Made by a program: the position numbers and the translations under genes
The notes under the pieces: model-generated
Seen by the model: only the letters and a program-made list of their open reading frames with translations
Told to the model about the DNA's origin: nothing
Database searches by the model: none
Assembly: GCF_014204865.1 (NCBI RefSeq)
Contig: NZ_JACHMG010000001.1
Coordinates: forward strand, 3,374,501-3,438,500
From: Amycolatopsis jiangsuensis
GTDB lineage: Bacteria; Actinomycetota; Actinomycetes; Mycobacteriales; Pseudonocardiaceae
Reading direction: 5' to 3'
Length of the DNA: 64,000 bases
Shown here: one piece after another, positions 1 through 64,000 of the stretch
How positions within the stretch are numbered: the stretch's first letter is position 1
Layout: each line of letters opens with the position of its first letter

Positions 1-60
1 CACAGCCAGCCTGGCCAGCTTCGCGAGGTGCGCGACCTCGTCTCGGGAAATGTTGGGCAC
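1..60 (-). CDS. gatC: GatC, aspartyl/glutamyl-tRNA amidotransferase subunit C (5' end only)
   Basis: The reverse strand from a GTG at 60 reads VPNISRDEVAHLAKLARLAV and runs off the left edge. This is the typical GatC N-terminus (ISRDEVAHLAKLARL). GatC helps assemble the GatCAB amidotransferase, which converts mischarged Glu-tRNA(Gln) or Asp-tRNA(Asn) to the correct aminoacyl-tRNA in the cytoplasm. A GGGAG ribosome-binding site lies just upstream of the GTG. The ACT-domain gene starts divergently at 279, the same arrangement as Rv3012c/Rv3013 in M. tuberculosis (recalled, not searched). Only 20 codons are visible. Confidence 0.85.
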   Translation of the reverse strand, partial: MPNISRDEVAHLAKLARLAV

Positions 61-278
61 GCGGGTGACTCCCGGGGTGTGCTGTGCGGGTGCTCTCGGA
101 AGCTGCAAGTCTATGGTGACGGCGTCGGACGGCTCGACCGGGTTGTTCGCCGGGCGCCGGGCGCAGTGTCCCGCTGGCCGGACGGCGGGACCGCGACGGG
201 CACCCGGTCTGTCACAATCGGCGCCCGGCGAAGTCGCGTTCCACGGCAGGGCTGGAACGCCTGAGGCGAGAGGGGCGC

Positions 279-935
279 GTGGTGTCGTTCCTGATCCGGG
301 TCCAGCTTCCGGACTCCCCCGGCACCCTCGGCGCCGTGGCGACCGCGCTCGGCACGGTCGGCGCCGACATCCTCAGCGTGGACGTGGTCGAACGCAGCAG
401 CGGCCTGGCGATCGACGACCTCGTGGTGGAGCTGCCGTCCGGCCGGCTCCCGGACGCACTGATCACCGCGGCGGAGAGCGTGGAAGGCGTCGAGGTCGAT
501 GCGGTCCGGCCGTACGCCGGGATCCTGGACACGCATCGCGAACTCGAACTCGTCGAGGAGATCGCGGCACAGCCGAAATCGGGCCTCGACCTGCTCGCCG
601 AGGGTGTGCCGAAGATCATCCGCGCCGGCTGGGCGGTGATCGTGGAGCACGGCGAACCGGATTCCCGGCGCCTCGCCTCGTCGAGTGCCGCCCCGGAGAG
701 CCCGTTCACCGACCTGCCGTGGCTCCCGCTGGAACGAGCCACAGTCCTCGACGGCGAAGAGTCGTGGGTCCCGGAGACCTGGAAGGAGCTCGGCACGGAA
801 CTCGCCGCGACGCCGCTGGGTAAACCGGGCAAGGCATTGCTGGTGGCCCGCCCGGGTGGCCCGAATTTCCGCGCCGCGGAGGTCGCCCGCCTGGCACACT
901 TCGCCGGCATAGTCGCCGTGGTCCTGGACGGCTGA
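279..935 (+). CDS. ACT-domain amino-acid-binding protein
   Basis: The 218-residue protein opens with an ACT fold (about residues 4-75: FLIRVQLPDSPGTLGAVATA, then GADILSVDVVE), the small ligand-binding module that usually senses amino acids. The rest has no catalytic domain that I recognise, so a regulatory or sensing role is inferred. The start is GTG 279, preceded by a purine-rich GAGAGGGG stretch. The gene is divergent from gatC and upstream of convergent ligA, matching the position of Rv3013 in M. tuberculosis. The ligand is unknown. Confidence 0.8.
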   Translation: MVSFLIRVQLPDSPGTLGAVATALGTVGADILSVDVVERSSGLAIDDLVVELPSGRLPDALITAAESVEGVEVDAVRPYAGILDTHRELELVEEIAAQPKSGLDLLAEGVPKIIRAGWAVIVEHGEPDSRRLASSSAAPESPFTDLPWLPLERATVLDGEESWVPETWKELGTELAATPLGKPGKALLVARPGGPNFRAAEVARLAHFAGIVAVVLDG

Positions 936-1429
936 GCCGAACTGCCGGCCGGGCCGAACTGCTGACTTGGCCGCCCACCGCACGTCGCCGTCCTCCGACG
1001 ACCCCAGCCGCATGCCCGCCAACGGCCTGCCGAAGCCACCACCACCACCCCAACGGCCGGCTGAGTACTCGCCTCGGCGCGGAGAGCACTGTCCACTGAT
1101 GCGCCCCGGGTTTTGTGCAGGCTCTGATCTCAGGGAGGATGCAGAGCATGCCGGCACCGAAGAAGTACAGCGACGAGCTGCGTGAGCGGGCGACGCGGAT
1201 GGCGTTGGACGCGATCGCGGCCGAGGGGCAGCGGATGGCGGTGATCCGTCGGGTCGCGGGCCAGTTGGACGTGCACCCGGAGGCCTTGCGGACGTGGGTC
1301 AAGCGCGCCGAGATCGACGCCGGCGCGGCGCCCGGTCGCACCAGCGACGATGCGGCGCGGATCGCCGAGCTGGAGCGCGAGGTGCGTGGGCTGCGGCGGG
1401 CAAACGAGATCTTGAAGACGGCTTCGGCG

Positions 1430-2463
<1,034 letters not shown>

Positions 2464-2685
2464 CAGGCAACGAGACCTGCACCAGACCCGGGGCGCATCA
2501 CACCCTGTGCCAGGTTCCCCGGAGAACTCGCGCCGGGACCACCTACAGCGACGTTGTTACGGCACGGCAATTACCCGCGTCACCCCGAGACGGCGAACCC
2601 GACCGGCTCGACCGCCGCCGCGACCAGTGCGGTCGACAAATTGAGTGAGGCACCAGCGACAAGCTGCCGCTGACCTGTCCTGCCG

Positions 2686-2831
2686 CTGATCGTCCTTCGC
2701 CGTCAATCGACAATTCGCGGCACGCAGCCATCACTGACCTGCCTCTCACCGCCAATCGACAGCTCGCGGCAGGAAGCCACCGCTGACCTGCCTCTCGCCA
2801 CCGATCGGCAACCGGCGGCACGCAGCCGTCG
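2686..2831. repeat. Three tandem copies of a ~49-bp unit
   Basis: The gene-free stretch 2504-3027 contains three adjacent degenerate copies (2686-2733, 2734-2782, 2783-2831). Each begins CTGAYC and contains ATCGRCA then GCGGCA. No open frame here has recognisable coding character. The array lies between the first IS3 element and the 3' end of the GNAT gene. I see nothing else in the stretch. Confidence 0.75.
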
Positions 2832-3027
2832 CGGAGCCGGTTGCCACACGAGCGGCAAGAGCGGCCGCAAGCGCCCGAGTTTGCCGCCAGTCAGCAGACC
2901 CGAGACCCAGCGACCGGCCGACCAACCGGCCGATCGTGGCCGACCGGTGGCGAGAACGTGCTCCGAGAACACTCCGCCGGCCGTTGCCGAAAACTGGCAA
3001 CACCCCTTGACCTGCGAGAAACCCCGT

Positions 3028-6414
<3,387 letters not shown>

Positions 6415-6484
6415 GACTCGAAACTCCCCCTCGTTCCTCTCCCTCCCGCCACGGTACGCGCACCGCGACGGGAGGGTCGGCGGA

Positions 6485-7519
6485 TCACCAGTTCTCGGGT
6501 GGCTCCAGAAAGGCTTTTCCCAGGTCACGACTGAGAGCGAGGGCGCGACGCATCCACTCGTTCGTGGCACCCGCCAGGCCACAGGCGGGCGTCGGCACAG
6601 CCTGTTCGGCGAGGATGGAGCGATTGAATCCCAGCCGGTCGACCAGATTGAGCGCGGGCATCGCGAGGTCCTTCAGCGACGGCGCCTTCGCCGAATTCGT
6701 AGCCGGCACAAGCCCCAGGAAGAGCGACGTACCGCTGTCCCAGGTTTCACCGATTTCGTCGAGCAGCGCTGCGGGCGCCTCGCTGAGCTGACTGACGTCG
6801 AAGGCGACTCCACCGGCACCGGCTGAACGCAGCAGGCCGATCGGCGGACGCGGAGCGCAGCAGTGCACGACAACAGGTTGGCCGGTGAGTCCGCCGATAC
6901 GGTCGATCGTCGTGGTCAGCAGCTCACGAACCTCGGGCTCGGGAACAGCCGGGACGTTGCCGTACCCCGACGGCGTAGGCAGCCGTCCCCCGAGGACGGC
7001 CGGCAGCGACGGCTCGTCGAGCTGGACCACGATGGGCGCGCCGATCCGGGTTGTCAGCTCCTCGACATGCTGGACGAGGCCGTCGAGCAGCGAAGCTGTG
7101 ACATCGCGCAACGCCCCCCGATCGGTGAGCACTCGGTGCCCTCGCGCAAGCTCGATCCCTGCCCCGAGCGTCCACGGACCGGCGAGCTGAATCTTGAGGA
7201 CCGGCGGGCTGCCTGCGTTCTCTCTGGCTTGCTGTACGGCGTCGAGGTCCCATCGCAGCAGGTCGAGTGCACGTCGATGATCGTGCCCTGGCCGCCCGGT
7301 CATGCGATATCCACTCGGCACGACCTCGACGGCGAGGTCGACCAGGAGTGCGGCCGTGCGGCCGATGGTGTCCGCGCCGACACCACGGGCCGGCAGCTCG
7401 GGCATGTGTGGAAAGTCCGGCAGCTCCCCGAAGACGACAGCAGCCGCCTCCACCGGATCGACCCCCGGCATGGAGCCGATAGCGGTGGCCACGCCAGCAG
7501 GCCAAGCTCGTTCAGTCAC
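6485..7519 (-). CDS. Cobalamin-independent methionine synthase-like protein (MetE C-terminal domain only)
   Basis: The 344-residue protein matches only the C-terminal catalytic half of MetE, which is about 750 residues when complete. Expected zinc ligands can be seen: His and Cys in VVHCCAP (H-x-C) and a late Cys in TPACGLAG. It begins at GTG 7519 with VTERAWPAG, then ATAIGSMPG. Such short proteins act as methyltransferases or archaeal-type core methionine synthases with non-folate donors, so the true substrate is uncertain. M. tuberculosis Rv3015c occupies the same position beside ligA (recalled). Confidence 0.85.
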   Translation of the reverse strand: MTERAWPAGVATAIGSMPGVDPVEAAAVVFGELPDFPHMPELPARGVGADTIGRTAALLVDLAVEVVPSGYRMTGRPGHDHRRALDLLRWDLDAVQQARENAGSPPVLKIQLAGPWTLGAGIELARGHRVLTDRGALRDVTASLLDGLVQHVEELTTRIGAPIVVQLDEPSLPAVLGGRLPTPSGYGNVPAVPEPEVRELLTTTIDRIGGLTGQPVVVHCCAPRPPIGLLRSAGAGGVAFDVSQLSEAPAALLDEIGETWDSGTSLFLGLVPATNSAKAPSLKDLAMPALNLVDRLGFNRSILAEQAVPTPACGLAGATNEWMRRALALSRDLGKAFLEPPENW

Positions 7520-8300
7520 AAGCTGGATTGTCGCCGAACGGGCGAGTGCGCGCCGAACCACCCCTGGCGGCCTCATGCGGCCGGGATTCCACCAGGGTCG
7601 GACGTTGGCCGCCCGCTCTTTCGACTGCACCAATCCCGCTGTCTGCACTGCCTGCGAGGTGGCGAAACCGGCTCGGCTGGTGGTGGGCTGGTGATGATGG
7701 CAGTAGGTGTAGCTCTTGCTCTGACAGCCGTGATGCCTTGGCGTGAGCTTGTCCGCCTCCTGTTGTCGGCACCGGCCCGCCGCCCGGGAGCCACTTTTCG
7801 AAGACCAGCCGCGCCGACGTAGCCGCAAGACGGCGAACGTCGCGCTCCCGCCGCCAAGCGGCGAATGCCGTCGGGTGCGCACTTTCACTGGCCCGCTGCT
7901 GGTCATCATCCGTCACAGCGCACCCGAGACACAGCCGGACGGTCGCTTGACTCCCATCGCCCACGGTCGGCCGATCGCCACCGTCCACGCGGACAGTCAG
8001 AACGGTGCATACGCTGGTCAGGTGCCAGCTCGCACCGAGATCGCTCGCGTCAGCCCGGTCGCCGGCGGAGCTTTCGTCTTTCTGCGGCTACACCTACGTC
8101 GAGATCCCGGACCAGCGCTCGAACCTCTCTTCAGCACCGCTCTCGCGACCCGGCTCGTCATCGACACCACCACGTTCGAGCCCGGGGCCAGACCCAGTAC
8201 GTGATCGGGGTCTCACGCCGGTCAGGTGGACACCGACGTGAATACGCCTCAATGTAAGAAAAGTTTGGGACATAGCAGTCCCGCCTGGACGGAGGTCGCC
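7520..8300. other. Gene-free stretch
   Basis: This is about 780 bp between the divergent MetE-like and metallo-hydrolase genes. Open frames on both strands are Arg/Pro-rich shadows with no homology that I recognise. It must hold the promoters of both flanking genes. A lower-GC patch at about 8240-8275, including AAGAAAAGTTTGGGACA, precedes the metallo-hydrolase. I see no tRNA, repeat or clear terminator. Confidence 0.5.
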
Positions 8301-9344
8301 GTGGAGCCGTTGCCCGATGGCAGCAACTCGAACTGGGCCGAACCCGGCATCTACGAGGTAGCTGCTGGGGTCTACCGGATACCGTTGCCATTGCCGAACG
8401 ACGCGTTGCGTGCCGTCAACGTTTATGCCGTGACAGACGGCTCGCACCTCGTCCTGGTCGACTCCGGCTGGGCTCTCGACGAGGCCCGCCGGCTATTGGC
8501 TGACGCGCTGCAGGGCATCGGTGCGGAGCTCGGTGACATCCGGGAGTTCCTCGTCACCCACGTGCACCGCGATCACTACACCCAGGCAGTCGCTCTTCGG
8601 CGTGAATTCGGGACCAAGGTCGCTCTCGGCAAGCTTGAGGAGCCGTCGCTGAAGGCGTCCTCTGAGCCGGAACGCTTTCCGATGCATGCCCAGATCGGCC
8701 TGCTTCGCCAGAGCGGTGGCGACGAAGTCATCACCGCCCTCAGCCGGATGTTCGGGGAGAGCCCTCGCCATACCGAAGCACATCTCTGGGAAGATCCCGA
8801 CGAGTGGTTGTCCTCAGGACGCCGAGTCGTGCTGCCTGGCCGAGAGTTCGACGTTATCCACACGCCTGGCCACACGAACGGCCACGTCGTCTTCCTCGAC
8901 GACGCTGCCGGCCTTCTCTTCTCCGGCGACCACGTCCTCCCGCACATTACTCCGTCGATCGGTTTTCAACCGGTTCCCACCAAGTTGCCCCTCAGCGACT
9001 ATCTCGACTCACTGCGCCTGGTCCGTGAGATGCCGGATCAGCGAATGCTTCCTGCACACGGTCCGGTCACCGACAGCGTGCACGCCCGGATCGACGAACT
9101 CCTCGAACACCATGCGCAGCGCCTGGAAACGATGACTGCTCAAGTGGTTTCCGGTGCGAGCACCGCGTTCCAGGCCGCGACTCGCATGAGCTGGACGCGT
9201 CGAGAACGAAAACTGTCTGAAATGGACGCATTCAACCAGATGCTCGCGGTCCTGGAGACCGGCGCGCACCTGGATGTCTTGGCTTCGCAGGGCAGACTCT
9301 TAGTCGACGAGATCGACGGCGTTCGCCACTACAAGGCGACGTAG
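8301..9344 (+). CDS. Metallo-beta-lactamase-fold hydrolase
   Basis: The 347-residue protein has the binuclear zinc signature HVHRDH, preceded by LVLVDSGW and followed by later ligands in TPGHTNGH, FSGDHV and the final His in LPAHG. It is a cytosolic MBL-fold hydrolase of the glyoxalase II / lactamase B type, and a thioester, lactone or other ester could be the substrate. GTG 8301 is chosen because GGAGG at 8291-8295 fits it; the frame is open from 8226. The C-terminal extension (about 90 residues) resembles the winged-helix tail seen in many members. Confidence 0.88.
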   Translation: MEPLPDGSNSNWAEPGIYEVAAGVYRIPLPLPNDALRAVNVYAVTDGSHLVLVDSGWALDEARRLLADALQGIGAELGDIREFLVTHVHRDHYTQAVALRREFGTKVALGKLEEPSLKASSEPERFPMHAQIGLLRQSGGDEVITALSRMFGESPRHTEAHLWEDPDEWLSSGRRVVLPGREFDVIHTPGHTNGHVVFLDDAAGLLFSGDHVLPHITPSIGFQPVPTKLPLSDYLDSLRLVREMPDQRMLPAHGPVTDSVHARIDELLEHHAQRLETMTAQVVSGASTAFQAATRMSWTRRERKLSEMDAFNQMLAVLETGAHLDVLASQGRLLVDEIDGVRHYKAT

Positions 9345-9918
9345 CTGTCTTCACAGCCGTCTGTTCGTGGATTACCAGTCTATTTGCAATCGAACCCGTC
9401 CTACGGGGGCCGGTCAACCCACGTCGAGGCGATCGATCGTGAGCCCGCCCGGTGAGACTCAACATGCCACGACAACTGGTTCGGCCGAGGGCCTCACTTC
9501 GGAGGCCATCGACAACCATCCGAATCAGCGGTCCGCGGCAGTCACACTGGCCGACAGTGACGATATTACAGCCGACATGTTTCGGCGGGCGATACGCTCT
9601 CCGCGAACACGCCCGAAGCAATCGGAGCGCACCCCGACCACCGGACGAAAGCGACGAGAAGCAGATTGACCTGGTGAGCGCCAACAAATCACGAAACCGG
9701 AGTTGCTTCTTGACCCAGAACCTTTAGAACGCAAAGCAAATTACCGCACACCGCCTTCGCGAGCGGCCTAGTTTTCTTGCTCTCAAACAGGTTCGAACCT
9801 CGCATCTGTTCCCCTCTCAGCATCGTACAAAGCTCTACTGCGAGCTGCCGTCGGTTCCAACCGTGCCAGAACCCTGGCTTCGTTGCCAGGCAGAGCGGAG
9901 CGAAAGTCCCCATCGCAC
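9345..9918. other. Lower-GC gene-free stretch
   Basis: About 570 bp with lower GC than the surroundings. One weak + strand frame (9367-9669, 100 residues, containing DSDDITADMFRRAIRS) could be a small unknown protein. It lacks a convincing ribosome-binding site and is not called. The sequence near 9786 (GGTTCGAACC) resembles a tRNA T-loop but has no cloverleaf around it. Confidence 0.4.
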
Positions 9919-10224
9919 ATGAATTTTCTGCCTGTGCGCACCCGGATGCGTATCGTGACGGTCATGGACAACTCGACATCGCCGGCGACGCCGGCTGACG
10001 CCCCCAAGATCCCCAACGAGACCGCCGACTTGGCGTTTGTTCTCCGCGCAATGCAAGCGGACCTCGGACTTTTCGAGCGCCTGCAGCCAGAAAAGCTCAT
10101 GGACGTGATCAAGGCAGCAAACATCGAGATCGCCCGGATGCAAGCGCTCCAGCTGCACTGCTTGGCAGGGCTGCGAAGACGAAGATCTGACGCGTGAGGT
10201 TCCCCCGCTTGGCCGGAGAGCGGA

Positions 10225-11118
10225 TTATCTGGTTCCGGCGGGGGCCGGTTGATGGTAGCTGGCCTCGTACTCGGTGGGCGAGTGCCAGTCCAGCTTCTTC
10301 TGGATCCGCTGGGTGTTGTACCAGCCATCAATGTAGGCGAACAGGGCGTTCTCGGCTTCTTCCCTTGTCCGCCAACTGTTCCGGTAGACCAGCTCGGTCT
10401 TGAGCGTGGAGAAGAAGTTCTCCATCAACGCATTGTCGTAACTGTCACCGACCGAGCCCATCGATTGTACGATCCCGTTGTCCGCCAACCGGTTCGAGAA
10501 CCGAAACGCCGTGTAGGTCGATCCCCTGTCCGAATGATGGATCAGCTGGCCTTCCCGGACCTGCCGCGACCACACCGCATACTCCAACGCGCCCAGCACC
10601 AGCTCGGTGTCGCAGCGATCCGAGCACTTCCAGCCCACGATCCGGTTGGAGAACGCATCGCGGACCGCAGCGAGCCACAACACGCCCTGACCAGTCACAA
10701 TCCGGGTAGCGTCAGCTACCCACAACCGGTTCGGCTCGACCGCGGTGAAGTCCCGGTTGACCAGGTCCGGCGCCGGCGTGGCCCGCGGATCCTGCCGAGT
10801 AGACCCGGTTCGCCACTTCTTGCGCAGGAACGCGCCTTGCAACCCGGCACGCCGCATCAGCCGCTCGACACGTTTACGACCCACCTGGATGCCTCGGCGG
10901 CGCAACATCGCGTGCACCCGCGGCGAGCCATAGGTACCGCCCGAGCAGGTGTGAATATCGACGATCTCAGCCACCAGACCATCGTCGGCTACCCGCCGCG
11001 CCGAGGGCTGTTTCGCCTGCTTGAGCCATCCGTAGAAGGTCGAGGACGCGATACCCAAAACCCGCAATACGAGATCGACCGGGTGCTGCGGATGCTCACG
11101 CACGAACCGCATCATCAC
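10225..11118 (-). CDS. IS3-family transposase OrfB
   Basis: The 297-residue protein has the N-terminal HTH_21 segment (GIASSTFYGWLKQ, then GGTYGSPRVHAMLRRRGI) and an rve integrase core. The catalytic triad is visible: Asp in WVADATRIV, Asp in IHHSDRGS, Glu in NALMENFFSTLKTE. The GTG start at 11118 overlaps the orfA stop as GTGA, so it can be coupled to orfA or made as a frameshift fusion. Confidence 0.93.
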   Translation of the reverse strand: MMMRFVREHPQHPVDLVLRVLGIASSTFYGWLKQAKQPSARRVADDGLVAEIVDIHTCSGGTYGSPRVHAMLRRRGIQVGRKRVERLMRRAGLQGAFLRKKWRTGSTRQDPRATPAPDLVNRDFTAVEPNRLWVADATRIVTGQGVLWLAAVRDAFSNRIVGWKCSDRCDTELVLGALEYAVWSRQVREGQLIHHSDRGSTYTAFRFSNRLADNGIVQSMGSVGDSYDNALMENFFSTLKTELVYRNSWRTREEAENALFAYIDGWYNTQRIQKKLDWHSPTEYEASYHQPAPAGTR

Positions 11119-11420
11119 CTCCGGGTCGGGCCGATCTCGGAGGCGAAATACGCGCTCGCATCACGCAGCACGGCGTTGACCCGCTCCAGGTCCGCGACCC
11201 GCTTGCGCAGCTGCTTGTTCTCCTCGACCATCTCACTGGTCGGCCGGTCGGCTCGCTCACCACGATCGGCCTCGTCCTGGCGAATCCAGTTCCGCAACGC
11301 CTCGTGATGCACGCCGAGCTGCTCGGCCAGCTTCCGGATCACCGGCTTCGGGTCAGACTCCCGGTACAGCCGGACCGCCCGGGCCCGCAACTCGTCGGAG
11401 TACTTCTTCGGTGCCGCCAC
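11115..11420 (-). CDS. IS3-family transposase OrfA
   Basis: The 101-residue protein starts VAAPKKYSDELRARAVRLY. It carries the IS3 OrfA helix-turn-helix (VIRKLAEQLGVHHEALRNWI) and a C-terminal heptad region (ENKQLRKRVADLERVNAVL). GTG 11420 is chosen because GGAAGGAGG lies just upstream; the frame is open to 11471. It pairs with the downstream OrfB. Confidence 0.9.
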   Translation of the reverse strand: MAAPKKYSDELRARAVRLYRESDPKPVIRKLAEQLGVHHEALRNWIRQDEADRGERADRPTSEMVEENKQLRKRVADLERVNAVLRDASAYFASEIGPTRR

Positions 11421-12541
11421 TGATGTCCTCCTTCCGGCCCTATCGGACCATGGCTTGGAGCTCTCCGTCAAAGCGGGGGAACCTCAGCGCGCGAACTGGC
11501 ATCTGAACTCGCGCTCACACTGCACATCACGGACAATCGGGCAGGCGCCATGGTTTCCGCCGCCGAAGCCTTGACCAGTCGTCTCCCACGGACTCTCCGT
11601 CTGATGGACGAGGGACAACTCGATCTCTATCGAGCGATGAAAGTCTCGGATGGCACCAGTTGGCTGTCCGACCATCACGCGCGACTCGTCGACGTCTTGC
11701 TCGAGAGCCGGGTGTCCGACAAGAACCCGACTCAGATTCGCAAGGCAACTTCTTACGCCGCAATGAAGATCGACCCAGCCGGAGCGACAAACCGGATGAC
11801 CCAGCGGCACGCTGATCGCCGAGTCGTACTTCATCACCAGACGGGAGGAACATCGCAGCTGTCCGTGGACAACGCCTCTGCGGACAAGGCAACCGCTGCC
11901 TACTTGCGTGTCGACAGGATCGCTCGCTCACTCCGGACGGACGACGACAAACGCACTCTCGACCAGCTTCGCGCCGACGTCGCGCTTGACCTCCTGCTCA
12001 GCGGGAAAGGTGGCGTCGCCGAGAAGACCGAGGTTTATCTGTACCTTGATCTTGAGACCTACCTCGGACTCAACGAAAGCCCCGCGGACCTGGTCGGCCA
12101 CGGCCACGTTCCTGCGGAACTGGCGCGCCACATCGCGACTGGACCGGACACCACGCTGCGCCGAGTCATCACGGACCCACTGACCGGTCAAGTCATCGAG
12201 GTGGGCAAGTTCCGATACCGGCCCAGTATCGACGTCGATGAGTTCGTGCGAGTACGTGACCACGTGTGCCGGCAACCCGGCTGCCCAAGACCCGCGCTGA
12301 GCTGCGTCACCGAGCCCGCCGACTCCGGTCGCCCAGAGGCGGACTCGACGCTGAGCTACTGCATCCGGCACCGACGTCTGAAGAACCGCGCCGATTGGGA
12401 GTACCAGGTCCTGAGTGGCGGCAGGCTCGCCATCACCACGCCAACTGGCCAAAAGGTCGAGAGTATGCCGCCACCACTGCACGAGCCACGGCCCCGGCCA
12501 GAGCAACCCGACGAGAGGCGTTTGGGCGCGTAACCTGCACC

Positions 12542-13636
12542 TCAGTTCGTATTGGAGATTTTCGCGCTTCCCAGCACGAGGTCCCCGGCTTCGTTGTCTC
12601 GCCTGTAAAGGACGACGACCTGTCCGGGCGCGACCCCGCGCAGTGGCTCTCGCAGGTGGATAGCGACCCGGCCATCCGCCCCGGCTTCGGCGACCGCTTC
12701 GGCGATACCTCCGTGCGCGCGCACCTGTACGGTACACTCAGTTGGCCCCTCCAGCGGGCTTCCCCCTGGCCAGATGGCCCGGTCGGCTTCTATCGCGTGC
12801 ACGCCGAGGTCTGTTGAAGAACCGACTTTGACGGTGCCGGAGACCGGCTCGAGCGAAAGGACATACCGAGGTCGCCCATCAACGGCCGGCGCGTCGATGC
12901 CAAGGCCCTTTCGCTGTCCGACGGTGAACCCGTGCACACCTGTGTGGTGTCCGAGCACCGCGCCGGTCTCCGCGTCGACCAGATCACCAGGGCGCTGCCC
13001 GAGGCGATTCTCCAGGAACTTCTTGGTGTCGCCGTCGGGAATGAAGCAGATGTCGTGGCTGTCAGGCTTTCGCGCGACGGACAGCTCGCGCCGCTCAGCC
13101 TCCGCGCGAACCTCCGACTTCCACGAGTCACCCAAGGGGAACATCGCATGGCGGAGTTGCTCGGGCGTCAACGAGGCCAGTACATAGGACTGGTCCTTGC
13201 CCTCGTCCGCGCTCCGCCGCAACTTCACTTCACCGTTGACGGTGGCCAAACGTGCGTAGTGGCCAGTGGCCACCGCGTCGAAGCCGAGAGCCATTGCCTT
13301 CTCTAAGAGCGCCTCGAACTTGATCTTCTCGTTGCACGTCACACATGGGTTCGGCGTGCGTCCGGCTGCGTACTCACCGACGAAGGTTTCGACGACTTCC
13401 TCGGTGAAACGCTCCGCGAAATCCCAGATGTAGAAGGGAATCCCGAGAACGTCCGCGGCCCGCCGCGCGTCGTGTGAGTCCTCGATCGTGCAGCAGCCGC
13501 GGGATCCTGTCCGCAGAGTGCCCGGCTGAGCGGAGAGAGCGAGATGTACGCCGACGACCTCGTGCCCGGCATCCACGGCCCGGGCCGCAGCGACAGCGGA
13601 ATCGACACCGCCGCTCATAGCGGCTAATACTCGCAT
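12542..13636 (-). CDS. mnmA: tRNA-specific 2-thiouridylase MnmA
   Basis: The 364-residue enzyme thiolates U34 of tRNAs for Lys, Glu and Gln using ATP and a persulfide. The PP-loop SGGVDS is at residues 8-13, and the two catalytic cysteines sit in NPCVTCN and HDICFIPDG. The C-terminal beta-barrel ends normally. It lies 3 bp downstream of iscS, the usual sulfur donor, in one operon, and is convergent with the DUF222 remnant. Also known as trmU (Rv3024c in M. tuberculosis, recalled). Confidence 0.97.
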
Positions 13637-13639
13637 CAG

Positions 13640-14836
13640 CTATACCTCTTGCTTCTGTGTCTGCTTGCGCATGCCCGCGAGGCCGGCTTGCCGAGCTCTG
13701 GCGACCACTCCGCCGATCTCGCGGGTCAACGTGTCCACGTCGTCCAGCGTGGACGTATGGCCGAGCGAGAAGCGGAGCGAACCACGCGCAGCTGCAGCGT
13801 CCGCTCCCATCGCCAGCAGGACATGGCTTGGTTGCGCGACCCCGGCTGTGCATGCCGAACCGGTGGAGCACTCGATGCCCTTGGCGTCCAGGAGCATCAG
13901 CAGGCTGTCACCTGCGCAGCCGGGAAAAGTGAAATGGGCGTGGGTGGGCAGGCGTTCGCCGCGATGACCATTCAGGATTGCGTCGGGTACCTCGCGGAGA
14001 ACGGCTTCGACGAGTTGGTCTCGCAGCTTCTCGATTCGAGCGGCATACTCGGCGCGCACGCTGACACTTGCATGAACGGCCGCGGCGAAGCCGGCGATCG
14101 CGGGAACGTCGAGAGTTCCGGAGCGGACGCTGCGTTCCTGGCCACCGCCGTGCAGGACAGGGACACAAGCGGTGTCGCGGCCGAGGAGGAGAGCTCCGAC
14201 GCCGTAAGGGCCGCCCAGTTTGTGTCCGGTCAAGGTGAGAGCCGCGGCGCCGCTGGCGGCGAAGTCGATCGGGATCGCACCGATTGCCTGGACCGCGTCC
14301 GTGTGCAGCGGGATCCCGTGCTCGTTGCAGACGGCGGCAAGGGCTGCGATCGGGTTGATGGTGCCGACTTCGTTGTTCGCCCACATCACCGTGGCGAGAG
14401 CAACGGTTTCCGGGTGCGCGCCGATCGCGGCGCGAAGCGTCTCAGGAGCGACGCGGCCTTGTGCGTCGACCTCGAGCCAGGTGACCTCGGCATCAGAGTG
14501 CGCTTCGAGCCATTCGACGGTGTCCAGGACAGCGTGGTGCTCAACCGTGCTGCACAGGATGCGGCGACGCTCGGGAACCTCGGCGTTGCGGGCCCAGTAG
14601 ATGCCCTTGACCGCGAGGTTGTCACTCTCCGTGCCACCGCCGGTGAAGATGACTTCCGAGGGGCGGGCACACGTCGCCGCTGCGATCACTTCGCGCGCTT
14701 CCTCGACGGCGCGGCGAGCGCGGCGGCCCGAGGAATGGAGCGCTGAGGCGTTGCCAACGGTCGGCAAAGCCTCGGTCATCGCTGCCACGGCTTCGGGCAG
14801 CATCGGAGTGGTCGCCGCATGGTCAAGATAGGTCAT
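13640..14836 (-). CDS. iscS: Cysteine desulfurase IscS/NifS
   Basis: The 398-residue PLP enzyme takes sulfur from cysteine to form an enzyme persulfide. It starts [12 protein letters not shown]. The PLP lysine is in [11 protein letters not shown], the aspartate/His pair in HTDAVQAIG, and the persulfide cysteine in STGSACTAG near residue 325. The adjacent mnmA (3-bp gap) is its likely main partner for tRNA thiolation, and Fe-S cluster supply is also possible. The MFS gene ends 63 bp upstream on the same strand. Confidence 0.96.
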
Positions 14837-14899
14837 CGCCCTACCAGGGTAGACCGCTCCGGGCAGTGACGGAGCCCGCCCCGGGCCCGGAAGGTCCTG

Positions 14900-16264
14900 T
14901 CACACATGACCCGGCCACCTGCTCGTGAGGCGAACACCGACGAGTGCGAGCAGGGCCAGTACCGCGCTGAGCGTTCCCATCGCGGCGGCCGGCTGAGCCG
15001 CGGACGCGACCGCGGCCAGCAGAACCCCGCCGAGGCCGATCAGCAGGGCGGACCCGACCCAGTCGGCGAGCTGCATCGCGGAGGTGTTGAATCCGCGTTC
15101 GCCTTCCGGCGAGTAACGGAGCAGGAGCACCGAGATCGCGGGCATGGCGACGCCCATCCCCGCACCGCCCACGGCGCAAAGCACGCACGCGACCCAGCCG
15201 GGGAACCAGGGCTGCGCGACGAAACCAAAGCCCGCCACACTGACCGCGACCAGCGCGAAGCCAGTCCGCAACGAAGCTTCCCGGGACCAGTCGAGAAACC
15301 GACCTTGGATCATCGACCCGGCCGACCAGCCGAAAGCCGTGATGGTCAGCGGCAGGCCGGCGAGGGCAGGGCTGTAGCCGTGGACAGAGGTCATGGTCAA
15401 CGGCAAGTAGGCCTCCATCCCGGCGTAAGCGCCTGACAACAGGGCACGTGACGCGACCACGGTGGGAAGCCCAGGGCGGGAGGTGAGCGTGCCCGCGGGA
15501 AGGAGTTTCCGCAGCGCAACCGCGAGCACCACCAGACCGGCCGCGCCGTACGCGAACGCTGCCGGTGACGGGTGCTGCGCGGCCCAGCTCAGGGCCGCCA
15601 CGCCCAGAGCGGCGAGCACGGCTGCGACAACGCCGGCGCGACGCCCCGACTTCGGCGGGGCGTGGGCGGGCAAGCGGCGGGTGACCACGATCAGGAGGGC
15701 GAATCCGAGCGCCACCAGCGGCACCAGGCCGAGGAACACCCAGCGCCACCCGATGGTCACCGTGACCAGGCCGGACACCGACGGACCGACTACCGCGGGC
15801 AGCACCCATGCGGCGGCGTTGGCGGCGTAGATCAGCGGTCGCTCCCGATCGGTGAAGGTCAGTGCGATCAACAAGGACACGGCCACGAGCAGAAAGCCCG
15901 AGCCGAAACCCTGGAGCGCGCGACCCACCAGGAGCACCGGCATGCTGCCGGCCGTTCCGGCGACGACCAGGCCCGCGGCGAACAACACCGGACCGACCAG
16001 CAAAGCCGGCCTGGGGCCCCGGCGGTCGCCTATCCGGCCGGACAGCACCGTTGCGACGACGCTGACCACGAGGAACGTGGTGAACGGCCAGGAATAGAGC
16101 GCGAGGCCATGCAACTCGGCCACCAACGTGGGCATCGCGGTCGCCACGCCCATGCCCTCGAACGCCACCAGCGTGACCACGAGCAGCAGGCCCACGGTCA
16201 CGAGCCGGTGCTCCCGGCTCCACAAGACACTGGTACGAGGCTGGGCTCCGACAGTCCGGGTCAT
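14900..16264 (-). CDS. MFS transporter, probable drug/metabolite exporter
   Basis: The 454-residue protein is a chain of hydrophobic helices typical of a drug-efflux major facilitator. The loop 2-3 signature is GRIGDRRGPRP, with ALQGFGSGFLLVAVSLL further along. It sits in the cytoplasmic membrane and is driven by the proton gradient; the substrate is unknown. ATG 16264 (MTRTVG) is preferred to the TTG at 16279. Upstream lies a 14-bp sequence identical to half of the MarR/ABM operator at the right end of the window, so drug- or redox-responsive control is plausible. Confidence 0.9.
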   Translation of the reverse strand: MTRTVGAQPRTSVLWSREHRLVTVGLLLVVTLVAFEGMGVATAMPTLVAELHGLALYSWPFTTFLVVSVVATVLSGRIGDRRGPRPALLVGPVLFAAGLVVAGTAGSMPVLLVGRALQGFGSGFLLVAVSLLIALTFTDRERPLIYAANAAAWVLPAVVGPSVSGLVTVTIGWRWVFLGLVPLVALGFALLIVVTRRLPAHAPPKSGRRAGVVAAVLAALGVAALSWAAQHPSPAAFAYGAAGLVVLAVALRKLLPAGTLTSRPGLPTVVASRALLSGAYAGMEAYLPLTMTSVHGYSPALAGLPLTITAFGWSAGSMIQGRFLDWSREASLRTGFALVAVSVAGFGFVAQPWFPGWVACVLCAVGGAGMGVAMPAISVLLLRYSPEGERGFNTSAMQLADWVGSALLIGLGGVLLAAVASAAQPAAAMGTLSAVLALLALVGVRLTSRWPGHV

Positions 16265-16290
16265 GTCGCGACCTTGCAACCTCCAGCACT

Positions 16291-16328
16291 GTAGAGGTCA
16301 AACTTTTCGACTGTAAGGAACCTGTCAT
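16291..16328 (-). promoter_or_regulatory. Putative operator upstream of the MFS gene
   Basis: Read on the minus strand, this region contains GACAGGTTCCTTAC (16313-16326) followed by AGTCGAA and then TTTGAC. The 14-mer is identical to the left arm of the MarR/ABM inverted repeat at 63762-63775, and AGTCGAA also occurs in the centre of that repeat. GTC-GAAAAGTTT-GAC is itself partly symmetric. The motif overlaps the stop region of the LuxR gene and lies 27-62 bp from the MFS start. Regulation by a MarR-type protein is inferred. Confidence 0.5.
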
Positions 16329-17620
16329 CCAACTCGTCGAGAGGGAACAGATTCGAGCCGCAGCTGGTGCGCAAGGGCCGCCGCCTCACCACGAGACCGC
16401 ACTTCGAGCTTTTCGAGCAGGTTCCGCACATGGAATTTGACGGTGTGCTCGCTCAGCTGGAGCCGTTCGGCGATCTGCCGGTTGCGCTGCCCTCCGGAGA
16501 TACCGGTGAGCACTTCCAGCTCCCGCGGGTTGAGACGATCGAGCGGGTGCAGTTCGGGCGTCTCGGCGACATCAAGTACCAGCGTGGCGGTCACCGTGGT
16601 GCCCCAGCCGGGCACGGAGTCGACTTCCCAGCGTCCGCCCAGCGGTGCCATGCGCTCGGCCAGACGGGGGTCGATGGTGTTCTTCGGCACCTCCGGTCCG
16701 TCGTCGCGGACCGTGACGCGCAGGGCGTCCTTGTCGATGCGCCACGAAACGCGAACGCGGGTGGTGCCGGGGCGATCGAGCGCAGCGAGAACGAGGCCGC
16801 GACTGACCAGCCGCGCGGCATGCGCGATGTCTTGGTGCATCTGACGATCGTCGTGCGGGCCGGCCAGTTCGATGGAGGCCTCGACGTGCGCGACGACGGG
16901 CGCGAGCTGATCGGCCAGAACGGTGAAGGCTTCGCGAGCGGATTCTGTCGACAAGGCTTGTGCACGGTCTGTCACCACGCGGAGGTCGACCAGCGCGCGT
17001 GCAGCCAGGTCAGTGGCAGTCTGCCGGGCGACAGCGTCACTGAGCTTGCCCGAACGCAGCACCGAAAGGAGCGCGACGAGTGTCGCGGAGTGCGTTTGGC
17101 CGAGATCGGTGAGCGCCTCGGCCCTCGCTGTGGCCGCGGCAAGGTTGCCGGCGATCAGGTCAGGCTCCAGCTCGCTGGCACGCTGCCCCGCGTCGAGGCT
17201 GGTCAGGTGCCACAACCGGACGGCGAGATCGAGCACGTCGGAAGCCGGATGGGGATCTTCGGGGACCAGCGCGAGCACCGCTCCCTTGCCGATGGCCGGC
17301 CGGGACGACAAGAGCACGAGACGACATTCGGCACCACCGAAAGCAGCGTCGAGAACGACTGCCTCGCCCGGGATCGCCTGGTCGGCGAGGTAGTTGAGTT
17401 CAGAGCTGGTCACAGCGTCGGTGACAGCTTGATCTCCGACAGTCTTCAAGGGGTAGCGCGGACAGTCCCCGCTCTGCATCACGGCTGCGCGATGTGGCAG
17501 CAACACCGCCAGCTCGTGGGAAAACTGCGGCAGCATTCGCGGCCGCGGCACGGACATGACTCGCACGACGACGTCGAGCATGGAATTCGGGTCGGACCAG
17601 GTTTCGTCCACGAATTCCAC
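16325..17620 (-). CDS. LuxR-type regulator with an internal histidine-kinase-like ATPase domain
   Basis: The 431-residue protein (GTG 17620; ATG 17581 possible) has an N-terminal sensor-like region with no family I recognise. The middle resembles a HATPase_c domain (LRVTVRDDGPEVP, then WEVDSVPGWGTTVTATL). The C-terminal LuxR helix-turn-helix is LNPRELEVLTGISGGQRNRQ and LSEHTVKFHVRNLLEKLEV. There is no receiver domain. The open frame extends upstream to 19138, but that part overlaps the divergent oxidoreductase gene and lacks coding logic. The gene lies just upstream of the MFS exporter on the same strand. Confidence 0.8.
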   Translation of the reverse strand: MEFVDETWSDPNSMLDVVVRVMSVPRPRMLPQFSHELAVLLPHRAAVMQSGDCPRYPLKTVGDQAVTDAVTSSELNYLADQAIPGEAVVLDAAFGGAECRLVLLSSRPAIGKGAVLALVPEDPHPASDVLDLAVRLWHLTSLDAGQRASELEPDLIAGNLAAATARAEALTDLGQTHSATLVALLSVLRSGKLSDAVARQTATDLAARALVDLRVVTDRAQALSTESAREAFTVLADQLAPVVAHVEASIELAGPHDDRQMHQDIAHAARLVSRGLVLAALDRPGTTRVRVSWRIDKDALRVTVRDDGPEVPKNTIDPRLAERMAPLGGRWEVDSVPGWGTTVTATLVLDVAETPELHPLDRLNPRELEVLTGISGGQRNRQIAERLQLSEHTVKFHVRNLLEKLEVRSRGEAAALAHQLRLESVPSRRVG

Positions 17621-17767
17621 AGTAGGCGCGCGTGCCGGTGGACGTCCTGCTCTCTCGGCTAGTGAGCACCACTCGTCCGGATAGTTCGGAATACGGCGTC
17701 CAGCGGTTGGCTTCCAAGAAGGACGTGCGGACGACCCGTCCCGCAGCGAAGGAGAGTGCGAATCGAC

Positions 17768-18673
17768 ATGCGAGCCATCACGTTTGCCGAGTACGGCGGA
17801 CCGGAAGTTCTGCAACTGTCCGAGGTCCCGGTGCCCGAACCCGGAGCTGGCGAAGTACGCGTGGCTGTCCGGCGCGCGGGTGTCAACCCGCTCGACTGGA
17901 AAGTGCGCAAAGGTGTGATGTCCGACGGCACGCCGCTGAAGGGCCCGCAGATTCCGGGCTACGAGGTCGCGGGAGTGGTCGACGCGGTCGGTGATGGCGC
18001 GGAGTTCAGCATCGGCGACGAGGTCTTCGGATGGTCGAGCGAAGGCGCCTACGCGGAGTTCGCGCTGGCCAGCGCGGTGACCCGCAAACCGGCGGACCTC
18101 TCGTGGGACGACGCTGCGGCGTTGCCGGTAGCAGGCGAAACGGCGTTGCGCGTACTCCGGCTGCTCGACGTGAAGGCTGGAGAAGTGCTGCTCATTCACG
18201 GCGCGAGCGGCGCAGTCGGGCGATTCGCGACGCAGGCAGCCGTCGAACTGGGCGCGACCGTGATCGGCACGGCGGGGCAGCACAACCTCGACGAAGTCGA
18301 GTCGCTCGGCGCGATCCCGGTCCGCTATGGCGACGGCTGGCCGGAACGGGTTCGCGAGGCGGCAGCGGGCCAGGCGGTGGACGCGGTGTTCGACACGTCC
18401 GGCCACGGTGTGCTGCCTGCTTCGGTCGAGCTTCGCGGGTCGACCGAGCGGGTGGTGACGGTCGCCGATCCTGCGGCGTTCCAGCTCGGGCTGCCGTTCT
18501 CGGCAGGCGAGGACGCGGATCGCCGCGAAGTACTGAACGAAATCCTCGGTTATGTGAAGCGGGGCCTGCGGATCGCGCAGGGAACCAGCTATCCGTTGGA
18601 GGAAGCGGCAGCTGCTCAGGTGGAGAGCGAGAAGGGGCATCCTGGTGGCAAGTTGACGATCGCCGTTTCCTGA
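17768..18673 (+). CDS. NADP-dependent quinone-oxidoreductase-type MDR enzyme
   Basis: The 301-residue protein begins MRAITFAEYGGPEVLQL, the standard zinc-free medium-chain reductase start. The GroES-like half runs to about residue 125 (NPLDWKVRKG, then PGYEVAGVVDAVG). The Rossmann half has LIHGASGAVGRFATQAAV. It probably reduces quinones or activated enals with NADPH. ATG 17768 fits GGAGAG at 17751-17756; the frame is open from 17756. The gene is divergent from the ATPase-LuxR gene across a 147-bp promoter gap. Confidence 0.9.
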   Translation: MRAITFAEYGGPEVLQLSEVPVPEPGAGEVRVAVRRAGVNPLDWKVRKGVMSDGTPLKGPQIPGYEVAGVVDAVGDGAEFSIGDEVFGWSSEGAYAEFALASAVTRKPADLSWDDAAALPVAGETALRVLRLLDVKAGEVLLIHGASGAVGRFATQAAVELGATVIGTAGQHNLDEVESLGAIPVRYGDGWPERVREAAAGQAVDAVFDTSGHGVLPASVELRGSTERVVTVADPAAFQLGLPFSAGEDADRREVLNEILGYVKRGLRIAQGTSYPLEEAAAAQVESEKGHPGGKLTIAVS

Positions 18674-18770
18674 CCACGGGCGATGAGTGCGGCTGCCAAT
18701 GAGGTGGGAGCCACGTCGACGGCGACGGCAGGCAGGGCGCGGTCCAGCCAGCGGACGTCTCGGACCAGCT

Positions 18771-18807
18771 CTTCTGGTCGTCGCCGTTGAACGGCGACGA
18801 CCAGAAG
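18771..18807. terminator. Perfect 18-bp hairpin with a GTCGCC core
   Basis: Arms CTTCTGGTCGTCGCCGTT (18771-18788) and its exact complement (18790-18807) flank a single G. The hairpin lies about 100 bp after the oxidoreductase stop, so it could end that transcript, although no T-tract follows. Its core 18780-18798 is a perfect member of the GTYGCC-7 nt-GGCRAC palindrome family seen elsewhere in the window. Confidence 0.7.
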
Positions 18808-18967
18808 GCAGTGTATCCAGGACGCCGTGGCCGTTCGACGGCGACGCATCCCGATGGCGGCACGGGAGGGAGGTCACCTCGTCGCTCGGCGGCGAGACCA
18901 GCTGGATTTCGGCGTCGCCGCTGGGCTGCGGTAGGCAGAGCCCCTCGCGCTGCCATTGGAAGACGCG

Positions 18968-19252
18968 CGTTGCCGCCCGGGAGCCCCGGCGCCAACACTG
19001 GAAGGCGCACGTTGCCACTGGAATGCGCACGTTGCCACCGAGAGTTCGACGTTGCCACTCGGAGACGCACGCTGCAACTGCGGGCCCCGCGCTACCGCCG
19101 AGAAGCGCGCGTTGCCACCGGAAGACACACGTCACCACCGCGAGCCCCCCCCGCTACCGCCGAGAGGCGCGCGTTGCCATTGGGCGGCGCGCGTCACCAC
19201 CGAAAGCCCCGGCGCTACCGCCGCGAGACGAGCGTCGCCTCTGAAAGACGAC
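18968..19252. repeat. Degenerate 20-bp tandem array, about 14 copies
   Basis: Units start near 18968, 18989, 19010, 19030, 19050, 19070, 19090, 19110, 19130, 19152, 19172, 19192, 19213 and 19233. Most are exactly 20 bp apart. Each begins CGYTRCC or CGTCRCC and continues as an RYYG-rich segment ending GCGCR or CCCCG. The array lies between the oxidoreductase gene and the IS701 element. Open frames through it are low-complexity and are not called. The rest of 18674-18967 holds only the hairpin. Confidence 0.85.
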
Positions 19253-19287
19253 AACCTGGTGGCGACCGATTTGGGACAGAGCCCTAG

Positions 19288-20743
19288 TAGTGCTTTGTTA
19301 GGTGTGTCGTTGTGGCTGGTCAGGTGGTTGATGTGATCTCCTGTGCGGGTGCTTTCGGAGGAGATGGACGAGGTTCGTCCGGTGATCGAACAGTTCGCTG
19401 AGCGGATGTTCGGTGGGTTCGCGCGGCGTGATCAGCGGGGGAAAGGTGAGCTGTATCTGCGTGGGCTGATGCTGGACGGCAAACGCAAGTCGATGCAGCC
19501 GATGGCGCAGCGGCTTGAGGTCGATCATCAGCAGTTGCAGCAGTTCGTCACCACCTCGACCTGGGAACACGTCGAGGTCCGGCGACGCCTGACCGGATGG
19601 GCCGGGGAGTTCATCGCCCCGGATGCCCTGGTCATCGATGACACCGGGTTTCCCAAGGACGGCAAGGATTCCCCAGGTGTGGCGCGGATGTATTGCGGTG
19701 CGCTGGGCAAAACGGGGAATTGCCAGGTCGGGGTGAGCGTGCACGCGGTCACCGACTGGGCCTCGGCCGCGATCGACTGGCGGCTGTTCCTGCCCGAGTC
19801 CTGGGACGACGAGAAAGCAACCGACGGCGGGGCCGCGGCCGAGATCCGGCGTCGGCGGGTACGCAGTGCGATCCCAGACGAACTGCGACATCGGGAGAAG
19901 TGGCGGCTGGCGCTGGACATGCTCGACGAGGTCATCGGTGAGTGGGGACTGCCGAGCCGGCCGGTGGTGGCCGACGCCGGCTACGGCGACGCCACCGAAT
20001 TCCGGCTCGGCCTGACCGAACGTGGCCTGACCTACGCCCTCGCCGTCAGCCCGACCGCGACCGCCCACCCCGCCGAGGCCGCGCCGGTGACCCCGGCCTG
20101 GAAGGGCACCGGCCGCCCGCCACAGCCGCGCTACCCCGACCCGCCACAGGACCTGAAATCCCTCGCGATGGCCGCCGGACGATCAGCAGGCCGGTACGTC
20201 CTCTGGCGACACGGATCACGCAAGACTCCCGGCAACCCCACCGCGAGCATGCGCTCCCGGTTCCTCGCGCTGCGCATCCGCCCAGCTAACCGCAACATCC
20301 CCCGCGACAGCGACGGCAGCCTGCCCGAATGCTGGCTGCTGGCCGAGTGGCCTCCCGGCGCACCCGAGCCCACCGACTACTGGCTCTCCACCCTCCCTGC
20401 CGACACGAAACTGCGGGACCTGGTCCGGCTGGCCAAAATCCGCTGGCGCATCGAACACGACTACCGCGAACTCAAAGACGGCCTCGGCCTGGACCACTTC
20501 GAAGGCCGCTCCTGGCTCGGCTGGCACCGCCACGTCACCCTCGCCGCCGTCGCCCAGGCCATCTGCACCCAGCTCCGCCGCACCCCAAAAGCCCCTGCGC
20601 AGGCCTGACCCTCTACGCAGTCCTGCGCGAACTCCAGACCCTGCTCGCGGCCTGGACCGGCACCTGCCACACCTGCCGACAACCCATCCAGCCCCGAACA
20701 CCACCACAGAAACCCCAACTCAACAGCACCTAACAAAGCACTA
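19288..20743 (+). mobile_element. IS701-family insertion sequence, 1456 bp
   Basis: Inverted ends read TAGTGCTTTGTTAGGTG on the left, with the exact complement at 20727-20743. A CTAG on each side (19284-19287 and 20744-20747) fits the 4-bp YTAR target duplication expected of IS701. The element encodes one complete transposase and looks intact. It inserted exactly beside the left end of the neighbouring IS5-type element. Confidence 0.92.
19343..20608 (+). CDS. IS701-family DDE transposase
   Basis: The 421-residue protein has the IS701 pattern. The first Asp is in DALVIDDTGFPKDG with GVARMYCGALGK after it, the second in PVVADAGYGD, and the Glu region is RWRIEHDYRELKDGLGLDHF. The start may be GTG 19343 or ATG 19364; the second has GGAGGAG directly against it. 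The single uninterrupted frame fills most of the element. Confidence 0.93.
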   Translation: MRVLSEEMDEVRPVIEQFAERMFGGFARRDQRGKGELYLRGLMLDGKRKSMQPMAQRLEVDHQQLQQFVTTSTWEHVEVRRRLTGWAGEFIAPDALVIDDTGFPKDGKDSPGVARMYCGALGKTGNCQVGVSVHAVTDWASAAIDWRLFLPESWDDEKATDGGAAAEIRRRRVRSAIPDELRHREKWRLALDMLDEVIGEWGLPSRPVVADAGYGDATEFRLGLTERGLTYALAVSPTATAHPAEAAPVTPAWKGTGRPPQPRYPDPPQDLKSLAMAAGRSAGRYVLWRHGSRKTPGNPTASMRSRFLALRIRPANRNIPRDSDGSLPECWLLAEWPPGAPEPTDYWLSTLPADTKLRDLVRLAKIRWRIEHDYRELKDGLGLDHFEGRSWLGWHRHVTLAAVAQAICTQLRRTPKAPAQA

Positions 20744-20747
20744 CTAG

Positions 20748-21787
20748 GGAGTGTTTTAAAGTCGTAGCCACTCGTTGATCGCGGCGATGTGGACCGTGGC
20801 TTCGTAGCGAACTGCGAGCTTGTCGTACCTGGTGGCCACGGCCCGGTTGCGCTTGAGGCGATTGATCCCGCACTCCACAGCGTGGCGCTGCTTGTACATG
20901 TTCGGGTCGAACGCTGGTGGCCGGCCGCCGGCACTGCCCTTGTTCTTGCGATGGCGAATCTGGTCTGCTTTTTCCGGGATGGTGCATCGGATGCCCCGTT
21001 TCCGCAGGTAGCCACGGTTGACCCGGGACCCGTAGGCCTTGTCCGCCAACACGCGATCCGGGCGGGTGCGAGGCCGGCCGCGGTCGGCACGCGCGACTCG
21101 AATCCGCTCCAGCACCACCTGAAACTGAGGCGAATCACCGCGCTGCCCGGCGGTCAGGACCAGCGAGAGCGGCTTCTGCGCCTGCTCGGTGGCCAGATGC
21201 ACCTTGGTCGTCCAGCCACCCCGTGACCGCCCCAGCGCGTGATCGGCAGGCTCGGGTTCGCCAACCCCGCCAGGCGGTTCAGCCTGCGCAGCCCCATCCC
21301 TTCGCGCCCCGGCAGCGTGCTGATGCGCGCGGGCGACGGTGGAGTCGACGCTGACATCCCAGGTGATCAACCCCGAGGCATCGGCACGAGCCTGCAACAG
21401 TGCCAGGATCATCGCCCACGCGCCGACACGTTGCCACCGGCGAAACAACCCATACACCGCCTGCCACGACCCGTAAGCGGGCGGCACGTCCCGCCACGGC
21501 GTGCCGGCCCGCACCCGCCAGCGGATCCCGTCGATGAGCTGCCGTTTGGTCCACTGCGGTGGCCGGCCAGGCTTCTTCCAGACCGGCAGCATGGGTTCCA
21601 GCACGGCCCACTGCGCGTCGGTCAAGTCCGCCCGCCCGGTGACCGTTACGCTGGCCACGAGGTCTCCGGTATTCCGATTTTCTTGGTCGTTGATCGATCT
21701 ACCGGAGACCTCACCTATTTCATCAACGACACGCCGACACACTGCACCACACGGAAAACCGGCTGCTCACGACTTCGAAACATCTCC
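20748..21787 (-). mobile_element. IS5-family insertion sequence, about 1.04 kb
   Basis: Imperfect ends are GGAGTGTTTTAAAGTCG on the left and, read inward from the right end, GGAGATGTTTCGAAGTCG. The target duplication is unclear: CTAG lies on the left (shared with the IS701 insertion) and CTAA or TAA on the right. A single complete transposase is on the minus strand. It fills the space before the PlsC/OlsA gene. Confidence 0.82.
20756..21658 (-). CDS. IS5-family transposase
   Basis: The 300-residue DDE transposase has an N-terminal DUF4096-type segment ([14 protein letters not shown], then [14 protein letters not shown]). The first Asp is in [14 protein letters not shown], the second in [11 protein letters not shown], and the Glu in [18 protein letters not shown] 21658 follows GGAGA at a good distance; the frame is open to 21742. 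It is one complete frame with no frameshift needed. Confidence 0.92.
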
Positions 21788-21854
21788 TAATGGGGCAAGA
21801 TCAGGCGCGCAAGTCCTTCAGCAGCTGATCTCCGTGGAGGCTCCGGTACGGCAC

Positions 21855-22868
21855 TCAAGCGGAGATGGCGCCACCGTGCCCCGGCGAGGAGGTCGGCTCC
21901 TGGCCAGGCGATGCGCCGGCGTCGCGGCCGGAAGAGGTGGCGGCCGCACGCACAAGCGGAGCCGCGACGTTGTATCCGGCGGAGGCGGCGACAGCGTCGC
22001 ACGCAGCGCGGGTGGCAGTCACCCGGCGGCGACCGCGTTGCGGCGGAATCCGGACCGTACCGAGGGCTGAGTGCACCGAAGCCTCCGCCAGGGCGGCAAG
22101 GGATCGACGGTCCTCAGCCCGGCCCGGGGCGATCTCCGGGCACACGTGCGCCTCCAGGACCAGACCGCGCAACGCGGCGACGCGGCGGAGGGACGCGATG
22201 AGCGATTCCGGGCCGATGAAGGCCGGCCGGCTGGTTTCGCGACCGTCGGACAGGCGGTAGCGCAGCGCGATCGGACGGACTGGCACGCCGCCGTCGATCG
22301 CGGCCTGGAACGTTGCCGTGGTGAAGCGGCCGGAGGCCAGACCGCACCAGGTGGTGCCTTCGGGCGTGACGTTCACCAGCGAGCCGGAGCGCAAGGCGTC
22401 GGCCAGCTCGGTCATCGTGCCCGGCAGCGTACGGAGGCGATCGCGGTCCAGGAAGATGCTGCCGCCGCGGCGGACGAGGGTGCCCAGGACCGGCCAGGCG
22501 CCGATTTCGACCTTGGCGAGCGCACGCATCGGCCGCAAGGAATTGATGGCGACGATATCGAGCCACGAAATGTGGTTGTTCACCACGAGGGCACCGCGGC
22601 CGGCCGGCGCGGCACGGAAATCGTCGCCGCCTCGCACGATCAGACGGACACCGAACGCGCGAAGCACGGACCGGAAAACCGTGCGGACCAGCCGTTCTCG
22701 CCATTTGCTGCCGAGGACGAGTAGCATCGGTGCAGACATCAACGCAGCGAAGACCACGGACGCCGCCGCCGAGTAGCGCAGGACCCTGCGCGGCAAGCCG
22801 ACCGTCGGGGCACCCTCGGTGAGGCAGCCGTCGCCGCACGGGGAAGCCGGCATCCAGGCGTGACTCAT
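21855..22868 (-). CDS. PlsC/OlsA-type 1-acylglycerol-3-phosphate O-acyltransferase
   Basis: The 337-residue protein has the acyltransferase HX4D motif (NNHISWLD) and EGT block (VTPEGTTW), with an N-terminal membrane segment near residues 30-55. It acylates lysophosphatidate or a lyso-lipid at the membrane. Its ATG overlaps the stop of the upstream OlsB-like gene (ATGA), so the two are translationally coupled. That pairing is the OlsB-OlsA arrangement of ornithine-lipid synthesis, although phosphatidate synthesis remains possible. The C-terminal 60 residues are low-complexity. Confidence 0.88.
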   Translation of the reverse strand: MSHAWMPASPCGDGCLTEGAPTVGLPRRVLRYSAAASVVFAALMSAPMLLVLGSKWRERLVRTVFRSVLRAFGVRLIVRGGDDFRAAPAGRGALVVNNHISWLDIVAINSLRPMRALAKVEIGAWPVLGTLVRRGGSIFLDRDRLRTLPGTMTELADALRSGSLVNVTPEGTTWCGLASGRFTTATFQAAIDGGVPVRPIALRYRLSDGRETSRPAFIGPESLIASLRRVAALRGLVLEAHVCPEIAPGRAEDRRSLAALAEASVHSALGTVRIPPQRGRRRVTATRAACDAVAASAGYNVAAPLVRAAATSSGRDAGASPGQEPTSSPGHGGAISA

Positions 22869-23647
22869 ACCTGCACTCCGAGAAAGAACTTGAGGTAACG
22901 CTCGTCGACCTGGTGCAGGTCGAGCAGGACGAAGAAGTCCGCGACGCCGAAGTCCGCGTCGAGTGCCGGCGGGCCGTGCACCTTCGCACCGAGCCGCACG
23001 TAGCCCTTGATCAGCGGCGGCAAGATCGCCCGGTCGGGACGGGTGACGTCGTCGCACGCCCACGGATGCAGCGGCGAAACGCGGCGTGACTCGTCGGCGT
23101 AATGCTTGCTGCGCAAGACATCCCACACACCTGCGGCGTAGCTGCCGCCGTCACTCAGCGGCACCGAGGCGCAGCCGGCCAGATAGCGGTGCCCGGAAAG
23201 CAGCATGTACCGCGCGATTCCGGCCCACACCAGGCTTACGACGGCACCGCTGCGGTGCTCCGGGTGTACGCAAGACCGTCCGGTCTCCACGAGTGACGGG
23301 CGCAGGCTGTCGAGCGCGGTCAGATCGAATTCGCTGTCGGAATAAAGCTTTCCGGCCTGTGCGACACGGTCCGGCGGCAGCATCCGGTAACAGCCGACGA
23401 TCTCGCCGGTCCGGTCGTCACGGACCACGAGGTGGTCGCAGAACTCGTCGAAGTAGTCGACGTCCAGACCGGGGTGCGGGGAAGCGAGCCGCGCGCCCAT
23501 TTCCTCGGCGAACACCTGGTGCCGCAACCGCTGGGCGGCGAGCACTTCGTCATTGCCGTGTGCGACGAGAAGCGAGTACTTCGGCGCGTCCGCGGGGAGG
23601 TCGGCACCCGCCTGATCAGTGCTGACGAGGAGCTGTGACGACGTCAT
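22865..23647 (-). CDS. OlsB-like GNAT acyltransferase (ornithine-lipid type)
   Basis: The 260-residue protein resembles the acyl-homoserine-lactone-synthase/OlsB branch of GNAT enzymes: [45 protein letters not shown]. Family members transfer a 3-hydroxyacyl chain from ACP to ornithine or a related amine. ATG 23647 is chosen, with GTG 23653 as an alternative. It overlaps the PlsC/OlsA gene by 4 bp. The same pair exists as Rv3027c-Rv3026c in M. tuberculosis (recalled), where the product is not settled. Confidence 0.82.
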
Positions 23648-23793
23648 GGTCACAGGTGTACCCGCCGCCGGGAAACCGCGGAGAGTGCCAATCGATGACC
23701 GCTCAGTGCACTTTCAGTTAATTGCCGGTTCTCAGGCTTCTCTCAGGGTCGCGACGACCTCGGAACGCGCCGGAATTCCCAGATCCGGAAACG

Positions 23794-23834
23794 CCGGAGG
23801 CCGCCGCGTACGGCAGGTACGCGGCGGCCTCCGG
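23794..23834 (-). terminator. 18-bp perfect hairpin after etfA
   Basis: CCGGAGGCCGCCGCGTAC (23794-23811) and its exact complement (23817-23834) enclose a 5-nt loop, 12 bp past the etfA stop. It should end the etfB-etfA transcript. No long T-tract follows, which is common in high-GC actinomycetes. Confidence 0.8.
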
Positions 23835-23845
23835 AGCGGGAAACG

Positions 23846-24805
23846 TCAGCCCTTGCGCTTCTCGACCGCCTCGGTCAGCTGCGGCGCGACGTTGAACAGG
23901 TCGCCGACCACACCGAAGTCGGCGATCTCGAAGATCGGCGCCTCCGCGTCCTTGTTGACGGCGATGATCGTCTTCGACGTCTGCATGCCGGCCCGGTGCT
24001 GGATCGCGCCGGAGATGCCGAGCGCGATGTACAGCTGCGGCGACACCGTCTTACCGGTCTGCCCCACCTGGAACTGGGCCGGGTAGTAGCCGGAGTCGAC
24101 AGCCGCGCGCGAGGCGCCGACGGCCGCACCGAGCGAGTCGGCCAGCTTCTCCACGACGTCGAACTTGTCCGCCGAACCGACGCCACGGCCACCGGAGACG
24201 ACGATCGACGCCTCGGTCAGCTCCGGCCGGTCACCACCGACCACCGGCTCGATGCCGGTGACCTTGGCCGACTTCGCCGCGTCCTGCGCCGGGATTTCGA
24301 CGGTCTCCTCGGCGGCGGCGCCGTCCGCGGCCTCCGCCTCGACCGCACCGGGACGGACCGAGACGACCGGCACGCCCTTGGCGGCCTTCGACTTCACCGA
24401 GAACGCGCCACCGAAGATGGACTGGTCCACGGAACCGTCGGAGTTCACACCGACCGCGTCGTAGAGCAGACCGGACCCGAGACGGAACGCGACGCGCGCG
24501 GCCACCTCCTTGCCCTCGGCGCTGGCGGCGACGAGCACCGCGGCAGGCGAGGCCTGCTCAGCGAGCTTCGCCAGCACGTCGACCTTCGGGGTCACCAGGT
24601 AGCCGGTCGCGTCGTCGCCTTCGGCGACGTACACCTTGGCCGCACCGTGGCCGGCGAGCGCGTCCTTGGCCTTCGACGCGGTGCCGGCCGGGCCCACCAC
24701 GACGGCGGAGGGCTCACCCAGCGCGCGAGCGGCGGTCAGGAGCTCGAGCGTGACCTTCTTGACATCACCGTCGACGTGGTCGACGAGGACGAGTACTTCA
24801 GCCAT
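23846..24805 (-). CDS. etfA: Electron transfer flavoprotein alpha subunit
   Basis: The 319-residue EtfA has its C-terminal FAD domain clearly present ([20 protein letters not shown], then [20 protein letters not shown] and [19 protein letters not shown]). With EtfB it accepts electrons from acyl-CoA and other dehydrogenases and passes them to the respiratory chain. It lies 27 bp after etfB in one operon and is followed by a strong hairpin. Confidence 0.97.
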
Positions 24806-24832
24806 TTCCGGAATCCTCCTCGAAACCGTGTC

Positions 24833-25618
24833 TCAGATGAGCTTCTGCGCGACCAGGTACTCGGCGGCCCTGCCGCCGCCGTCGCCCTCGTCCTCGACCT
24901 TCTCGCCCGCGGTGCGCGGCGGCTTCGGCGAGGATTCGACGACGGCCGACCAGGCGTTGCCGAGTCCGACCTCGCCCGCGTCGATGCCCAGGTCGGCGAC
25001 CGTCAGCGTCTCGACCGGCTTCTTCTTCGCGGCCATGATGCCCTTGAACGACGGGTAGCGCGGCTCGTTGATCTTCTCGCTGACGCTGACCAGCGCCGGC
25101 AGATTCGCCTCGAGGTGGGTGATGCCGTCCTCGGTCTCGCGGTCGGCCTTCACGTTCGAGCCCTCGACAGTCAGCTCACGCACGTAGGTCAGCTGCGGCA
25201 GGCCCAGCAGTTCGGCGACGATCGCGGGCACCGCGGCACCCCGGCCGTCGGACGCCTCGTTGCCGGCGATGACCAGGTCGTAGCTCTCGACCTTGCCGAC
25301 GGCGGCCGCGAGCACCTTGGCGGTGGCGATCGCGTCGGAGCCGTGCAGCGCCTCGTCCGAGACGTGGATCGCCTTGTCGGCGCCCATCGAGAGAGCCTTG
25401 CGGATGGCGTCGGTCGCGCGGTCCGGGCCGACCGAGATCACGGTGACCTCACCCTCGCCGGCTTCCTTGATCTTGAGCGCTTCCTCGACAGCCTTCTCGT
25501 TGATCTCGTCGAGCACGGCGTCGGCGGATTCGCGGTCAAGCGTGTTGTCGGAACCGGAGAGCTTCCGCTCCGAGTAAGTGTCCGGTACCTGCTTGACCAG
25601 GACAACGATGTTCGTCAT
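24833..25618 (-). CDS. etfB: Electron transfer flavoprotein beta subunit
   Basis: The 261-residue EtfB begins MTNIVVLVKQVPDTYSERKL. The adenine-nucleotide-binding signature region is present (VESYDLVIAGNEASDGRG, then AVPAIVAELLGLPQLTYV). It forms the AMP/FAD-binding heterodimer with EtfA. ATG 25618 is used because the open frame beyond it to 25744 is not conserved-looking. The operon promoter lies at about 25640-25740 and holds a near-palindrome. Confidence 0.97.
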   Translation of the reverse strand: MTNIVVLVKQVPDTYSERKLSGSDNTLDRESADAVLDEINEKAVEEALKIKEAGEGEVTVISVGPDRATDAIRKALSMGADKAIHVSDEALHGSDAIATAKVLAAAVGKVESYDLVIAGNEASDGRGAAVPAIVAELLGLPQLTYVRELTVEGSNVKADRETEDGITHLEANLPALVSVSEKINEPRYPSFKGIMAAKKKPVETLTVADLGIDAGEVGLGNAWSAVVESSPKPPRTAGEKVEDEGDGGGRAAEYLVAQKLI

Positions 25619-25671
25619 GGGTCTTCTTCGACCTCCCGGTAGGGGCCGGCTCTCGGCCGCGGGACAGTGCT

Positions 25672-25685
25672 CTACTGGCCGGTAG
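25672..25685. promoter_or_regulatory. Near-palindrome in the etfB promoter region
   Basis: CTACTGGCCGGTAG is symmetric except for the T/G pair, and TAGATT follows on its right. It lies about 55 bp upstream of the etfB start. A TetR-type repressor site controlling etfBA is a guess from its size and symmetry. Confidence 0.35.
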
Positions 25686-25861
25686 ATTAGGGGCATTCCG
25701 GCGCCAGGACCCGCCGAGGTGACGGCATTCACCTGGATGTGCAATCTATTGGGACCATCGTCCTGGTATTCGGTCGGTTAGCCCGTCCAGACGACCTCTC
25801 GCCCGATCGGAGGAACAGCCGCCTACTGCCAGTAGGCCGTCAGGCATTAACCTCCGAAAGC

Positions 25862-26701
25862 ATGTCCGCGCACATCGCCGTAGTCACCGACTCGACCTCG
25901 TGCTTGCCCGCGCATCTCGCCACCCAGTGGAGAATCGGCGTCGTGCAGGTCCAGCTCCAGGTCGGAGACCAGACGGACGACGAGCACCGCTTCGACCGTG
26001 GTCGGCTCGTCGAGGCCATGAAAGCCGGCACACCCGTGTCGACGGCTCCTCCCGATCCCGGTGCCTTCTTCTGGACATATCAGGACGCGGCGTCCGCAGG
26101 CGCGTCCGCGATCGTCAGCCTGCACATCTCCGGGCGGCTGTCGGACACCGTGCAATCCGCCCGTGAGGCAGCGCAGCAGGTCCGGATCCCGGTGCACATC
26201 CTCGACAGCGGCACGTCCAGCATGAGCCTCGGTTTCGCCGCGGTTTCCGCCGCGCGCGTGGCCGGCGCCGGCGGTCAGCTCATCCGGGTGCTCGACGCCG
26301 CGGAACGACGCGTCCGCGCGTCCACCGAACTGATCTACGTGGACACCCTCGAATACTTACGGCGGTCGGGACGGATCGGTGCCGCCCAGTCGATGCTGGG
26401 CAGTGCCCTCTCGATCAAGCCGTTGCTCACCGTCCGCAACGGCGAGGTGAGCCCGCTCGCCCGCGTTCCGGGCACCAAACGAGCGATGAACCGGCTCGTG
26501 GACCTCGCCGCGAAAGCCGCCGGGGACCAGCAGGTCGATCTCGCCGTGACACGCTTCGGCTCGGACGAGCGCGAAGTGGTCCGGCGGCTGAAGGAACGTA
26601 TCCCCGGAGCGGGTGACGTCCTCGTCGGCGATGCGAGCACCGTGATCGGCGCACACGTCGGCCCCGGCGCGCTGAGCATCACGGTGTCGCCGGTGAACTG
26701 A
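25862..26701 (+). CDS. DegV-family fatty-acid-binding protein
   Basis: The 279-residue protein opens MSAHIAVVTDSTSCLP, the DegV motif whose Ser/Thr residues hold the fatty-acid carboxylate. Later family motifs are seen: LHISGRLSDTVQSAR, DSGTSSMSLGF, LEYLRRSGRIGAAQS and the C-terminal GPGALSITV. DegV/FakB proteins present fatty acids to a kinase or carry them. No fakA neighbour is visible. It is convergent with the next gene, overlapping its 3' end by 23 bp. Confidence 0.93.
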   Translation: MSAHIAVVTDSTSCLPAHLATQWRIGVVQVQLQVGDQTDDEHRFDRGRLVEAMKAGTPVSTAPPDPGAFFWTYQDAASAGASAIVSLHISGRLSDTVQSAREAAQQVRIPVHILDSGTSSMSLGFAAVSAARVAGAGGQLIRVLDAAERRVRASTELIYVDTLEYLRRSGRIGAAQSMLGSALSIKPLLTVRNGEVSPLARVPGTKRAMNRLVDLAAKAAGDQQVDLAVTRFGSDEREVVRRLKERIPGAGDVLVGDASTVIGAHVGPGALSITVSPVN

Positions 26702-27110
26702 CCTCCTCGCGTCGCCCCGGCAGGACGAGCGTCGCGAGTGGGACCACCACGGTCAACGCGAGCGTCACCACGATGAGCACCTGGTCGGCCACCGGGAAGT
26801 GCGCCAGGTGACCGAGGTGGTAGCCGATGTGCGGGACGGAGAACAGCAGCGCCGCGATTGACGCCATCCGGGCGACGGCTGTGGTACCGATCACGGCGGC
26901 GCCGATCAGCACCGCGGTGAGCGCCAGGCTGAGGCTCCCGAAGTCGCGGATCAGGTGTTCGTTGAAGGGGCCGTCCATCGCCACCCATCCGCTCCGGAAG
27001 CCGGGAAAGACCAGGTAGAAGCCCATCGGGATGGCTGTTGCCCAGATTCCTTGCACCGCTTCGGCGAGCCCGAACAGGATCAGGAGGACGCGCGTGATTG
27101 TCCGTTGCAT
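26679..27110 (-). CDS. Four-helix membrane protein of unknown function
   Basis: The 143-residue protein begins MQRTITRVLLILFGLAEAVQ and has four hydrophobic segments (about 5-25, 57-80, 83-100, 108-132) joined by short loops, with HIGYHLGHLAHF between the third and fourth. It is an integral membrane protein; I do not recognise the family. The 3' end overlaps degV by 23 bp. The methyltransferase gene starts divergently 52 bp from its start. Confidence 0.7.
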   Translation of the reverse strand: MQRTITRVLLILFGLAEAVQGIWATAIPMGFYLVFPGFRSGWVAMDGPFNEHLIRDFGSLSLALTAVLIGAAVIGTTAVARMASIAALLFSVPHIGYHLGHLAHFPVADQVLIVVTLALTVVVPLATLVLPGRREEVSSPATP

Positions 27111-27161
27111 GCAGCGGGAACGAGACGGGCGGACCGGATGTGACGCGCTAGGGTCGCGCAG

Positions 27162-27935
27162 GTGACCAACGCAGCCACCCGGGCCGAGGCACTGCACCTC
27201 ACCGGCGAACGAACCGCCCCCGGAATCCCCGAGGAGAACTACTGGTTCCGCCGGCACGAGGCCGCGTATCTGACTCTGCTCCCCCACTGTATCGGTGCGA
27301 CGGTGCTGGAGGCCGGTTGCGGTGAGGGTTACGGCGCGGGCCTCCTCGCCCGGCAAGCACACCGGGTGCTCGCGTTGGACTACGACCTGCCGACCACGGA
27401 ACACGTTTCCCGCCGGTACCCGGAAGTCGCCGTGTCGCGGGCGAACCTCGCTTTCCTTCCGGTGCGTGACGGCGCCGTCGACGTGGTGGCGAACTTCCAG
27501 GTCATCGAGCACCTCTGGGACCAGGACGGCTTCCTCGCCGAGTGCCACCGCGTCCTGCGACCGGGCGGTAAACTGCTGGTCACGACGCCGAACCGGCTGA
27601 CCTTCACCCCGGACAGCGACGTGCCACTGAACCCGTTCCACACCCGCGAGCTGGCACCGTCCGAATTGGACGAGTTGCTGCTTGTCGCGGGGTTCGCCGT
27701 CGAGTCGCTGCACGGCCTGCATCACGCGGAAAGCCTGCGTACGGTGGAAGGCCGGCACGGGGGTTCGATCATCGAAGCTCAGCTGGCCGTCGTAATGGGC
27801 TCCCTGCCAGGCCAGGCGACGTGGCCGGAGGAGCTGCTCGCCGACGTCGCCGCGATCCGCGCGGACGACTTCACCGTGCACGACAGGGACCTTGACGCCA
27901 GCCTCGACCTCGTCGCCGTGGCGGTGCGCCCGTGA
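27162..27935 (+). CDS. Class I SAM-dependent methyltransferase of a methylglucose-polysaccharide-type locus
   Basis: The 257-residue protein has the Rossmann SAM motif VLEAGCGEGYGAGLLA, acidic ALDYDL after it, and QVIEHLWDQDGFLAEC. It overlaps the next gene (GH57) by 4 bp, and a GT4 glycosyltransferase lies further down. In M. tuberculosis the corresponding Rv3030-Rv3031-Rv3032 set is linked to cytoplasmic 6-O-methylglucose lipopolysaccharide. O-methylation of a sugar here is inferred from that context. GTG 27162 has only a weak ribosome-binding site. Confidence 0.85.
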   Translation: MTNAATRAEALHLTGERTAPGIPEENYWFRRHEAAYLTLLPHCIGATVLEAGCGEGYGAGLLARQAHRVLALDYDLPTTEHVSRRYPEVAVSRANLAFLPVRDGAVDVVANFQVIEHLWDQDGFLAECHRVLRPGGKLLVTTPNRLTFTPDSDVPLNPFHTRELAPSELDELLLVAGFAVESLHGLHHAESLRTVEGRHGGSIIEAQLAVVMGSLPGQATWPEELLADVAAIRADDFTVHDRDLDASLDLVAVAVRP

Positions 27936-29461
27936 GCGCGCGTCAGCCCGAATACGAAGGCACGTTCTGCCTTGCCCTGCACAGTCACCTGCCGTGGCTG
28001 CCGCACCACGGCAGCTGGCCGGTCGGTGAAGAATGGCTCTATCAGGCGTGGACTCATTCGTACCTTCCGGTCGTCGACCTGTTGCGCCGCTTCGCCGACG
28101 AGGGACGTCGCGACGTTCTCTCCCTTGGCGTGACACCGGTTCTCGCGGCGCAACTGGACGACCCCTACGCGATCCGCGCCTGTCACGACTGGCTGGGCCA
28201 CTGGCAGCTGCGCGGCCGCCATGCGTCGACGCTCTGGGGCGGCGACCCGCTGCTGCGCGACCTGGCCGCCGCGGAGCACCAGACCGCGCTTCGCGCTACC
28301 GAAGAGCTGGAAACCCGGTGGCGAAACGGCTTTTCGCCGATTCTTCGCTCCCTTGTGGACAGTGGAACGATCGAGCTGCTCGGCGGGCCACTGGCCCATC
28401 CCTTTCAGCCGTTGCTGGACGAGCACGTACGGCGGTTCGCGTTGCAGGCGGGACTGGAGGACACGGCGTTGCGTCTCGGCCGCGCTCCGGAAGGCATCTG
28501 GGCGCCGGAATGTGGTTACGCACCGGGGATCGAACGGGACTATCGCGACGCCGGCGTGCGACGATTCCTGGTCGACGGTCCGTCCCTGCGTGGGGACACC
28601 TCGTCCGCGCACCCGGTCGGCGAGTCGGACGTCGTCTGTTTCGGCCGTGATCTCGATGTCACGTACCGGGTCTGGTCGCCGAAGGCCGGCTACCCGGGGC
28701 ATTCGGCGTACCGGGATTTCCACACGTGGGCGCACGAAGTCGGGCTCAAGGCATCGCGCGTGACCGGCAAGACGGTGCCGCCGCAGGACAAAGCGCCGTA
28801 CGACCCTTCGCTGGCCGCGAACGTCCTGGGTCTTCATGTCAAGGATTTCGTGGACACAGTCGTCACGCGGCTGCGTTCGCTCCGTGAACAGCACGGCCGG
28901 CCGTCTCTGGTCGTGGCGGCCTATGACACGGAGTTGTTCGGACACTGGTGGCACGAAGGTCCCGCATGGCTCGAAGGAATTCTGCGCGCGCTTCCTGAGG
29001 CAGGCGTGCGGGTGACCACGCTGCGTGGCGCGCTGGAGGCGGGGCATCTCGGTCCGCCGGTGGACCTGCCGGCGTCGTCGTGGGGTTCGGGGAAGGACTG
29101 GCGCGTCTGGGACGGCGAGCAGGTCGCGGACATGGTGCGGGACAACGCCGCATTGCAGACCCGGCTCCTGAACCTCGCCGACCGTTGCCAGGGGACCGCT
29201 CGTGACGCCGTCGCCGACCAGGCCGTCGCGGAAGCGATGCTGGCCCTGTCCAGCGACTGGGCGTTCATGGTCACGAAGGATTCTGCCGCTGACTACGCGC
29301 GCCGGCGTGCCGCCGTGCACACCGAGCGCTTCGACACACTGGCCGGCTTGCTCGACCGCGGCGACCGGACCCGCGCGCTGGCCCTCGCCGACGAATACCG
29401 CCGGGCCGACGGCCCGTTCGGCCATCTGGACGCTCGCGCCCTGCGGCGTCCGCACGCCTGA
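27932..29461 (+). CDS. GH57 family 1,4-alpha-glucan branching enzyme-like protein
   Basis: The 509-residue protein shows the five conserved GH57 regions: HSHLPWL, GGPLAHPFQP, IWAPECGY (catalytic Glu), AAYDTELFGHWWHEG (catalytic Asp) and SSWGSGKDWRVW. The C-terminal helical DUF1957 part follows. It should form alpha-1,6 branches in an alpha-1,4 glucan in the cytoplasm. It is coupled by a 4-bp overlap to the upstream methyltransferase and is the likely Rv3031 counterpart. Confidence 0.92.
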   Translation: MSARQPEYEGTFCLALHSHLPWLPHHGSWPVGEEWLYQAWTHSYLPVVDLLRRFADEGRRDVLSLGVTPVLAAQLDDPYAIRACHDWLGHWQLRGRHASTLWGGDPLLRDLAAAEHQTALRATEELETRWRNGFSPILRSLVDSGTIELLGGPLAHPFQPLLDEHVRRFALQAGLEDTALRLGRAPEGIWAPECGYAPGIERDYRDAGVRRFLVDGPSLRGDTSSAHPVGESDVVCFGRDLDVTYRVWSPKAGYPGHSAYRDFHTWAHEVGLKASRVTGKTVPPQDKAPYDPSLAANVLGLHVKDFVDTVVTRLRSLREQHGRPSLVVAAYDTELFGHWWHEGPAWLEGILRALPEAGVRVTTLRGALEAGHLGPPVDLPASSWGSGKDWRVWDGEQVADMVRDNAALQTRLLNLADRCQGTARDAVADQAVAEAMLALSSDWAFMVTKDSAADYARRRAAVHTERFDTLAGLLDRGDRTRALALADEYRRADGPFGHLDARALRRPHA

Positions 29462-29481
29462 CACTGTGGAAGGAACCTGAC

Positions 29482-29973
29482 ATGGGTATCCGCGAACTGC
29501 CGTTGAAGACCCTGGCCGGCGAGGACACGACCCTCGACGGCCCGCTGGCCGGCAAGACGCTACTGCTGGTCAACGTAGCGTCGAAGTGCGGCTTGACCCC
29601 TCAGTACTCGGGACTGGAGCGTCTGCAGGAACGCTACGGAGACAAGGGCTTCTCGGTCGTCGGCTTTCCGTGCAACCAGTTCGCCGGCCAGGAACCCGGG
29701 ACGGCGGAGGAGATCCAGACCTTCTGCTCCACGACCTACGGTGTCTCCTTCCCGCTGTTCGAGAAGCTGGAAGTCAACGGCGAGGGCCGGCACCCGCTCT
29801 ACGCCACCCTCACCGAGAGTCTCGACAGCAACGGCGAAGCCGGCGACGTGCAGTGGAACTTCGAGAAGTTCCTGATCAGCCCGTCCGGGGAGGTACTCGG
29901 CCGTTTCCGCCCCCGCACCGACCCCGAGGATGAGACCGTGGTGAAGGCCGTCGAAGCCGCGTTGCCGTCCTGA
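29482..29973 (+). CDS. Cysteine-type glutathione peroxidase family protein
   Basis: The 163-residue thioredoxin-fold peroxidase has the peroxidatic Cys in NVASKCGLTPQYSGLE, resolving-region Cys in FPCNQFAGQEPG, and conserved Trp/Asn in VQWNFEKFLI. It reduces hydroperoxides with thioredoxin or mycoredoxin rather than glutathione in most actinobacteria. GGAAGGA precedes ATG 29482. It lies 20 bp after the GH57 gene and is followed by a 10-bp hairpin. It has no obvious role in polysaccharide synthesis. Confidence 0.95.
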   Translation: MGIRELPLKTLAGEDTTLDGPLAGKTLLLVNVASKCGLTPQYSGLERLQERYGDKGFSVVGFPCNQFAGQEPGTAEEIQTFCSTTYGVSFPLFEKLEVNGEGRHPLYATLTESLDSNGEAGDVQWNFEKFLISPSGEVLGRFRPRTDPEDETVVKAVEAALPS

Positions 29974-29984
29974 CCTGATCCCGC

Positions 29985-30014
29985 GGCGGGCCGCTCGCTA
30001 ACCTGCGGCCCGCC
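29985..30014 (+). terminator. Hairpin after the peroxidase gene
   Basis: GGCGGGCCGC and its exact complement GCGGCCCGCC enclose a 10-nt loop, starting 12 bp past the stop and followed by TTGTG. It should end the methyltransferase-GH57-peroxidase transcript. Confidence 0.75.
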
Positions 30015-30071
30015 TTGTGGGCAGTAGGTGTTCGGCCGCCCAGTTCAGCCAGCACCAGCTCGCAGTCCGCT

Positions 30072-30292
30072 GTCGCCGCTCAGTGGCGACCCGAGCTCAC
30101 CACCCTGCGGGCTCAACCGGCGTCAGCGCAGTCGCCGTTGCTTCGCAACGGCGACACGAGCCCACCAGCGTGCGGGCTCAACCGGCGTCATCCCACACCA
30201 CCGTCACCTCCCAGCGGCAACGGCAACAGCGCGCTCGCCGGCGTCGATTCTGCCGTTACCATCGCGCGTCCACTGTTGCCGCTCGCTGGCGA
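30072..30292. repeat. Cluster of GTYGCC-7 nt-GGCRAC palindromes in a 386-bp gap
   Basis: Members: 30072-30090 (loop GCTCAGT), 30131-30155 (extended perfect 11-bp arms GTCGCCGTTGC, loop TTC), 30203-30221 (GTCACC arm, one mismatch) and 30274-30292 (GTTGCC arm, loop GCTCGCT). Between the first two, a segment including TGCGGGCTCAACCGGCGTCA is directly repeated. No gene is visible between the peroxidase and the glycosyltransferase. Confidence 0.8.
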
Positions 30293-30359
30293 CACCGGGC
30301 TGACCAGCATCGATCGGGCAGGACGCTGCACGTAAGCGACTGGCGAGTAACCTCTGGCC

Positions 30360-31613
30360 ATGCGCGTGCTGATGTTGTCGTGGGAATATCCGCCGGTCGT
30401 CATCGGCGGGCTGGCCCGGCACGTGCACGCGTTGGCCCGGCACCTCGCCGGACAGGGCCACGAGGTGGTCGTCTTGTGCCGGCATACCGCGGGTACCGAC
30501 GCCTCGACCCACCCCCGCAGCGACCGCGTCGTCGATGGCGTGCGGATTGTCCGGGTCGCCGAGGACCCCATGCACCTCACATTCGAGCAAGACCTCGTGG
30601 CGTGGACGCTGGCGATGGGGCACGCCATGGTGCGCGCGGCGCACGACCTCTTGCGCAGCTGGCAGCCCGACGTCGTGCACGCGCACGACTGGCTCGTGAC
30701 GCACCCCGCCATCGCCGTCGCCGAGGCAGCGCACGTTCCGCTCGTCGGCACGATCCACGCGACCGAGGCGGGCCGGCACTCCGGCTGGCTGTCGCATCCG
30801 CTGAATCAGCAAGTGCACTCGGTCGAGTGGTGGCTGGCCAACCGGGCCGATGCGGTGATCACCTGTTCTCAGGCCATGCGCAGGGAAGTGGGTCACCTGT
30901 TCGAGATTGATGCCGCCGAGGTCACGGTCATCCACAACGGCATCGAAGAGCGCAGCTGGCGAGTCACGGCCGGTGAAGTGGCGAGCATGCGCGAACGTCA
31001 CAGCCCGGCCGGCGCCCCGTTCCTGCTGTTCTTCGGACGGCTCGAATGGGAAAAGGGCGTGCAGGATCTTCTGGCCGCGCTCCCCCGCATCCGCCGCCGG
31101 TTCCCGGGGACGCGAGTGGTCGTTGCCGGAAAAGGGCGACACCACGACGAGCTGGTGGCGCAGGCCCGCAAGCTGCGGATTCGCCGCGCGGTGGACTTCG
31201 TCGGGCATCTGCCTGACCGGGAACTGCGCGCGTTGCTCGCCGCGGCCGACGCCGTGGTGCTGCCGAGCCGCTATGAACCGTTCGGCATCGTCGCGCTCGA
31301 AGCGGCCGCCGCGAAAGCACCGCTGGTGGCCTCGACAGCCGGCGGCCTGGGCGAGGTCGTCGTGGACGGCGAGACCGGCCTGGCCTTCGAACCGGGCGAC
31401 GTCGCCGGTTTGACCCAGGCGGTCACCGCAGTGCTGGATGACACCGTGGCGGCAACTCGCCGAGCGCGGACCGCGCAGTCCCGCCTCGCCGCGGACTTCG
31501 ACTGGGGCCGGATCGCCGAAGAGACCGTCGAGGTCTACCGCCGGGCGCGAATCAGTGAGCCGGTGGAACTGGGGCGGCCCAAGATCGCAACCGGCAACGC
31601 CTTCGAACTGTGA
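30360..31613 (+). CDS. GT4-family glycosyltransferase (Rv3032-like alpha-1,4-glucosyltransferase)
   Basis: The 417-residue GT-B enzyme has the N-terminal Gly-rich start MRVLMLSWEYPPVVIGGLAR, then FFGRLEWEKGVQDLL. The E-x7-E nucleotide-sugar motif is in EPFGIVALE, followed by AGGLGEVVVDGETGL. It should extend an alpha-1,4 glucan from an activated glucose donor. It follows the methyltransferase and GH57 genes after a peroxidase and a palindrome cluster, so it probably has its own promoter. The polysaccharide product is inferred. Confidence 0.92.
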   Translation: MRVLMLSWEYPPVVIGGLARHVHALARHLAGQGHEVVVLCRHTAGTDASTHPRSDRVVDGVRIVRVAEDPMHLTFEQDLVAWTLAMGHAMVRAAHDLLRSWQPDVVHAHDWLVTHPAIAVAEAAHVPLVGTIHATEAGRHSGWLSHPLNQQVHSVEWWLANRADAVITCSQAMRREVGHLFEIDAAEVTVIHNGIEERSWRVTAGEVASMRERHSPAGAPFLLFFGRLEWEKGVQDLLAALPRIRRRFPGTRVVVAGKGRHHDELVAQARKLRIRRAVDFVGHLPDRELRALLAAADAVVLPSRYEPFGIVALEAAAAKAPLVASTAGGLGEVVVDGETGLAFEPGDVAGLTQAVTAVLDDTVAATRRARTAQSRLAADFDWGRIAEETVEVYRRARISEPVELGRPKIATGNAFEL

Positions 31614-31656
31614 CCGGCTGAGCGGCCGGCAGCGAACCTTCCCGGCGCCTTCGCCG

Positions 31657-32435
31657 TCAGCACCGCCCGGTAAGGATCCTGACCGGAACCGGCTCGACAT
31701 ACGGCGAATGCGGCTCAACGGCCACCCGGATCCGATCTGCGAAGGCAGCGCGTTCGCCGGCAGCAGGCAAACTTTCTTCGCTGAGAGCCGAATACACGCC
31801 GCCGACCATCTGATCGATCGTGAGCTCTCCGCGGTGCTCGACGACGCGAAAGTCCATCTCGTACCCAGCCGCGACGAGCGAGTCGCGATAGCGGGTTTGG
31901 CTGTCTTCGTCGGCGCCACATGGCGCGGTCAGTGGATGACCGAGCCAGTCGGCGAGCACTTCCGGAGCGCGTGCGACCAGGAACTCTCCTGAAACCACAG
32001 TGGCAACCCGTTCGTCACCACGGCGACCCCGCCGCCCGCACGCAGCATTGGCCGAATATCGGCGAACAGTTTCTCGTGGTCCATCCAGTGCAAGGCCTGC
32101 GCGATCGTGACCGCGCCGAACCCGCCGCGCCACGCACCGAGCGCTGGGATGTCGGTGTCGCCACCCAGAAGCCACGACACGTTGGCGACCCCAGCGGCCA
32201 TGGCGACGCGACGTCCCGTCTCCACCATGTCCGGCGACAGGTCCATTCCCACCACCGCACGTACACCTTCTGCCATCGGGACTGTCAACTGTCCCGTGCC
32301 GCACCCGAGATCGACGACGACGTCATCACCGGTCAGGGTGAAAGTCGCACAGAGCGCATCGACTGCCGCGGGCGGGTAACCGCGGCGGTACTGCTGGTAG
32401 AAGCCGGCGATCTCCCCGCCGAATCTGTAGTTCAT
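31657..32435 (-). pseudogene. Class I methyltransferase with a single-base frameshift
   Basis: From ATG 32435 (MNYRFGGEIAGFYQQYRRGY) the frame carries a complete SAM motif (VVVDLGCGTGQLTV) to WSHALR and then goes off with KCSPTGSVIH and a stop. The adjacent frame continues as EVLADWLGHPLTAPCGADE to a normal C-terminus at 31657. One G is missing at a CCGG run near 31962-31963; restoring it gives one 259-residue methyltransferase. It may be a true frameshift mutation or a sequencing error. It is convergent with the glycosyltransferase gene. Confidence 0.85.
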
Positions 32436-32719
32436 ACGGAGATCGTCGCGACATGCGCGGAAGGGGCCAGTCGGTTTCGCCGACGGCTGAGAGGAATCGA
32501 AGACATTTCGCTGACAGCTGAGTCTCCTCGGGCCGATCAGGCTTTGGACTATCGTATGAGGTGGGAGCAGCACCTCGACCGCCGCCTTGTACATCAGCCC
32601 TACGGACGTTCCTCGCACAAGACCGGCACCACACTTGCGGCCCGGCAGGTGCCGGTCCGCAAGGCCGACAGCAGTCCGGTCTGTCCGAGCATCTGCGCGG
32701 ACGTCGCCCCGAAGAGATC

Positions 32720-32979
32720 GTCGCCGCTGAGTGGCAACGGCGCGGGGCGACCTCCCGCCAGAGGGCAGTGACTCGCCGGTCGCCTGCACCGGAGCATGGG
32801 TTCGGGAGCCGTACGCCGTTGAGTGGCGAACGTGGTGGTTCCGGTGTGGTCCGCGGCGGGACAAGACCTGTGGCACCAGCCGCCGAAAGGGCAATCGCCA
32901 CTCATCGGCAACAGTACGAAACGCTCCGGAACGGCCGAAGCCCGCGCGGTTGCCGTTGAGTGGCGACAACCGCGCGGGC
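32720..32979. repeat. Palindrome cluster in the gap upstream of aceB's 3' end
   Basis: Members of the GTYGCC-7 nt-GGCRAC family lie at 32720-32738 (loop GCTGAGT), about 32812-32829 (GTTGAGT, degenerate arms), 32894-32912 (loop ACTCATC) and 32949-32967 (GTTGAGT). The last sits inside a perfect 13-bp inverted repeat, GCCCGCGCGGTTG at 32940-32952 and 32967-32979. The stretch 32436-33100 contains no supported gene. Confidence 0.8.
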
Positions 32980-32993
32980 CTGGAAAAGCCCCC

Positions 32994-33028
32994 GGGTCCG
33001 GTGGCGGGGAGCCTCCGCCACCGGACCC
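32994..33028 (-). terminator. 14-bp perfect hairpin after aceB
   Basis: GGGTCCGGTGGCGG and its exact complement enclose a 7-nt loop. For minus-strand transcription it lies about 70 bp past the aceB stop and is followed by CTTTTCC on that strand, a good intrinsic terminator. Confidence 0.8.
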
Positions 33029-33100
33029 GTTCCCGCACGGTCCCAAAACCGGGCGGGGAGCCGGTCGCTCGTGGTCAGGTCACGGGCGACCGGAGCAGGT

Positions 33101-34711
<1,611 letters not shown>

Positions 34712-34741
34712 CTCGTACCTCCGCGAAAGGGAAGGAAGGGG

Positions 34742-34777
34742 GCGGTCCGGCGGCGGTGGGGGTCGCCGCCGGACCGC
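34742..34777 (-). promoter_or_regulatory. Intercistronic 14-bp hairpin between aceA and aceB
   Basis: GCGGTCCGGCGGCG (34742-34755) and its exact complement (34764-34777) enclose an 8-nt loop. It begins just after the aceA stop. It may stabilise the aceA 3' end or partly stop transcription, so that less aceB than aceA message is made. Confidence 0.6.
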
Positions 34778-34790
34778 GAAGGGGGCAGGC

Positions 34791-36077
<1,287 letters not shown>

Positions 36078-36306
36078 GGGAATCTCCCGTGTTGCGAAGT
36101 TTGCGATTGCTCGCCTTGCCTGGTCACGACCCTGACACGAGCGGTAAAAGTCGGTCCAGAGCTCCAATTTGCCAATTTGTGCGAAGGATGCCTAGCATCT
36201 TGCAAAGGTTGTGAATCGACGGTTCGCAACGACGGGGAGAATTCGCGGGCTTGATCGTTCACGTAATCGTTCAGGCCCGGAAACCTTCCGGCCGGATGGA
36301 GGAGCC
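36078..36306. promoter_or_regulatory. aceA-ramB divergent control region with RamB-like boxes
   Basis: RamB of corynebacteria binds sites like AARAACTTTGCAAA or the complement (recalled). Related sequences here are GTTGCGAAGTTTG (36091-36103), the TTTGCC/TTTGTGCGAAGG cluster (36168-36187) and CTTGCAAAGGTTGT (36199-36212). They lie in AT-richer DNA between the two starts. Binding and autoregulation are inferred. Confidence 0.55.
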
Positions 36307-37731
36307 ATGGACAAAACTTTCGCCGGACCGCGGCTGCGGCATCTGCGGGAAAGCCGCTCGATGAGCCAGGCGGACCTCGCGCGTGTGCTCGAGATCTCAC
36401 CCAGCTACCTCAACCAGATCGAGCACAACTCCCGGCCGTTGACGGTCCCCGTGCTGCTGCGAATCACCCAGGCGTTCGGCGTCGACACCGAGTTCTTCGC
36501 CAACAACGACACCTCCCGGCTGGTCGCGGACGTCAAGGAAGCGCTGCTCGACGAGGTCGTGGGCGTCGACGTGACCAGCGGCGAGCTGAACGACCTCGCC
36601 ACGAACCTGCCGTCGGTCGCCCAGGCGCTGGTGAAGCTGCACCGCAGCTACCGCAACGCGGTGGAGAGCACCGCCGCGCTGACCACGGAGAACGGCCTCG
36701 GCCTGCATGGCAGCGCGGCCGCGCCGTTGCCCCACGAGGAGGTCCGCGACTTCTTCTACGAACGGGAGAACTACGTCGCCGAACTCGACGAGCGCGCCGA
36801 GCGGATGGCCGCGGCGATCCCGCTGCGCCGCGGTTCGGTGCTCGGCTCGCTGAAGGAACGTCTCTGGCAGCGCTACGGCGTCGAGGTGACCACCCAGGGC
36901 ATCGACGAATCCGCTGGTCAACAGCACCAGTACGAGCCGGCGACCCGTGTGCTGCGGCTCGCGCCGAGCCTGCGGGTCGGACAGCAGGCGTTCCGGATGG
37001 CGTCGCAGATCGCGCTGCTCGAGTACGACGACTTGATCACCGAACTCGCCGATTCGTGGGCGTTCTCCGGCCCCGCCGCGCGCACGCTCGCACGCGTCGG
37101 ACTGGCGAACTACTTCGCCGGCGCGCTGATCCTGCCGTACGGCTCGTTCCTGGACGCGGCGGAGCGGTTCCGCTACGACATCGAGCGACTCTGCGACCAC
37201 TACGGCGTCGGATTCGAAACGACCTGTCACCGGCTGTCGACGTTGCAGCGCCCGAAGCAGCGTGGGGTGCCGTTCTCCTTCGTGCGGGTGGACCGGGCCG
37301 GGAACATGTCGAAACGCCAGTCCGCGGCCGGCTTCCACTTCTCGCGGGTGGGCGGTGCCTGTCCGCTGTGGAACATCTACGAGGCGTTCACCTCGCCTGG
37401 CAAGATCCTTACACAGATCGCCGCGCTGCCCGATGGCAAACGCTACTTCTGGGTCGCGCGCACGGTGTCGCGCAACATCGGCGGCTACGGGAGCCCGGGC
37501 AAGACGTTCACCGTCGGCCTCGGGTGCGAGCTGCGCCACGCCGGCCGGCTCGTCTACTCCACCGGCCTGGACCTCGACGAGCCCGCCGCGGCGACACCGA
37601 TCGGGATGGGATGCAAGGTCTGCGAACGGCCGGCGTGCTCGCAACGCGCGTTTCCGGCGATCGGCAAACCACTGACCGTCGACGAGAACACGAGTACCTT
37701 CGTGCCTTACCCGGCGGTCCCCAAGGCGTGA
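36307..37731 (+). CDS. ramB: RamB-type regulator (XRE helix-turn-helix, short-chain fatty acid responsive family)
   Basis: The 474-residue protein starts MDKTFAGPRLRHLRESRSMS after GGAGGAG at 36298-36304. It has an N-terminal XRE helix-turn-helix (ADLARVLEISPSYLNQIEHN), an IrrE/DUF955-like middle in which the zinc HExxH is replaced (AFRMASQIALLEYDDL), and the DUF2083 Cys-rich tail (GMGCKVCERPACSQRAFP). RamB represses glyoxylate-shunt genes in relatives. Its divergent position next to aceA supports that role. Confidence 0.92.
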   Translation: MDKTFAGPRLRHLRESRSMSQADLARVLEISPSYLNQIEHNSRPLTVPVLLRITQAFGVDTEFFANNDTSRLVADVKEALLDEVVGVDVTSGELNDLATNLPSVAQALVKLHRSYRNAVESTAALTTENGLGLHGSAAAPLPHEEVRDFFYERENYVAELDERAERMAAAIPLRRGSVLGSLKERLWQRYGVEVTTQGIDESAGQQHQYEPATRVLRLAPSLRVGQQAFRMASQIALLEYDDLITELADSWAFSGPAARTLARVGLANYFAGALILPYGSFLDAAERFRYDIERLCDHYGVGFETTCHRLSTLQRPKQRGVPFSFVRVDRAGNMSKRQSAAGFHFSRVGGACPLWNIYEAFTSPGKILTQIAALPDGKRYFWVARTVSRNIGGYGSPGKTFTVGLGCELRHAGRLVYSTGLDLDEPAAATPIGMGCKVCERPACSQRAFPAIGKPLTVDENTSTFVPYPAVPKA

Positions 37732-38109
37732 GAAGCCCCGTTCCGCGGGGCGCGGCGCAGGTAGACGCGCCGGAGTCGGCAGACACGCGAACGCACGGCC
37801 GGCAATCGACGACACTGCCGGCACCACGGGACGGCTTCCTTCGGCCGAGGCTGACACGGCTGGGTAACCGAAGGCCAGAGCCGGCACGACGAGCACGGTG
37901 AGGTGATCCGCCCTCGCCTGGCCACAGCAGGCTTTGGCACGCGAAGAGGCCCGTGGCGAACATGATCGCAGTCGTCTGCGCAGTCGGTCGGCAGCGTTCA
38001 TGAACGGGCGCATGAGGACAATTCGGTGACTCCTGGTGTCGAACGGCCACATCCGGCCGTCCGGCACCCCTGCGGACGGGGCAATACACGGGAAGTAGAT
38101 TCAGCGACC
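37732..38109. other. Gene-free stretch with a short hairpin
   Basis: GCCCCG and CGGGGC (37735-37751) form a short hairpin right after ramB, a weak terminator without a T-tract. The rest holds the ilvA promoter. Open frames are Arg-rich shadows. The ilvA reading frame is open back to 38026. Confidence 0.4.
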
Positions 38110-39366
38110 GTGCAACGGATCGAAACCGTCAGTGCCCAGATGGTGGAACAAGCTGCCGATCGGCTCGCCGGTGTGGTCACCCGGACGCCCCTCGAGCCCA
38201 ACGCCCGCCTTTCGTCCCGGGTGGACGCACGCGTCTGGCTGAAACGCGAGGACCAGCAGACCGTCCGCTCCTACAAGATCCGCGGCGCCTACAACTTGAT
38301 CGTCCAGCTCGACGACGAGACCCGCGCGCGTGGTGTCGTGTGCGCGAGCGCCGGGAATCACGCACAAGGAGTCGCGTACGCGTGTCGCCGTTTGGGGGCG
38401 AATGGCCGCGTCTACGTACCCGGCACCACGCCCCGGCAGAAGCGCGAACGCATCGCAGCTCTCGGTGGCGCGCATATCGAGGTCATCGTGGTCGGCGAGA
38501 CGTACGAAGACGCCTTCGCCGCTGCGAACGAAGACGCACAGCGGACCGGAGCGACACTCGTGCCGGCTTTCGACGACATGCGCACCGTCGCCGGCCAGGG
38601 CACGGTCGCACTCGAGATAGTCGAGCAGTTGGGCTTCGTCCCGGATGTGCTGGTGGTACCCGTCGGGGGCGGTGGTCTGCTGGCCGGCATCGCGACATGG
38701 CTCCGCGAGCGGCATCCGGAAGTCCGTGTCGTCGGCGTGGAACCGGCGGGAGCGATGTGCATGGCGGCCGCACTCGAAGCAGGCGAACCCGTGCGAATCG
38801 CCTCGGTCGACCCGTTCGTCGACGGTGCGGCGGTCCGCGAAGCCGGCCGGGTGACGTTCCCCCTCGTTCGTGAAAGCGGTGCCGAGTTGACATCGATCGA
38901 CGAGGGTGCGGTATGCACCGAGATGTTGTCGATGTATCAGTCGGACGGCGTGATCGCCGAACCCGCGGGCGCGCTCGCAGCTGCCGCATTGGGGACCACC
39001 GTGCCCATCGAACCCGGCCAGACGGTGGTGTGCGTCGTCTCCGGCGGCAACAACGACGTCAGCCGATACAGCGAAATCCTCGAACGCTCCCTGATGCACG
39101 AGAACCTCAAGCACTACTTCCTCGTCGGATTCCCCCAGGAGCCCGGCGCGCTCCGCCGCTTCCTCGACGAGATCCTCGGCCCGGAAGACGACATCACGCG
39201 CTTCGAGTACGTGAAACGCAACAACCGGGAGACCGGCCCGGCACTGATCGGCATCGAGATCGCCCGGCGAACGGACCTGCCGGGCCTGCTCTCCCGGCTG
39301 GCGGCGAGCCCCTCGCAGGTCGAACGAGTGGAACCGGGCAGTCCGCTCTACCACTTCGTGGTCTGA
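38110..39366 (+). CDS. ilvA: Threonine ammonia-lyase (biosynthetic type)
   Basis: About 418 residues from GTG 38110. The PLP lysine is in SYKIRGAYN, the phosphate-binding loop in VGGGGLLAG, and a Ser/Gly loop in SGGNNDVSRY. A C-terminal ACT-like regulatory domain follows (FPQEPGALRRFLDEILGPED, then GIEIAR). It deaminates threonine to 2-oxobutanoate for isoleucine synthesis. The start is uncertain: GTG 38026 and ATG 38140 are also in frame and no clear ribosome-binding site decides. The SnoaL gene is convergent. Confidence 0.94.
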   Translation: MQRIETVSAQMVEQAADRLAGVVTRTPLEPNARLSSRVDARVWLKREDQQTVRSYKIRGAYNLIVQLDDETRARGVVCASAGNHAQGVAYACRRLGANGRVYVPGTTPRQKRERIAALGGAHIEVIVVGETYEDAFAAANEDAQRTGATLVPAFDDMRTVAGQGTVALEIVEQLGFVPDVLVVPVGGGGLLAGIATWLRERHPEVRVVGVEPAGAMCMAAALEAGEPVRIASVDPFVDGAAVREAGRVTFPLVRESGAELTSIDEGAVCTEMLSMYQSDGVIAEPAGALAAAALGTTVPIEPGQTVVCVVSGGNNDVSRYSEILERSLMHENLKHYFLVGFPQEPGALRRFLDEILGPEDDITRFEYVKRNNRETGPALIGIEIARRTDLPGLLSRLAASPSQVERVEPGSPLYHFVV

Positions 39367-39412
39367 TGTTTGCCCTGCTCAAATGGCATTCGCCAAAAAA
39401 CGGCAACGCCCG

Positions 39413-39757
39413 TCAAGCCACCTCGGCGCTCCCCTCTCGGTAGATCTTGGCCGAAGCGAGGCGGCCGTTCGCAAGCCGATAGAAGCCGGCGATGGGGAAC
39501 GCTCGGTCGCTCCCGTTGTGGATGATCCGTTCCGTCAACTGGGCAGCGATCCGGTCGCCGTCGGCGATAACGTTCTCGACAGTCAGAGTGGGCAGCAGCT
39601 GCTCCATCGCGTCGCCGAAGAGCTGCCTGAGCTCGCCGCGTCCGCGCGCGACGCTCGTGCCGGTGATCCAAACGGCGTCGTCGGTGAAGCCGGCCAGCAG
39701 AGCTTCGAGATCGCGGGCGTTGAAGGCGCTCACGTGACGCCGCAGTGCTTCACTCAC
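39413..39757 (-). CDS. SnoaL/NTF2-like protein
   Basis: The 114-residue alpha+beta-barrel protein starts MSEALRRHVSAFNARDLEAL, the usual SnoaL opening. It continues FTDDAVWITGTSVARGRGEL and ends in a strand pair (GFYRLANGRLASAKIYREG). Such proteins are cyclases, isomerases or ligand-binding folds. No partner pathway is visible. Confidence 0.85.
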   Translation of the reverse strand: MSEALRRHVSAFNARDLEALLAGFTDDAVWITGTSVARGRGELRQLFGDAMEQLLPTLTVENVIADGDRIAAQLTERIIHNGSDRAFPIAGFYRLANGRLASAKIYREGSAEVA

Positions 39758-39797
39758 GCATCGAGCTTAGCTGCGGCGTCACGCGGTTTTCGTTCCT

Positions 39798-41261
39798 CTA
39801 CGAATTCGGCGGCGGTATGGCCGGACCCGCACAGGATTCCGTTGTGGTGCGGCCGGTGTCGAAGAAGGTCACCGCGGCCGCCGCGCAGGGCAGCGACGAC
39901 AGCGAGCCGTGGGCATCGTCCTGGATCGTCATCAGGTCACCACCGATTCGCCGCTGCATGGCGAAAGCCCAGCCGATCGGCGTGACCGGTTCGAATGCAT
40001 GGCCGACGAGCTGCAACGGACTTTCGCCGGGCGCGAACTTCCACTGGCGCGCAGGCAACGGCCACCCGACGCACTTCTGCTCCCAGATGCCGTACGAGCC
40101 GGCGACCGGGTTGCGCTCAATGCGGTCGGCTCGATGCTCCCACACCGTGTCGAAGTCGCGGGGACTCGGAGATTCGTTGCATAGCAGGGCGTTCTGCTGG
40201 AAAGTGCTACCTCCGGTGCGGTCAGTGTCCCAGCCGAAGCCGTTCTCCGGTACCGCAGTCCGCTCGGTCGCCGGCGCTCCACCGTCACGGATCGTGGCCA
40301 GCCGGGACGCCAGTTCTGACCACTCGTTCCGGGGATTTGCCAGCATATCGTTCACCGTCTTGCCGTCGACCACGGAGCCATCCGGCGCCTTTCGCGGATG
40401 GGCAGCCAGCTCCGCACGCAGCTCGAGCAGGGCTTTGGCGACCGCCGGCTCATCCTGGCCGAAGTGGTAGACCGAGTCGTAGCGAGCGATCCAGGCGGAA
40501 AACTCGTGAAAAGTATTCTCGCCCGCCGTAGCCTCTCCATCATCCATTGCGGTGAGGTTCAGCTCCGGCATCATCACCGAGTCGAGCAGCATCTTGTCGA
40601 CGTGGTCATCGAAGAGAGTGCGGTATTCCGCGCCGAGCGCCGTGCCCCAGGAAATACCGTAGTAGCCGATCTTGTCCTCTCCGAGTGCTTGGCGGATGCG
40701 ATCCAGGTCTCGAGCGATAGTGGGCGTGGTCAGGGAACGAACCAACGCAGGATCCTGACCAACGCACCGCTGCTTGGTCGCCGCGTCCCGTTCGGCGACG
40801 AACCTGGCCTGTTCCTCTTCGGACAGGTTCGGTGGCGGCGACGTGTCGTCCTCGGGACAGGTCAACCCCGCGCTGTAGTCGACCCCACGCGGATCGAACC
40901 CGATCAGGTCGTGATGTTCCAGCAACCCGGCGGCTTTGCTGGCTGCGATCGTGCGTGGCGTGGTCATACCGGACTGACCGGGACCGCCGGGATTGAAGAC
41001 GACTGTTCCTGTCCGAGTACCTGTCGCCGGGATCCTGCTGACCGCGATCTCGATCGTCCGGCCACCAGGATCGGCGTAGTCGACGGGAACCGGAACCATT
41101 GCACACTCGGTCCGCTGGTCGTCCGGATCCCATCCCCTCGCGATCGACGCACACGGCCGCCAGGAAAGCCCTTCCGCGGAAGCAGTAGCGGGCACGAAAG
41201 GGACCACCACAACGGCAGCGAGAAGTGCTGCCAGAGAACGAGAGTTCGGCATGACCACCAT
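39798..41261 (-). CDS. Secreted tripeptidyl-aminopeptidase-like alpha/beta hydrolase
   Basis: The 487-residue protein has a signal peptide (hydrophobic SLAALLAAVVVVPFVPATASA, cut after ASA). The alpha/beta hydrolase core has nucleophile Ser in GYYGISWGTALG, oxyanion region FNPGGPGQSG, and a C-terminal TAP-like domain with the His region. It probably removes tripeptides from the N-terminus of proteins outside the cell. The start is GTG/ATG at 41261 or ATG 41252. It is the first gene after a palindrome-bearing gap. Confidence 0.92.
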   Translation of the reverse strand: MVVMPNSRSLAALLAAVVVVPFVPATASAEGLSWRPCASIARGWDPDDQRTECAMVPVPVDYADPGGRTIEIAVSRIPATGTRTGTVVFNPGGPGQSGMTTPRTIAASKAAGLLEHHDLIGFDPRGVDYSAGLTCPEDDTSPPPNLSEEEQARFVAERDAATKQRCVGQDPALVRSLTTPTIARDLDRIRQALGEDKIGYYGISWGTALGAEYRTLFDDHVDKMLLDSVMMPELNLTAMDDGEATAGENTFHEFSAWIARYDSVYHFGQDEPAVAKALLELRAELAAHPRKAPDGSVVDGKTVNDMLANPRNEWSELASRLATIRDGGAPATERTAVPENGFGWDTDRTGGSTFQQNALLCNESPSPRDFDTVWEHRADRIERNPVAGSYGIWEQKCVGWPLPARQWKFAPGESPLQLVGHAFEPVTPIGWAFAMQRRIGGDLMTIQDDAHGSLSSLPCAAAAVTFFDTGRTTTESCAGPAIPPPNS

Positions 41262-41606
41262 GCTGGCGTGACCCAGCGCGACAATGGATCAGCCGATCGG
41301 CCGAGAAACCCCGCCGATGGGCCGGTTCGTCGCGACGCTCGCGTCACCAACGGAGCCGTCACCGACACGGACGGCTCCCCCGTTTCCCGACGGCCCTCGC
41401 CTTACGACAACCTGGCGCGCGCCGGCCTTATCGCCTAATGGTTCGTGTAGTGCCAAGCTGTGGCGTCTTGTTGCGGCGAGGCACCTCACTCGACAGACAG
41501 AGATCAGTTCGATCCCTTGCCTCGGGAAGAGGCAGGTTCGCCACCGCATGGGCACGCCCGACGCCGATCCGCCGTCGACGACGCCAGCAAAGGCGCCGTA
41601 ACCGGC

Positions 41607-41712
41607 ATTGCCGTCCAACGGCGACGCCCAGGTCTGCGGACAGGTGAGGCGACGCCCAGGCCGACGCCGGGTAAGGCGATGCCCGTGGCCGGCGTCGCCG
41701 CTCTGTGGCGAA
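41607..41712. repeat. Two GTYGCC-type palindromes in the peptidase-GntR gap
   Basis: ATTGCC-GTCCAAC-GGCGAC (41607-41625) and GTCGCC-GCTCTGT-GGCGAA (41694-41712) lie in a 458-bp gap (41262-41719). Between them GGCGACGCCCAGGCCGACGCC-like segments repeat loosely. No gene is supported in the gap. Confidence 0.7.
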
Positions 41713-41719
41713 TGGCAGG

Positions 41720-42436
41720 TCAACGCGGGAAACCGACGAACATCGTGCGATGCAGGTCGTCCACGTGCGCACGGGTGACGAGCGCGGCAGCCTCCGGGTC
41801 GTGTTCGGCGAGCGCCTGGACCAGGACCTCGTGGTCGCGGTTCGACTGGTGCAGCGACGGCATCGAATAGGGCAGGTAGAATCGGTAGAGTTCTTCCAAG
41901 ACACTGAGGTACTGACGAATCGCTGCGGGCGGGGCGCCGACATTCGCGACCGCGGCATGGAAACGAGCGTCGAGCTCGTGGAATTCGGCCCACCCTGTCG
42001 TCGAATCCATCTGGCGGACAAGGGCGCGCAGTTCATCGACCACCGCATCGTTCGGCCTGCGGAGGGCGACCAGCTGCACCAGGCCGGACTCGAGAACAAG
42101 CCGATGGTCGATCAACTGGTGCACCTCATCCGACGCTTCGCGGTACGCGCGCACCTCACCGACGCGGCCGGCCGGGGCGTCCGCGGCGACGAGCGTTCCT
42201 CCGTTGCGACCGCGCCGGCGCTCGAGGATCCCGTCCTCGCACAGCGAAACGAGCGCGCGGCGCACGGTGATGTCGCCGACCCCCAGTGCGCGAGCGATTT
42301 CGCCGTTCGGCGGCAACCGCTCCCCCGGCGCGAGCAGACCGAGTTCGATCGCCAAGGCGATCCGAGCCCGCACGGTGTCGAGGGCGGACAGGCGCCGGAT
42401 GCCAGTCAGCTCGGGCGCGCCCAGGTCGGCAGCCAT
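41720..42436 (-). CDS. GntR-family FCD-domain regulator
   Basis: The 238-residue repressor has an N-terminal winged helix (LLAPGERLPPNGEIARALGV, then ITVRRALVSLCEDG) and a FadR-type FCD ligand domain with metal-binding residues (FHELDARFHAAVANV, RDHEVLVQALAEHD). It is divergent from the amidohydrolase-permease pair, and a perfect 8-bp inverted repeat lies between, so it probably regulates that pair in response to its substrate. Confidence 0.9.
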   Translation of the reverse strand: MAADLGAPELTGIRRLSALDTVRARIALAIELGLLAPGERLPPNGEIARALGVGDITVRRALVSLCEDGILERRRGRNGGTLVAADAPAGRVGEVRAYREASDEVHQLIDHRLVLESGLVQLVALRRPNDAVVDELRALVRQMDSTTGWAEFHELDARFHAAVANVGAPPAAIRQYLSVLEELYRFYLPYSMPSLHQSNRDHEVLVQALAEHDPEAAALVTRAHVDDLHRTMFVGFPR

Positions 42437-42468
42437 GCGGTGACCCTACCTCGTAAAACTGCTCAAAG

Positions 42469-42492
42469 TGAACACTCTTGTTAAAGTGTTCA
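42469..42492. promoter_or_regulatory. GntR operator candidate
   Basis: TGAACACT (42469-42476) and AGTGTTCA (42485-42492) are exact inverted repeats separated by 8 bp. They sit 32 bp from the GntR start and 20 bp upstream of the hydrolase start, in an AT-rich patch. FCD-type regulators bind similar sites. Confidence 0.75.
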
Positions 42493-42512
42493 AGATGGTC
42501 TATTTTTCGGCC

Positions 42513-43394
42513 ATGCCGCGCCCCCTGCCGATCGCGCTCGCGCAATTGCCCCCGCGCCCGTACACGCACACTGTGGCGTCGTACGCCCGCGAAGTAGAGA
42601 CTCTGCTGTCAGCGCACCCGGATACGAGACTTGTCGCCTTCCCGGAGCTGCACCTGTGCGGTGTCGAAGGAAGCGCAACAGAGCGCAACGGACAGCTCAA
42701 CGCCGCCGCGCAGCCGCTGGAAGGGTCACGTACGCGGGAACTGGCGCAGCTAGCGGGCGACCTCGGCGTGTGGCTGGCCCCCGGCAGCGTCTGCGAACGC
42801 GGCGACGAAGGCCAGCTCTTCAACACTGCGCTCGTCTTCTCGCCTGAAGGGCAGCTCGCAGGCAGCTACCGCAAGATTTTCCCTTGGCGACCATACGAGC
42901 CATACCATCCTGGTGACCGCTTCGTCGTGGCCGATCTCGCCGAATTCGGGCGAATCGGCTTCTCCATCTGCTATGACACCTGGTTTCCCGAGGTCACCCG
43001 ACACCTGGCTTGGCTTGGCGCGGAGCTCGTGCTCAACCCCGTTCAAACGACGACCCCGGATCGGGCACAGGAGCTGGTTCTCGCACGCGCCAACGCGATC
43101 ACGAACCAGCTGTTCGTCGCGAGCGTGAACACTGCTGGGCCGGTCGGCATGGGCGACAGCATCCTCGTCGACCCCGAGGGTGCGGTGCTCGGACACCTGC
43201 CCGGCGGCACGCCGGGGGTGCTCGCCCAGACCATCGATCTCGATGACGTAGCACGCGTCCGGAGGGAAGGGACCGCCGGCTTCGCCCGCGTGTGGGACCA
43301 GTTTGCACCGGACGACGCACCGCTGGAACTCCCTCTTTACCAAGGGCGTATCGAACCCGGTCGCTGGCGGCCGCAGGCAGGAGGAACCCGATGA
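42513..43394 (+). CDS. Nitrilase-superfamily carbon-nitrogen hydrolase
   Basis: The 293-residue enzyme has the Glu-Lys-Cys triad: Glu in AFPELHLCG, Lys in GSYRKIFPWRPYE, Cys in FSICYDTWFPEV. It hydrolyses an amide or nitrile carbon-nitrogen bond in the cytoplasm. The ATG at 42513 (MPRPLPIALAQ) is preferred; the frame is open from 42468. It overlaps the permease gene start by 4 bp, forming a transport-plus-hydrolysis pair under the divergent GntR. Confidence 0.93.
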   Translation: MPRPLPIALAQLPPRPYTHTVASYAREVETLLSAHPDTRLVAFPELHLCGVEGSATERNGQLNAAAQPLEGSRTRELAQLAGDLGVWLAPGSVCERGDEGQLFNTALVFSPEGQLAGSYRKIFPWRPYEPYHPGDRFVVADLAEFGRIGFSICYDTWFPEVTRHLAWLGAELVLNPVQTTTPDRAQELVLARANAITNQLFVASVNTAGPVGMGDSILVDPEGAVLGHLPGGTPGVLAQTIDLDDVARVRREGTAGFARVWDQFAPDDAPLELPLYQGRIEPGRWRPQAGGTR

Positions 43395-44725
43395 GCGACA
43401 CGCGGCGAATCCCGGCGGCGAAGCTCGAGCGGCGGCTCGGCCTGCCCGGAGTCGTCCTTTTCGGACTCGCCTACATGGCACCGCTGATCGTGCTCGGCAC
43501 TTTCGGCGTCGTGGCAACTACCACCGATGGCACTGTGGCGTCAGCCTATCTGGTGGCTTTGGTCGCGATGCTCTTCACCGCGGCCAGTTACGGTAAGATG
43601 GCGACTGCATATCCAGTTGCCGGTTCGGCCTACACCTACGTGCGCAAGGCAATCGACTCGCGGCTCGGTTTTCTCGTCGGCTGGGCGGTGTTGCTCGACT
43701 ACTTCTTCCTGCCGATGGTGATCTGGCTGATCGGTGGCGCCTACCTGTCGGCCCAGTTCCCCGGTGTGCCGAGCTGGCTGTGGCTGATCGCTTTCATCCT
43801 GATCACGACGGTGCTCAACGTGCTGGGCATCAAGATCGCCGAGAAGGCGAACTTCCTCCTGATGACGTTCCAGATCCTGGTGATCGCGTTCTTCGTGGTC
43901 CTCTCGATCAGGCAGGTGGTCACCGATGGCGGTTCGCTCGCCAGCGGTACTCCATTTTTCCATCCCGGCAGCACGTTCGGCACGATTTCCGGCGGAGCAG
44001 CACTGGCGACGTACTCGTTCCTCGGTTTCGACGCTGTCACCACGCTGACCGAAGAAGCAGTGGAACCCCAGCGAACGATTCCGCGGGCGATCCTGCTGAC
44101 GGCGCTGGTCGGCGGTGGCGTGTTCGTCGTACTGGCGTATTTCACGCAGCTGGTGCACCCGGGCAGTCAGTTCACCGACGAATCCTCCGCCGCCTTCGAG
44201 ATCGCGACCCGCATCGGCGGCAATCTGTTCGCTTCGTTCTTCCTGGCCGGACTCGTCGTCGCGCAGTTCGCGTCCGGGATCGCCGCGCAGGCCAGCGCGT
44301 CGCGGCTGATGTTCGCGATGGGCCGCGACGGCGTGCTGCCGAGAATTTTCGGCCGGTTGCAGCCGACGCTGCGCACGCCGACGTTCGCGATCGGCCTGAC
44401 CGGGTGCGTGGGGCTGGTCGCGCTGACGCTGGACGTCACGACGTCGACCTCGTTCATCAACTTCGGCGCGTTCACCGCGTTCACGATGGTCAACGTCTGC
44501 GTGGTCGCCACCTGGCTACGCGAACGGCGAACAGCGCGGCGAAATCCGCTGACGTGGCTCGCCTGCCCGGTCATCGGCGCGGCGGTCGACCTCTGGCTGC
44601 TCGTCCACCTGGACGGCATCGCACTGGTGCTGGGCTTGGCGTGGCTGGCGATCGGCGTCGGCTGCCTGGCAGTGCTGACGCGTGGGTTCCGCCGGCCGCC
44701 ACCGGAAATGACGTTCGACGAATGA
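43391..44725 (+). CDS. APC-family amino acid/amine permease
   Basis: The 444-residue protein has about 12 hydrophobic helices and the APC start motif GLPGVVLFGLAYMAPLIVL. The conserved AYPVAGSAYTYVRKA and FLGFDAVTTLTEEAVEPQR segments are present. It imports an amino acid, amine or amide. GCAGGAGG precedes ATG 43391, which overlaps the hydrolase stop (ATGA). The substrate of the hydrolase next door is the likely cargo. Confidence 0.93.
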   Translation: MSDTRRIPAAKLERRLGLPGVVLFGLAYMAPLIVLGTFGVVATTTDGTVASAYLVALVAMLFTAASYGKMATAYPVAGSAYTYVRKAIDSRLGFLVGWAVLLDYFFLPMVIWLIGGAYLSAQFPGVPSWLWLIAFILITTVLNVLGIKIAEKANFLLMTFQILVIAFFVVLSIRQVVTDGGSLASGTPFFHPGSTFGTISGGAALATYSFLGFDAVTTLTEEAVEPQRTIPRAILLTALVGGGVFVVLAYFTQLVHPGSQFTDESSAAFEIATRIGGNLFASFFLAGLVVAQFASGIAAQASASRLMFAMGRDGVLPRIFGRLQPTLRTPTFAIGLTGCVGLVALTLDVTTSTSFINFGAFTAFTMVNVCVVATWLRERRTARRNPLTWLACPVIGAAVDLWLLVHLDGIALVLGLAWLAIGVGCLAVLTRGFRRPPPEMTFDE

Positions 44726-44756
44726 GGCGCGGTCAGCTTTTTGCCAGAGCCGACGC

Positions 44757-45512
44757 TCAGGTGTCGCCCAGTGTCTTCTGCAGAGCCTTGTTCGCCTTGC
44801 GCGCCATGTCGGCGACCGCTTCGCGTCGGGCGGCATCCGCGGCGTAGTCGTCTTCCCGATTGCGCACTACCCGGGCGGGTGAACCGACCGCGATCGAGTA
44901 GTCCGGGATGTCTCCGCGCACCACCGCATGCGCGCCGAGCACACAGCCGCGGCCGATCCGCGTGCCCTTCAGGACACTGACTTTCGTGCCGAGCCAGGTG
45001 TCCGGCCCGACGCGTACCGGCGACTTGACGATGCCCTGGTCCTTGATCGGCACGTGGATGTCCGCGGTCACGTGGTCGAAATCGCAGATGTACACCCAGT
45101 CGGCGACGAGCGTGGCTGCGCCGAGCTCGATGTCGAGGTAGCAGTTGATGACGTTCTGGCGCCCGAACACCGACTTGTCACCGATGCGAAGGGACCCCTC
45201 GTGACAACGGATGGCGTTGCCGTCGCCGACGTGCACCCATCGGCCGATCTCCATCCGCCCGTAGCCGGGGCGGCAGTGGATCTCCACGTTCTTGCCCAGG
45301 AACAGCATGCCGCGCAGGATGATGTGCGGGTTCGCCAGCCGGAATTTCAACAGCCGGTAATAACGCACGAGGTACCACGGCGTGTACGCGCGGTTGCGCA
45401 GCACCCACCGCAGTGAATCGATTGTCAGGAACCTGACCTGGTGCGGGTCTCGCCGGGCCCGGCGCCAGGCGCGCACTCGCGACAGCGCGGGCGCACCCCA
45501 CATCGACGTCAT
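44757..45512 (-). CDS. Hexapeptide-repeat acyltransferase
   Basis: The 251-residue protein forms a left-handed beta-helix acetyl/acyltransferase. It has repeated I-G-x4 turns (RMEIGRWVHVGDGNAIRC, SVRIGD-like units, PVRVGPDTWLGTKVSVLKGT) and SIAVGSPARVVRN near the end. It transfers an acyl group to a sugar hydroxyl or amine. ATG 45512 is chosen; the frame opens at 45554. It resembles Rv3034c of the mycobacterial methylglucose-polysaccharide region (recalled), but it lies 13 kb from the other genes here. Confidence 0.86.
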   Translation of the reverse strand: MTSMWGAPALSRVRAWRRARRDPHQVRFLTIDSLRWVLRNRAYTPWYLVRYYRLLKFRLANPHIILRGMLFLGKNVEIHCRPGYGRMEIGRWVHVGDGNAIRCHEGSLRIGDKSVFGRQNVINCYLDIELGAATLVADWVYICDFDHVTADIHVPIKDQGIVKSPVRVGPDTWLGTKVSVLKGTRIGRGCVLGAHAVVRGDIPDYSIAVGSPARVVRNREDDYAADAARREAVADMARKANKALQKTLGDT

Positions 45513-45563
45513 GCCGTTGACCGTAACCTGTGGCAGACGGCTCGGTACAGGCAAGGGAGCACG

Positions 45564-46511
45564 ATGGGGACCAAGCTCATCATCGACACCGATCCGGGTG
45601 TCGACGACGCTTTCGCGATCGCACTCGCGGCGACATCGACGGACGTCGAGTTACTGGGCGTGACAACGGTCTTCGGAAACGTTCCGCTCGTCACGACCAC
45701 CGCCAACGCCCGTCGGCTGCTCCAACTGTGCGACCGTACTGACGTGCCGGTCGCGGCCGGCGCCTCACGGCCGTTCGTGCACCAGGCCTCGCGACGGCTG
45801 AGCGGTATCCACGGCTCCGACGGTCTTTCCGGCCAGGCAGGTTCGCTGCCCGAGGCCACCCGCCCCCTCCACGAAGGCGACGCGGTGAGCCTGCTGGTCT
45901 CCCTGCTCGAGGCCGCGGACGAACCAGTGACCATCGTGCCGATCGGGCCGCTCACGAACATCGCCGCGCTGCTCGCCGCCCATCCGGGTGTGCGCTCGAA
46001 GATCAGCCGCATCGTTCTGATGGGCGGAGGCGTCGCCCGCGGCAACAGCACGGCCGTCGCCGAGTTCAACATCTGGGCCGATCCCGAGGCTGCACGGAGA
46101 GTGATCGCCGAGGACGATGTTCCGTGTGTACTGGTTCCTCTGGACCTGACGCACCAGTGCGCCGTTGACAGTGTGTGGTTGTCGGAGCTGGCCTCGTCCG
46201 GGCCGCTGGGCCGGACTCTCGAAGCTTTCACCCCGGAGTATCGCGCGCATTATCAGCAGGTACTCGGGTACGACGGCATGGTGGTGCACGACGCGGTCGC
46301 GGTCGCCGAGGCGATCCGGCCGGGCCTCTTGCGCACCGAGACCTACCCGGTCCATGTCGACACAAGCTCGGGCCCGGCGCGCGGCATGACGCTCGTGGAC
46401 AGGCGTGCCGTGCCGATCGAGGCAGTCGGGCGGCCGGTGGACGTAGCTGTGGATACCGATGTGGATGAACTGCGGAACCTCGTCCTGTCGAGACTGGCCG
46501 GCGGCTGCTGA
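45564..46511 (+). CDS. Inosine-uridine-type nucleoside hydrolase
   Basis: The 315-residue enzyme has the metal-binding signature IIDTDPGVDDAFAI at the N-terminus. VTTVFGNVPL, VTIVPIGPLTNIA, LMGGGVARGN and the late D-to-H region (YDGMVVHDAVAVAE) follow. It cleaves nucleosides to base and ribose. AAGGGAG precedes ATG 45564. It overlaps the cell-wall hydrolase gene by one base (TGATG). Confidence 0.94.
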   Translation: MGTKLIIDTDPGVDDAFAIALAATSTDVELLGVTTVFGNVPLVTTTANARRLLQLCDRTDVPVAAGASRPFVHQASRRLSGIHGSDGLSGQAGSLPEATRPLHEGDAVSLLVSLLEAADEPVTIVPIGPLTNIAALLAAHPGVRSKISRIVLMGGGVARGNSTAVAEFNIWADPEAARRVIAEDDVPCVLVPLDLTHQCAVDSVWLSELASSGPLGRTLEAFTPEYRAHYQQVLGYDGMVVHDAVAVAEAIRPGLLRTETYPVHVDTSSGPARGMTLVDRRAVPIEAVGRPVDVAVDTDVDELRNLVLSRLAGGC

Positions 46512-48541
46512 TGGCCGGGCCAGAGCGTCCGGAGAAGTCGCCGCTGAACGGCGACGAGCAGGTGGACGCGGACTTTTCTGCAGATGGACCGGACGCTGCG
46601 GACAGCGCCGACGTGACCGACACCGCGCAAGGTGGGGCCGGCTCAGGTGCGCCACCGGGCGAGTCGTCAGCTAGCGGCGACGGGGCAGCCGGGGTGTCCC
46701 CGTTGAACGGCGACAGGGCTACTGGGTCGTCCCCGTCGAACGGCGACAGGGCAACCGGGCTGTCGCCGTCGAACGACGACAGGGCTACTGGGTCGTCCCC
46801 GTCGAACGGCGACAGGGCAACCGGGGCGTCCCCGTTGAACGGCGATGCGGCTACCGGGCTGTCGCCGTTCAACGGCAATGGGCCTACTGGGGTGGCGCCA
46901 TTGGACGGCGACGGCCAAGACGACCGGTCATCAACGCGTGAGGCCGGGGCCGCTGGCACGCAGTTCAGGTACGAGGGGACAGCGAGTGGCGCGTCGCCGC
47001 TCAAGGGCGACGCAGCGCTCGGTACTCATCTCGGTACTCGTCCGGATGGCCGATCCGGCGTGGAAGTGTCGCCGCCGGGCGGCGAGGGCCAGAGTGGCAT
47101 GTCGGCGGACCGAGAGGGCCAGTCCGGGCCCTCGTCGGTGCGCGGCGAGACGTCGGTCGACACGGCACAGTCTGGGGACCAACCGCCAAACAGCACACCG
47201 CCATCCAACGACGACATGGCGCGCACGCCGACTCCTGGCGACGGGAACCCGGTTGCGGCGTCTCTTGGCGGCGAGCTGGTCGGGGGCGTCGAGACGTCGA
47301 TGAGGGCACCTGCTGACGAGAATCGGCCCGATGCGGGGGCTGACGAAGTGGCGGCAAACATCGGTGTCGGTACGGCAGCGAAGGTTTCGGGTGGTCGTCG
47401 GCGGCGGGTGGTCGTCGCTCTGGCTGCGGTGGTCGTGGTGGTGGGGGCGGTGATCGTCGCGGTGCGGTTTGCTTCGGGTGGGGTCGGAGGCGGGGACGTT
47501 GCCGGTTCCTCGTCGGCTGCGTCGGAGGCGTCGGTGACTTCGGTGGCGACGTCGCCGTCCGCTGCCGGGGGGCCGGGGCCTGGAGAAGGGCCCCGGTCGC
47601 CTCAGGCGTCGGCTTCTGCGCGGGCGGAGGTGCCGCGGGCCAGTGAGTTCGAGGTGTGGGCGTCGCGGACCAGTCAATGGCTCGATATTCCGCTGCGAGC
47701 GATGACGGGTTATGCGCAGGCGACTGTCACGCTCGGCAAAGAACAGCCTGGATGTCACCTATCGTGGGTCACCCTTGCCGCGATCGGAAAGGTGGCCAGC
47801 GACCACGGACGTGCGCAGGGTGACCATTTCGGCAGCAACGGCACTCTCGCGAATCCGCTCGGTGCGGTCGAGGTGCGTGACTTCTACAAGCGGGTGGTCT
47901 CGACGCCGGATGCGGCCGGGCCGCTGCAGCTCGCGCCGGCGGTGTGGGCGAAGTGGCAGCGAAGTGCGTCCGGCGGCAAGGCGGACGTGCAGAACATCGA
48001 CGACGCCGCACTCACTGCCGGGCGTGCGCTCTGTTCCGGTGGCCGCGATTTGGCGACGGACTGGTGGAACGGTGTCGCCGCGTTGGAACCGGCGACCTTG
48101 CTGATGCATCGCGTATTGGCGACGGTGAACGTCTACGGCACCGTGGGGCAACGTGACGAGGCGCCGAACCCGGCGGTGTTGAGCGCGGTCGACTTCGCGA
48201 TCGACCAGATCGGCCTCCCGTATGTCTGGGGAGGCAACGGCAGCGGCGACGCCGACCCGGGGTTCGACTGTTCCGGCCTCACGACCGCGGCATACGAGAG
48301 CGCGGGCGTGCAGCTGATGCGTACAGCCGACACGCAGTTCCGCAGTGTCTCCCATGTGGAAGAGCCCGCGCTGGGCGACCTGATCTTCTACGGTGAACCC
48401 GCGACGAAAATTCACCACGTCGGGCTCTACATCGGCAACCAGCAGATGATCGACGCTCCGCAGACCGGGCAGGCGGTGCAGGTTCACTCGTATCGCCAGC
48501 CGGGCGACGACTACGCCGGGGCCGGGCGGCCGGCTCAGTAG
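46511..48541 (+). CDS. Membrane-anchored NlpC/P60 peptidase with transglycosylase-like domain and repetitive N-terminus
   Basis: The 676-residue protein has four parts. Residues 1-295 are disordered, with seven 11-residue SP-x-NGDRATG repeats at about 63-135 and an earlier SPLNGD at 10-15. One membrane segment lies near 298-320. A lytic-transglycosylase-like domain (about 375-540: CHLSWVTLAAIGKV, then GPLQLAPAVW) has ASDHG where active family members have a catalytic Glu before S. The C-terminal NlpC/P60 domain has Cys587 in FDCSGL and His636 in HHVGLYIG. It cleaves peptidoglycan peptides at the cell surface. Its long N-terminus is cytoplasmic and unusual. Confidence 0.9.
   Translation: MAGPERPEKSPLNGDEQVDADFSADGPDAADSADVTDTAQGGAGSGAPPGESSASGDGAAGVSPLNGDRATGSSPSNGDRATGLSPSNDDRATGSSPSNGDRATGASPLNGDAATGLSPFNGNGPTGVAPLDGDGQDDRSSTREAGAAGTQFRYEGTASGASPLKGDAALGTHLGTRPDGRSGVEVSPPGGEGQSGMSADREGQSGPSSVRGETSVDTAQSGDQPPNSTPPSNDDMARTPTPGDGNPVAASLGGELVGGVETSMRAPADENRPDAGADEVAANIGVGTAAKVSGGRRRRVVVALAAVVVVVGAVIVAVRFASGGVGGGDVAGSSSAASEASVTSVATSPSAAGGPGPGEGPRSPQASASARAEVPRASEFEVWASRTSQWLDIPLRAMTGYAQATVTLGKEQPGCHLSWVTLAAIGKVASDHGRAQGDHFGSNGTLANPLGAVEVRDFYKRVVSTPDAAGPLQLAPAVWAKWQRSASGGKADVQNIDDAALTAGRALCSGGRDLATDWWNGVAALEPATLLMHRVLATVNVYGTVGQRDEAPNPAVLSAVDFAIDQIGLPYVWGGNGSGDADPGFDCSGLTTAAYESAGVQLMRTADTQFRSVSHVEEPALGDLIFYGEPATKIHHVGLYIGNQQMIDAPQTGQAVQVHSYRQPGDDYAGAGRPAQ
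46697..46927 (+). repeat. In-frame 33-bp tandem array built from the palindrome unit
   Basis: Seven copies encode SPLNGDRATGS-type units. Each holds CCGTYGAACGGCGACAGGGC or a close variant, i.e. the right arm GGCGAC and loop GTTGAAC of the intergenic palindrome family, often with the left arm changed to GTCCCC. Perfect or near-perfect palindromes also lie in frame at 46537-46555 (SPLNGD) and 46993-47011 (SPLKGD). Confidence 0.85.
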
Positions 48542-48778
48542 CGTTCAGTCACCGTATCCGGCCGAGGACAGCAGGTCGTATGCCGTGCCGGCGCAGGTCC
48601 GCGCCTTGCCGAAATGTGGCGACAAGGCGTGCGTAGGACAGGTGCGTCCGGCCTCCTGCGTCGGGGCGCGGGAGAACACGTCGGCATGTACCCCGCTGTT
48701 CGCGCAGCGGGTCGGCGCACGTCGCCGAGGTGCGGAAACAGTGGCGGGGCACCATGCGACCGAGTCCGCGATCGGACA

Positions 48779-48924
48779 AGGAGGACGCCCATCCCCGCAG
48801 GGAAGGCGAGGAGGACGCCGATCCCGTAGGGAAGACGATGGCAACGCCAAACCCGTAGGCAAGACAAGGGCAACGCCAATCCCGTGGGCAAGACGAGAGC
48901 GACGCCCATCCCACAGGCAAGGCG
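48779..48924. repeat. Five tandem 29-30 bp units
   Basis: Units 48779-48808 (30 bp), 48809-48837, 48838-48866, 48867-48895 and 48896-48924 each read about AGGGCAACGCCAATCCCGTG then GGCAAGACG. The gap 48542-49010 between the NlpC gene and the convergent P450 has no gene. There are no spacers, so it is not CRISPR. Confidence 0.88.
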
Positions 48925-49010
48925 AAGGGCGGCAGCGGGAAGCGTGCTCAGTACAACCTCCACCCCGAGCCGACAGTCCACGAAGCACGACGGTCGACCC
49001 GCTGCGCGCA

Positions 49011-50186
49011 TCAGGCGGCCTGCACGGTGATTTCGAGATGCTGCAGCCCACGCAGGCCGTTGTTGATCAGGGGTGTCTCGGACACGATGTCGAACCGCTC
49101 GACCTGGTCGGCGAGCCGCTCCAGGAGGGCCGTCATCTCCAACCGGGCCAAGTGCATGCCGACGCACACGTGCTCGCCGCGGCCGAACGCCAGGTGGTCG
49201 GAGGGACGCCGGGTGATGTCGAACCGGGCGGGGTTCGGGTAGTGCCGATCGTCGCGATTGGCCGAGCCGTACAGCAGCGCGACGCGGCTGCCGGCCGGCA
49301 GCGCCGTCCCGCCGATTTCGTGGTCCTCGGTGAGCACCCTGCTGAACTGCGGGACCGGGGTTTCCAGCCGTAGCGACTCGTTGATCGCGTGCGGGATCAG
49401 CGACCTGTCGGACTGCAGCAGCTCCCATTGTCCGGGATGCCGGGCGAAGAGCGCGATCGTGTTGGTGATCGCGAGAATGGTCGTGTCCAGGCTGGGGGTT
49501 ACGTAGTCCAGCATCATCACCGGGCACTTCGCACGGGGCAGCTCTCCGCGGTCCGCGGCCTGGTACAGCTGAGCGGCCCATCCGTCCGGATCGATGTTCC
49601 CCGGTACCGCATCGTTGACGGCGAAACCGATGAACTCGTCGACCAGTGGCTTCGCCTCGGCGAACCGCTCGTCGGCAGGGCCCTGGGTGTTCCAGATGGC
49701 AGCCGCCCACCTCAGCATCTTGGCGCGGCCCCGGTCCGGCAGCCCGACCAGGTCGGACACGACGGCCATCGGCAGGTGCTCGGCGAGTTCGGTGGCGGCG
49801 TCGAAGCGGCCCCGTTCGACCAGCCTCGTGACGACACGGTCGGCCACGTTCTCGATTCTGGGCGTGATGTCACGCATCCGGTCCTGCCGCAGCGGCCGGC
49901 CGAGTACCCCGCGCATCATCGTGTGTTCAGGCGGATCACTGCACAGCGTGATGCCTTCCAGTTCGGCATTCGTCGCGGCGTCGACGAAAACGCCGCGCGC
50001 GGAACTGAACGTTCGCCAGTCCATCAGTGCGGCACGCACGTGCTCGTAGCGAGGGAGGGCGTAGAGGTCGTAACGGGAGAGATACACGACCGGGCCCAGC
50101 GCACGGAGTTCGTCGTAGATCGGGTACGGGTCGATTCGTGCTTGCGCGGTGTAGAGATCGACATCGCTGACCGGTAGCTCGGGCAA
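49011..50186 (-). CDS. Cytochrome P450
   Basis: The 391-residue P450 has the heme-binding signature FGRGEHVCVGMHLA (Cys ligand) and the ExxR pair in NESLRLET. The I-helix reads YVTPSLDTTI rather than the common AGxDTT. That PSLDTT form is, from memory, seen in CYP199/CYP203-like enzymes that oxidise small aromatic acids, so a similar substrate is possible. No ferredoxin or reductase gene is adjacent. It lies between a 29-bp array and an IS5-type element. Confidence 0.93.
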   Translation of the reverse strand: MPELPVSDVDLYTAQARIDPYPIYDELRALGPVVYLSRYDLYALPRYEHVRAALMDWRTFSSARGVFVDAATNAELEGITLCSDPPEHTMMRGVLGRPLRQDRMRDITPRIENVADRVVTRLVERGRFDAATELAEHLPMAVVSDLVGLPDRGRAKMLRWAAAIWNTQGPADERFAEAKPLVDEFIGFAVNDAVPGNIDPDGWAAQLYQAADRGELPRAKCPVMMLDYVTPSLDTTILAITNTIALFARHPGQWELLQSDRSLIPHAINESLRLETPVPQFSRVLTEDHEIGGTALPAGSRVALLYGSANRDDRHYPNPARFDITRRPSDHLAFGRGEHVCVGMHLARLEMTALLERLADQVERFDIVSETPLINNGLRGLQHLEITVQAA

Positions 50187-50374
50187 GATGACTCCAGGCG
50201 AGTATCCGACGCTGACTCAACGTGGTTGTGCGGTACCGGTATTCGTTTTCCGTCACCGGTCACTGCGGACACTAACCGCGCTGCCCGTATCGGAAGTCGC
50301 CGCGGAACGCGAGTCGGTCAGTTAGAGCGTGTCTCACTTGGTTGTTGGTTGAGGTGTGGGCATGATCATGAGCT

Positions 50375-50734
50375 GTGATGGACGAGTTGTCGCGACGGCT
50401 GGTGCCCGACGAGTTGTGGGCGCTGGTCGAACCGTTGATCCCGCCGGGAAAGACGCGCCCGCAGGGTGGCGGCATGTCACGAGTGGGCGACCGGGCGGTG
50501 TTCACCGCGATCGTGTTCGTGCTGACCAGCGGCTGCGCCTGGCGACATCTGCCGCCCAGCTTCGGGGTCACCGTGCCGACAGCGCATCGGCGGTTCACCG
50601 AGTGGACCAAGGTCGGCCTGTGGCGCGATGTGCACCGGGCGGTGCTGGACGAACTTGGCGGCAAGGGCATGATCGACTGGTCGCGTGCGGTCCTGGACGG
50701 AGCATCCGTCAGGGCCAAAAGGGGGGCGGTCTGA
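50375..50734 (+). CDS. IS5-family transposase, first frame
   Basis: The 119-residue N-terminal part has LVPDELWALVEPLIP, SGCAWRHLPPSFGV and first catalytic Asp in AVLDGASVRA. Near its end, AAAAGGGGGG at 50717-50726 offers a -1 slip to the second frame (reading KGGGLTGRSPVDRG), giving the full DDE enzyme. Confidence 0.88.
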   Translation: MMDELSRRLVPDELWALVEPLIPPGKTRPQGGGMSRVGDRAVFTAIVFVLTSGCAWRHLPPSFGVTVPTAHRRFTEWTKVGLWRDVHRAVLDELGGKGMIDWSRAVLDGASVRAKRGAV

Positions 50735-51183
50735 CCGGTCGGAGCCCGGTCGATCGCGGCAAGCCCGGCTCGAAGATCCATGTGCTGTCCGACCGGGCCG
50801 GACTTCCGTTAACCGTTGGGATCTCCGCGGCCAACACTCACGACAGTCACGCGCTCAGACCCTTGGTCAACGCGCTGCCGCCGATCCGGTCTCGCCGCGG
50901 ACCGCGCCGCCGGAAACCGGCCAAGCTCCACGCCGACAAGGCCTACGACATCCCAGCCCTGCGCGACTGGCTTCGCCGGCGCGGGATCATCCCGCGCATC
51001 GCCCGCAAGGGCATCGAATCCACCGAGAAACTCGGAAGACACCGGTGGGTGATCGAACGGTCCATCGCCTGGCTGACCAGCTACCGGCGCCTGACCATCC
51101 GCTACGAACGCAAACCCAGCCACTACCTCGCCTTCCTCACCCTCGCCGCCACCATCACCTGTTACAAGAAACTCGCCAAATGA
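50716..51183 (+). CDS. IS5-family transposase, second frame (made by -1 frameshift)
   Basis: This frame carries GSKIHVLSDRAGLPLTVGIS, second Asp in LHADKAYDIP and Glu in HRWVIERSIAWL. It has no good start of its own; production through the A4G6 slippery run is typical of this IS group. Confidence 0.85.
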   Translation, partial: QKGGGLTGRSPVDRGKPGSKIHVLSDRAGLPLTVGISAANTHDSHALRPLVNALPPIRSRRGPRRRKPAKLHADKAYDIPALRDWLRRRGIIPRIARKGIESTEKLGRHRWVIERSIAWLTSYRRLTIRYERKPSHYLAFLTLAATITCYKKLAK

Positions 51184-51195
51184 GACACGCTCTTA

Positions 51196-51693
51196 GTGCA
51201 TTCCTGGTGCCCGCGAAGCCTCTCAGTCTGGTGTGGACAGTCCTGGACGGCTTGCCGGACCGCGCCGATGCGTGGTACCAGGGGCCGGCGGTGACGATCA
51301 GCATCGGATACGCAGGCAAGCGACCGCCCGTACGAATCACAGCGTGCAACCCGCCGAGATCTAGTCGCTGCACAGCGTGGCGTGAATGTGTTACAGCTTC
51401 TCCGGATCATCACTGTCGCAATTCCTGACAAGAAAAAAGCACTGCATATCACCGCGACATATGCCTTGAGAGAATGACCGAAATAGATCTACCGTTACCG
51501 ACCCGACCGGGCGACATACCTCCATACCGGAGACCAGCCACTCGTCAGGAGTCGGAGTCCGGAGTGGACGGTGCGGGAGTCGGGTCGCGAGTCTCGTGCT
51601 GACGAAGTGCCCGGCTGGCCGTACCGAGGCCGGACAGCCGATACTGGACACGAACCGGCGGCGACGCCACTCGACCTATCCGACGGAGGACTG
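51196..51693. other. Gene-free stretch
   Basis: About 500 bp between the IS5-type element and the esterase. It includes a low-GC patch (51425-51500) with AAGAAAAAAG. No gene, repeat or hairpin is recognised. The esterase reading frame is open from 51571, but the ribosome-binding site places its start later. Confidence 0.45.
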
Positions 51694-53181
51694 TTGACCA
51701 GCGAGCCCATCGTCACCACCAAGTACGGCGACGTCCGCGGCCGGGTTTCCGGCTCGGGAGTGCTCACGTTCCAAGGGATCCCGTACGCCGCCGCGCCGGT
51801 GGGGCCGAACCGGTTCCAGCCGCCGCAGCCGCCGGAATCGTGGTCGGCTCCCCGCGACGCCACCGAATACGGTCCCACCGCCCCGCAGGCCGAGGTGCCC
51901 GAGGACGGGCCGTTCGCCGACCTGTCTCCCCGGTCGGTCGTTTCCGGTGACGACTACCTCAACCTCAACGTGTGGACCGCGGACCTCGGCGGCCGTTCGC
52001 CGGTCATGGTTTTCGTGCACGGCGGCTCGTTCACCAGCGGTTCCGGCTCCATCTCCGGCTACGACGGCACCCGTTTCGCCCGCGACGGCGTCGTGCTGGT
52101 GACCATCAACTACCGGCTCGGCGCGGACGGGTTCCTCTGGTTCGGCGACGGCATCCCGAATCTCGGCCTGCTCGACCAGATCGCCGCGCTGACCTGGGTG
52201 CGTGACAACATCAGCGGATTCGGCGGGGATCCGGGCAACGTCACCGTTTTCGGTGAGTCCGCCGGCGCGATGAGCGTGTGCAGCCTGCTCACGATGCCCA
52301 CCGCGGAAGGGCTGTTCCACCGCGCCATCGCCGAATCGGGTGCCGGGCACAGCACCATCTCCCCGGCCACCGCGCGACTGGTCGGAAACCGGCTCGCCGC
52401 CCTCCTGGGGGTCGAGCCGACCCGCGAGGCGATCGCCGAGGTCGCGGTCCCGCGGCTGATCGCGGCCCAGACGCAGCTCGCACAGGAGATCACCGCCAAG
52501 CCGAAGACCAGGCTGTGGGGCGACGTCGCTCGCAACCTGATGCCTTTCGAGCCCATTGTGGACGGTGAGTTGCTGCCGGGGCCACCGATCGAGCGCATTG
52601 CCGCGGGGGTGGGCGCGCAGGTCGAGGTGCTCATCGGCACCAACAGCGAGGAAGCCCGGCTGTTCCTGATCCCGACCGGTGCCGTCGACAAGATCACCGG
52701 ACTGGTCGTGCAGGCCGCAGCTGTGCGTTACGGATTGCCGCCGTTGCGCGGTGCCGCGCGGTACCGCGCGAATCGTCCCGGTGCCACACCTGGCGACCTG
52801 CTTTCGGCGATCGCGACCGACTGGTACTACTGGATCCCTGCGTTACGGCTCGCGGAAGCCCATCCCGGCACACACGTCTACGAGTTCGCCTGGCGCTCCC
52901 CCGCGTTCGGCGACAAGCTCGGCGCCTGCCACGCGCTCGAGCTGCCGTTCGTCTTCGACAACCTCGACGATCGCGCGTTCTCGCCGTTCATCGGCGAAAA
53001 CCCGCCGCAGCAGGTCGCCGATGCCATGCACAAAGCGTGGATCGACTTCGCCACCAGCGGCGATCCCGGCTGGCCTGCCTACACCGCTGAACATCGGGTC
53101 GCCATGCGGTTCGACACCGCCTCGGCCATCACCGTCGACGACCGCGCCGACGAGCGTGCCCTGTGGAGCCGCCGACGCTGA
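51694..53181 (+). CDS. Type B carboxylesterase/lipase
   Basis: The 495-residue alpha/beta hydrolase has nucleophile Ser in VTVFGESAGAMSVC, Glu in GTNSEEARLF and His in GACHALELPFVF. The N-terminal FQGIPYAAAPVG and SEDYLNLNVW-like DDYLNLNVWT motifs are present. TTG 51694 is preferred because GGAGG (51685-51689) lies at the right distance. It hydrolyses ester bonds of small substrates. No signal peptide. It ends 5 bp from the convergent WYL regulator. Confidence 0.92.
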   Translation: MTSEPIVTTKYGDVRGRVSGSGVLTFQGIPYAAAPVGPNRFQPPQPPESWSAPRDATEYGPTAPQAEVPEDGPFADLSPRSVVSGDDYLNLNVWTADLGGRSPVMVFVHGGSFTSGSGSISGYDGTRFARDGVVLVTINYRLGADGFLWFGDGIPNLGLLDQIAALTWVRDNISGFGGDPGNVTVFGESAGAMSVCSLLTMPTAEGLFHRAIAESGAGHSTISPATARLVGNRLAALLGVEPTREAIAEVAVPRLIAAQTQLAQEITAKPKTRLWGDVARNLMPFEPIVDGELLPGPPIERIAAGVGAQVEVLIGTNSEEARLFLIPTGAVDKITGLVVQAAAVRYGLPPLRGAARYRANRPGATPGDLLSAIATDWYYWIPALRLAEAHPGTHVYEFAWRSPAFGDKLGACHALELPFVFDNLDDRAFSPFIGENPPQQVADAMHKAWIDFATSGDPGWPAYTAEHRVAMRFDTASAITVDDRADERALWSRRR

Positions 53182-53186
53182 CGTAT

Positions 53187-54161
53187 TCAGCTCTCCGGGC
53201 GCGCCTCGGCGTGGCGGGCCAGCCGCCCGGCCAGCTCCCGCACCTCGTCACGAAGGGCGTCCGGCTTTTCGATGACGAAAGGGCAGTCCAGCGTGGCGAG
53301 CGACGACGGAATCCAGTCGAGGCGCTGCGCCCGGATGCGGATCCGCACCCAACTGCTGTCGAGTTCCGTGAGAGTGGCGATGGCCGGCGGGAGGACGTGG
53401 CGGATCTGCCCGGCCGTCGTCCGGACCCGTACTGACACCTCGTGCCGGTGCGGCGCCTCGGCGATCGCGGTGAGCACCTGCCGGGCCGGATCGAAACCGG
53501 CCGGCGCGGTGAACTCCCCGGCGCACTTCCGGACCGTCGTGATGCGGTCGACGCGGAACGTGCGCACCTCGCCGCTTCCGGAATCGTGGCCGGTCAAGTA
53601 CCAGCGTCCGGAGTGCGCGACGACGCCGTAAGGGTGCACGACCCGTTCGCTGGCACGCCCGTGACCAGCGACGTAGCCGAGTTCCACCGGACGCCGATCC
53701 CGTGCGGCTTCCGCGACCGTCAGCAGCACCTCGGCTTCGGTGGTGCGCGCCGGTCGTACGGGCGTGGTGAAGCCGGCGACGTCCAGCAGCGCGTCGAGCC
53801 GCCGGCCGAGCGGTTCGGGCAGCACCCGCCGCACCTTCGCGGCCGCGCTCTCGGCGGCCGCGACCGACGTGGCGATCAGCCCCGCCCGCCGGCCGGCGAC
53901 GAGACCGAGCACCACCGCGAGAGCCTCTTCGCCGGTGAGCATCAACGGGGGCATCCGGTAACCCGGAGCCAGCCGGTATCCGCCGTAGCGGCCGCGCACC
54001 GAGCGGACCGGCACGTCCAGGTCGACGAGGTGCTCGACGTACCGACGGACCGTGCGCTCGTCCACGTCGAGCCGGCCGGCGAGTTCGGCGACGGTCCGGG
54101 TGCCCCCGCCCTGGAGAATCTCCAGCAGGGCCAGTACGCGGGAAATGGGCCGGGTCACCAT
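53187..54161 (-). CDS. WYL-domain HTH regulator (YafY/DeoR type)
   Basis: The 324-residue protein has an N-terminal HTH_11 domain (VAELAGRLDVDERTVRRYVE, then VRSVRGRYGGYRLAPGYRMP). The WYL domain carries GRWYLTGHDSGSGEVRTFRV, and a C-terminal WCX-like part follows. It probably controls the divergent VOC gene 107 bp away. The ligand is unknown. Confidence 0.9.
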   Translation of the reverse strand: MVTRPISRVLALLEILQGGGTRTVAELAGRLDVDERTVRRYVEHLVDLDVPVRSVRGRYGGYRLAPGYRMPPLMLTGEEALAVVLGLVAGRRAGLIATSVAAAESAAAKVRRVLPEPLGRRLDALLDVAGFTTPVRPARTTEAEVLLTVAEAARDRRPVELGYVAGHGRASERVVHPYGVVAHSGRWYLTGHDSGSGEVRTFRVDRITTVRKCAGEFTAPAGFDPARQVLTAIAEAPHRHEVSVRVRTTAGQIRHVLPPAIATLTELDSSWVRIRIRAQRLDWIPSSLATLDCPFVIEKPDALRDEVRELAGRLARHAEARPES

Positions 54162-54268
54162 GCAATCATCGCAATACCGGGCGGAATCTGTCCACTATCG
54201 GTTCTAGCGTGACCGGTGTTCCCGGAGGGCGTCATCGGAAGGCCCCTCTCGTACCGGAAGGATCCACC

Positions 54269-54673
54269 GTGCAGTTCACCTCGGTCCGCATCATCACCGA
54301 CGACGTCGACCGGCTTGCCGGGTTCTACGAACAGGCGATCGGCATCGTCCCGCGCCGGCCCGCCCCGCAGTTCGCGGAGCTCGTGGGAGCGTCCTGCACG
54401 CTCGCGATCGGCAGCGCCGAGACGATGGCGTTGTTCGGCCCCGGCGCGGCAGTGCCCGGATCGAACCGGACCGTGCTGCTCGAGTTCCTGGTGGACGACG
54501 TCGACCGGGAGCACGAGAGGCTGTCCGGTTTCGCGCCCGCTCCCGAGGTCGTGCAGCCGCCGACCACGATGCCGTGGGGGAACCGTTCGCTGCTGTTTCG
54601 CGATCCCGACGGCAACCTGGTGAACTTCTTCACGCCGGTCACCGACGAGGCACGCGCTCGGCTGGCACGCTGA
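54269..54673 (+). CDS. VOC-family (glyoxalase/bleomycin-resistance) protein
   Basis: The 134-residue single-domain protein begins VQFTSVRIITDDVDRLAGFY. It shows the paired beta-alpha-beta-beta-beta modules and ends in the usual RDPDGNLVNFFTPV strand, with the metal-binding Glu region of VOC folds. It may bind or modify a small toxic compound. GTG 54269 follows AAGGA; the frame is open upstream to 54209. The WYL regulator is divergent. Confidence 0.88.
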   Translation: MQFTSVRIITDDVDRLAGFYEQAIGIVPRRPAPQFAELVGASCTLAIGSAETMALFGPGAAVPGSNRTVLLEFLVDDVDREHERLSGFAPAPEVVQPPTTMPWGNRSLLFRDPDGNLVNFFTPVTDEARARLAR

Positions 54674-54895
54674 AGTTCGTCGTCGTGCTTGTGCTTGTGC
54701 AGCGGGGGTGCTGGACACCGCGGTCGCGGTGGTGACGGCCGCGCGAACCCGGACGCCGGCCGCTGGAAGCTCGTCGCCTGCCCGGTCGGGGCTCCGCGGC
54801 CCGGGTCGAGCCAGGTCGGCCCGGCCCGGGTCGGGGTCGGCGATGCCGCGCAGGGTGGCCCGCTCGAATCCGTGCCCCTTGCCCGCCGAACCCGA

Positions 54896-55948
54896 TCAGG
54901 GCAGTTTCACCTCGACGTCGAGCCCGCCGTCCGCGCCGGGCACCGCACTGACCGTGCCGTGATGCGCGGCGGCGATCGAGTGCACTATGGACAGCCCGAG
55001 GCCGGAGCCGGCGCGGTGGTTCATCCGGTCGGCCGACAGTCGCCGGAACGGGGCGAACAGCGACGGGACCGCCTCGGCGGGCACCCGTTCGCCGGTGTTG
55101 CGCACCGTCAACGCGGGCGTCACGCCGACCACCACCTCGACCCGTCCTCCCTGGTCGTTGTACTTGATCGCGTTCTGCACGAGGTTGCCGATCAGCCGCT
55201 CCAGCAGCACCGGATCGCCGGGAACCGTCCGTTCGGCCAGCGTCCGGGTCACCGTGAGTTCGCGTTCGGCGAACCGGTCGGCGTACGAGGTGAGGACCGA
55301 GCCGACGAGTTCGTCCAGCCGCACCGGCACCGTGCCCGGCAGTCCGCGGTCGGCCTCGGCGAGCACGAGCAGGCCCTCGATCAACTGCTCGTTGCGCTCG
55401 TTCACCAGCAACAGCTGTGAAGCCAGCCGGCTGACGTCCGCACCACCGCCTCCGGTGACCATGGCCACCTCGACCAACGTCCGCTGCACCGCGAGCGGCG
55501 TTCGGAGCTCGTGCGAGGCGTTGGCGGCGAACCGCCGTTGCCCCTCGAAGCCGACTGTCACCCGGTCGAGCAGGGCGTTCACGGCGGCGGCGAGCTCACG
55601 GATCTCGCCTTCGAGCCGGTCCAGCTGCACGCGCTGGCCGAGGTTCTGCGGGCCCAGCTGCTCGATGGTGGAGACGAGATCCGGCAGCAACCGCAGCACC
55701 CAGCGGGCGACCCGGCGGCCGAGTACGACCAGCACCACGACGATCACGATCAGCAGCGCGAGCCAGGCAAGCGCACCCCAGGTATTGCGGCAGCGGGTCG
55801 TCTTCGGGCACATGTCGCTGCTCACGAAGGTCCCGAGCGGCACCCGGACCGCCTCGGGCAACGCGTAGGCCAGCAGCAGACCACTCAGCACCGCGCCCGC
55901 GCACGCCAGCTCGATCCGTCCGCGCAGCGACGCACCGGCCCGGCTCAC
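54896..55948 (-). CDS. Two-component sensor histidine kinase
   Basis: The 350-residue kinase has two membrane helices (about 15-35 and 60-85) enclosing a short outer loop with SSDMCPKTTRC. A HAMP-like linker follows, then H box NASHELRTPLAV, N box LIGNLVQNAIKYN and G box GSGLGLSIVHSI. GTG 55948 overlaps the response-regulator stop by 4 bp (GTGA). The small loop with two Cys suggests membrane, redox or cell-envelope sensing. Confidence 0.93.
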   Translation of the reverse strand: MSRAGASLRGRIELACAGAVLSGLLLAYALPEAVRVPLGTFVSSDMCPKTTRCRNTWGALAWLALLIVIVVVLVVLGRRVARWVLRLLPDLVSTIEQLGPQNLGQRVQLDRLEGEIRELAAAVNALLDRVTVGFEGQRRFAANASHELRTPLAVQRTLVEVAMVTGGGGADVSRLASQLLLVNERNEQLIEGLLVLAEADRGLPGTVPVRLDELVGSVLTSYADRFAERELTVTRTLAERTVPGDPVLLERLIGNLVQNAIKYNDQGGRVEVVVGVTPALTVRNTGERVPAEAVPSLFAPFRRLSADRMNHRAGSGLGLSIVHSIAAAHHGTVSAVPGADGGLDVEVKLP

Positions 55949-56604
55949 TCGCCAAGCTGGTAGCCGGCGCCGGACACCGTCCGGACCACCGCCGGTTCGC
56001 CGAGTTTCCTCCGCAGCGTCATCACCGTGACCCGCACCGTGTTCGTGAACGGATCCGCGTGCTCGTCCCATGCCTTCTCCAGCAGCTCTTCCGGGCTGAC
56101 CACCCGCCCCTGCGCCCGCAACAGCACCTCGAGGACGGCGAACTCCTTGGGGGACAACGACAGTGGCCGCCCGTCGCGGGACGCGAACCGTTTCGCCGGG
56201 TCGAGCTGCACGCCGGCACACTCGAGCACCGGCGGCAGCGCCGCCAGCGCCCGCCGGGCCAGCGCGTGCACCCGCGCCACGAGTTCGGCGAAAGCGAACG
56301 GCTTGGTGAGGTAGTCGTCCGCGCCGAGCCCCAGCCCGTCCACCCGGTCCCGGATACCGGCCGCGGCGGTGAGCATCAGCACCCGGGTTTCGCGTTCGCT
56401 CTCCGCGATCTTGCGGCAGACCTCGTCGCCGTGCACCAGCGGCAGGTCGCGATCCAGCACGACCACGTCGTACCGGTGCACCATCACCCGCTCGAGCGCG
56501 GCGTCGCCGTCGTAGCAGACGTCCACCGCCATGCCCAGATGCCGCAGACCTTCGGTGAGCGAGTCGGCCAGCAGCTGCTCGTCCTCCGCCACGAGTATCC
56601 GCAT
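55945..56604 (-). CDS. OmpR/PhoB-type response regulator
   Basis: The 219-residue regulator has a receiver domain (phosphoacceptor Asp in VVVLDRDLP, acidic pocket VAEDEQLL) and an OmpR winged helix (FAVLEVLLRAQGRVVSPEEL, then NTVRVTVMTLRRKLGEP). It is coupled by overlap to its kinase and is probably phosphorylated by it. The mannosyltransferase gene lies divergently 100 bp upstream and may be a target. Confidence 0.95.
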   Translation of the reverse strand: MRILVAEDEQLLADSLTEGLRHLGMAVDVCYDGDAALERVMVHRYDVVVLDRDLPLVHGDEVCRKIAESERETRVLMLTAAAGIRDRVDGLGLGADDYLTKPFAFAELVARVHALARRALAALPPVLECAGVQLDPAKRFASRDGRPLSLSPKEFAVLEVLLRAQGRVVSPEELLEKAWDEHADPFTNTVRVTVMTLRRKLGEPAVVRTVSGAGYQLGE

Positions 56605-56704
56605 CAGGTTGTCCCCACGAGAACCACTACACCGCCGTCCGGATAAAGATCGGATAAGCGCCGATCTTAACGGCCGCGCACCGGCTGCTGGCTAGACCTG
56701 TCTC

Positions 56705-58561
56705 ATGATCTTCGCCGGAAGATGCACACCGCACCGGTTCGCCACTCGGCTCGGGCTCGCCGGAATGGGCCTGATCGCGCTGGGCGCGCTCGGCGCGGGC
56801 GCGACGCTGCTGAACAACCCCGTGCTCACGCGGCTGCTTCCCGACGCGACCGGCTCGGCCAAAACCCCCGCCACCGCGGTGGTTTACGTCGGTATGGGAC
56901 TGCTGTTCGCGGCTTGGGTCCGATTGGGACACCTCGTCCAAGCGGGTATGTCGACCATGCAGGAGATGCGCCGGACTGTCTGGCTGTGGGCCGCACCGCT
57001 CCTTGTCGCGCCGCCGTTGTTCAGCACTGATCTGTACACGTACCTGGCGCAGGGCGCGGTCGCGCAGGCCGGTCTCGATCCGTACTCACACGTGCCGGCC
57101 GAGCTGTCCGGCGCGGTCATCGACAACGCCGCGGGGCACTGGCTGTCGGTTCCTTCACCCTACGGACCGTTGTTCATCCTGATCATCAAGAGCGTGCTGG
57201 GACTGGCGGGAGACAATCCGCTCCTCGGCGCGTTCCTGACCAGGCTGGTACTGACAGCCGGGCTGTGGTTGCTGTGTCTCGCGATGCCGAAGCTGTGCCG
57301 ACACCTCGGCGGGCGGCCGGCGAGTGCACTGTGGATTTCCGCAGCGAACCCGTTGGTGCTGCTGCATTTGGTTTCCGGTGGGCACAACGACCTGCTGATG
57401 GTCGGTCTGCTGGCCTCGGGCACCGCACTCGTGCTCGCCCGTTTTCCGGTGCGTGGCTTCGCCCTCGTGGCGATGGCGGCCGCGGTCAAAGTAACAGCCG
57501 CGGTGGCGTTGCCGTTCCTCGTCTGGGTCTGGGTGTCGCATCGTTCCGAAGGGAGGCTGACGTGGAGGCATTTCCTGCGCGTCGGAACCGCTGCCGTGTC
57601 CACAGTGGTCGTCTCCTTCGGACTGTGCAGCGCGGTCGCTGGTGTCAGCCTCGGGTGGCTTTCCGCGCTGGACGGCAACATGGTGCTGGAGCCACTGCTG
57701 TCCGTGCCGACTTCACTCGGGAAGGTCGCCGCCATGATGGTGTCCGGTGTGGACACCGAGCAGATGGTCTCCGGGTTCCGGACGGCCGGATGGTTCGTGC
57801 TCGCCGCGGTGGTCGTCGTGCTGTGGTGGCGGTCGCGCCGCGGTGGCGCGACCGCGATCCGCGGGGCGGCAGGGGCAATGCTGGCCACCGTGCTCCTCTC
57901 GCCGGTGACGTTGCCGTGGTACTTCAGCTGGCCGTTGACGCTCGGCGCGGCAGTCAGATGGCCGAGTTCCCGCGCTGTCCTTCCCGTCGTCGCGGGAGTT
58001 TCGGCCTGGCTGGTGATAGGCAGCCATCCGGATGGCAAAAGCCAGCTGCCGCCGTGGGGATTCGCGGTCCTGTTCGTGGCTTCGATCGCGGTCGGAGCCG
58101 GTATGTGGCACGGAAAAATCGCGCGCTCGCGGGCCGGTCGTCCTGTTAGGCTTTCGGGATCAGCAGAGTTCAGAGTTTCTTCACCCGGATGGGAAAGTCC
58201 AGCGATGCGCGCCGACCTGCGTGACGACCTGAAAGTCGCCCTCAAAAGCCGCGACCGGGCCGCCGTCACCGCACTGCGTTCCGCCCTCGCGGCGATCGAC
58301 AACGCGGAGGCGGTGCCGGTCGGTCCGACCGTGGACACGACCGTCGGAAACGAACGGGTGGCGGGCGTGGCAGTCGGACTGGGCGCGGCCGAGGTCCCAC
58401 GCCGCGACCTCACCGACGCCGACGTGCGATCGATCGTGGAGAACGAGGTACGCGAGCGCACCGAAGCGGCCGAACAGTACGAACGGCTGGGCCGCGCCGA
58501 GCAGGCCGAACAGCTACGCGCGGAAGCGGCTGTACTGCAGCGGCATCTGGAGGTTAGCTGA
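56705..58561 (+). CDS. Multi-pass mannosyltransferase (MptA/MptB-like) in frame with a C-terminal YqeY domain
   Basis: The 618-residue frame first encodes a GT-C type protein with 10-12 membrane helices. STDLYTYLAQGAVAQAG and DPYSHVP form the acidic first-loop motif, with PSPYGPLFILI and SGGHNDLLMVG typical of actinobacterial alpha-1,6-mannosyltransferases that build lipomannan using polyprenyl-phosphomannose. From residue 501 (MRADLRDDLKVAL) a GatB/YqeY domain follows with no stop between. The second part has its own possible start at 58205, so this may be two genes in one frame. Confidence 0.82.
   Translation: MIFAGRCTPHRFATRLGLAGMGLIALGALGAGATLLNNPVLTRLLPDATGSAKTPATAVVYVGMGLLFAAWVRLGHLVQAGMSTMQEMRRTVWLWAAPLLVAPPLFSTDLYTYLAQGAVAQAGLDPYSHVPAELSGAVIDNAAGHWLSVPSPYGPLFILIIKSVLGLAGDNPLLGAFLTRLVLTAGLWLLCLAMPKLCRHLGGRPASALWISAANPLVLLHLVSGGHNDLLMVGLLASGTALVLARFPVRGFALVAMAAAVKVTAAVALPFLVWVWVSHRSEGRLTWRHFLRVGTAAVSTVVVSFGLCSAVAGVSLGWLSALDGNMVLEPLLSVPTSLGKVAAMMVSGVDTEQMVSGFRTAGWFVLAAVVVVLWWRSRRGGATAIRGAAGAMLATVLLSPVTLPWYFSWPLTLGAAVRWPSSRAVLPVVAGVSAWLVIGSHPDGKSQLPPWGFAVLFVASIAVGAGMWHGKIARSRAGRPVRLSGSAEFRVSSPGWESPAMRADLRDDLKVALKSRDRAAVTALRSALAAIDNAEAVPVGPTVDTTVGNERVAGVAVGLGAAEVPRRDLTDADVRSIVENEVRERTEAAEQYERLGRAEQAEQLRAEAAVLQRHLEVS
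58205..58561 (+). CDS. GatB/YqeY-domain protein (possible separate start)
   Basis: From ATG 58205 the last 118 residues make a compact YqeY-like protein: LKSRDRAAVTALRSALAAID, then RSIVENEVRERTEAAEQY. Close actinobacterial relatives are, from memory, stand-alone proteins of this size. A weak GGGAAAG precedes the ATG. Function is unknown; YqeY is related to the tRNA-binding tail of GatB. Confidence 0.6.
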   Translation: MRADLRDDLKVALKSRDRAAVTALRSALAAIDNAEAVPVGPTVDTTVGNERVAGVAVGLGAAEVPRRDLTDADVRSIVENEVRERTEAAEQYERLGRAEQAEQLRAEAAVLQRHLEVS

Positions 58562-58586
58562 CTTCCTGCGGCTGGAGGCGGGGACC

Positions 58587-58718
58587 GGGCCGGGTCACAA
58601 TCCGGCCGGTCTCGATCCGGGCCACATCACAATCCTGGCCAGCTCACAATCCGGGCCGGGTCTCGATCCGGGCCGGGTCTCGATCCGGGCGGGTTTTCGA
58701 TTCGGGCGGGTCTCGAGC
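58587..58718. repeat. 17-bp tandem array, about eight units
   Basis: Units alternate GGGCCGGGTCTCGATCC and GGGCCRSRTCACAATCC; most are 17 bp, two are 15. The array is in the gap after the YqeY domain. No coding frame is supported. Confidence 0.8.
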
Positions 58719-58779
58719 GGGACCTCGAGCTGGGTCGCGCGCCTCGAATCGGGGCGCGCTGGCTTGGGTGCCGTTCCGA

Positions 58780-58813
58780 CGCGCGACCGTCCGGGGTCCC
58801 GGACGGTCGCGCG
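58780..58813 (+). terminator. 16-bp perfect hairpin
   Basis: CGCGCGACCGTCCGGG and its exact complement surround a 2-nt loop, about 220 bp after the YqeY stop. It probably ends that transcript. The remaining gap to 59226 has no recognisable gene. Confidence 0.65.
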
Positions 58814-59226
58814 GGGGACGATGTCATCTCGACAGGGCGCGTCAGGTGTTCAGGCCGGGCTCGATCTTCCCGCGAGTGTTCACGGGTGGCCGCCACCTCT
58901 GCGAATCCATGTGGGTGCGCCAGGGAGGCTTGCCCGGGTCCGGCTACGGGTCCCCAAGGCTGAAGGCCGTGGGTTCGGTCGTTGTCCTGGCAGTTGCTGT
59001 GTCGGCGGCGTACTGGCGAAAGTTGCGAATTCGACCGCAGCTACTTGTGGTCGTTGACTTCTCCGCGGTGAACTCGGCGACAGTTGCGCGCTAACAACGA
59101 TTGCGGGCGACTGTCGCTACCGGTCGTGGCGGCCGGGGTGTGACGGGCGGCGCGTTGTGGCACGCGCGGACGTGACCGTGGCCGATGGGCGCCGAATCCG
59201 ATGAAAGACTTCGGCCACAGCGGGGG

Positions 59227-60132
59227 TTACGCCAAGTCGGCTGTCTCGGGAGCCGGATGTGCGAGAGCGGCTGGGTCGCGGAAGGCGTCTACGACTGGCG
59301 ACAAGCATTGGTCCGTGAGCCCGTCGTCGAGGACGAGCACGGTGCCTCGGATTTCCAGGGGCGGATCGAGAGGCAGCGCACGCACGGTGCCGGTCATGCT
59401 GCTCACCTGACCGGCGGGCAACAGTGCCCAGCTGCACCAGTTCACGCCCAGCTCGACCATGGTGTCCTCGACGGTTCCCAGCGGGCGGCCTTCGCGCGGG
59501 GTGAAGCCCACCTCGCGCAGAGCCGTCTTCACAGCTTCGTGCAGCGCGGGATCCGATCGTGGCGAGGGGAGGCGCAGGACCTCCTCTGTCAGGTCCGTCA
59601 GGCGCACTGACCTGCGGTTCGCCGCTGGGTGGCGAACCGAAACCACGGCGTGCAGCGGTTCGGTCCACGCCAGCGAGACCCGCAGGCCCTCCGCTTGCGT
59701 GACGCCGCGGGCCAATGCCAGGTCGAGGTCGCCGCGCCGTAGGGCGGCCAGCCGTTCGGGGAGTGGAAGGTCGACCAACACCGTCTCGAACGACGGGCCC
59801 AGCCGCCGCAACGTGTCGATTCCACGTTGCAAACGGGCGGCGAGTCCGGGAACAGTGCCGATCCGGATTGTGCCGGTGGGCGGCCCGGCAGCAGCGCGCA
59901 CTCGATCGACGGCCTGAAGGGCTTCGCGCGCCGCGGCCAGCACACGGTTGCCGGCGTCGGTGAGCCGGACCGTGCGAGGTGAGCGGTCCAGCAGCCGCAC
60001 GCCCAGTTCACGCTCGAGCCGAGCGACCTGCTGGCTGACCGCCGGCTGAACGATGTGCAACCGCTCAGCGGCACGGCCGAAGTGCAACTCCTCCGCGACC
60101 GTGACGAAATACCGCAGCGCCCGCAGTTCCAT
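59227..60132 (-). CDS. LysR-family transcriptional regulator
   Basis: The 301-residue protein begins MELRALRYFVTVAEELHFGR, the LysR winged helix (AAERLHIVQPAVSQQVARLE). A periplasmic-binding-like ligand domain follows from about residue 90. ATG 60132 has a strong AAGGAGGG. No divergent intact target gene lies next to it; the 1-kb gap upstream may hold a decayed one. Confidence 0.94.
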   Translation of the reverse strand: MELRALRYFVTVAEELHFGRAAERLHIVQPAVSQQVARLERELGVRLLDRSPRTVRLTDAGNRVLAAAREALQAVDRVRAAAGPPTGTIRIGTVPGLAARLQRGIDTLRRLGPSFETVLVDLPLPERLAALRRGDLDLALARGVTQAEGLRVSLAWTEPLHAVVSVRHPAANRRSVRLTDLTEEVLRLPSPRSDPALHEAVKTALREVGFTPREGRPLGTVEDTMVELGVNWCSWALLPAGQVSSMTGTVRALPLDPPLEIRGTVLVLDDGLTDQCLSPVVDAFRDPAALAHPAPETADLA

Positions 60133-60248
60133 GAATCCCTCCTTGACCTGCGACGATCAGAATACGTGATTGCTACGGAAGCGGAGTGCGTCTCGGTCCG
60201 TGGACTCGTGCGTCTGTGCAGTGGTGACGTGTGGATCGGGTTCGCTTC

Positions 60249-60710
60249 ATGTCAGCCGGAGTGACCAGTCTCGAAGACTTTCGCGCCGAGACGGCGGGGG
60301 CACCGCGCACGGTTTCGACAGCGCTCTGCACCTACCGGTGACAGGCCGGGCTGGACCGGCTCACGATGGTGCCGTTTTTCGGCGACGGTCCCGCTGAGCT
60401 GGGCACATCCGTCTTGCCGACTTATCTCGGCGCCCGACGGTGCTGGCCGCCCGGACCGCTCATCGCGCAGGCAATGACCTGTGGACAGCTCACGCTGGGT
60501 ATCGACGTCGAGCCACGAAAAGGTGGTTTCCGGTCGGTGGGGTTGCCGTACACGGCACCCATCCGGCACAACCGCGGGTACTTGGAATTCCGCGGCCGCT
60601 GCTGCCCGGCAAGTACATGCGTACTCGGGTGGGTTGCCTGCGGTTGTCGCCAGTCGCGAGAGAGGGTTGCTCTACTGGCCGTGATCACCGGCAGCGTTTC
60701 TGTTCAGTAG
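60249..60710 (+). pseudogene. Possible decayed coding sequence divergent from LysR
   Basis: One frame reads MSAGVTSLEDFRAETAGAPR and on to ALCTYR, then a TGA, then QAGLDRLTMVPFFGDGPAEL and LGARRCWPPGPLIAQA. Both halves are in the same frame with one in-frame stop. I do not recognise the family with any assurance. It may be a remnant of the gene once controlled by the LysR regulator. Confidence 0.25.
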
Positions 60711-60726
60711 TGGCGGAAGAGCGTCC

Positions 60727-60819
60727 GTCGCCATCCAGCGGCAACGCTCTGGCCGGCACAGCCATCGCCATCCAGCGGCAATGCCCTGGCCGGGGCAGCC
60801 GTCGCCGTTCTGTGGCGAC
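60727..60819. repeat. Three GTYGCC palindromes at exact 37-bp spacing
   Basis: GTCGCC-ATCCAGC-GGCAAC (60727), ATCGCC-ATCCAGC-GGCAAT (60764) and GTCGCC-GTTCTGT-GGCGAC (60801). The second has A and T at the outer pair in place of G and C, a compensating change that keeps the pair. CTCTGGCCGG-type DNA joins them. This is in the 1.08-kb gap 60133-61210, otherwise without a supported gene. Confidence 0.82.
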
Positions 60820-61210
60820 GAGGTGGAGGCGGCGGCTGCGGCGATGGCCTGCGGCTGCGGCTGCGGCAGGTGACTGTGACGGGTCGGCTGGGTCCGCGAC
60901 CGCGTCAGGTGCGGAGTTTCCCGTGGTAGCTGGGCCTGTTCGCGTAGAGCGGACCGCCTGCGTTGTCGGCTTCCCGTGCTGCGCCAGTCGCCGCAGTTGG
61001 GGAAGCGCCAGCGGTGGGTGCGCCTTCTGAAACCGGCGTGCGTCGCAGACGTGGTCAGCGGTTGACGCTTCGTCGCGTCCCGCAGGCAACGGCGCCCGGC
61101 GGCCCTGGGGTCGGCGTAGCGGCGAAATTTTGCGGTTTGCGCAAACCTCTTTGCCAGTTTTCTGGTTTCCCCGGATAGTCCGCAGGAGACGACGGCAACA
61201 GGAGGAACCA

Positions 61211-62830
61211 GTGGACGAGAAGTACGACGTCGTGGTGGTCGGTGGCGGCGCGGCGGGGCTCAGCGGGGCGGTCGCACTCGCCCGGTCGCGGCGGTCGGTG
61301 CTGGTGGTCGACTCCGGCGAACCGCGCAATGCGCCGGCCGGGCACGTGCACAACTACTTGGGGCGCGAAAGCACGCCGCCGGGCGAGCTGCTCGCCATCG
61401 GACGGTCCGAGCTGGCCGGCTACGGCGGCGAAGTGGTGAACGGGACCGTCACGTCGCTCGACCGGCGCGACAACGGTGACTTCGCGGTCGGCCTGGCCGA
61501 CGGCCGGACGGTTCGCGCGCGTCGCCTTTTGGTGGCGACCGGGCTGAAGGACGAGCTGCCCGAGGTGGCCGGGCTCCAGCGTCGGTGGGGCCGCGACGTG
61601 CTGCACTGCCCGTACTGTCACGGCTGGGAGGCGCGCGACCAGGCCATCGGCATTCTCGCGACCGGCCCGATGAGCCTGCACCAGGCGCAAATGTGGCGGC
61701 AGCTGAGCGATGACGTCGTCGTTTTCCGGCACACGGCGCCCGCGTTCGACGCGACGGCGCTGGCGGAACTCGCCGCACGCGGTATTCACGTCGTGGACGG
61801 GCTCGTGACCGGACTCGAAGTATCGGACGACCACCTCACCGGCGTCCGGATGGAGTCGGGCGAGGTGGTGGCGCGGGACGCGCTGGCGATCGCGCCGCGG
61901 TTCACCGCCCGCGCCGAGTTGCTGGCTCCCCTCGGGCTGCGACCGGAGCCGGTGGAGATCAACGGCTACGTGGTCGGCGATTCCGTACCCGCCGATGCGT
62001 CGGGTGCCACTTCCGTGCCGGGCGTGTGGCTCGCCGGCAACGTCGCCACCATGATGGCGCAGGTGTCGGCCTCGGCGAGCTCCGGACTCGCGGCCGGCGC
62101 GGCGATCAACGCGGACCTCATCAAGGAGGAGGTCGCCGATGCGGTACGACGGAGCGGCGAACCGTTTTCCCACCGGACTGAGCGTGCGGTCGCCGCTGCC
62201 GTCGGTGCGCGTCAAGGACATGCGGCGCCGCCGGACGACCAGGAATCGTGGGAAGCGCGTTACCGCACGCAGCCCGGGATCTGGAGCGGGCAGCCGAACG
62301 AGCAGCTGGTCACCGAGGCTGCCGGCCTGATGCCCGGGCATGCGCTGGACGCCGGCTGCGGCGAGGGCGGCGACGCGGTATGGCTTGCGCAGCAAGGCTG
62401 GCAGGTCACCGCGGTCGACTTCTCATCGACAGCCGTCGAACGGGGCCGGGCGCGCGCGGAGAAGCTGGGCGTGGCCGACCGCATCGAATGGGTCGTCGCC
62501 GACCTGGCGACCTGGCAGCCCGACCGGAAGTTCGAGCTCGCCACCACGCACTTTCTGCACATTCCGCCCGCCGCTCGGGTACCGGCGTTCACACGGCTGG
62601 CGGACGCCGTGGCCCCGGGAGGCACACTGCTCGTGGTCGGCCACCATCCCTCGGGCCTGCACGCCACCCTCGGCCGCCCGGACATGCTCTTCACCGCCGA
62701 GGAAGTGGCCGAAACACTCGACGGTTCGTGGGATTCCGTAACCGTCGACACGCGCGCGCGGACGGCGACCGGCCCGGAGGGCGAGGAAGTCTCCCTCAGC
62801 GACAGTGTGCTGGTGGCTCGCCGGAGGTGA
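61211..62830 (+). CDS. Fusion of thioredoxin-reductase-like flavoprotein and SAM methyltransferase
   Basis: The 539-residue protein has two enzymes. Residues 1-310 are a TrxB-like FAD protein (VVVGGGAAGLSGAVAL, redox-type CPYC in LHCPYCHGWE, FAD-end GVWLAGNVAT). The second nucleotide site reads GILATGPMSLHQ rather than the usual GxGxxA. Residues 345-539 are a class I methyltransferase (ALDAGCGEGGDAVWLA, then FSSTAVERGRARA). AGGAGG precedes GTG 61211. The substrate is unknown. It is followed by a strong terminator. Confidence 0.92.
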   Translation: MDEKYDVVVVGGGAAGLSGAVALARSRRSVLVVDSGEPRNAPAGHVHNYLGRESTPPGELLAIGRSELAGYGGEVVNGTVTSLDRRDNGDFAVGLADGRTVRARRLLVATGLKDELPEVAGLQRRWGRDVLHCPYCHGWEARDQAIGILATGPMSLHQAQMWRQLSDDVVVFRHTAPAFDATALAELAARGIHVVDGLVTGLEVSDDHLTGVRMESGEVVARDALAIAPRFTARAELLAPLGLRPEPVEINGYVVGDSVPADASGATSVPGVWLAGNVATMMAQVSASASSGLAAGAAINADLIKEEVADAVRRSGEPFSHRTERAVAAAVGARQGHAAPPDDQESWEARYRTQPGIWSGQPNEQLVTEAAGLMPGHALDAGCGEGGDAVWLAQQGWQVTAVDFSSTAVERGRARAEKLGVADRIEWVVADLATWQPDRKFELATTHFLHIPPAARVPAFTRLADAVAPGGTLLVVGHHPSGLHATLGRPDMLFTAEEVAETLDGSWDSVTVDTRARTATGPEGEEVSLSDSVLVARRR

Positions 62831-62832
62831 CT

Positions 62833-62873
62833 GCCGCTCGGTCGCGGGCTTCTACGGTTCGCGACCGAGCGGC
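62833..62873 (+). terminator. Intrinsic terminator after the flavoprotein-methyltransferase gene
   Basis: GCCGCTCGGTCGCG and its exact complement enclose a 13-nt loop and are followed by GGATTTT. It begins 3 bp after the stop codon. Confidence 0.9.
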
Positions 62874-62880
62874 GGATTTT

Positions 62881-63053
62881 GACGACCCCGTGGCCGGGCG
62901 AGCGGCTACGCCGATCCGTAACCGGGCGAGCGGGATTCGACGATCCGTGACCCAGCGCGTCCAGTTCGACAACTGTGTTCGGGCGAGCGGGGTTCGACGG
63001 TCCGTGGCCGGGCGAACGGGATCCGACGGTCCGTGTTCGGTCGGGCGGGGATC
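62881..63053. repeat. Six tandem 28-29 bp units
   Basis: Units begin at 62881, 62910, 62939, 62968, 62996 and 63025, each near GACGRTCCGTGGCCGGGCGA then GCGGGATTC. The fourth is 28 bp, the rest 29. The gap 62874-63423 has no supported gene; 63054-63423 shows nothing clear. Confidence 0.88.
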
Positions 63054-63423
63054 GCAGCGGGTGTCGTCTGGGTGGCTACTGCAGTGGTTGCCGAGGTGGG
63101 ACGCAGGTAAGTCGGGCAACGGTTTCCTACGGGTCAGCAGGCTGCTGGTGCCTGGCGGTAGGTGTGGGGCCGACAGCGAGTCGTCGAGGCGAGCAGCCCG
63201 GCAAGCCACAAAGACGCCCTCGTCACGGAAACCTCAGGGGTAGGGCTTCGGCAGGAGGCGCATCCGTTCAGCGGCTCTCGGCCGCACAGATCAGCTGACG
63301 TTGCGGCAGTCTCGACGGACCATCGGCCAATCGCGAGCAGGTCTTCGAAATCTATGTCCACGGCTCTTCAACGCGCCGGGGAATGTGTCTTTTGGTGGAC
63401 GGCGTGACGATCGACAGGTGCGA

Positions 63424-63747
63424 TCAGGCGTGGTGGACGGAATCGACGGTGTACACGTGCGGGTCGAACGTTGCCAGTGCGGCGGCCGCGGCCAGGTGGT
63501 CCAGGCACTCCGGATCGTCGAGCATGGCCTGGTGGGCGGCGGGGTCGGACCACTGGGCGTAGTTGAGGACGCGGGTTCCGTCGGTGCTGGCGTGGATGTT
63601 CGCGGAGATGAATCCCTCGCGGTGGCGGATCAGCTTTTCCGTGGCGACGGTCAGGGTGTCCACCAGTTCGCGTTGACGCTCCGGGGCGACGGTGAAGACG
63701 TTCACCAAGGTGGTCAGTTCGGCTTGCGGCTCGATGGTGGTGGGCAC
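63424..63747 (-). CDS. Antibiotic biosynthesis monooxygenase (ABM) domain protein
   Basis: The 107-residue ferredoxin-like ABM protein starts at GTG 63747 after GAGGAGGAC. The sequence LTTLVNVFTVAPERQRELVD, REGFISANIHASTDGTRVLN and YAQWSDPAAHQA is typical. Members oxidise quinone-like or aromatic compounds without cofactor. The MarR gene is divergent 56 bp away and an inverted repeat lies between them. Confidence 0.92.
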   Translation of the reverse strand: MPTTIEPQAELTTLVNVFTVAPERQRELVDTLTVATEKLIRHREGFISANIHASTDGTRVLNYAQWSDPAAHQAMLDDPECLDHLAAAAALATFDPHVYTVDSVHHA

Positions 63748-63761
63748 GACGTCCTCCTCGC

Positions 63762-63802
63762 GACAGGTTCCTTACTTAGTCGAATATTGTAAGGTTCCTG
63801 TC
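63762..63802. promoter_or_regulatory. Inverted-repeat operator between ABM and MarR genes
   Basis: GACAGGTTCCTTAC (63762-63775) and GTAAGGTTCCTGTC (63789-63802) are inverted apart from the central TT pair of each arm, with TTAGTCGAATATT between. It ends next to the MarR ATG and overlaps both promoters. Its left arm recurs exactly upstream of the MFS gene. MarR binding is inferred. Confidence 0.75.
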
Positions 63803-64000
63803 ATGACTCAAGTCGGGACGCTCGATCGGGCCGGGTATCTGCTCAAGCGGGCACAGCAGGCGCTACGGCAGGCGTGCGACGAGCAGTTGCGGCCGATCGG
63901 GCTGTCGATGTCGCAGTACGCGGTGTTGCAGGCGCTGGCCGAGCACCCCGGGGTGTCGTCGGCGGAGCTCGCGCGACGCTGTTTCGTCACGCGGCAGTCG
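63803..64000 (+). CDS. MarR-family transcriptional regulator (5' part only)
   Basis: The first 66 residues are visible: LDRAGYLLKRAQQALRQACD, then the start of the winged helix, LSMSQYAVLQALAEHPGVSS and AELARRCFVTRQS. It runs off the right edge. It is divergent from the ABM gene and probably represses it and itself through the 63762-63802 repeat. Confidence 0.92.
   Translation, partial: MTQVGTLDRAGYLLKRAQQALRQACDEQLRPIGLSMSQYAVLQALAEHPGVSSAELARRCFVTRQS

Follow-up and report, generated by a model that had tools for sequence, protein, structure and literature searches.

We identified a family of 19-bp palindromes (5′-gTYGCC-n7-GGCRAc-3′) that is restricted to approximately 180 kb in the 8-Mb genome of Amycolatopsis jiangsuensis. 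Judged from the sequence, and with roughly even odds, these palindromes are sites for a dimeric DNA-binding protein that would mark this one chromosomal zone. The window analyzed here, a stretch of 64,000 nt (GCF_014204865.1, NZ_JACHMG010000001.1, positions 3,374,501-3,438,500, forward strand), could not by itself show the confinement. In the whole genome (8.05 Mb), 24 of the 30 exact copies fall within 151 kb; with a fuller consensus and at most one mismatch, 33 of 35 copies fall within 178 kb. The zone starts approximately 117 kb to the left of the window (contig position 3257656) and ends at approximately window position 60819 (contig position 3435319). A literature search, at the level of listings and abstract openings, returned no report of this palindrome family.

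The exact sequence 5′-GTYGCC-n7-GGCRAC-3′ occurs 12 times in the window, while 100 shuffled sequences gave a mean of 0.08 and at most 2; with one mismatch, 49 copies were found (shuffled mean 3.1, largest 8). The palindromes are thus real. An earlier note on this DNA had described them as a recurrent actinomycete family lying largely between genes, and this general description is right. The note had placed at least 12 copies in five gaps. Every one of these gaps does contain copies where they had been located, but only seven of the 12 exact copies lie there (18780, 30072, 30275, 32720, 32949, 60727 and 60801). The other copies of the note are near-matches, and the one at 30131-30155 proves to be a longer palindrome whose spacing differs. 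Outside these gaps, five more exact copies are located at 2983, 31122, 61521, 46537 and 46993. Those at 31122 and 61521, within ordinary genes, are probably due to chance, while 46537 and 46993 belong to an in-frame array (46537-47086) absent from the earlier list. Genes were called with a custom codon-usage script. The features of the window are as follows:

1..60819, no strand: right-hand part of the zone.
2794..3001, no strand: two weaker intergenic sites, 2794 and 2983 (matrix scores 16.4 and 12.5).
18780..18845, no strand: two sites, 18780-18798 (exact, inside a longer perfect palindrome) and 18827-18845 (one mismatch); matrix scores 28.1 and 19.1.
30072..30293, no strand: sites 30072-30090, 30203-30221 and 30275-30293, plus the differently spaced 25-bp palindrome at 30131-30155; flanked by a glutathione peroxidase-like gene and a glycosyltransferase gene.
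32720..32967, no strand: four sites, 32720, 32812, 32894 and 32949, the last in the loop of a larger stem.
41607..41712, no strand: two sites, 41607 and 41694.
46511..48541, + strand: 676-aa ORF for an NlpC/P60 protein (residues 568-664 match Pfam PF00877, E 5e-23), whose N-terminal tail is a palindrome array, the frame being read as it stands.
46537..47086, no strand: eleven sites sharing one reading frame, with SPxxGD repeats, several 33 bp apart.
60727..60819, no strand: three sites with 37-bp spacing, 60727, 60764 and 60801.

Described by a pattern and a matrix as an ungapped 19-bp site, the unit consists of the half-site TYGCC and, after exactly 7 bp, the half-site GGCRA (495 copies vs. 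approximately 18 scaled from controls). This sets the GCC and GGC cores 10 bp, or one helical turn, apart. The loops, previously noted as variable with favoured sequences, are not free, since they follow the consensus RYTSARY. In a strictly orthologous comparison (35 sites, from two independent pairs of species; 49 sites over four pairs), approximately 3% of the eight core positions changed between species (13/392), against approximately 16% of the flanks (317/1934) and 64/342 of the soft positions, and core rates rise up to 13% in more distant pairs. Spacer divergence is 22%, compared with 11-12% at fourfold sites. A core kept amid such fast-changing flanks suggests landing sites for the putative zone-marking protein, and part of this conservation could stem from ongoing copy turnover. 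Because the half-site spacing is strict and conservation is position-specific, a protein that reads the DNA sequence fits better than a conserved hairpin.

Most sites lie in the spacers that follow genes. Two arrays are translated in frame as part of protein tails, and the codons used there still spell the palindrome. In these arrays, serine is encoded by TCG in 128/133 cases, glycine by GGC in 128/133 and glutamate by GAA in 59/74, whereas the corresponding counts elsewhere are 284/769, 371/853 and 78/256; this latter set includes some whole proteins or upstream frame in cases in which the tail end was not located (both arrays of genome G033 and gap 65 of G001). C-A mismatches on the sense strand are also common, with A-type letters at 65/150 in gap 117 and 30/100 in gap 65. 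The constraint acts on the DNA, irrespective of the reading frame. Rickettsia palindromic elements are likewise palindromic repeats with in-frame copies inside protein-coding genes; the Amycolatopsis unit differs in being 19 bp long, in that its other arrays are non-coding, and in that the codons of its coding copies keep the palindrome.

Ten genomes, including that of A. jiangsuensis, carry copies in the same core region, at mid-replichore and largely in the same intergenic gaps. In the carriers G051 and G001, 12/12 and 14/14 copies, respectively, are confined to the zone, as are 27 of the 29 copies listed for G028, and the zone is approximately 90 to 180 kb long as far as it was read. The named carriers, among them A. 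rubida and A. nivea, form one clade of Amycolatopsis. Site-free relatives share the genes of the zone, with their order largely preserved, and the equivalent gaps in three non-carriers are short and devoid of sites; the origin of the sites is compatible with a single gain in one Amycolatopsis lineage. In the carriers, gaps of 346-1331 bp hold 3-15 sites and gaps of 287-1715 bp, the latter translated, hold 3-17, with tandem units of approximately 33 to 121 bp; the largest single cluster reaches 20 sites. Gains and losses of units end at palindromes. Approximately 40 kb within the zone lack close copies in the four carriers in which that part was read. The genus also has a different, genome-wide palindrome, TGAATGASTCATTCA, present in 558 copies in G036, where those listed mostly form pairs 30 bp apart.

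Among the closest known systems is matS/MatP, in which a short palindrome is likewise limited to one chromosomal region: 23 copies of the 13-bp matS lie in the 800-kb terminus macrodomain of E. coli (PMC3330122). The Amycolatopsis sites differ from matS in sequence, lack MatP, lie at mid-replichore, are denser and arrayed, and were gained within one genus. The matS consensus had one match in 400 kb of the A. jiangsuensis genome and none in 12 other regions, and MatP (PF06303) was found in none of 13 genomes, the control being positive in E. coli only. Marking of the origin or terminus was rejected since the zone is at neither, nor at dif. Two further 200-kb pieces of the same genome, from the terminus and the origin, revealed no comparable family. 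Near the origin, a parS-like palindrome is present in three copies in one place. Twelve zone genes are restricted to carriers and include an ArsR-like regulator, an XRE-cupin-like regulator, transporters and enzymes; read by eye, they offered no convincing candidate for the binding protein. In this reading, one Amycolatopsis lineage gained dozens to more than 100 sites in one stretch of the core chromosome; by analogy with MatP, a dimeric protein would occupy them jointly, thereby marking or folding the domain.

The earlier note had regarded the palindromes as a REP-type element with pairing apparently kept. They do share with REP/BIME elements, which go with RAYT transposases, a short, intergenic, palindromic and multicopy nature, and 389 sites lie in 99 kb between convergent 3′ ends, against 28 in 83 kb of divergent gaps, as might suit a REP-like or terminator-like hairpin acting in RNA or single-stranded DNA at gene 3′ ends. 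However, the family is regional rather than dispersed genome-wide, and the remark that the window holds no REP-associated transposase extends to 22 genomes, that of A. jiangsuensis included, all negative for PF01797 (of 14 known genomes searched as a control, 5 were positive). The A-T pair noted at 60764 does exist, yet it is a single case, and the copies show no compensatory covariation: over 225 sites, partner positions change together less often than expected. Pairs of non-partner positions are similarly biased, in either direction, and the site letters track the strand skew of the flanks (Spearman 0.43, 527 sites); hence, we read this depletion as skew, not structure. Larger stems, also noticed earlier, concern a small minority of sites (21/875 extend by at least 4 bp vs. 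6/875 controls), while 614/875 have no extension (635/875 in the shifted control). T-tracts accompany 21/427 sites compared with 787/12000 random intergenic places, which rejects an intrinsic terminator, and no Rfam family reached the gathering score in the window. Together with the C-A mismatches of the translated arrays, these results make a hairpin improbable and REP/RAYT membership was rejected. Operators of a local regulator, forming a clustered regulon, seem more improbable still: a rigidly spaced palindrome suits a helix-turn-helix dimer, but divergent, promoter-bearing gaps have the fewest sites, one cluster alone holds up to 20, and the zone genes sampled have metabolic and housekeeping roles that are for the most part unrelated.

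The main rival, which we consider unlikely though to be taken seriously, is a locally expanding palindrome array in which recombination takes place, perhaps preferentially, at the palindrome, the units between palindromes are duplicated and lost, spread reaches nearby gaps only, and the conserved core reflects the requirement of the recombination enzyme. Two arms of 5-6 bp around a 7-bp centre resemble the core site of a tyrosine recombinase. The arrays of up to approximately 1.7 kb, their tandem units, the palindrome-bounded gains and losses and the spacers evolving faster than fourfold sites all favour such expansion. The neisserial dRS3/NIME arrays offer a precedent: a repeat of 20 bp, its centre variable and its 6-bp ends inverted, is concentrated in intergenic arrays of 200-2700 bp, with 646-725 copies per genome (PMC3898611). 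The Amycolatopsis palindrome is similar as an inverted-end repeat in intergenic arrays that range from a few hundred bp up to a few thousand, but it differs in sequence and spacing and is restricted to one zone; its spacers, among the arrays shown, are no common set of RS elements, and ATTCCC-n8-GGGAAT had no match in 13 regions. Against local expansion, the core is conserved in sites that stay in place, no family exists outside the zone in the A. jiangsuensis genome, and no viral contig carried an array in a search with a narrower pattern, three having a single site each.

The binding-site reading is supported by mixed half-site letters that do not compensate each other, the confinement, the 7-bp spacing, the conserved core and the palindrome-following codons. 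It is weakened by the fruitless search for the protein, the 40 kb without close copies, the core rates in distant pairs, and the unit gains and losses, which a recombination element would also explain. More tentatively, the zone may be a private address system that a single genus acquired: many dozens of sites for one putative dimeric nucleoid protein in at most approximately 180 kb at mid-replichore, arrayed in expanded spacers and even within translated protein tails.

Short bacterial repeats are usually genome-wide; a clade-wide family of a single region, kept as DNA whether translated or not, calls for a regional mechanism. The zone is about the size of bacterial chromosome interaction domains, and the site-free relatives with the same genes are natural controls for comparison with the carriers. 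If a recombinase is found, the family would be an actinobacterial counterpart of the neisserial repeat arrays. If a protein is found, it would serve to mark a domain that lies away from both origin and terminus, and an address system, if true, would represent region-specific chromosome organisation gained within one genus.

In the window, the site (a 19-bp palindrome, GTYGCC-N7-GGCRAC, with half-sites TYGCC and GGCRA) occurs in 12 exact copies against 0.08 expected from dinucleotide shuffles, and in 49 one-mismatch copies against 3.1 expected. The earlier note had assigned copies to five intergenic gaps, and all five contain them. A symmetric weight matrix built from the consensus GTYGCCRYTSARYGGCRAC, with a threshold of 11 bits, gave 41 matches in the window: 20 intergenic, 11 in one translated tail and 10 within called genes, some of the last probably by chance. 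A 25-bp palindrome at 30131-30155, midway along a site array, has the same GTCGCC/GGCGAC arms around a centre of 13 bp instead of 7, while 18960-19240, adjoining the sites at 18780, carries degenerate repeats with single half-sites (CGTTGCC) approximately 20 to 60 bp apart, the majority without a second half-site. Over six regions totalling 985 kb, inverted TYGCC/GGCRA pairs spaced by 7 bp numbered 495 against approximately 18 scaled from controls; the second-highest inverted spacing, 12 bp, gave 63 against 58. Several other spacings, above all everted ones, exceeded the mostly coding controls yet remained low (16 bp: 33 against 4.9), an excess that probably reflects array units and non-coding composition.

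In the 8.05-Mb genome of A. jiangsuensis, where the window occupies C1:3374501-3438500 (C1, the contig), the arm pattern has 30 exact matches, 24 lying inside C1:3285023-3436039. Likewise, the stretch 3257656-3435318 holds all 11 perfect and 22 of the 24 one-mismatch copies of TCGCCRYTSARYGGCGA, which, with up to two mismatches, occurs 122 times in the genome, against 41 for the pattern read backwards. Within this zone, approximately 40 kb (C1:3300-3343 kb) are free of copies with up to two mismatches in this genome and in G001, G028 and G033 (G numbers denote genomes of the genus). A single dif-like site, ATAATGTACATTATGTCAA, is located at C1:1169429-1169447; its letters are identical in nine of another 10 genomes of the genus and differ by one base in G036. 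The zone is mid-replichore, given the position of this dif-like site (1.17 Mb) and that of dnaA (5.17 Mb). In seven carriers and three non-carriers, 27-34% of the chromosome length separates the zone from the dif-like site, G009 having a second dif-like site with one mismatch. Near dnaA (C1:5.06-5.26 Mb), a blind scan for palindromes returned three copies of a parS-like palindrome (TTTCAC/GTGAAA) in one place.

Among 80 genomes of the genus, this one included, and at a tolerance of one mismatch, 13 have at least 20 copies and the other 67 have at most 10. For the latter, copies were counted, and in five of them the regions were also read: G033 (eight copies) and G009 (six) turned out to carry the family in a more diverged form, G022 and G036 are non-carriers, and G020, with 10 copies genome-wide, has none in the orthologous 200 kb even when two mismatches are allowed. 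Copies with listed positions are mostly in one region: all 12 exact copies inside 86 kb in G051, all 14 inside 122 kb in G001, and, among the matches listed (33 in total), 27 of 29 copies inside 144 kb in G028. In fragmented assemblies, they fall on two contigs (G024, G057) or one (G047, G041, G010). In other families of the order, 48 genomes were scanned and none exceeded six copies. We also surveyed 80 named loci of 20 kb around one zone gene, and found, allowing one mismatch, 4-6 copies in Amycolatopsis nivea, rubida, echigonensis, 'orientalis DSM 43388', circi and jejuensis, six copies with up to two mismatches in A. saalfeldensis, and at most one copy each, at that tolerance, in the remaining 73. 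A tree of this gene with 48 rows (at most 47 of the named loci, plus the window) placed the A. jiangsuensis gene among A. circi, echigonensis, nivea, rubida and jejuensis; the eight carrier rows form one side of a branch with support 92/77, neighbouring the A. vancoresmycina/kentuckyensis group.

The zone lies in core chromosome that is orthologous between these genomes, and its shared proteins, mostly 70-98% identical, include isocitrate lyase, malate synthase, pyruvate carboxylase, an aconitase-family protein, a SerA-like dehydrogenase, acetolactate synthase, GatB and NAD-dependent DNA ligase. In nine carriers, one orthologous spacer, gap 60, is 346-1331 bp long and holds 3-15 sites, against 67 (G020), 72 (G022) and 4 bp (G036) without sites in non-carriers. 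In eight carriers, another, gap 117, is 287-1715 bp long and holds 3-17 sites, the G051 array being placed inside a gene by our gene caller, against 35, 35 and approximately 0 bp in non-carriers. Other hot gaps are common to only part of the carriers. Across ten carriers, site density per kb of intergenic DNA was 3.9 in convergent, 1.8 in tandem and 0.34 in divergent gaps.

The main rival explanation is a locally expanding recombination or repeat array, similar to the neisserial NIME. Flanks appear unrelated between the arrays compared, degenerate tandem units of approximately 33 to 121 bp make up some of these arrays, and, in the few gaps aligned between species at approximately 95% gene identity, the differences include units of approximately 41, 91 and 95 bp that end at palindromes. 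Such an array accounts well for this unit turnover and for the fast spacers, but less well for the fact that sites remaining in position are conserved. Where orthologous gaps could be aligned, the eight core positions (T2, G4, C5, C6, G14, G15, C16 and A18, defined from a set without G041 and G010, both of which entered the weight matrix) differed at 16/567 against 588/2671 in flanks (G028 to G051 and G041 to G010), with 26/613 for the core in the opposite direction and 11-12% at fourfold sites in the same pairs. More distant pairs kept this order, with core rates of 4-13%. When flanks were at least 70% identical, four pairs summed to 13/392 for the core, 317/1934 for flanks and 64/342 for soft positions. 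Because sites were chosen in one species for motif match, a fair neutral core rate is approximately half the flank rate; the deficit persists against this halved rate (9/280, p=0.0006, two independent pairs).

Some arrays are translated. In the nine carriers whose neighbours are resolved, the gap 117 sites share a reading frame, SPxxG(D/E), and G010 has a matching cluster; the array forms the N-terminal tail of a protein with an NlpC/P60 domain and, by eye, one predicted membrane span. In the non-carriers, this tail is short (G020, G022) or the spacer is missing altogether (G036). A similar tail precedes what looks like a FecCD-type permease at gap 65 in G000, G001, G041, G010 and G012; sites are missing from this gap in G009, and the G028 and G051 arrays follow no frame. 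In G001 (C2 near 654-656 kb), the permease tail frame also contains long runs of (SG)n and (SD)n, which point to very rapid evolution of the tail, and part of it may lie upstream of the true start. Over 133 SPxxG(D/E/N) motifs, codons follow the palindrome: TCG encodes 128/133 Ser, GGC 128/133 Gly and GAA 59/74 Glu, compared with 284/769, 371/853 and 78/256 elsewhere. The remaining arrays of at least five sites are mostly without a frame, except a G009 cluster at 5271095; therefore, DNA rather than peptide seems to be what is conserved. The alternative, that copies were seeded recently, is weakened by the diverged spacers.

The earlier note had suggested a REP-type element with its pairing kept. 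Over 225 sites from six genomes, double changes at partner positions were below expectation (4 against 10.2 at 3/17, 13 against 26.1 at 7/13, 19 against 31.9 at 8/12); non-partner pairs showed biases of similar size, and site letters track flank strand skew (Spearman 0.43). Positions 5, 6 and 16 are nearly invariant, although C to T changes at them would still permit G-U pairing. T-tracts flank the sites no more often than they occur elsewhere, and a small minority of sites extend into larger stems. The REP identity failed on three counts: the family is not genome-wide, no PF01797 transposase was found in 22 genomes and compensatory covariation is lacking. A contrasting palindrome, TGAATGASTCATTCA, is genome-wide, with 558 copies in the 10.7-Mb non-carrier G036; the matches listed run from position 12 kb to 1.84 Mb and mostly form pairs with starts 30 bp apart. 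It is REP/BIME-like, unlike the sites of the zone, and no PF01797 protein was found in the G036 genome. Additionally, an A/T-richer palindrome, TGAAGG-N3-CCTTCA (GTGAAG-N5-CTTCAC in G001), has 6-8 copies per 160 kb in the G001, G051 and G028 regions.

The passages available from the open-licence literature contained no report of a GTYGCC-N7-GGCRAC family. Neisserial dRS3, with 646-725 copies per genome (PMC3898611), and NIME resemble these sites in array anatomy but differ in sequence; E. coli matS/MatP shares their regional logic but differs in sequence, protein and place. MatP was absent from all 13 genomes searched. The inverted half-sites form a regional family that is strict in spacing and under constraint, and its carriers form one clade in the tree built here. 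We infer a dimeric protein that would bind both half-sites on one helix face and, through many sites, would mark or fold the zone.
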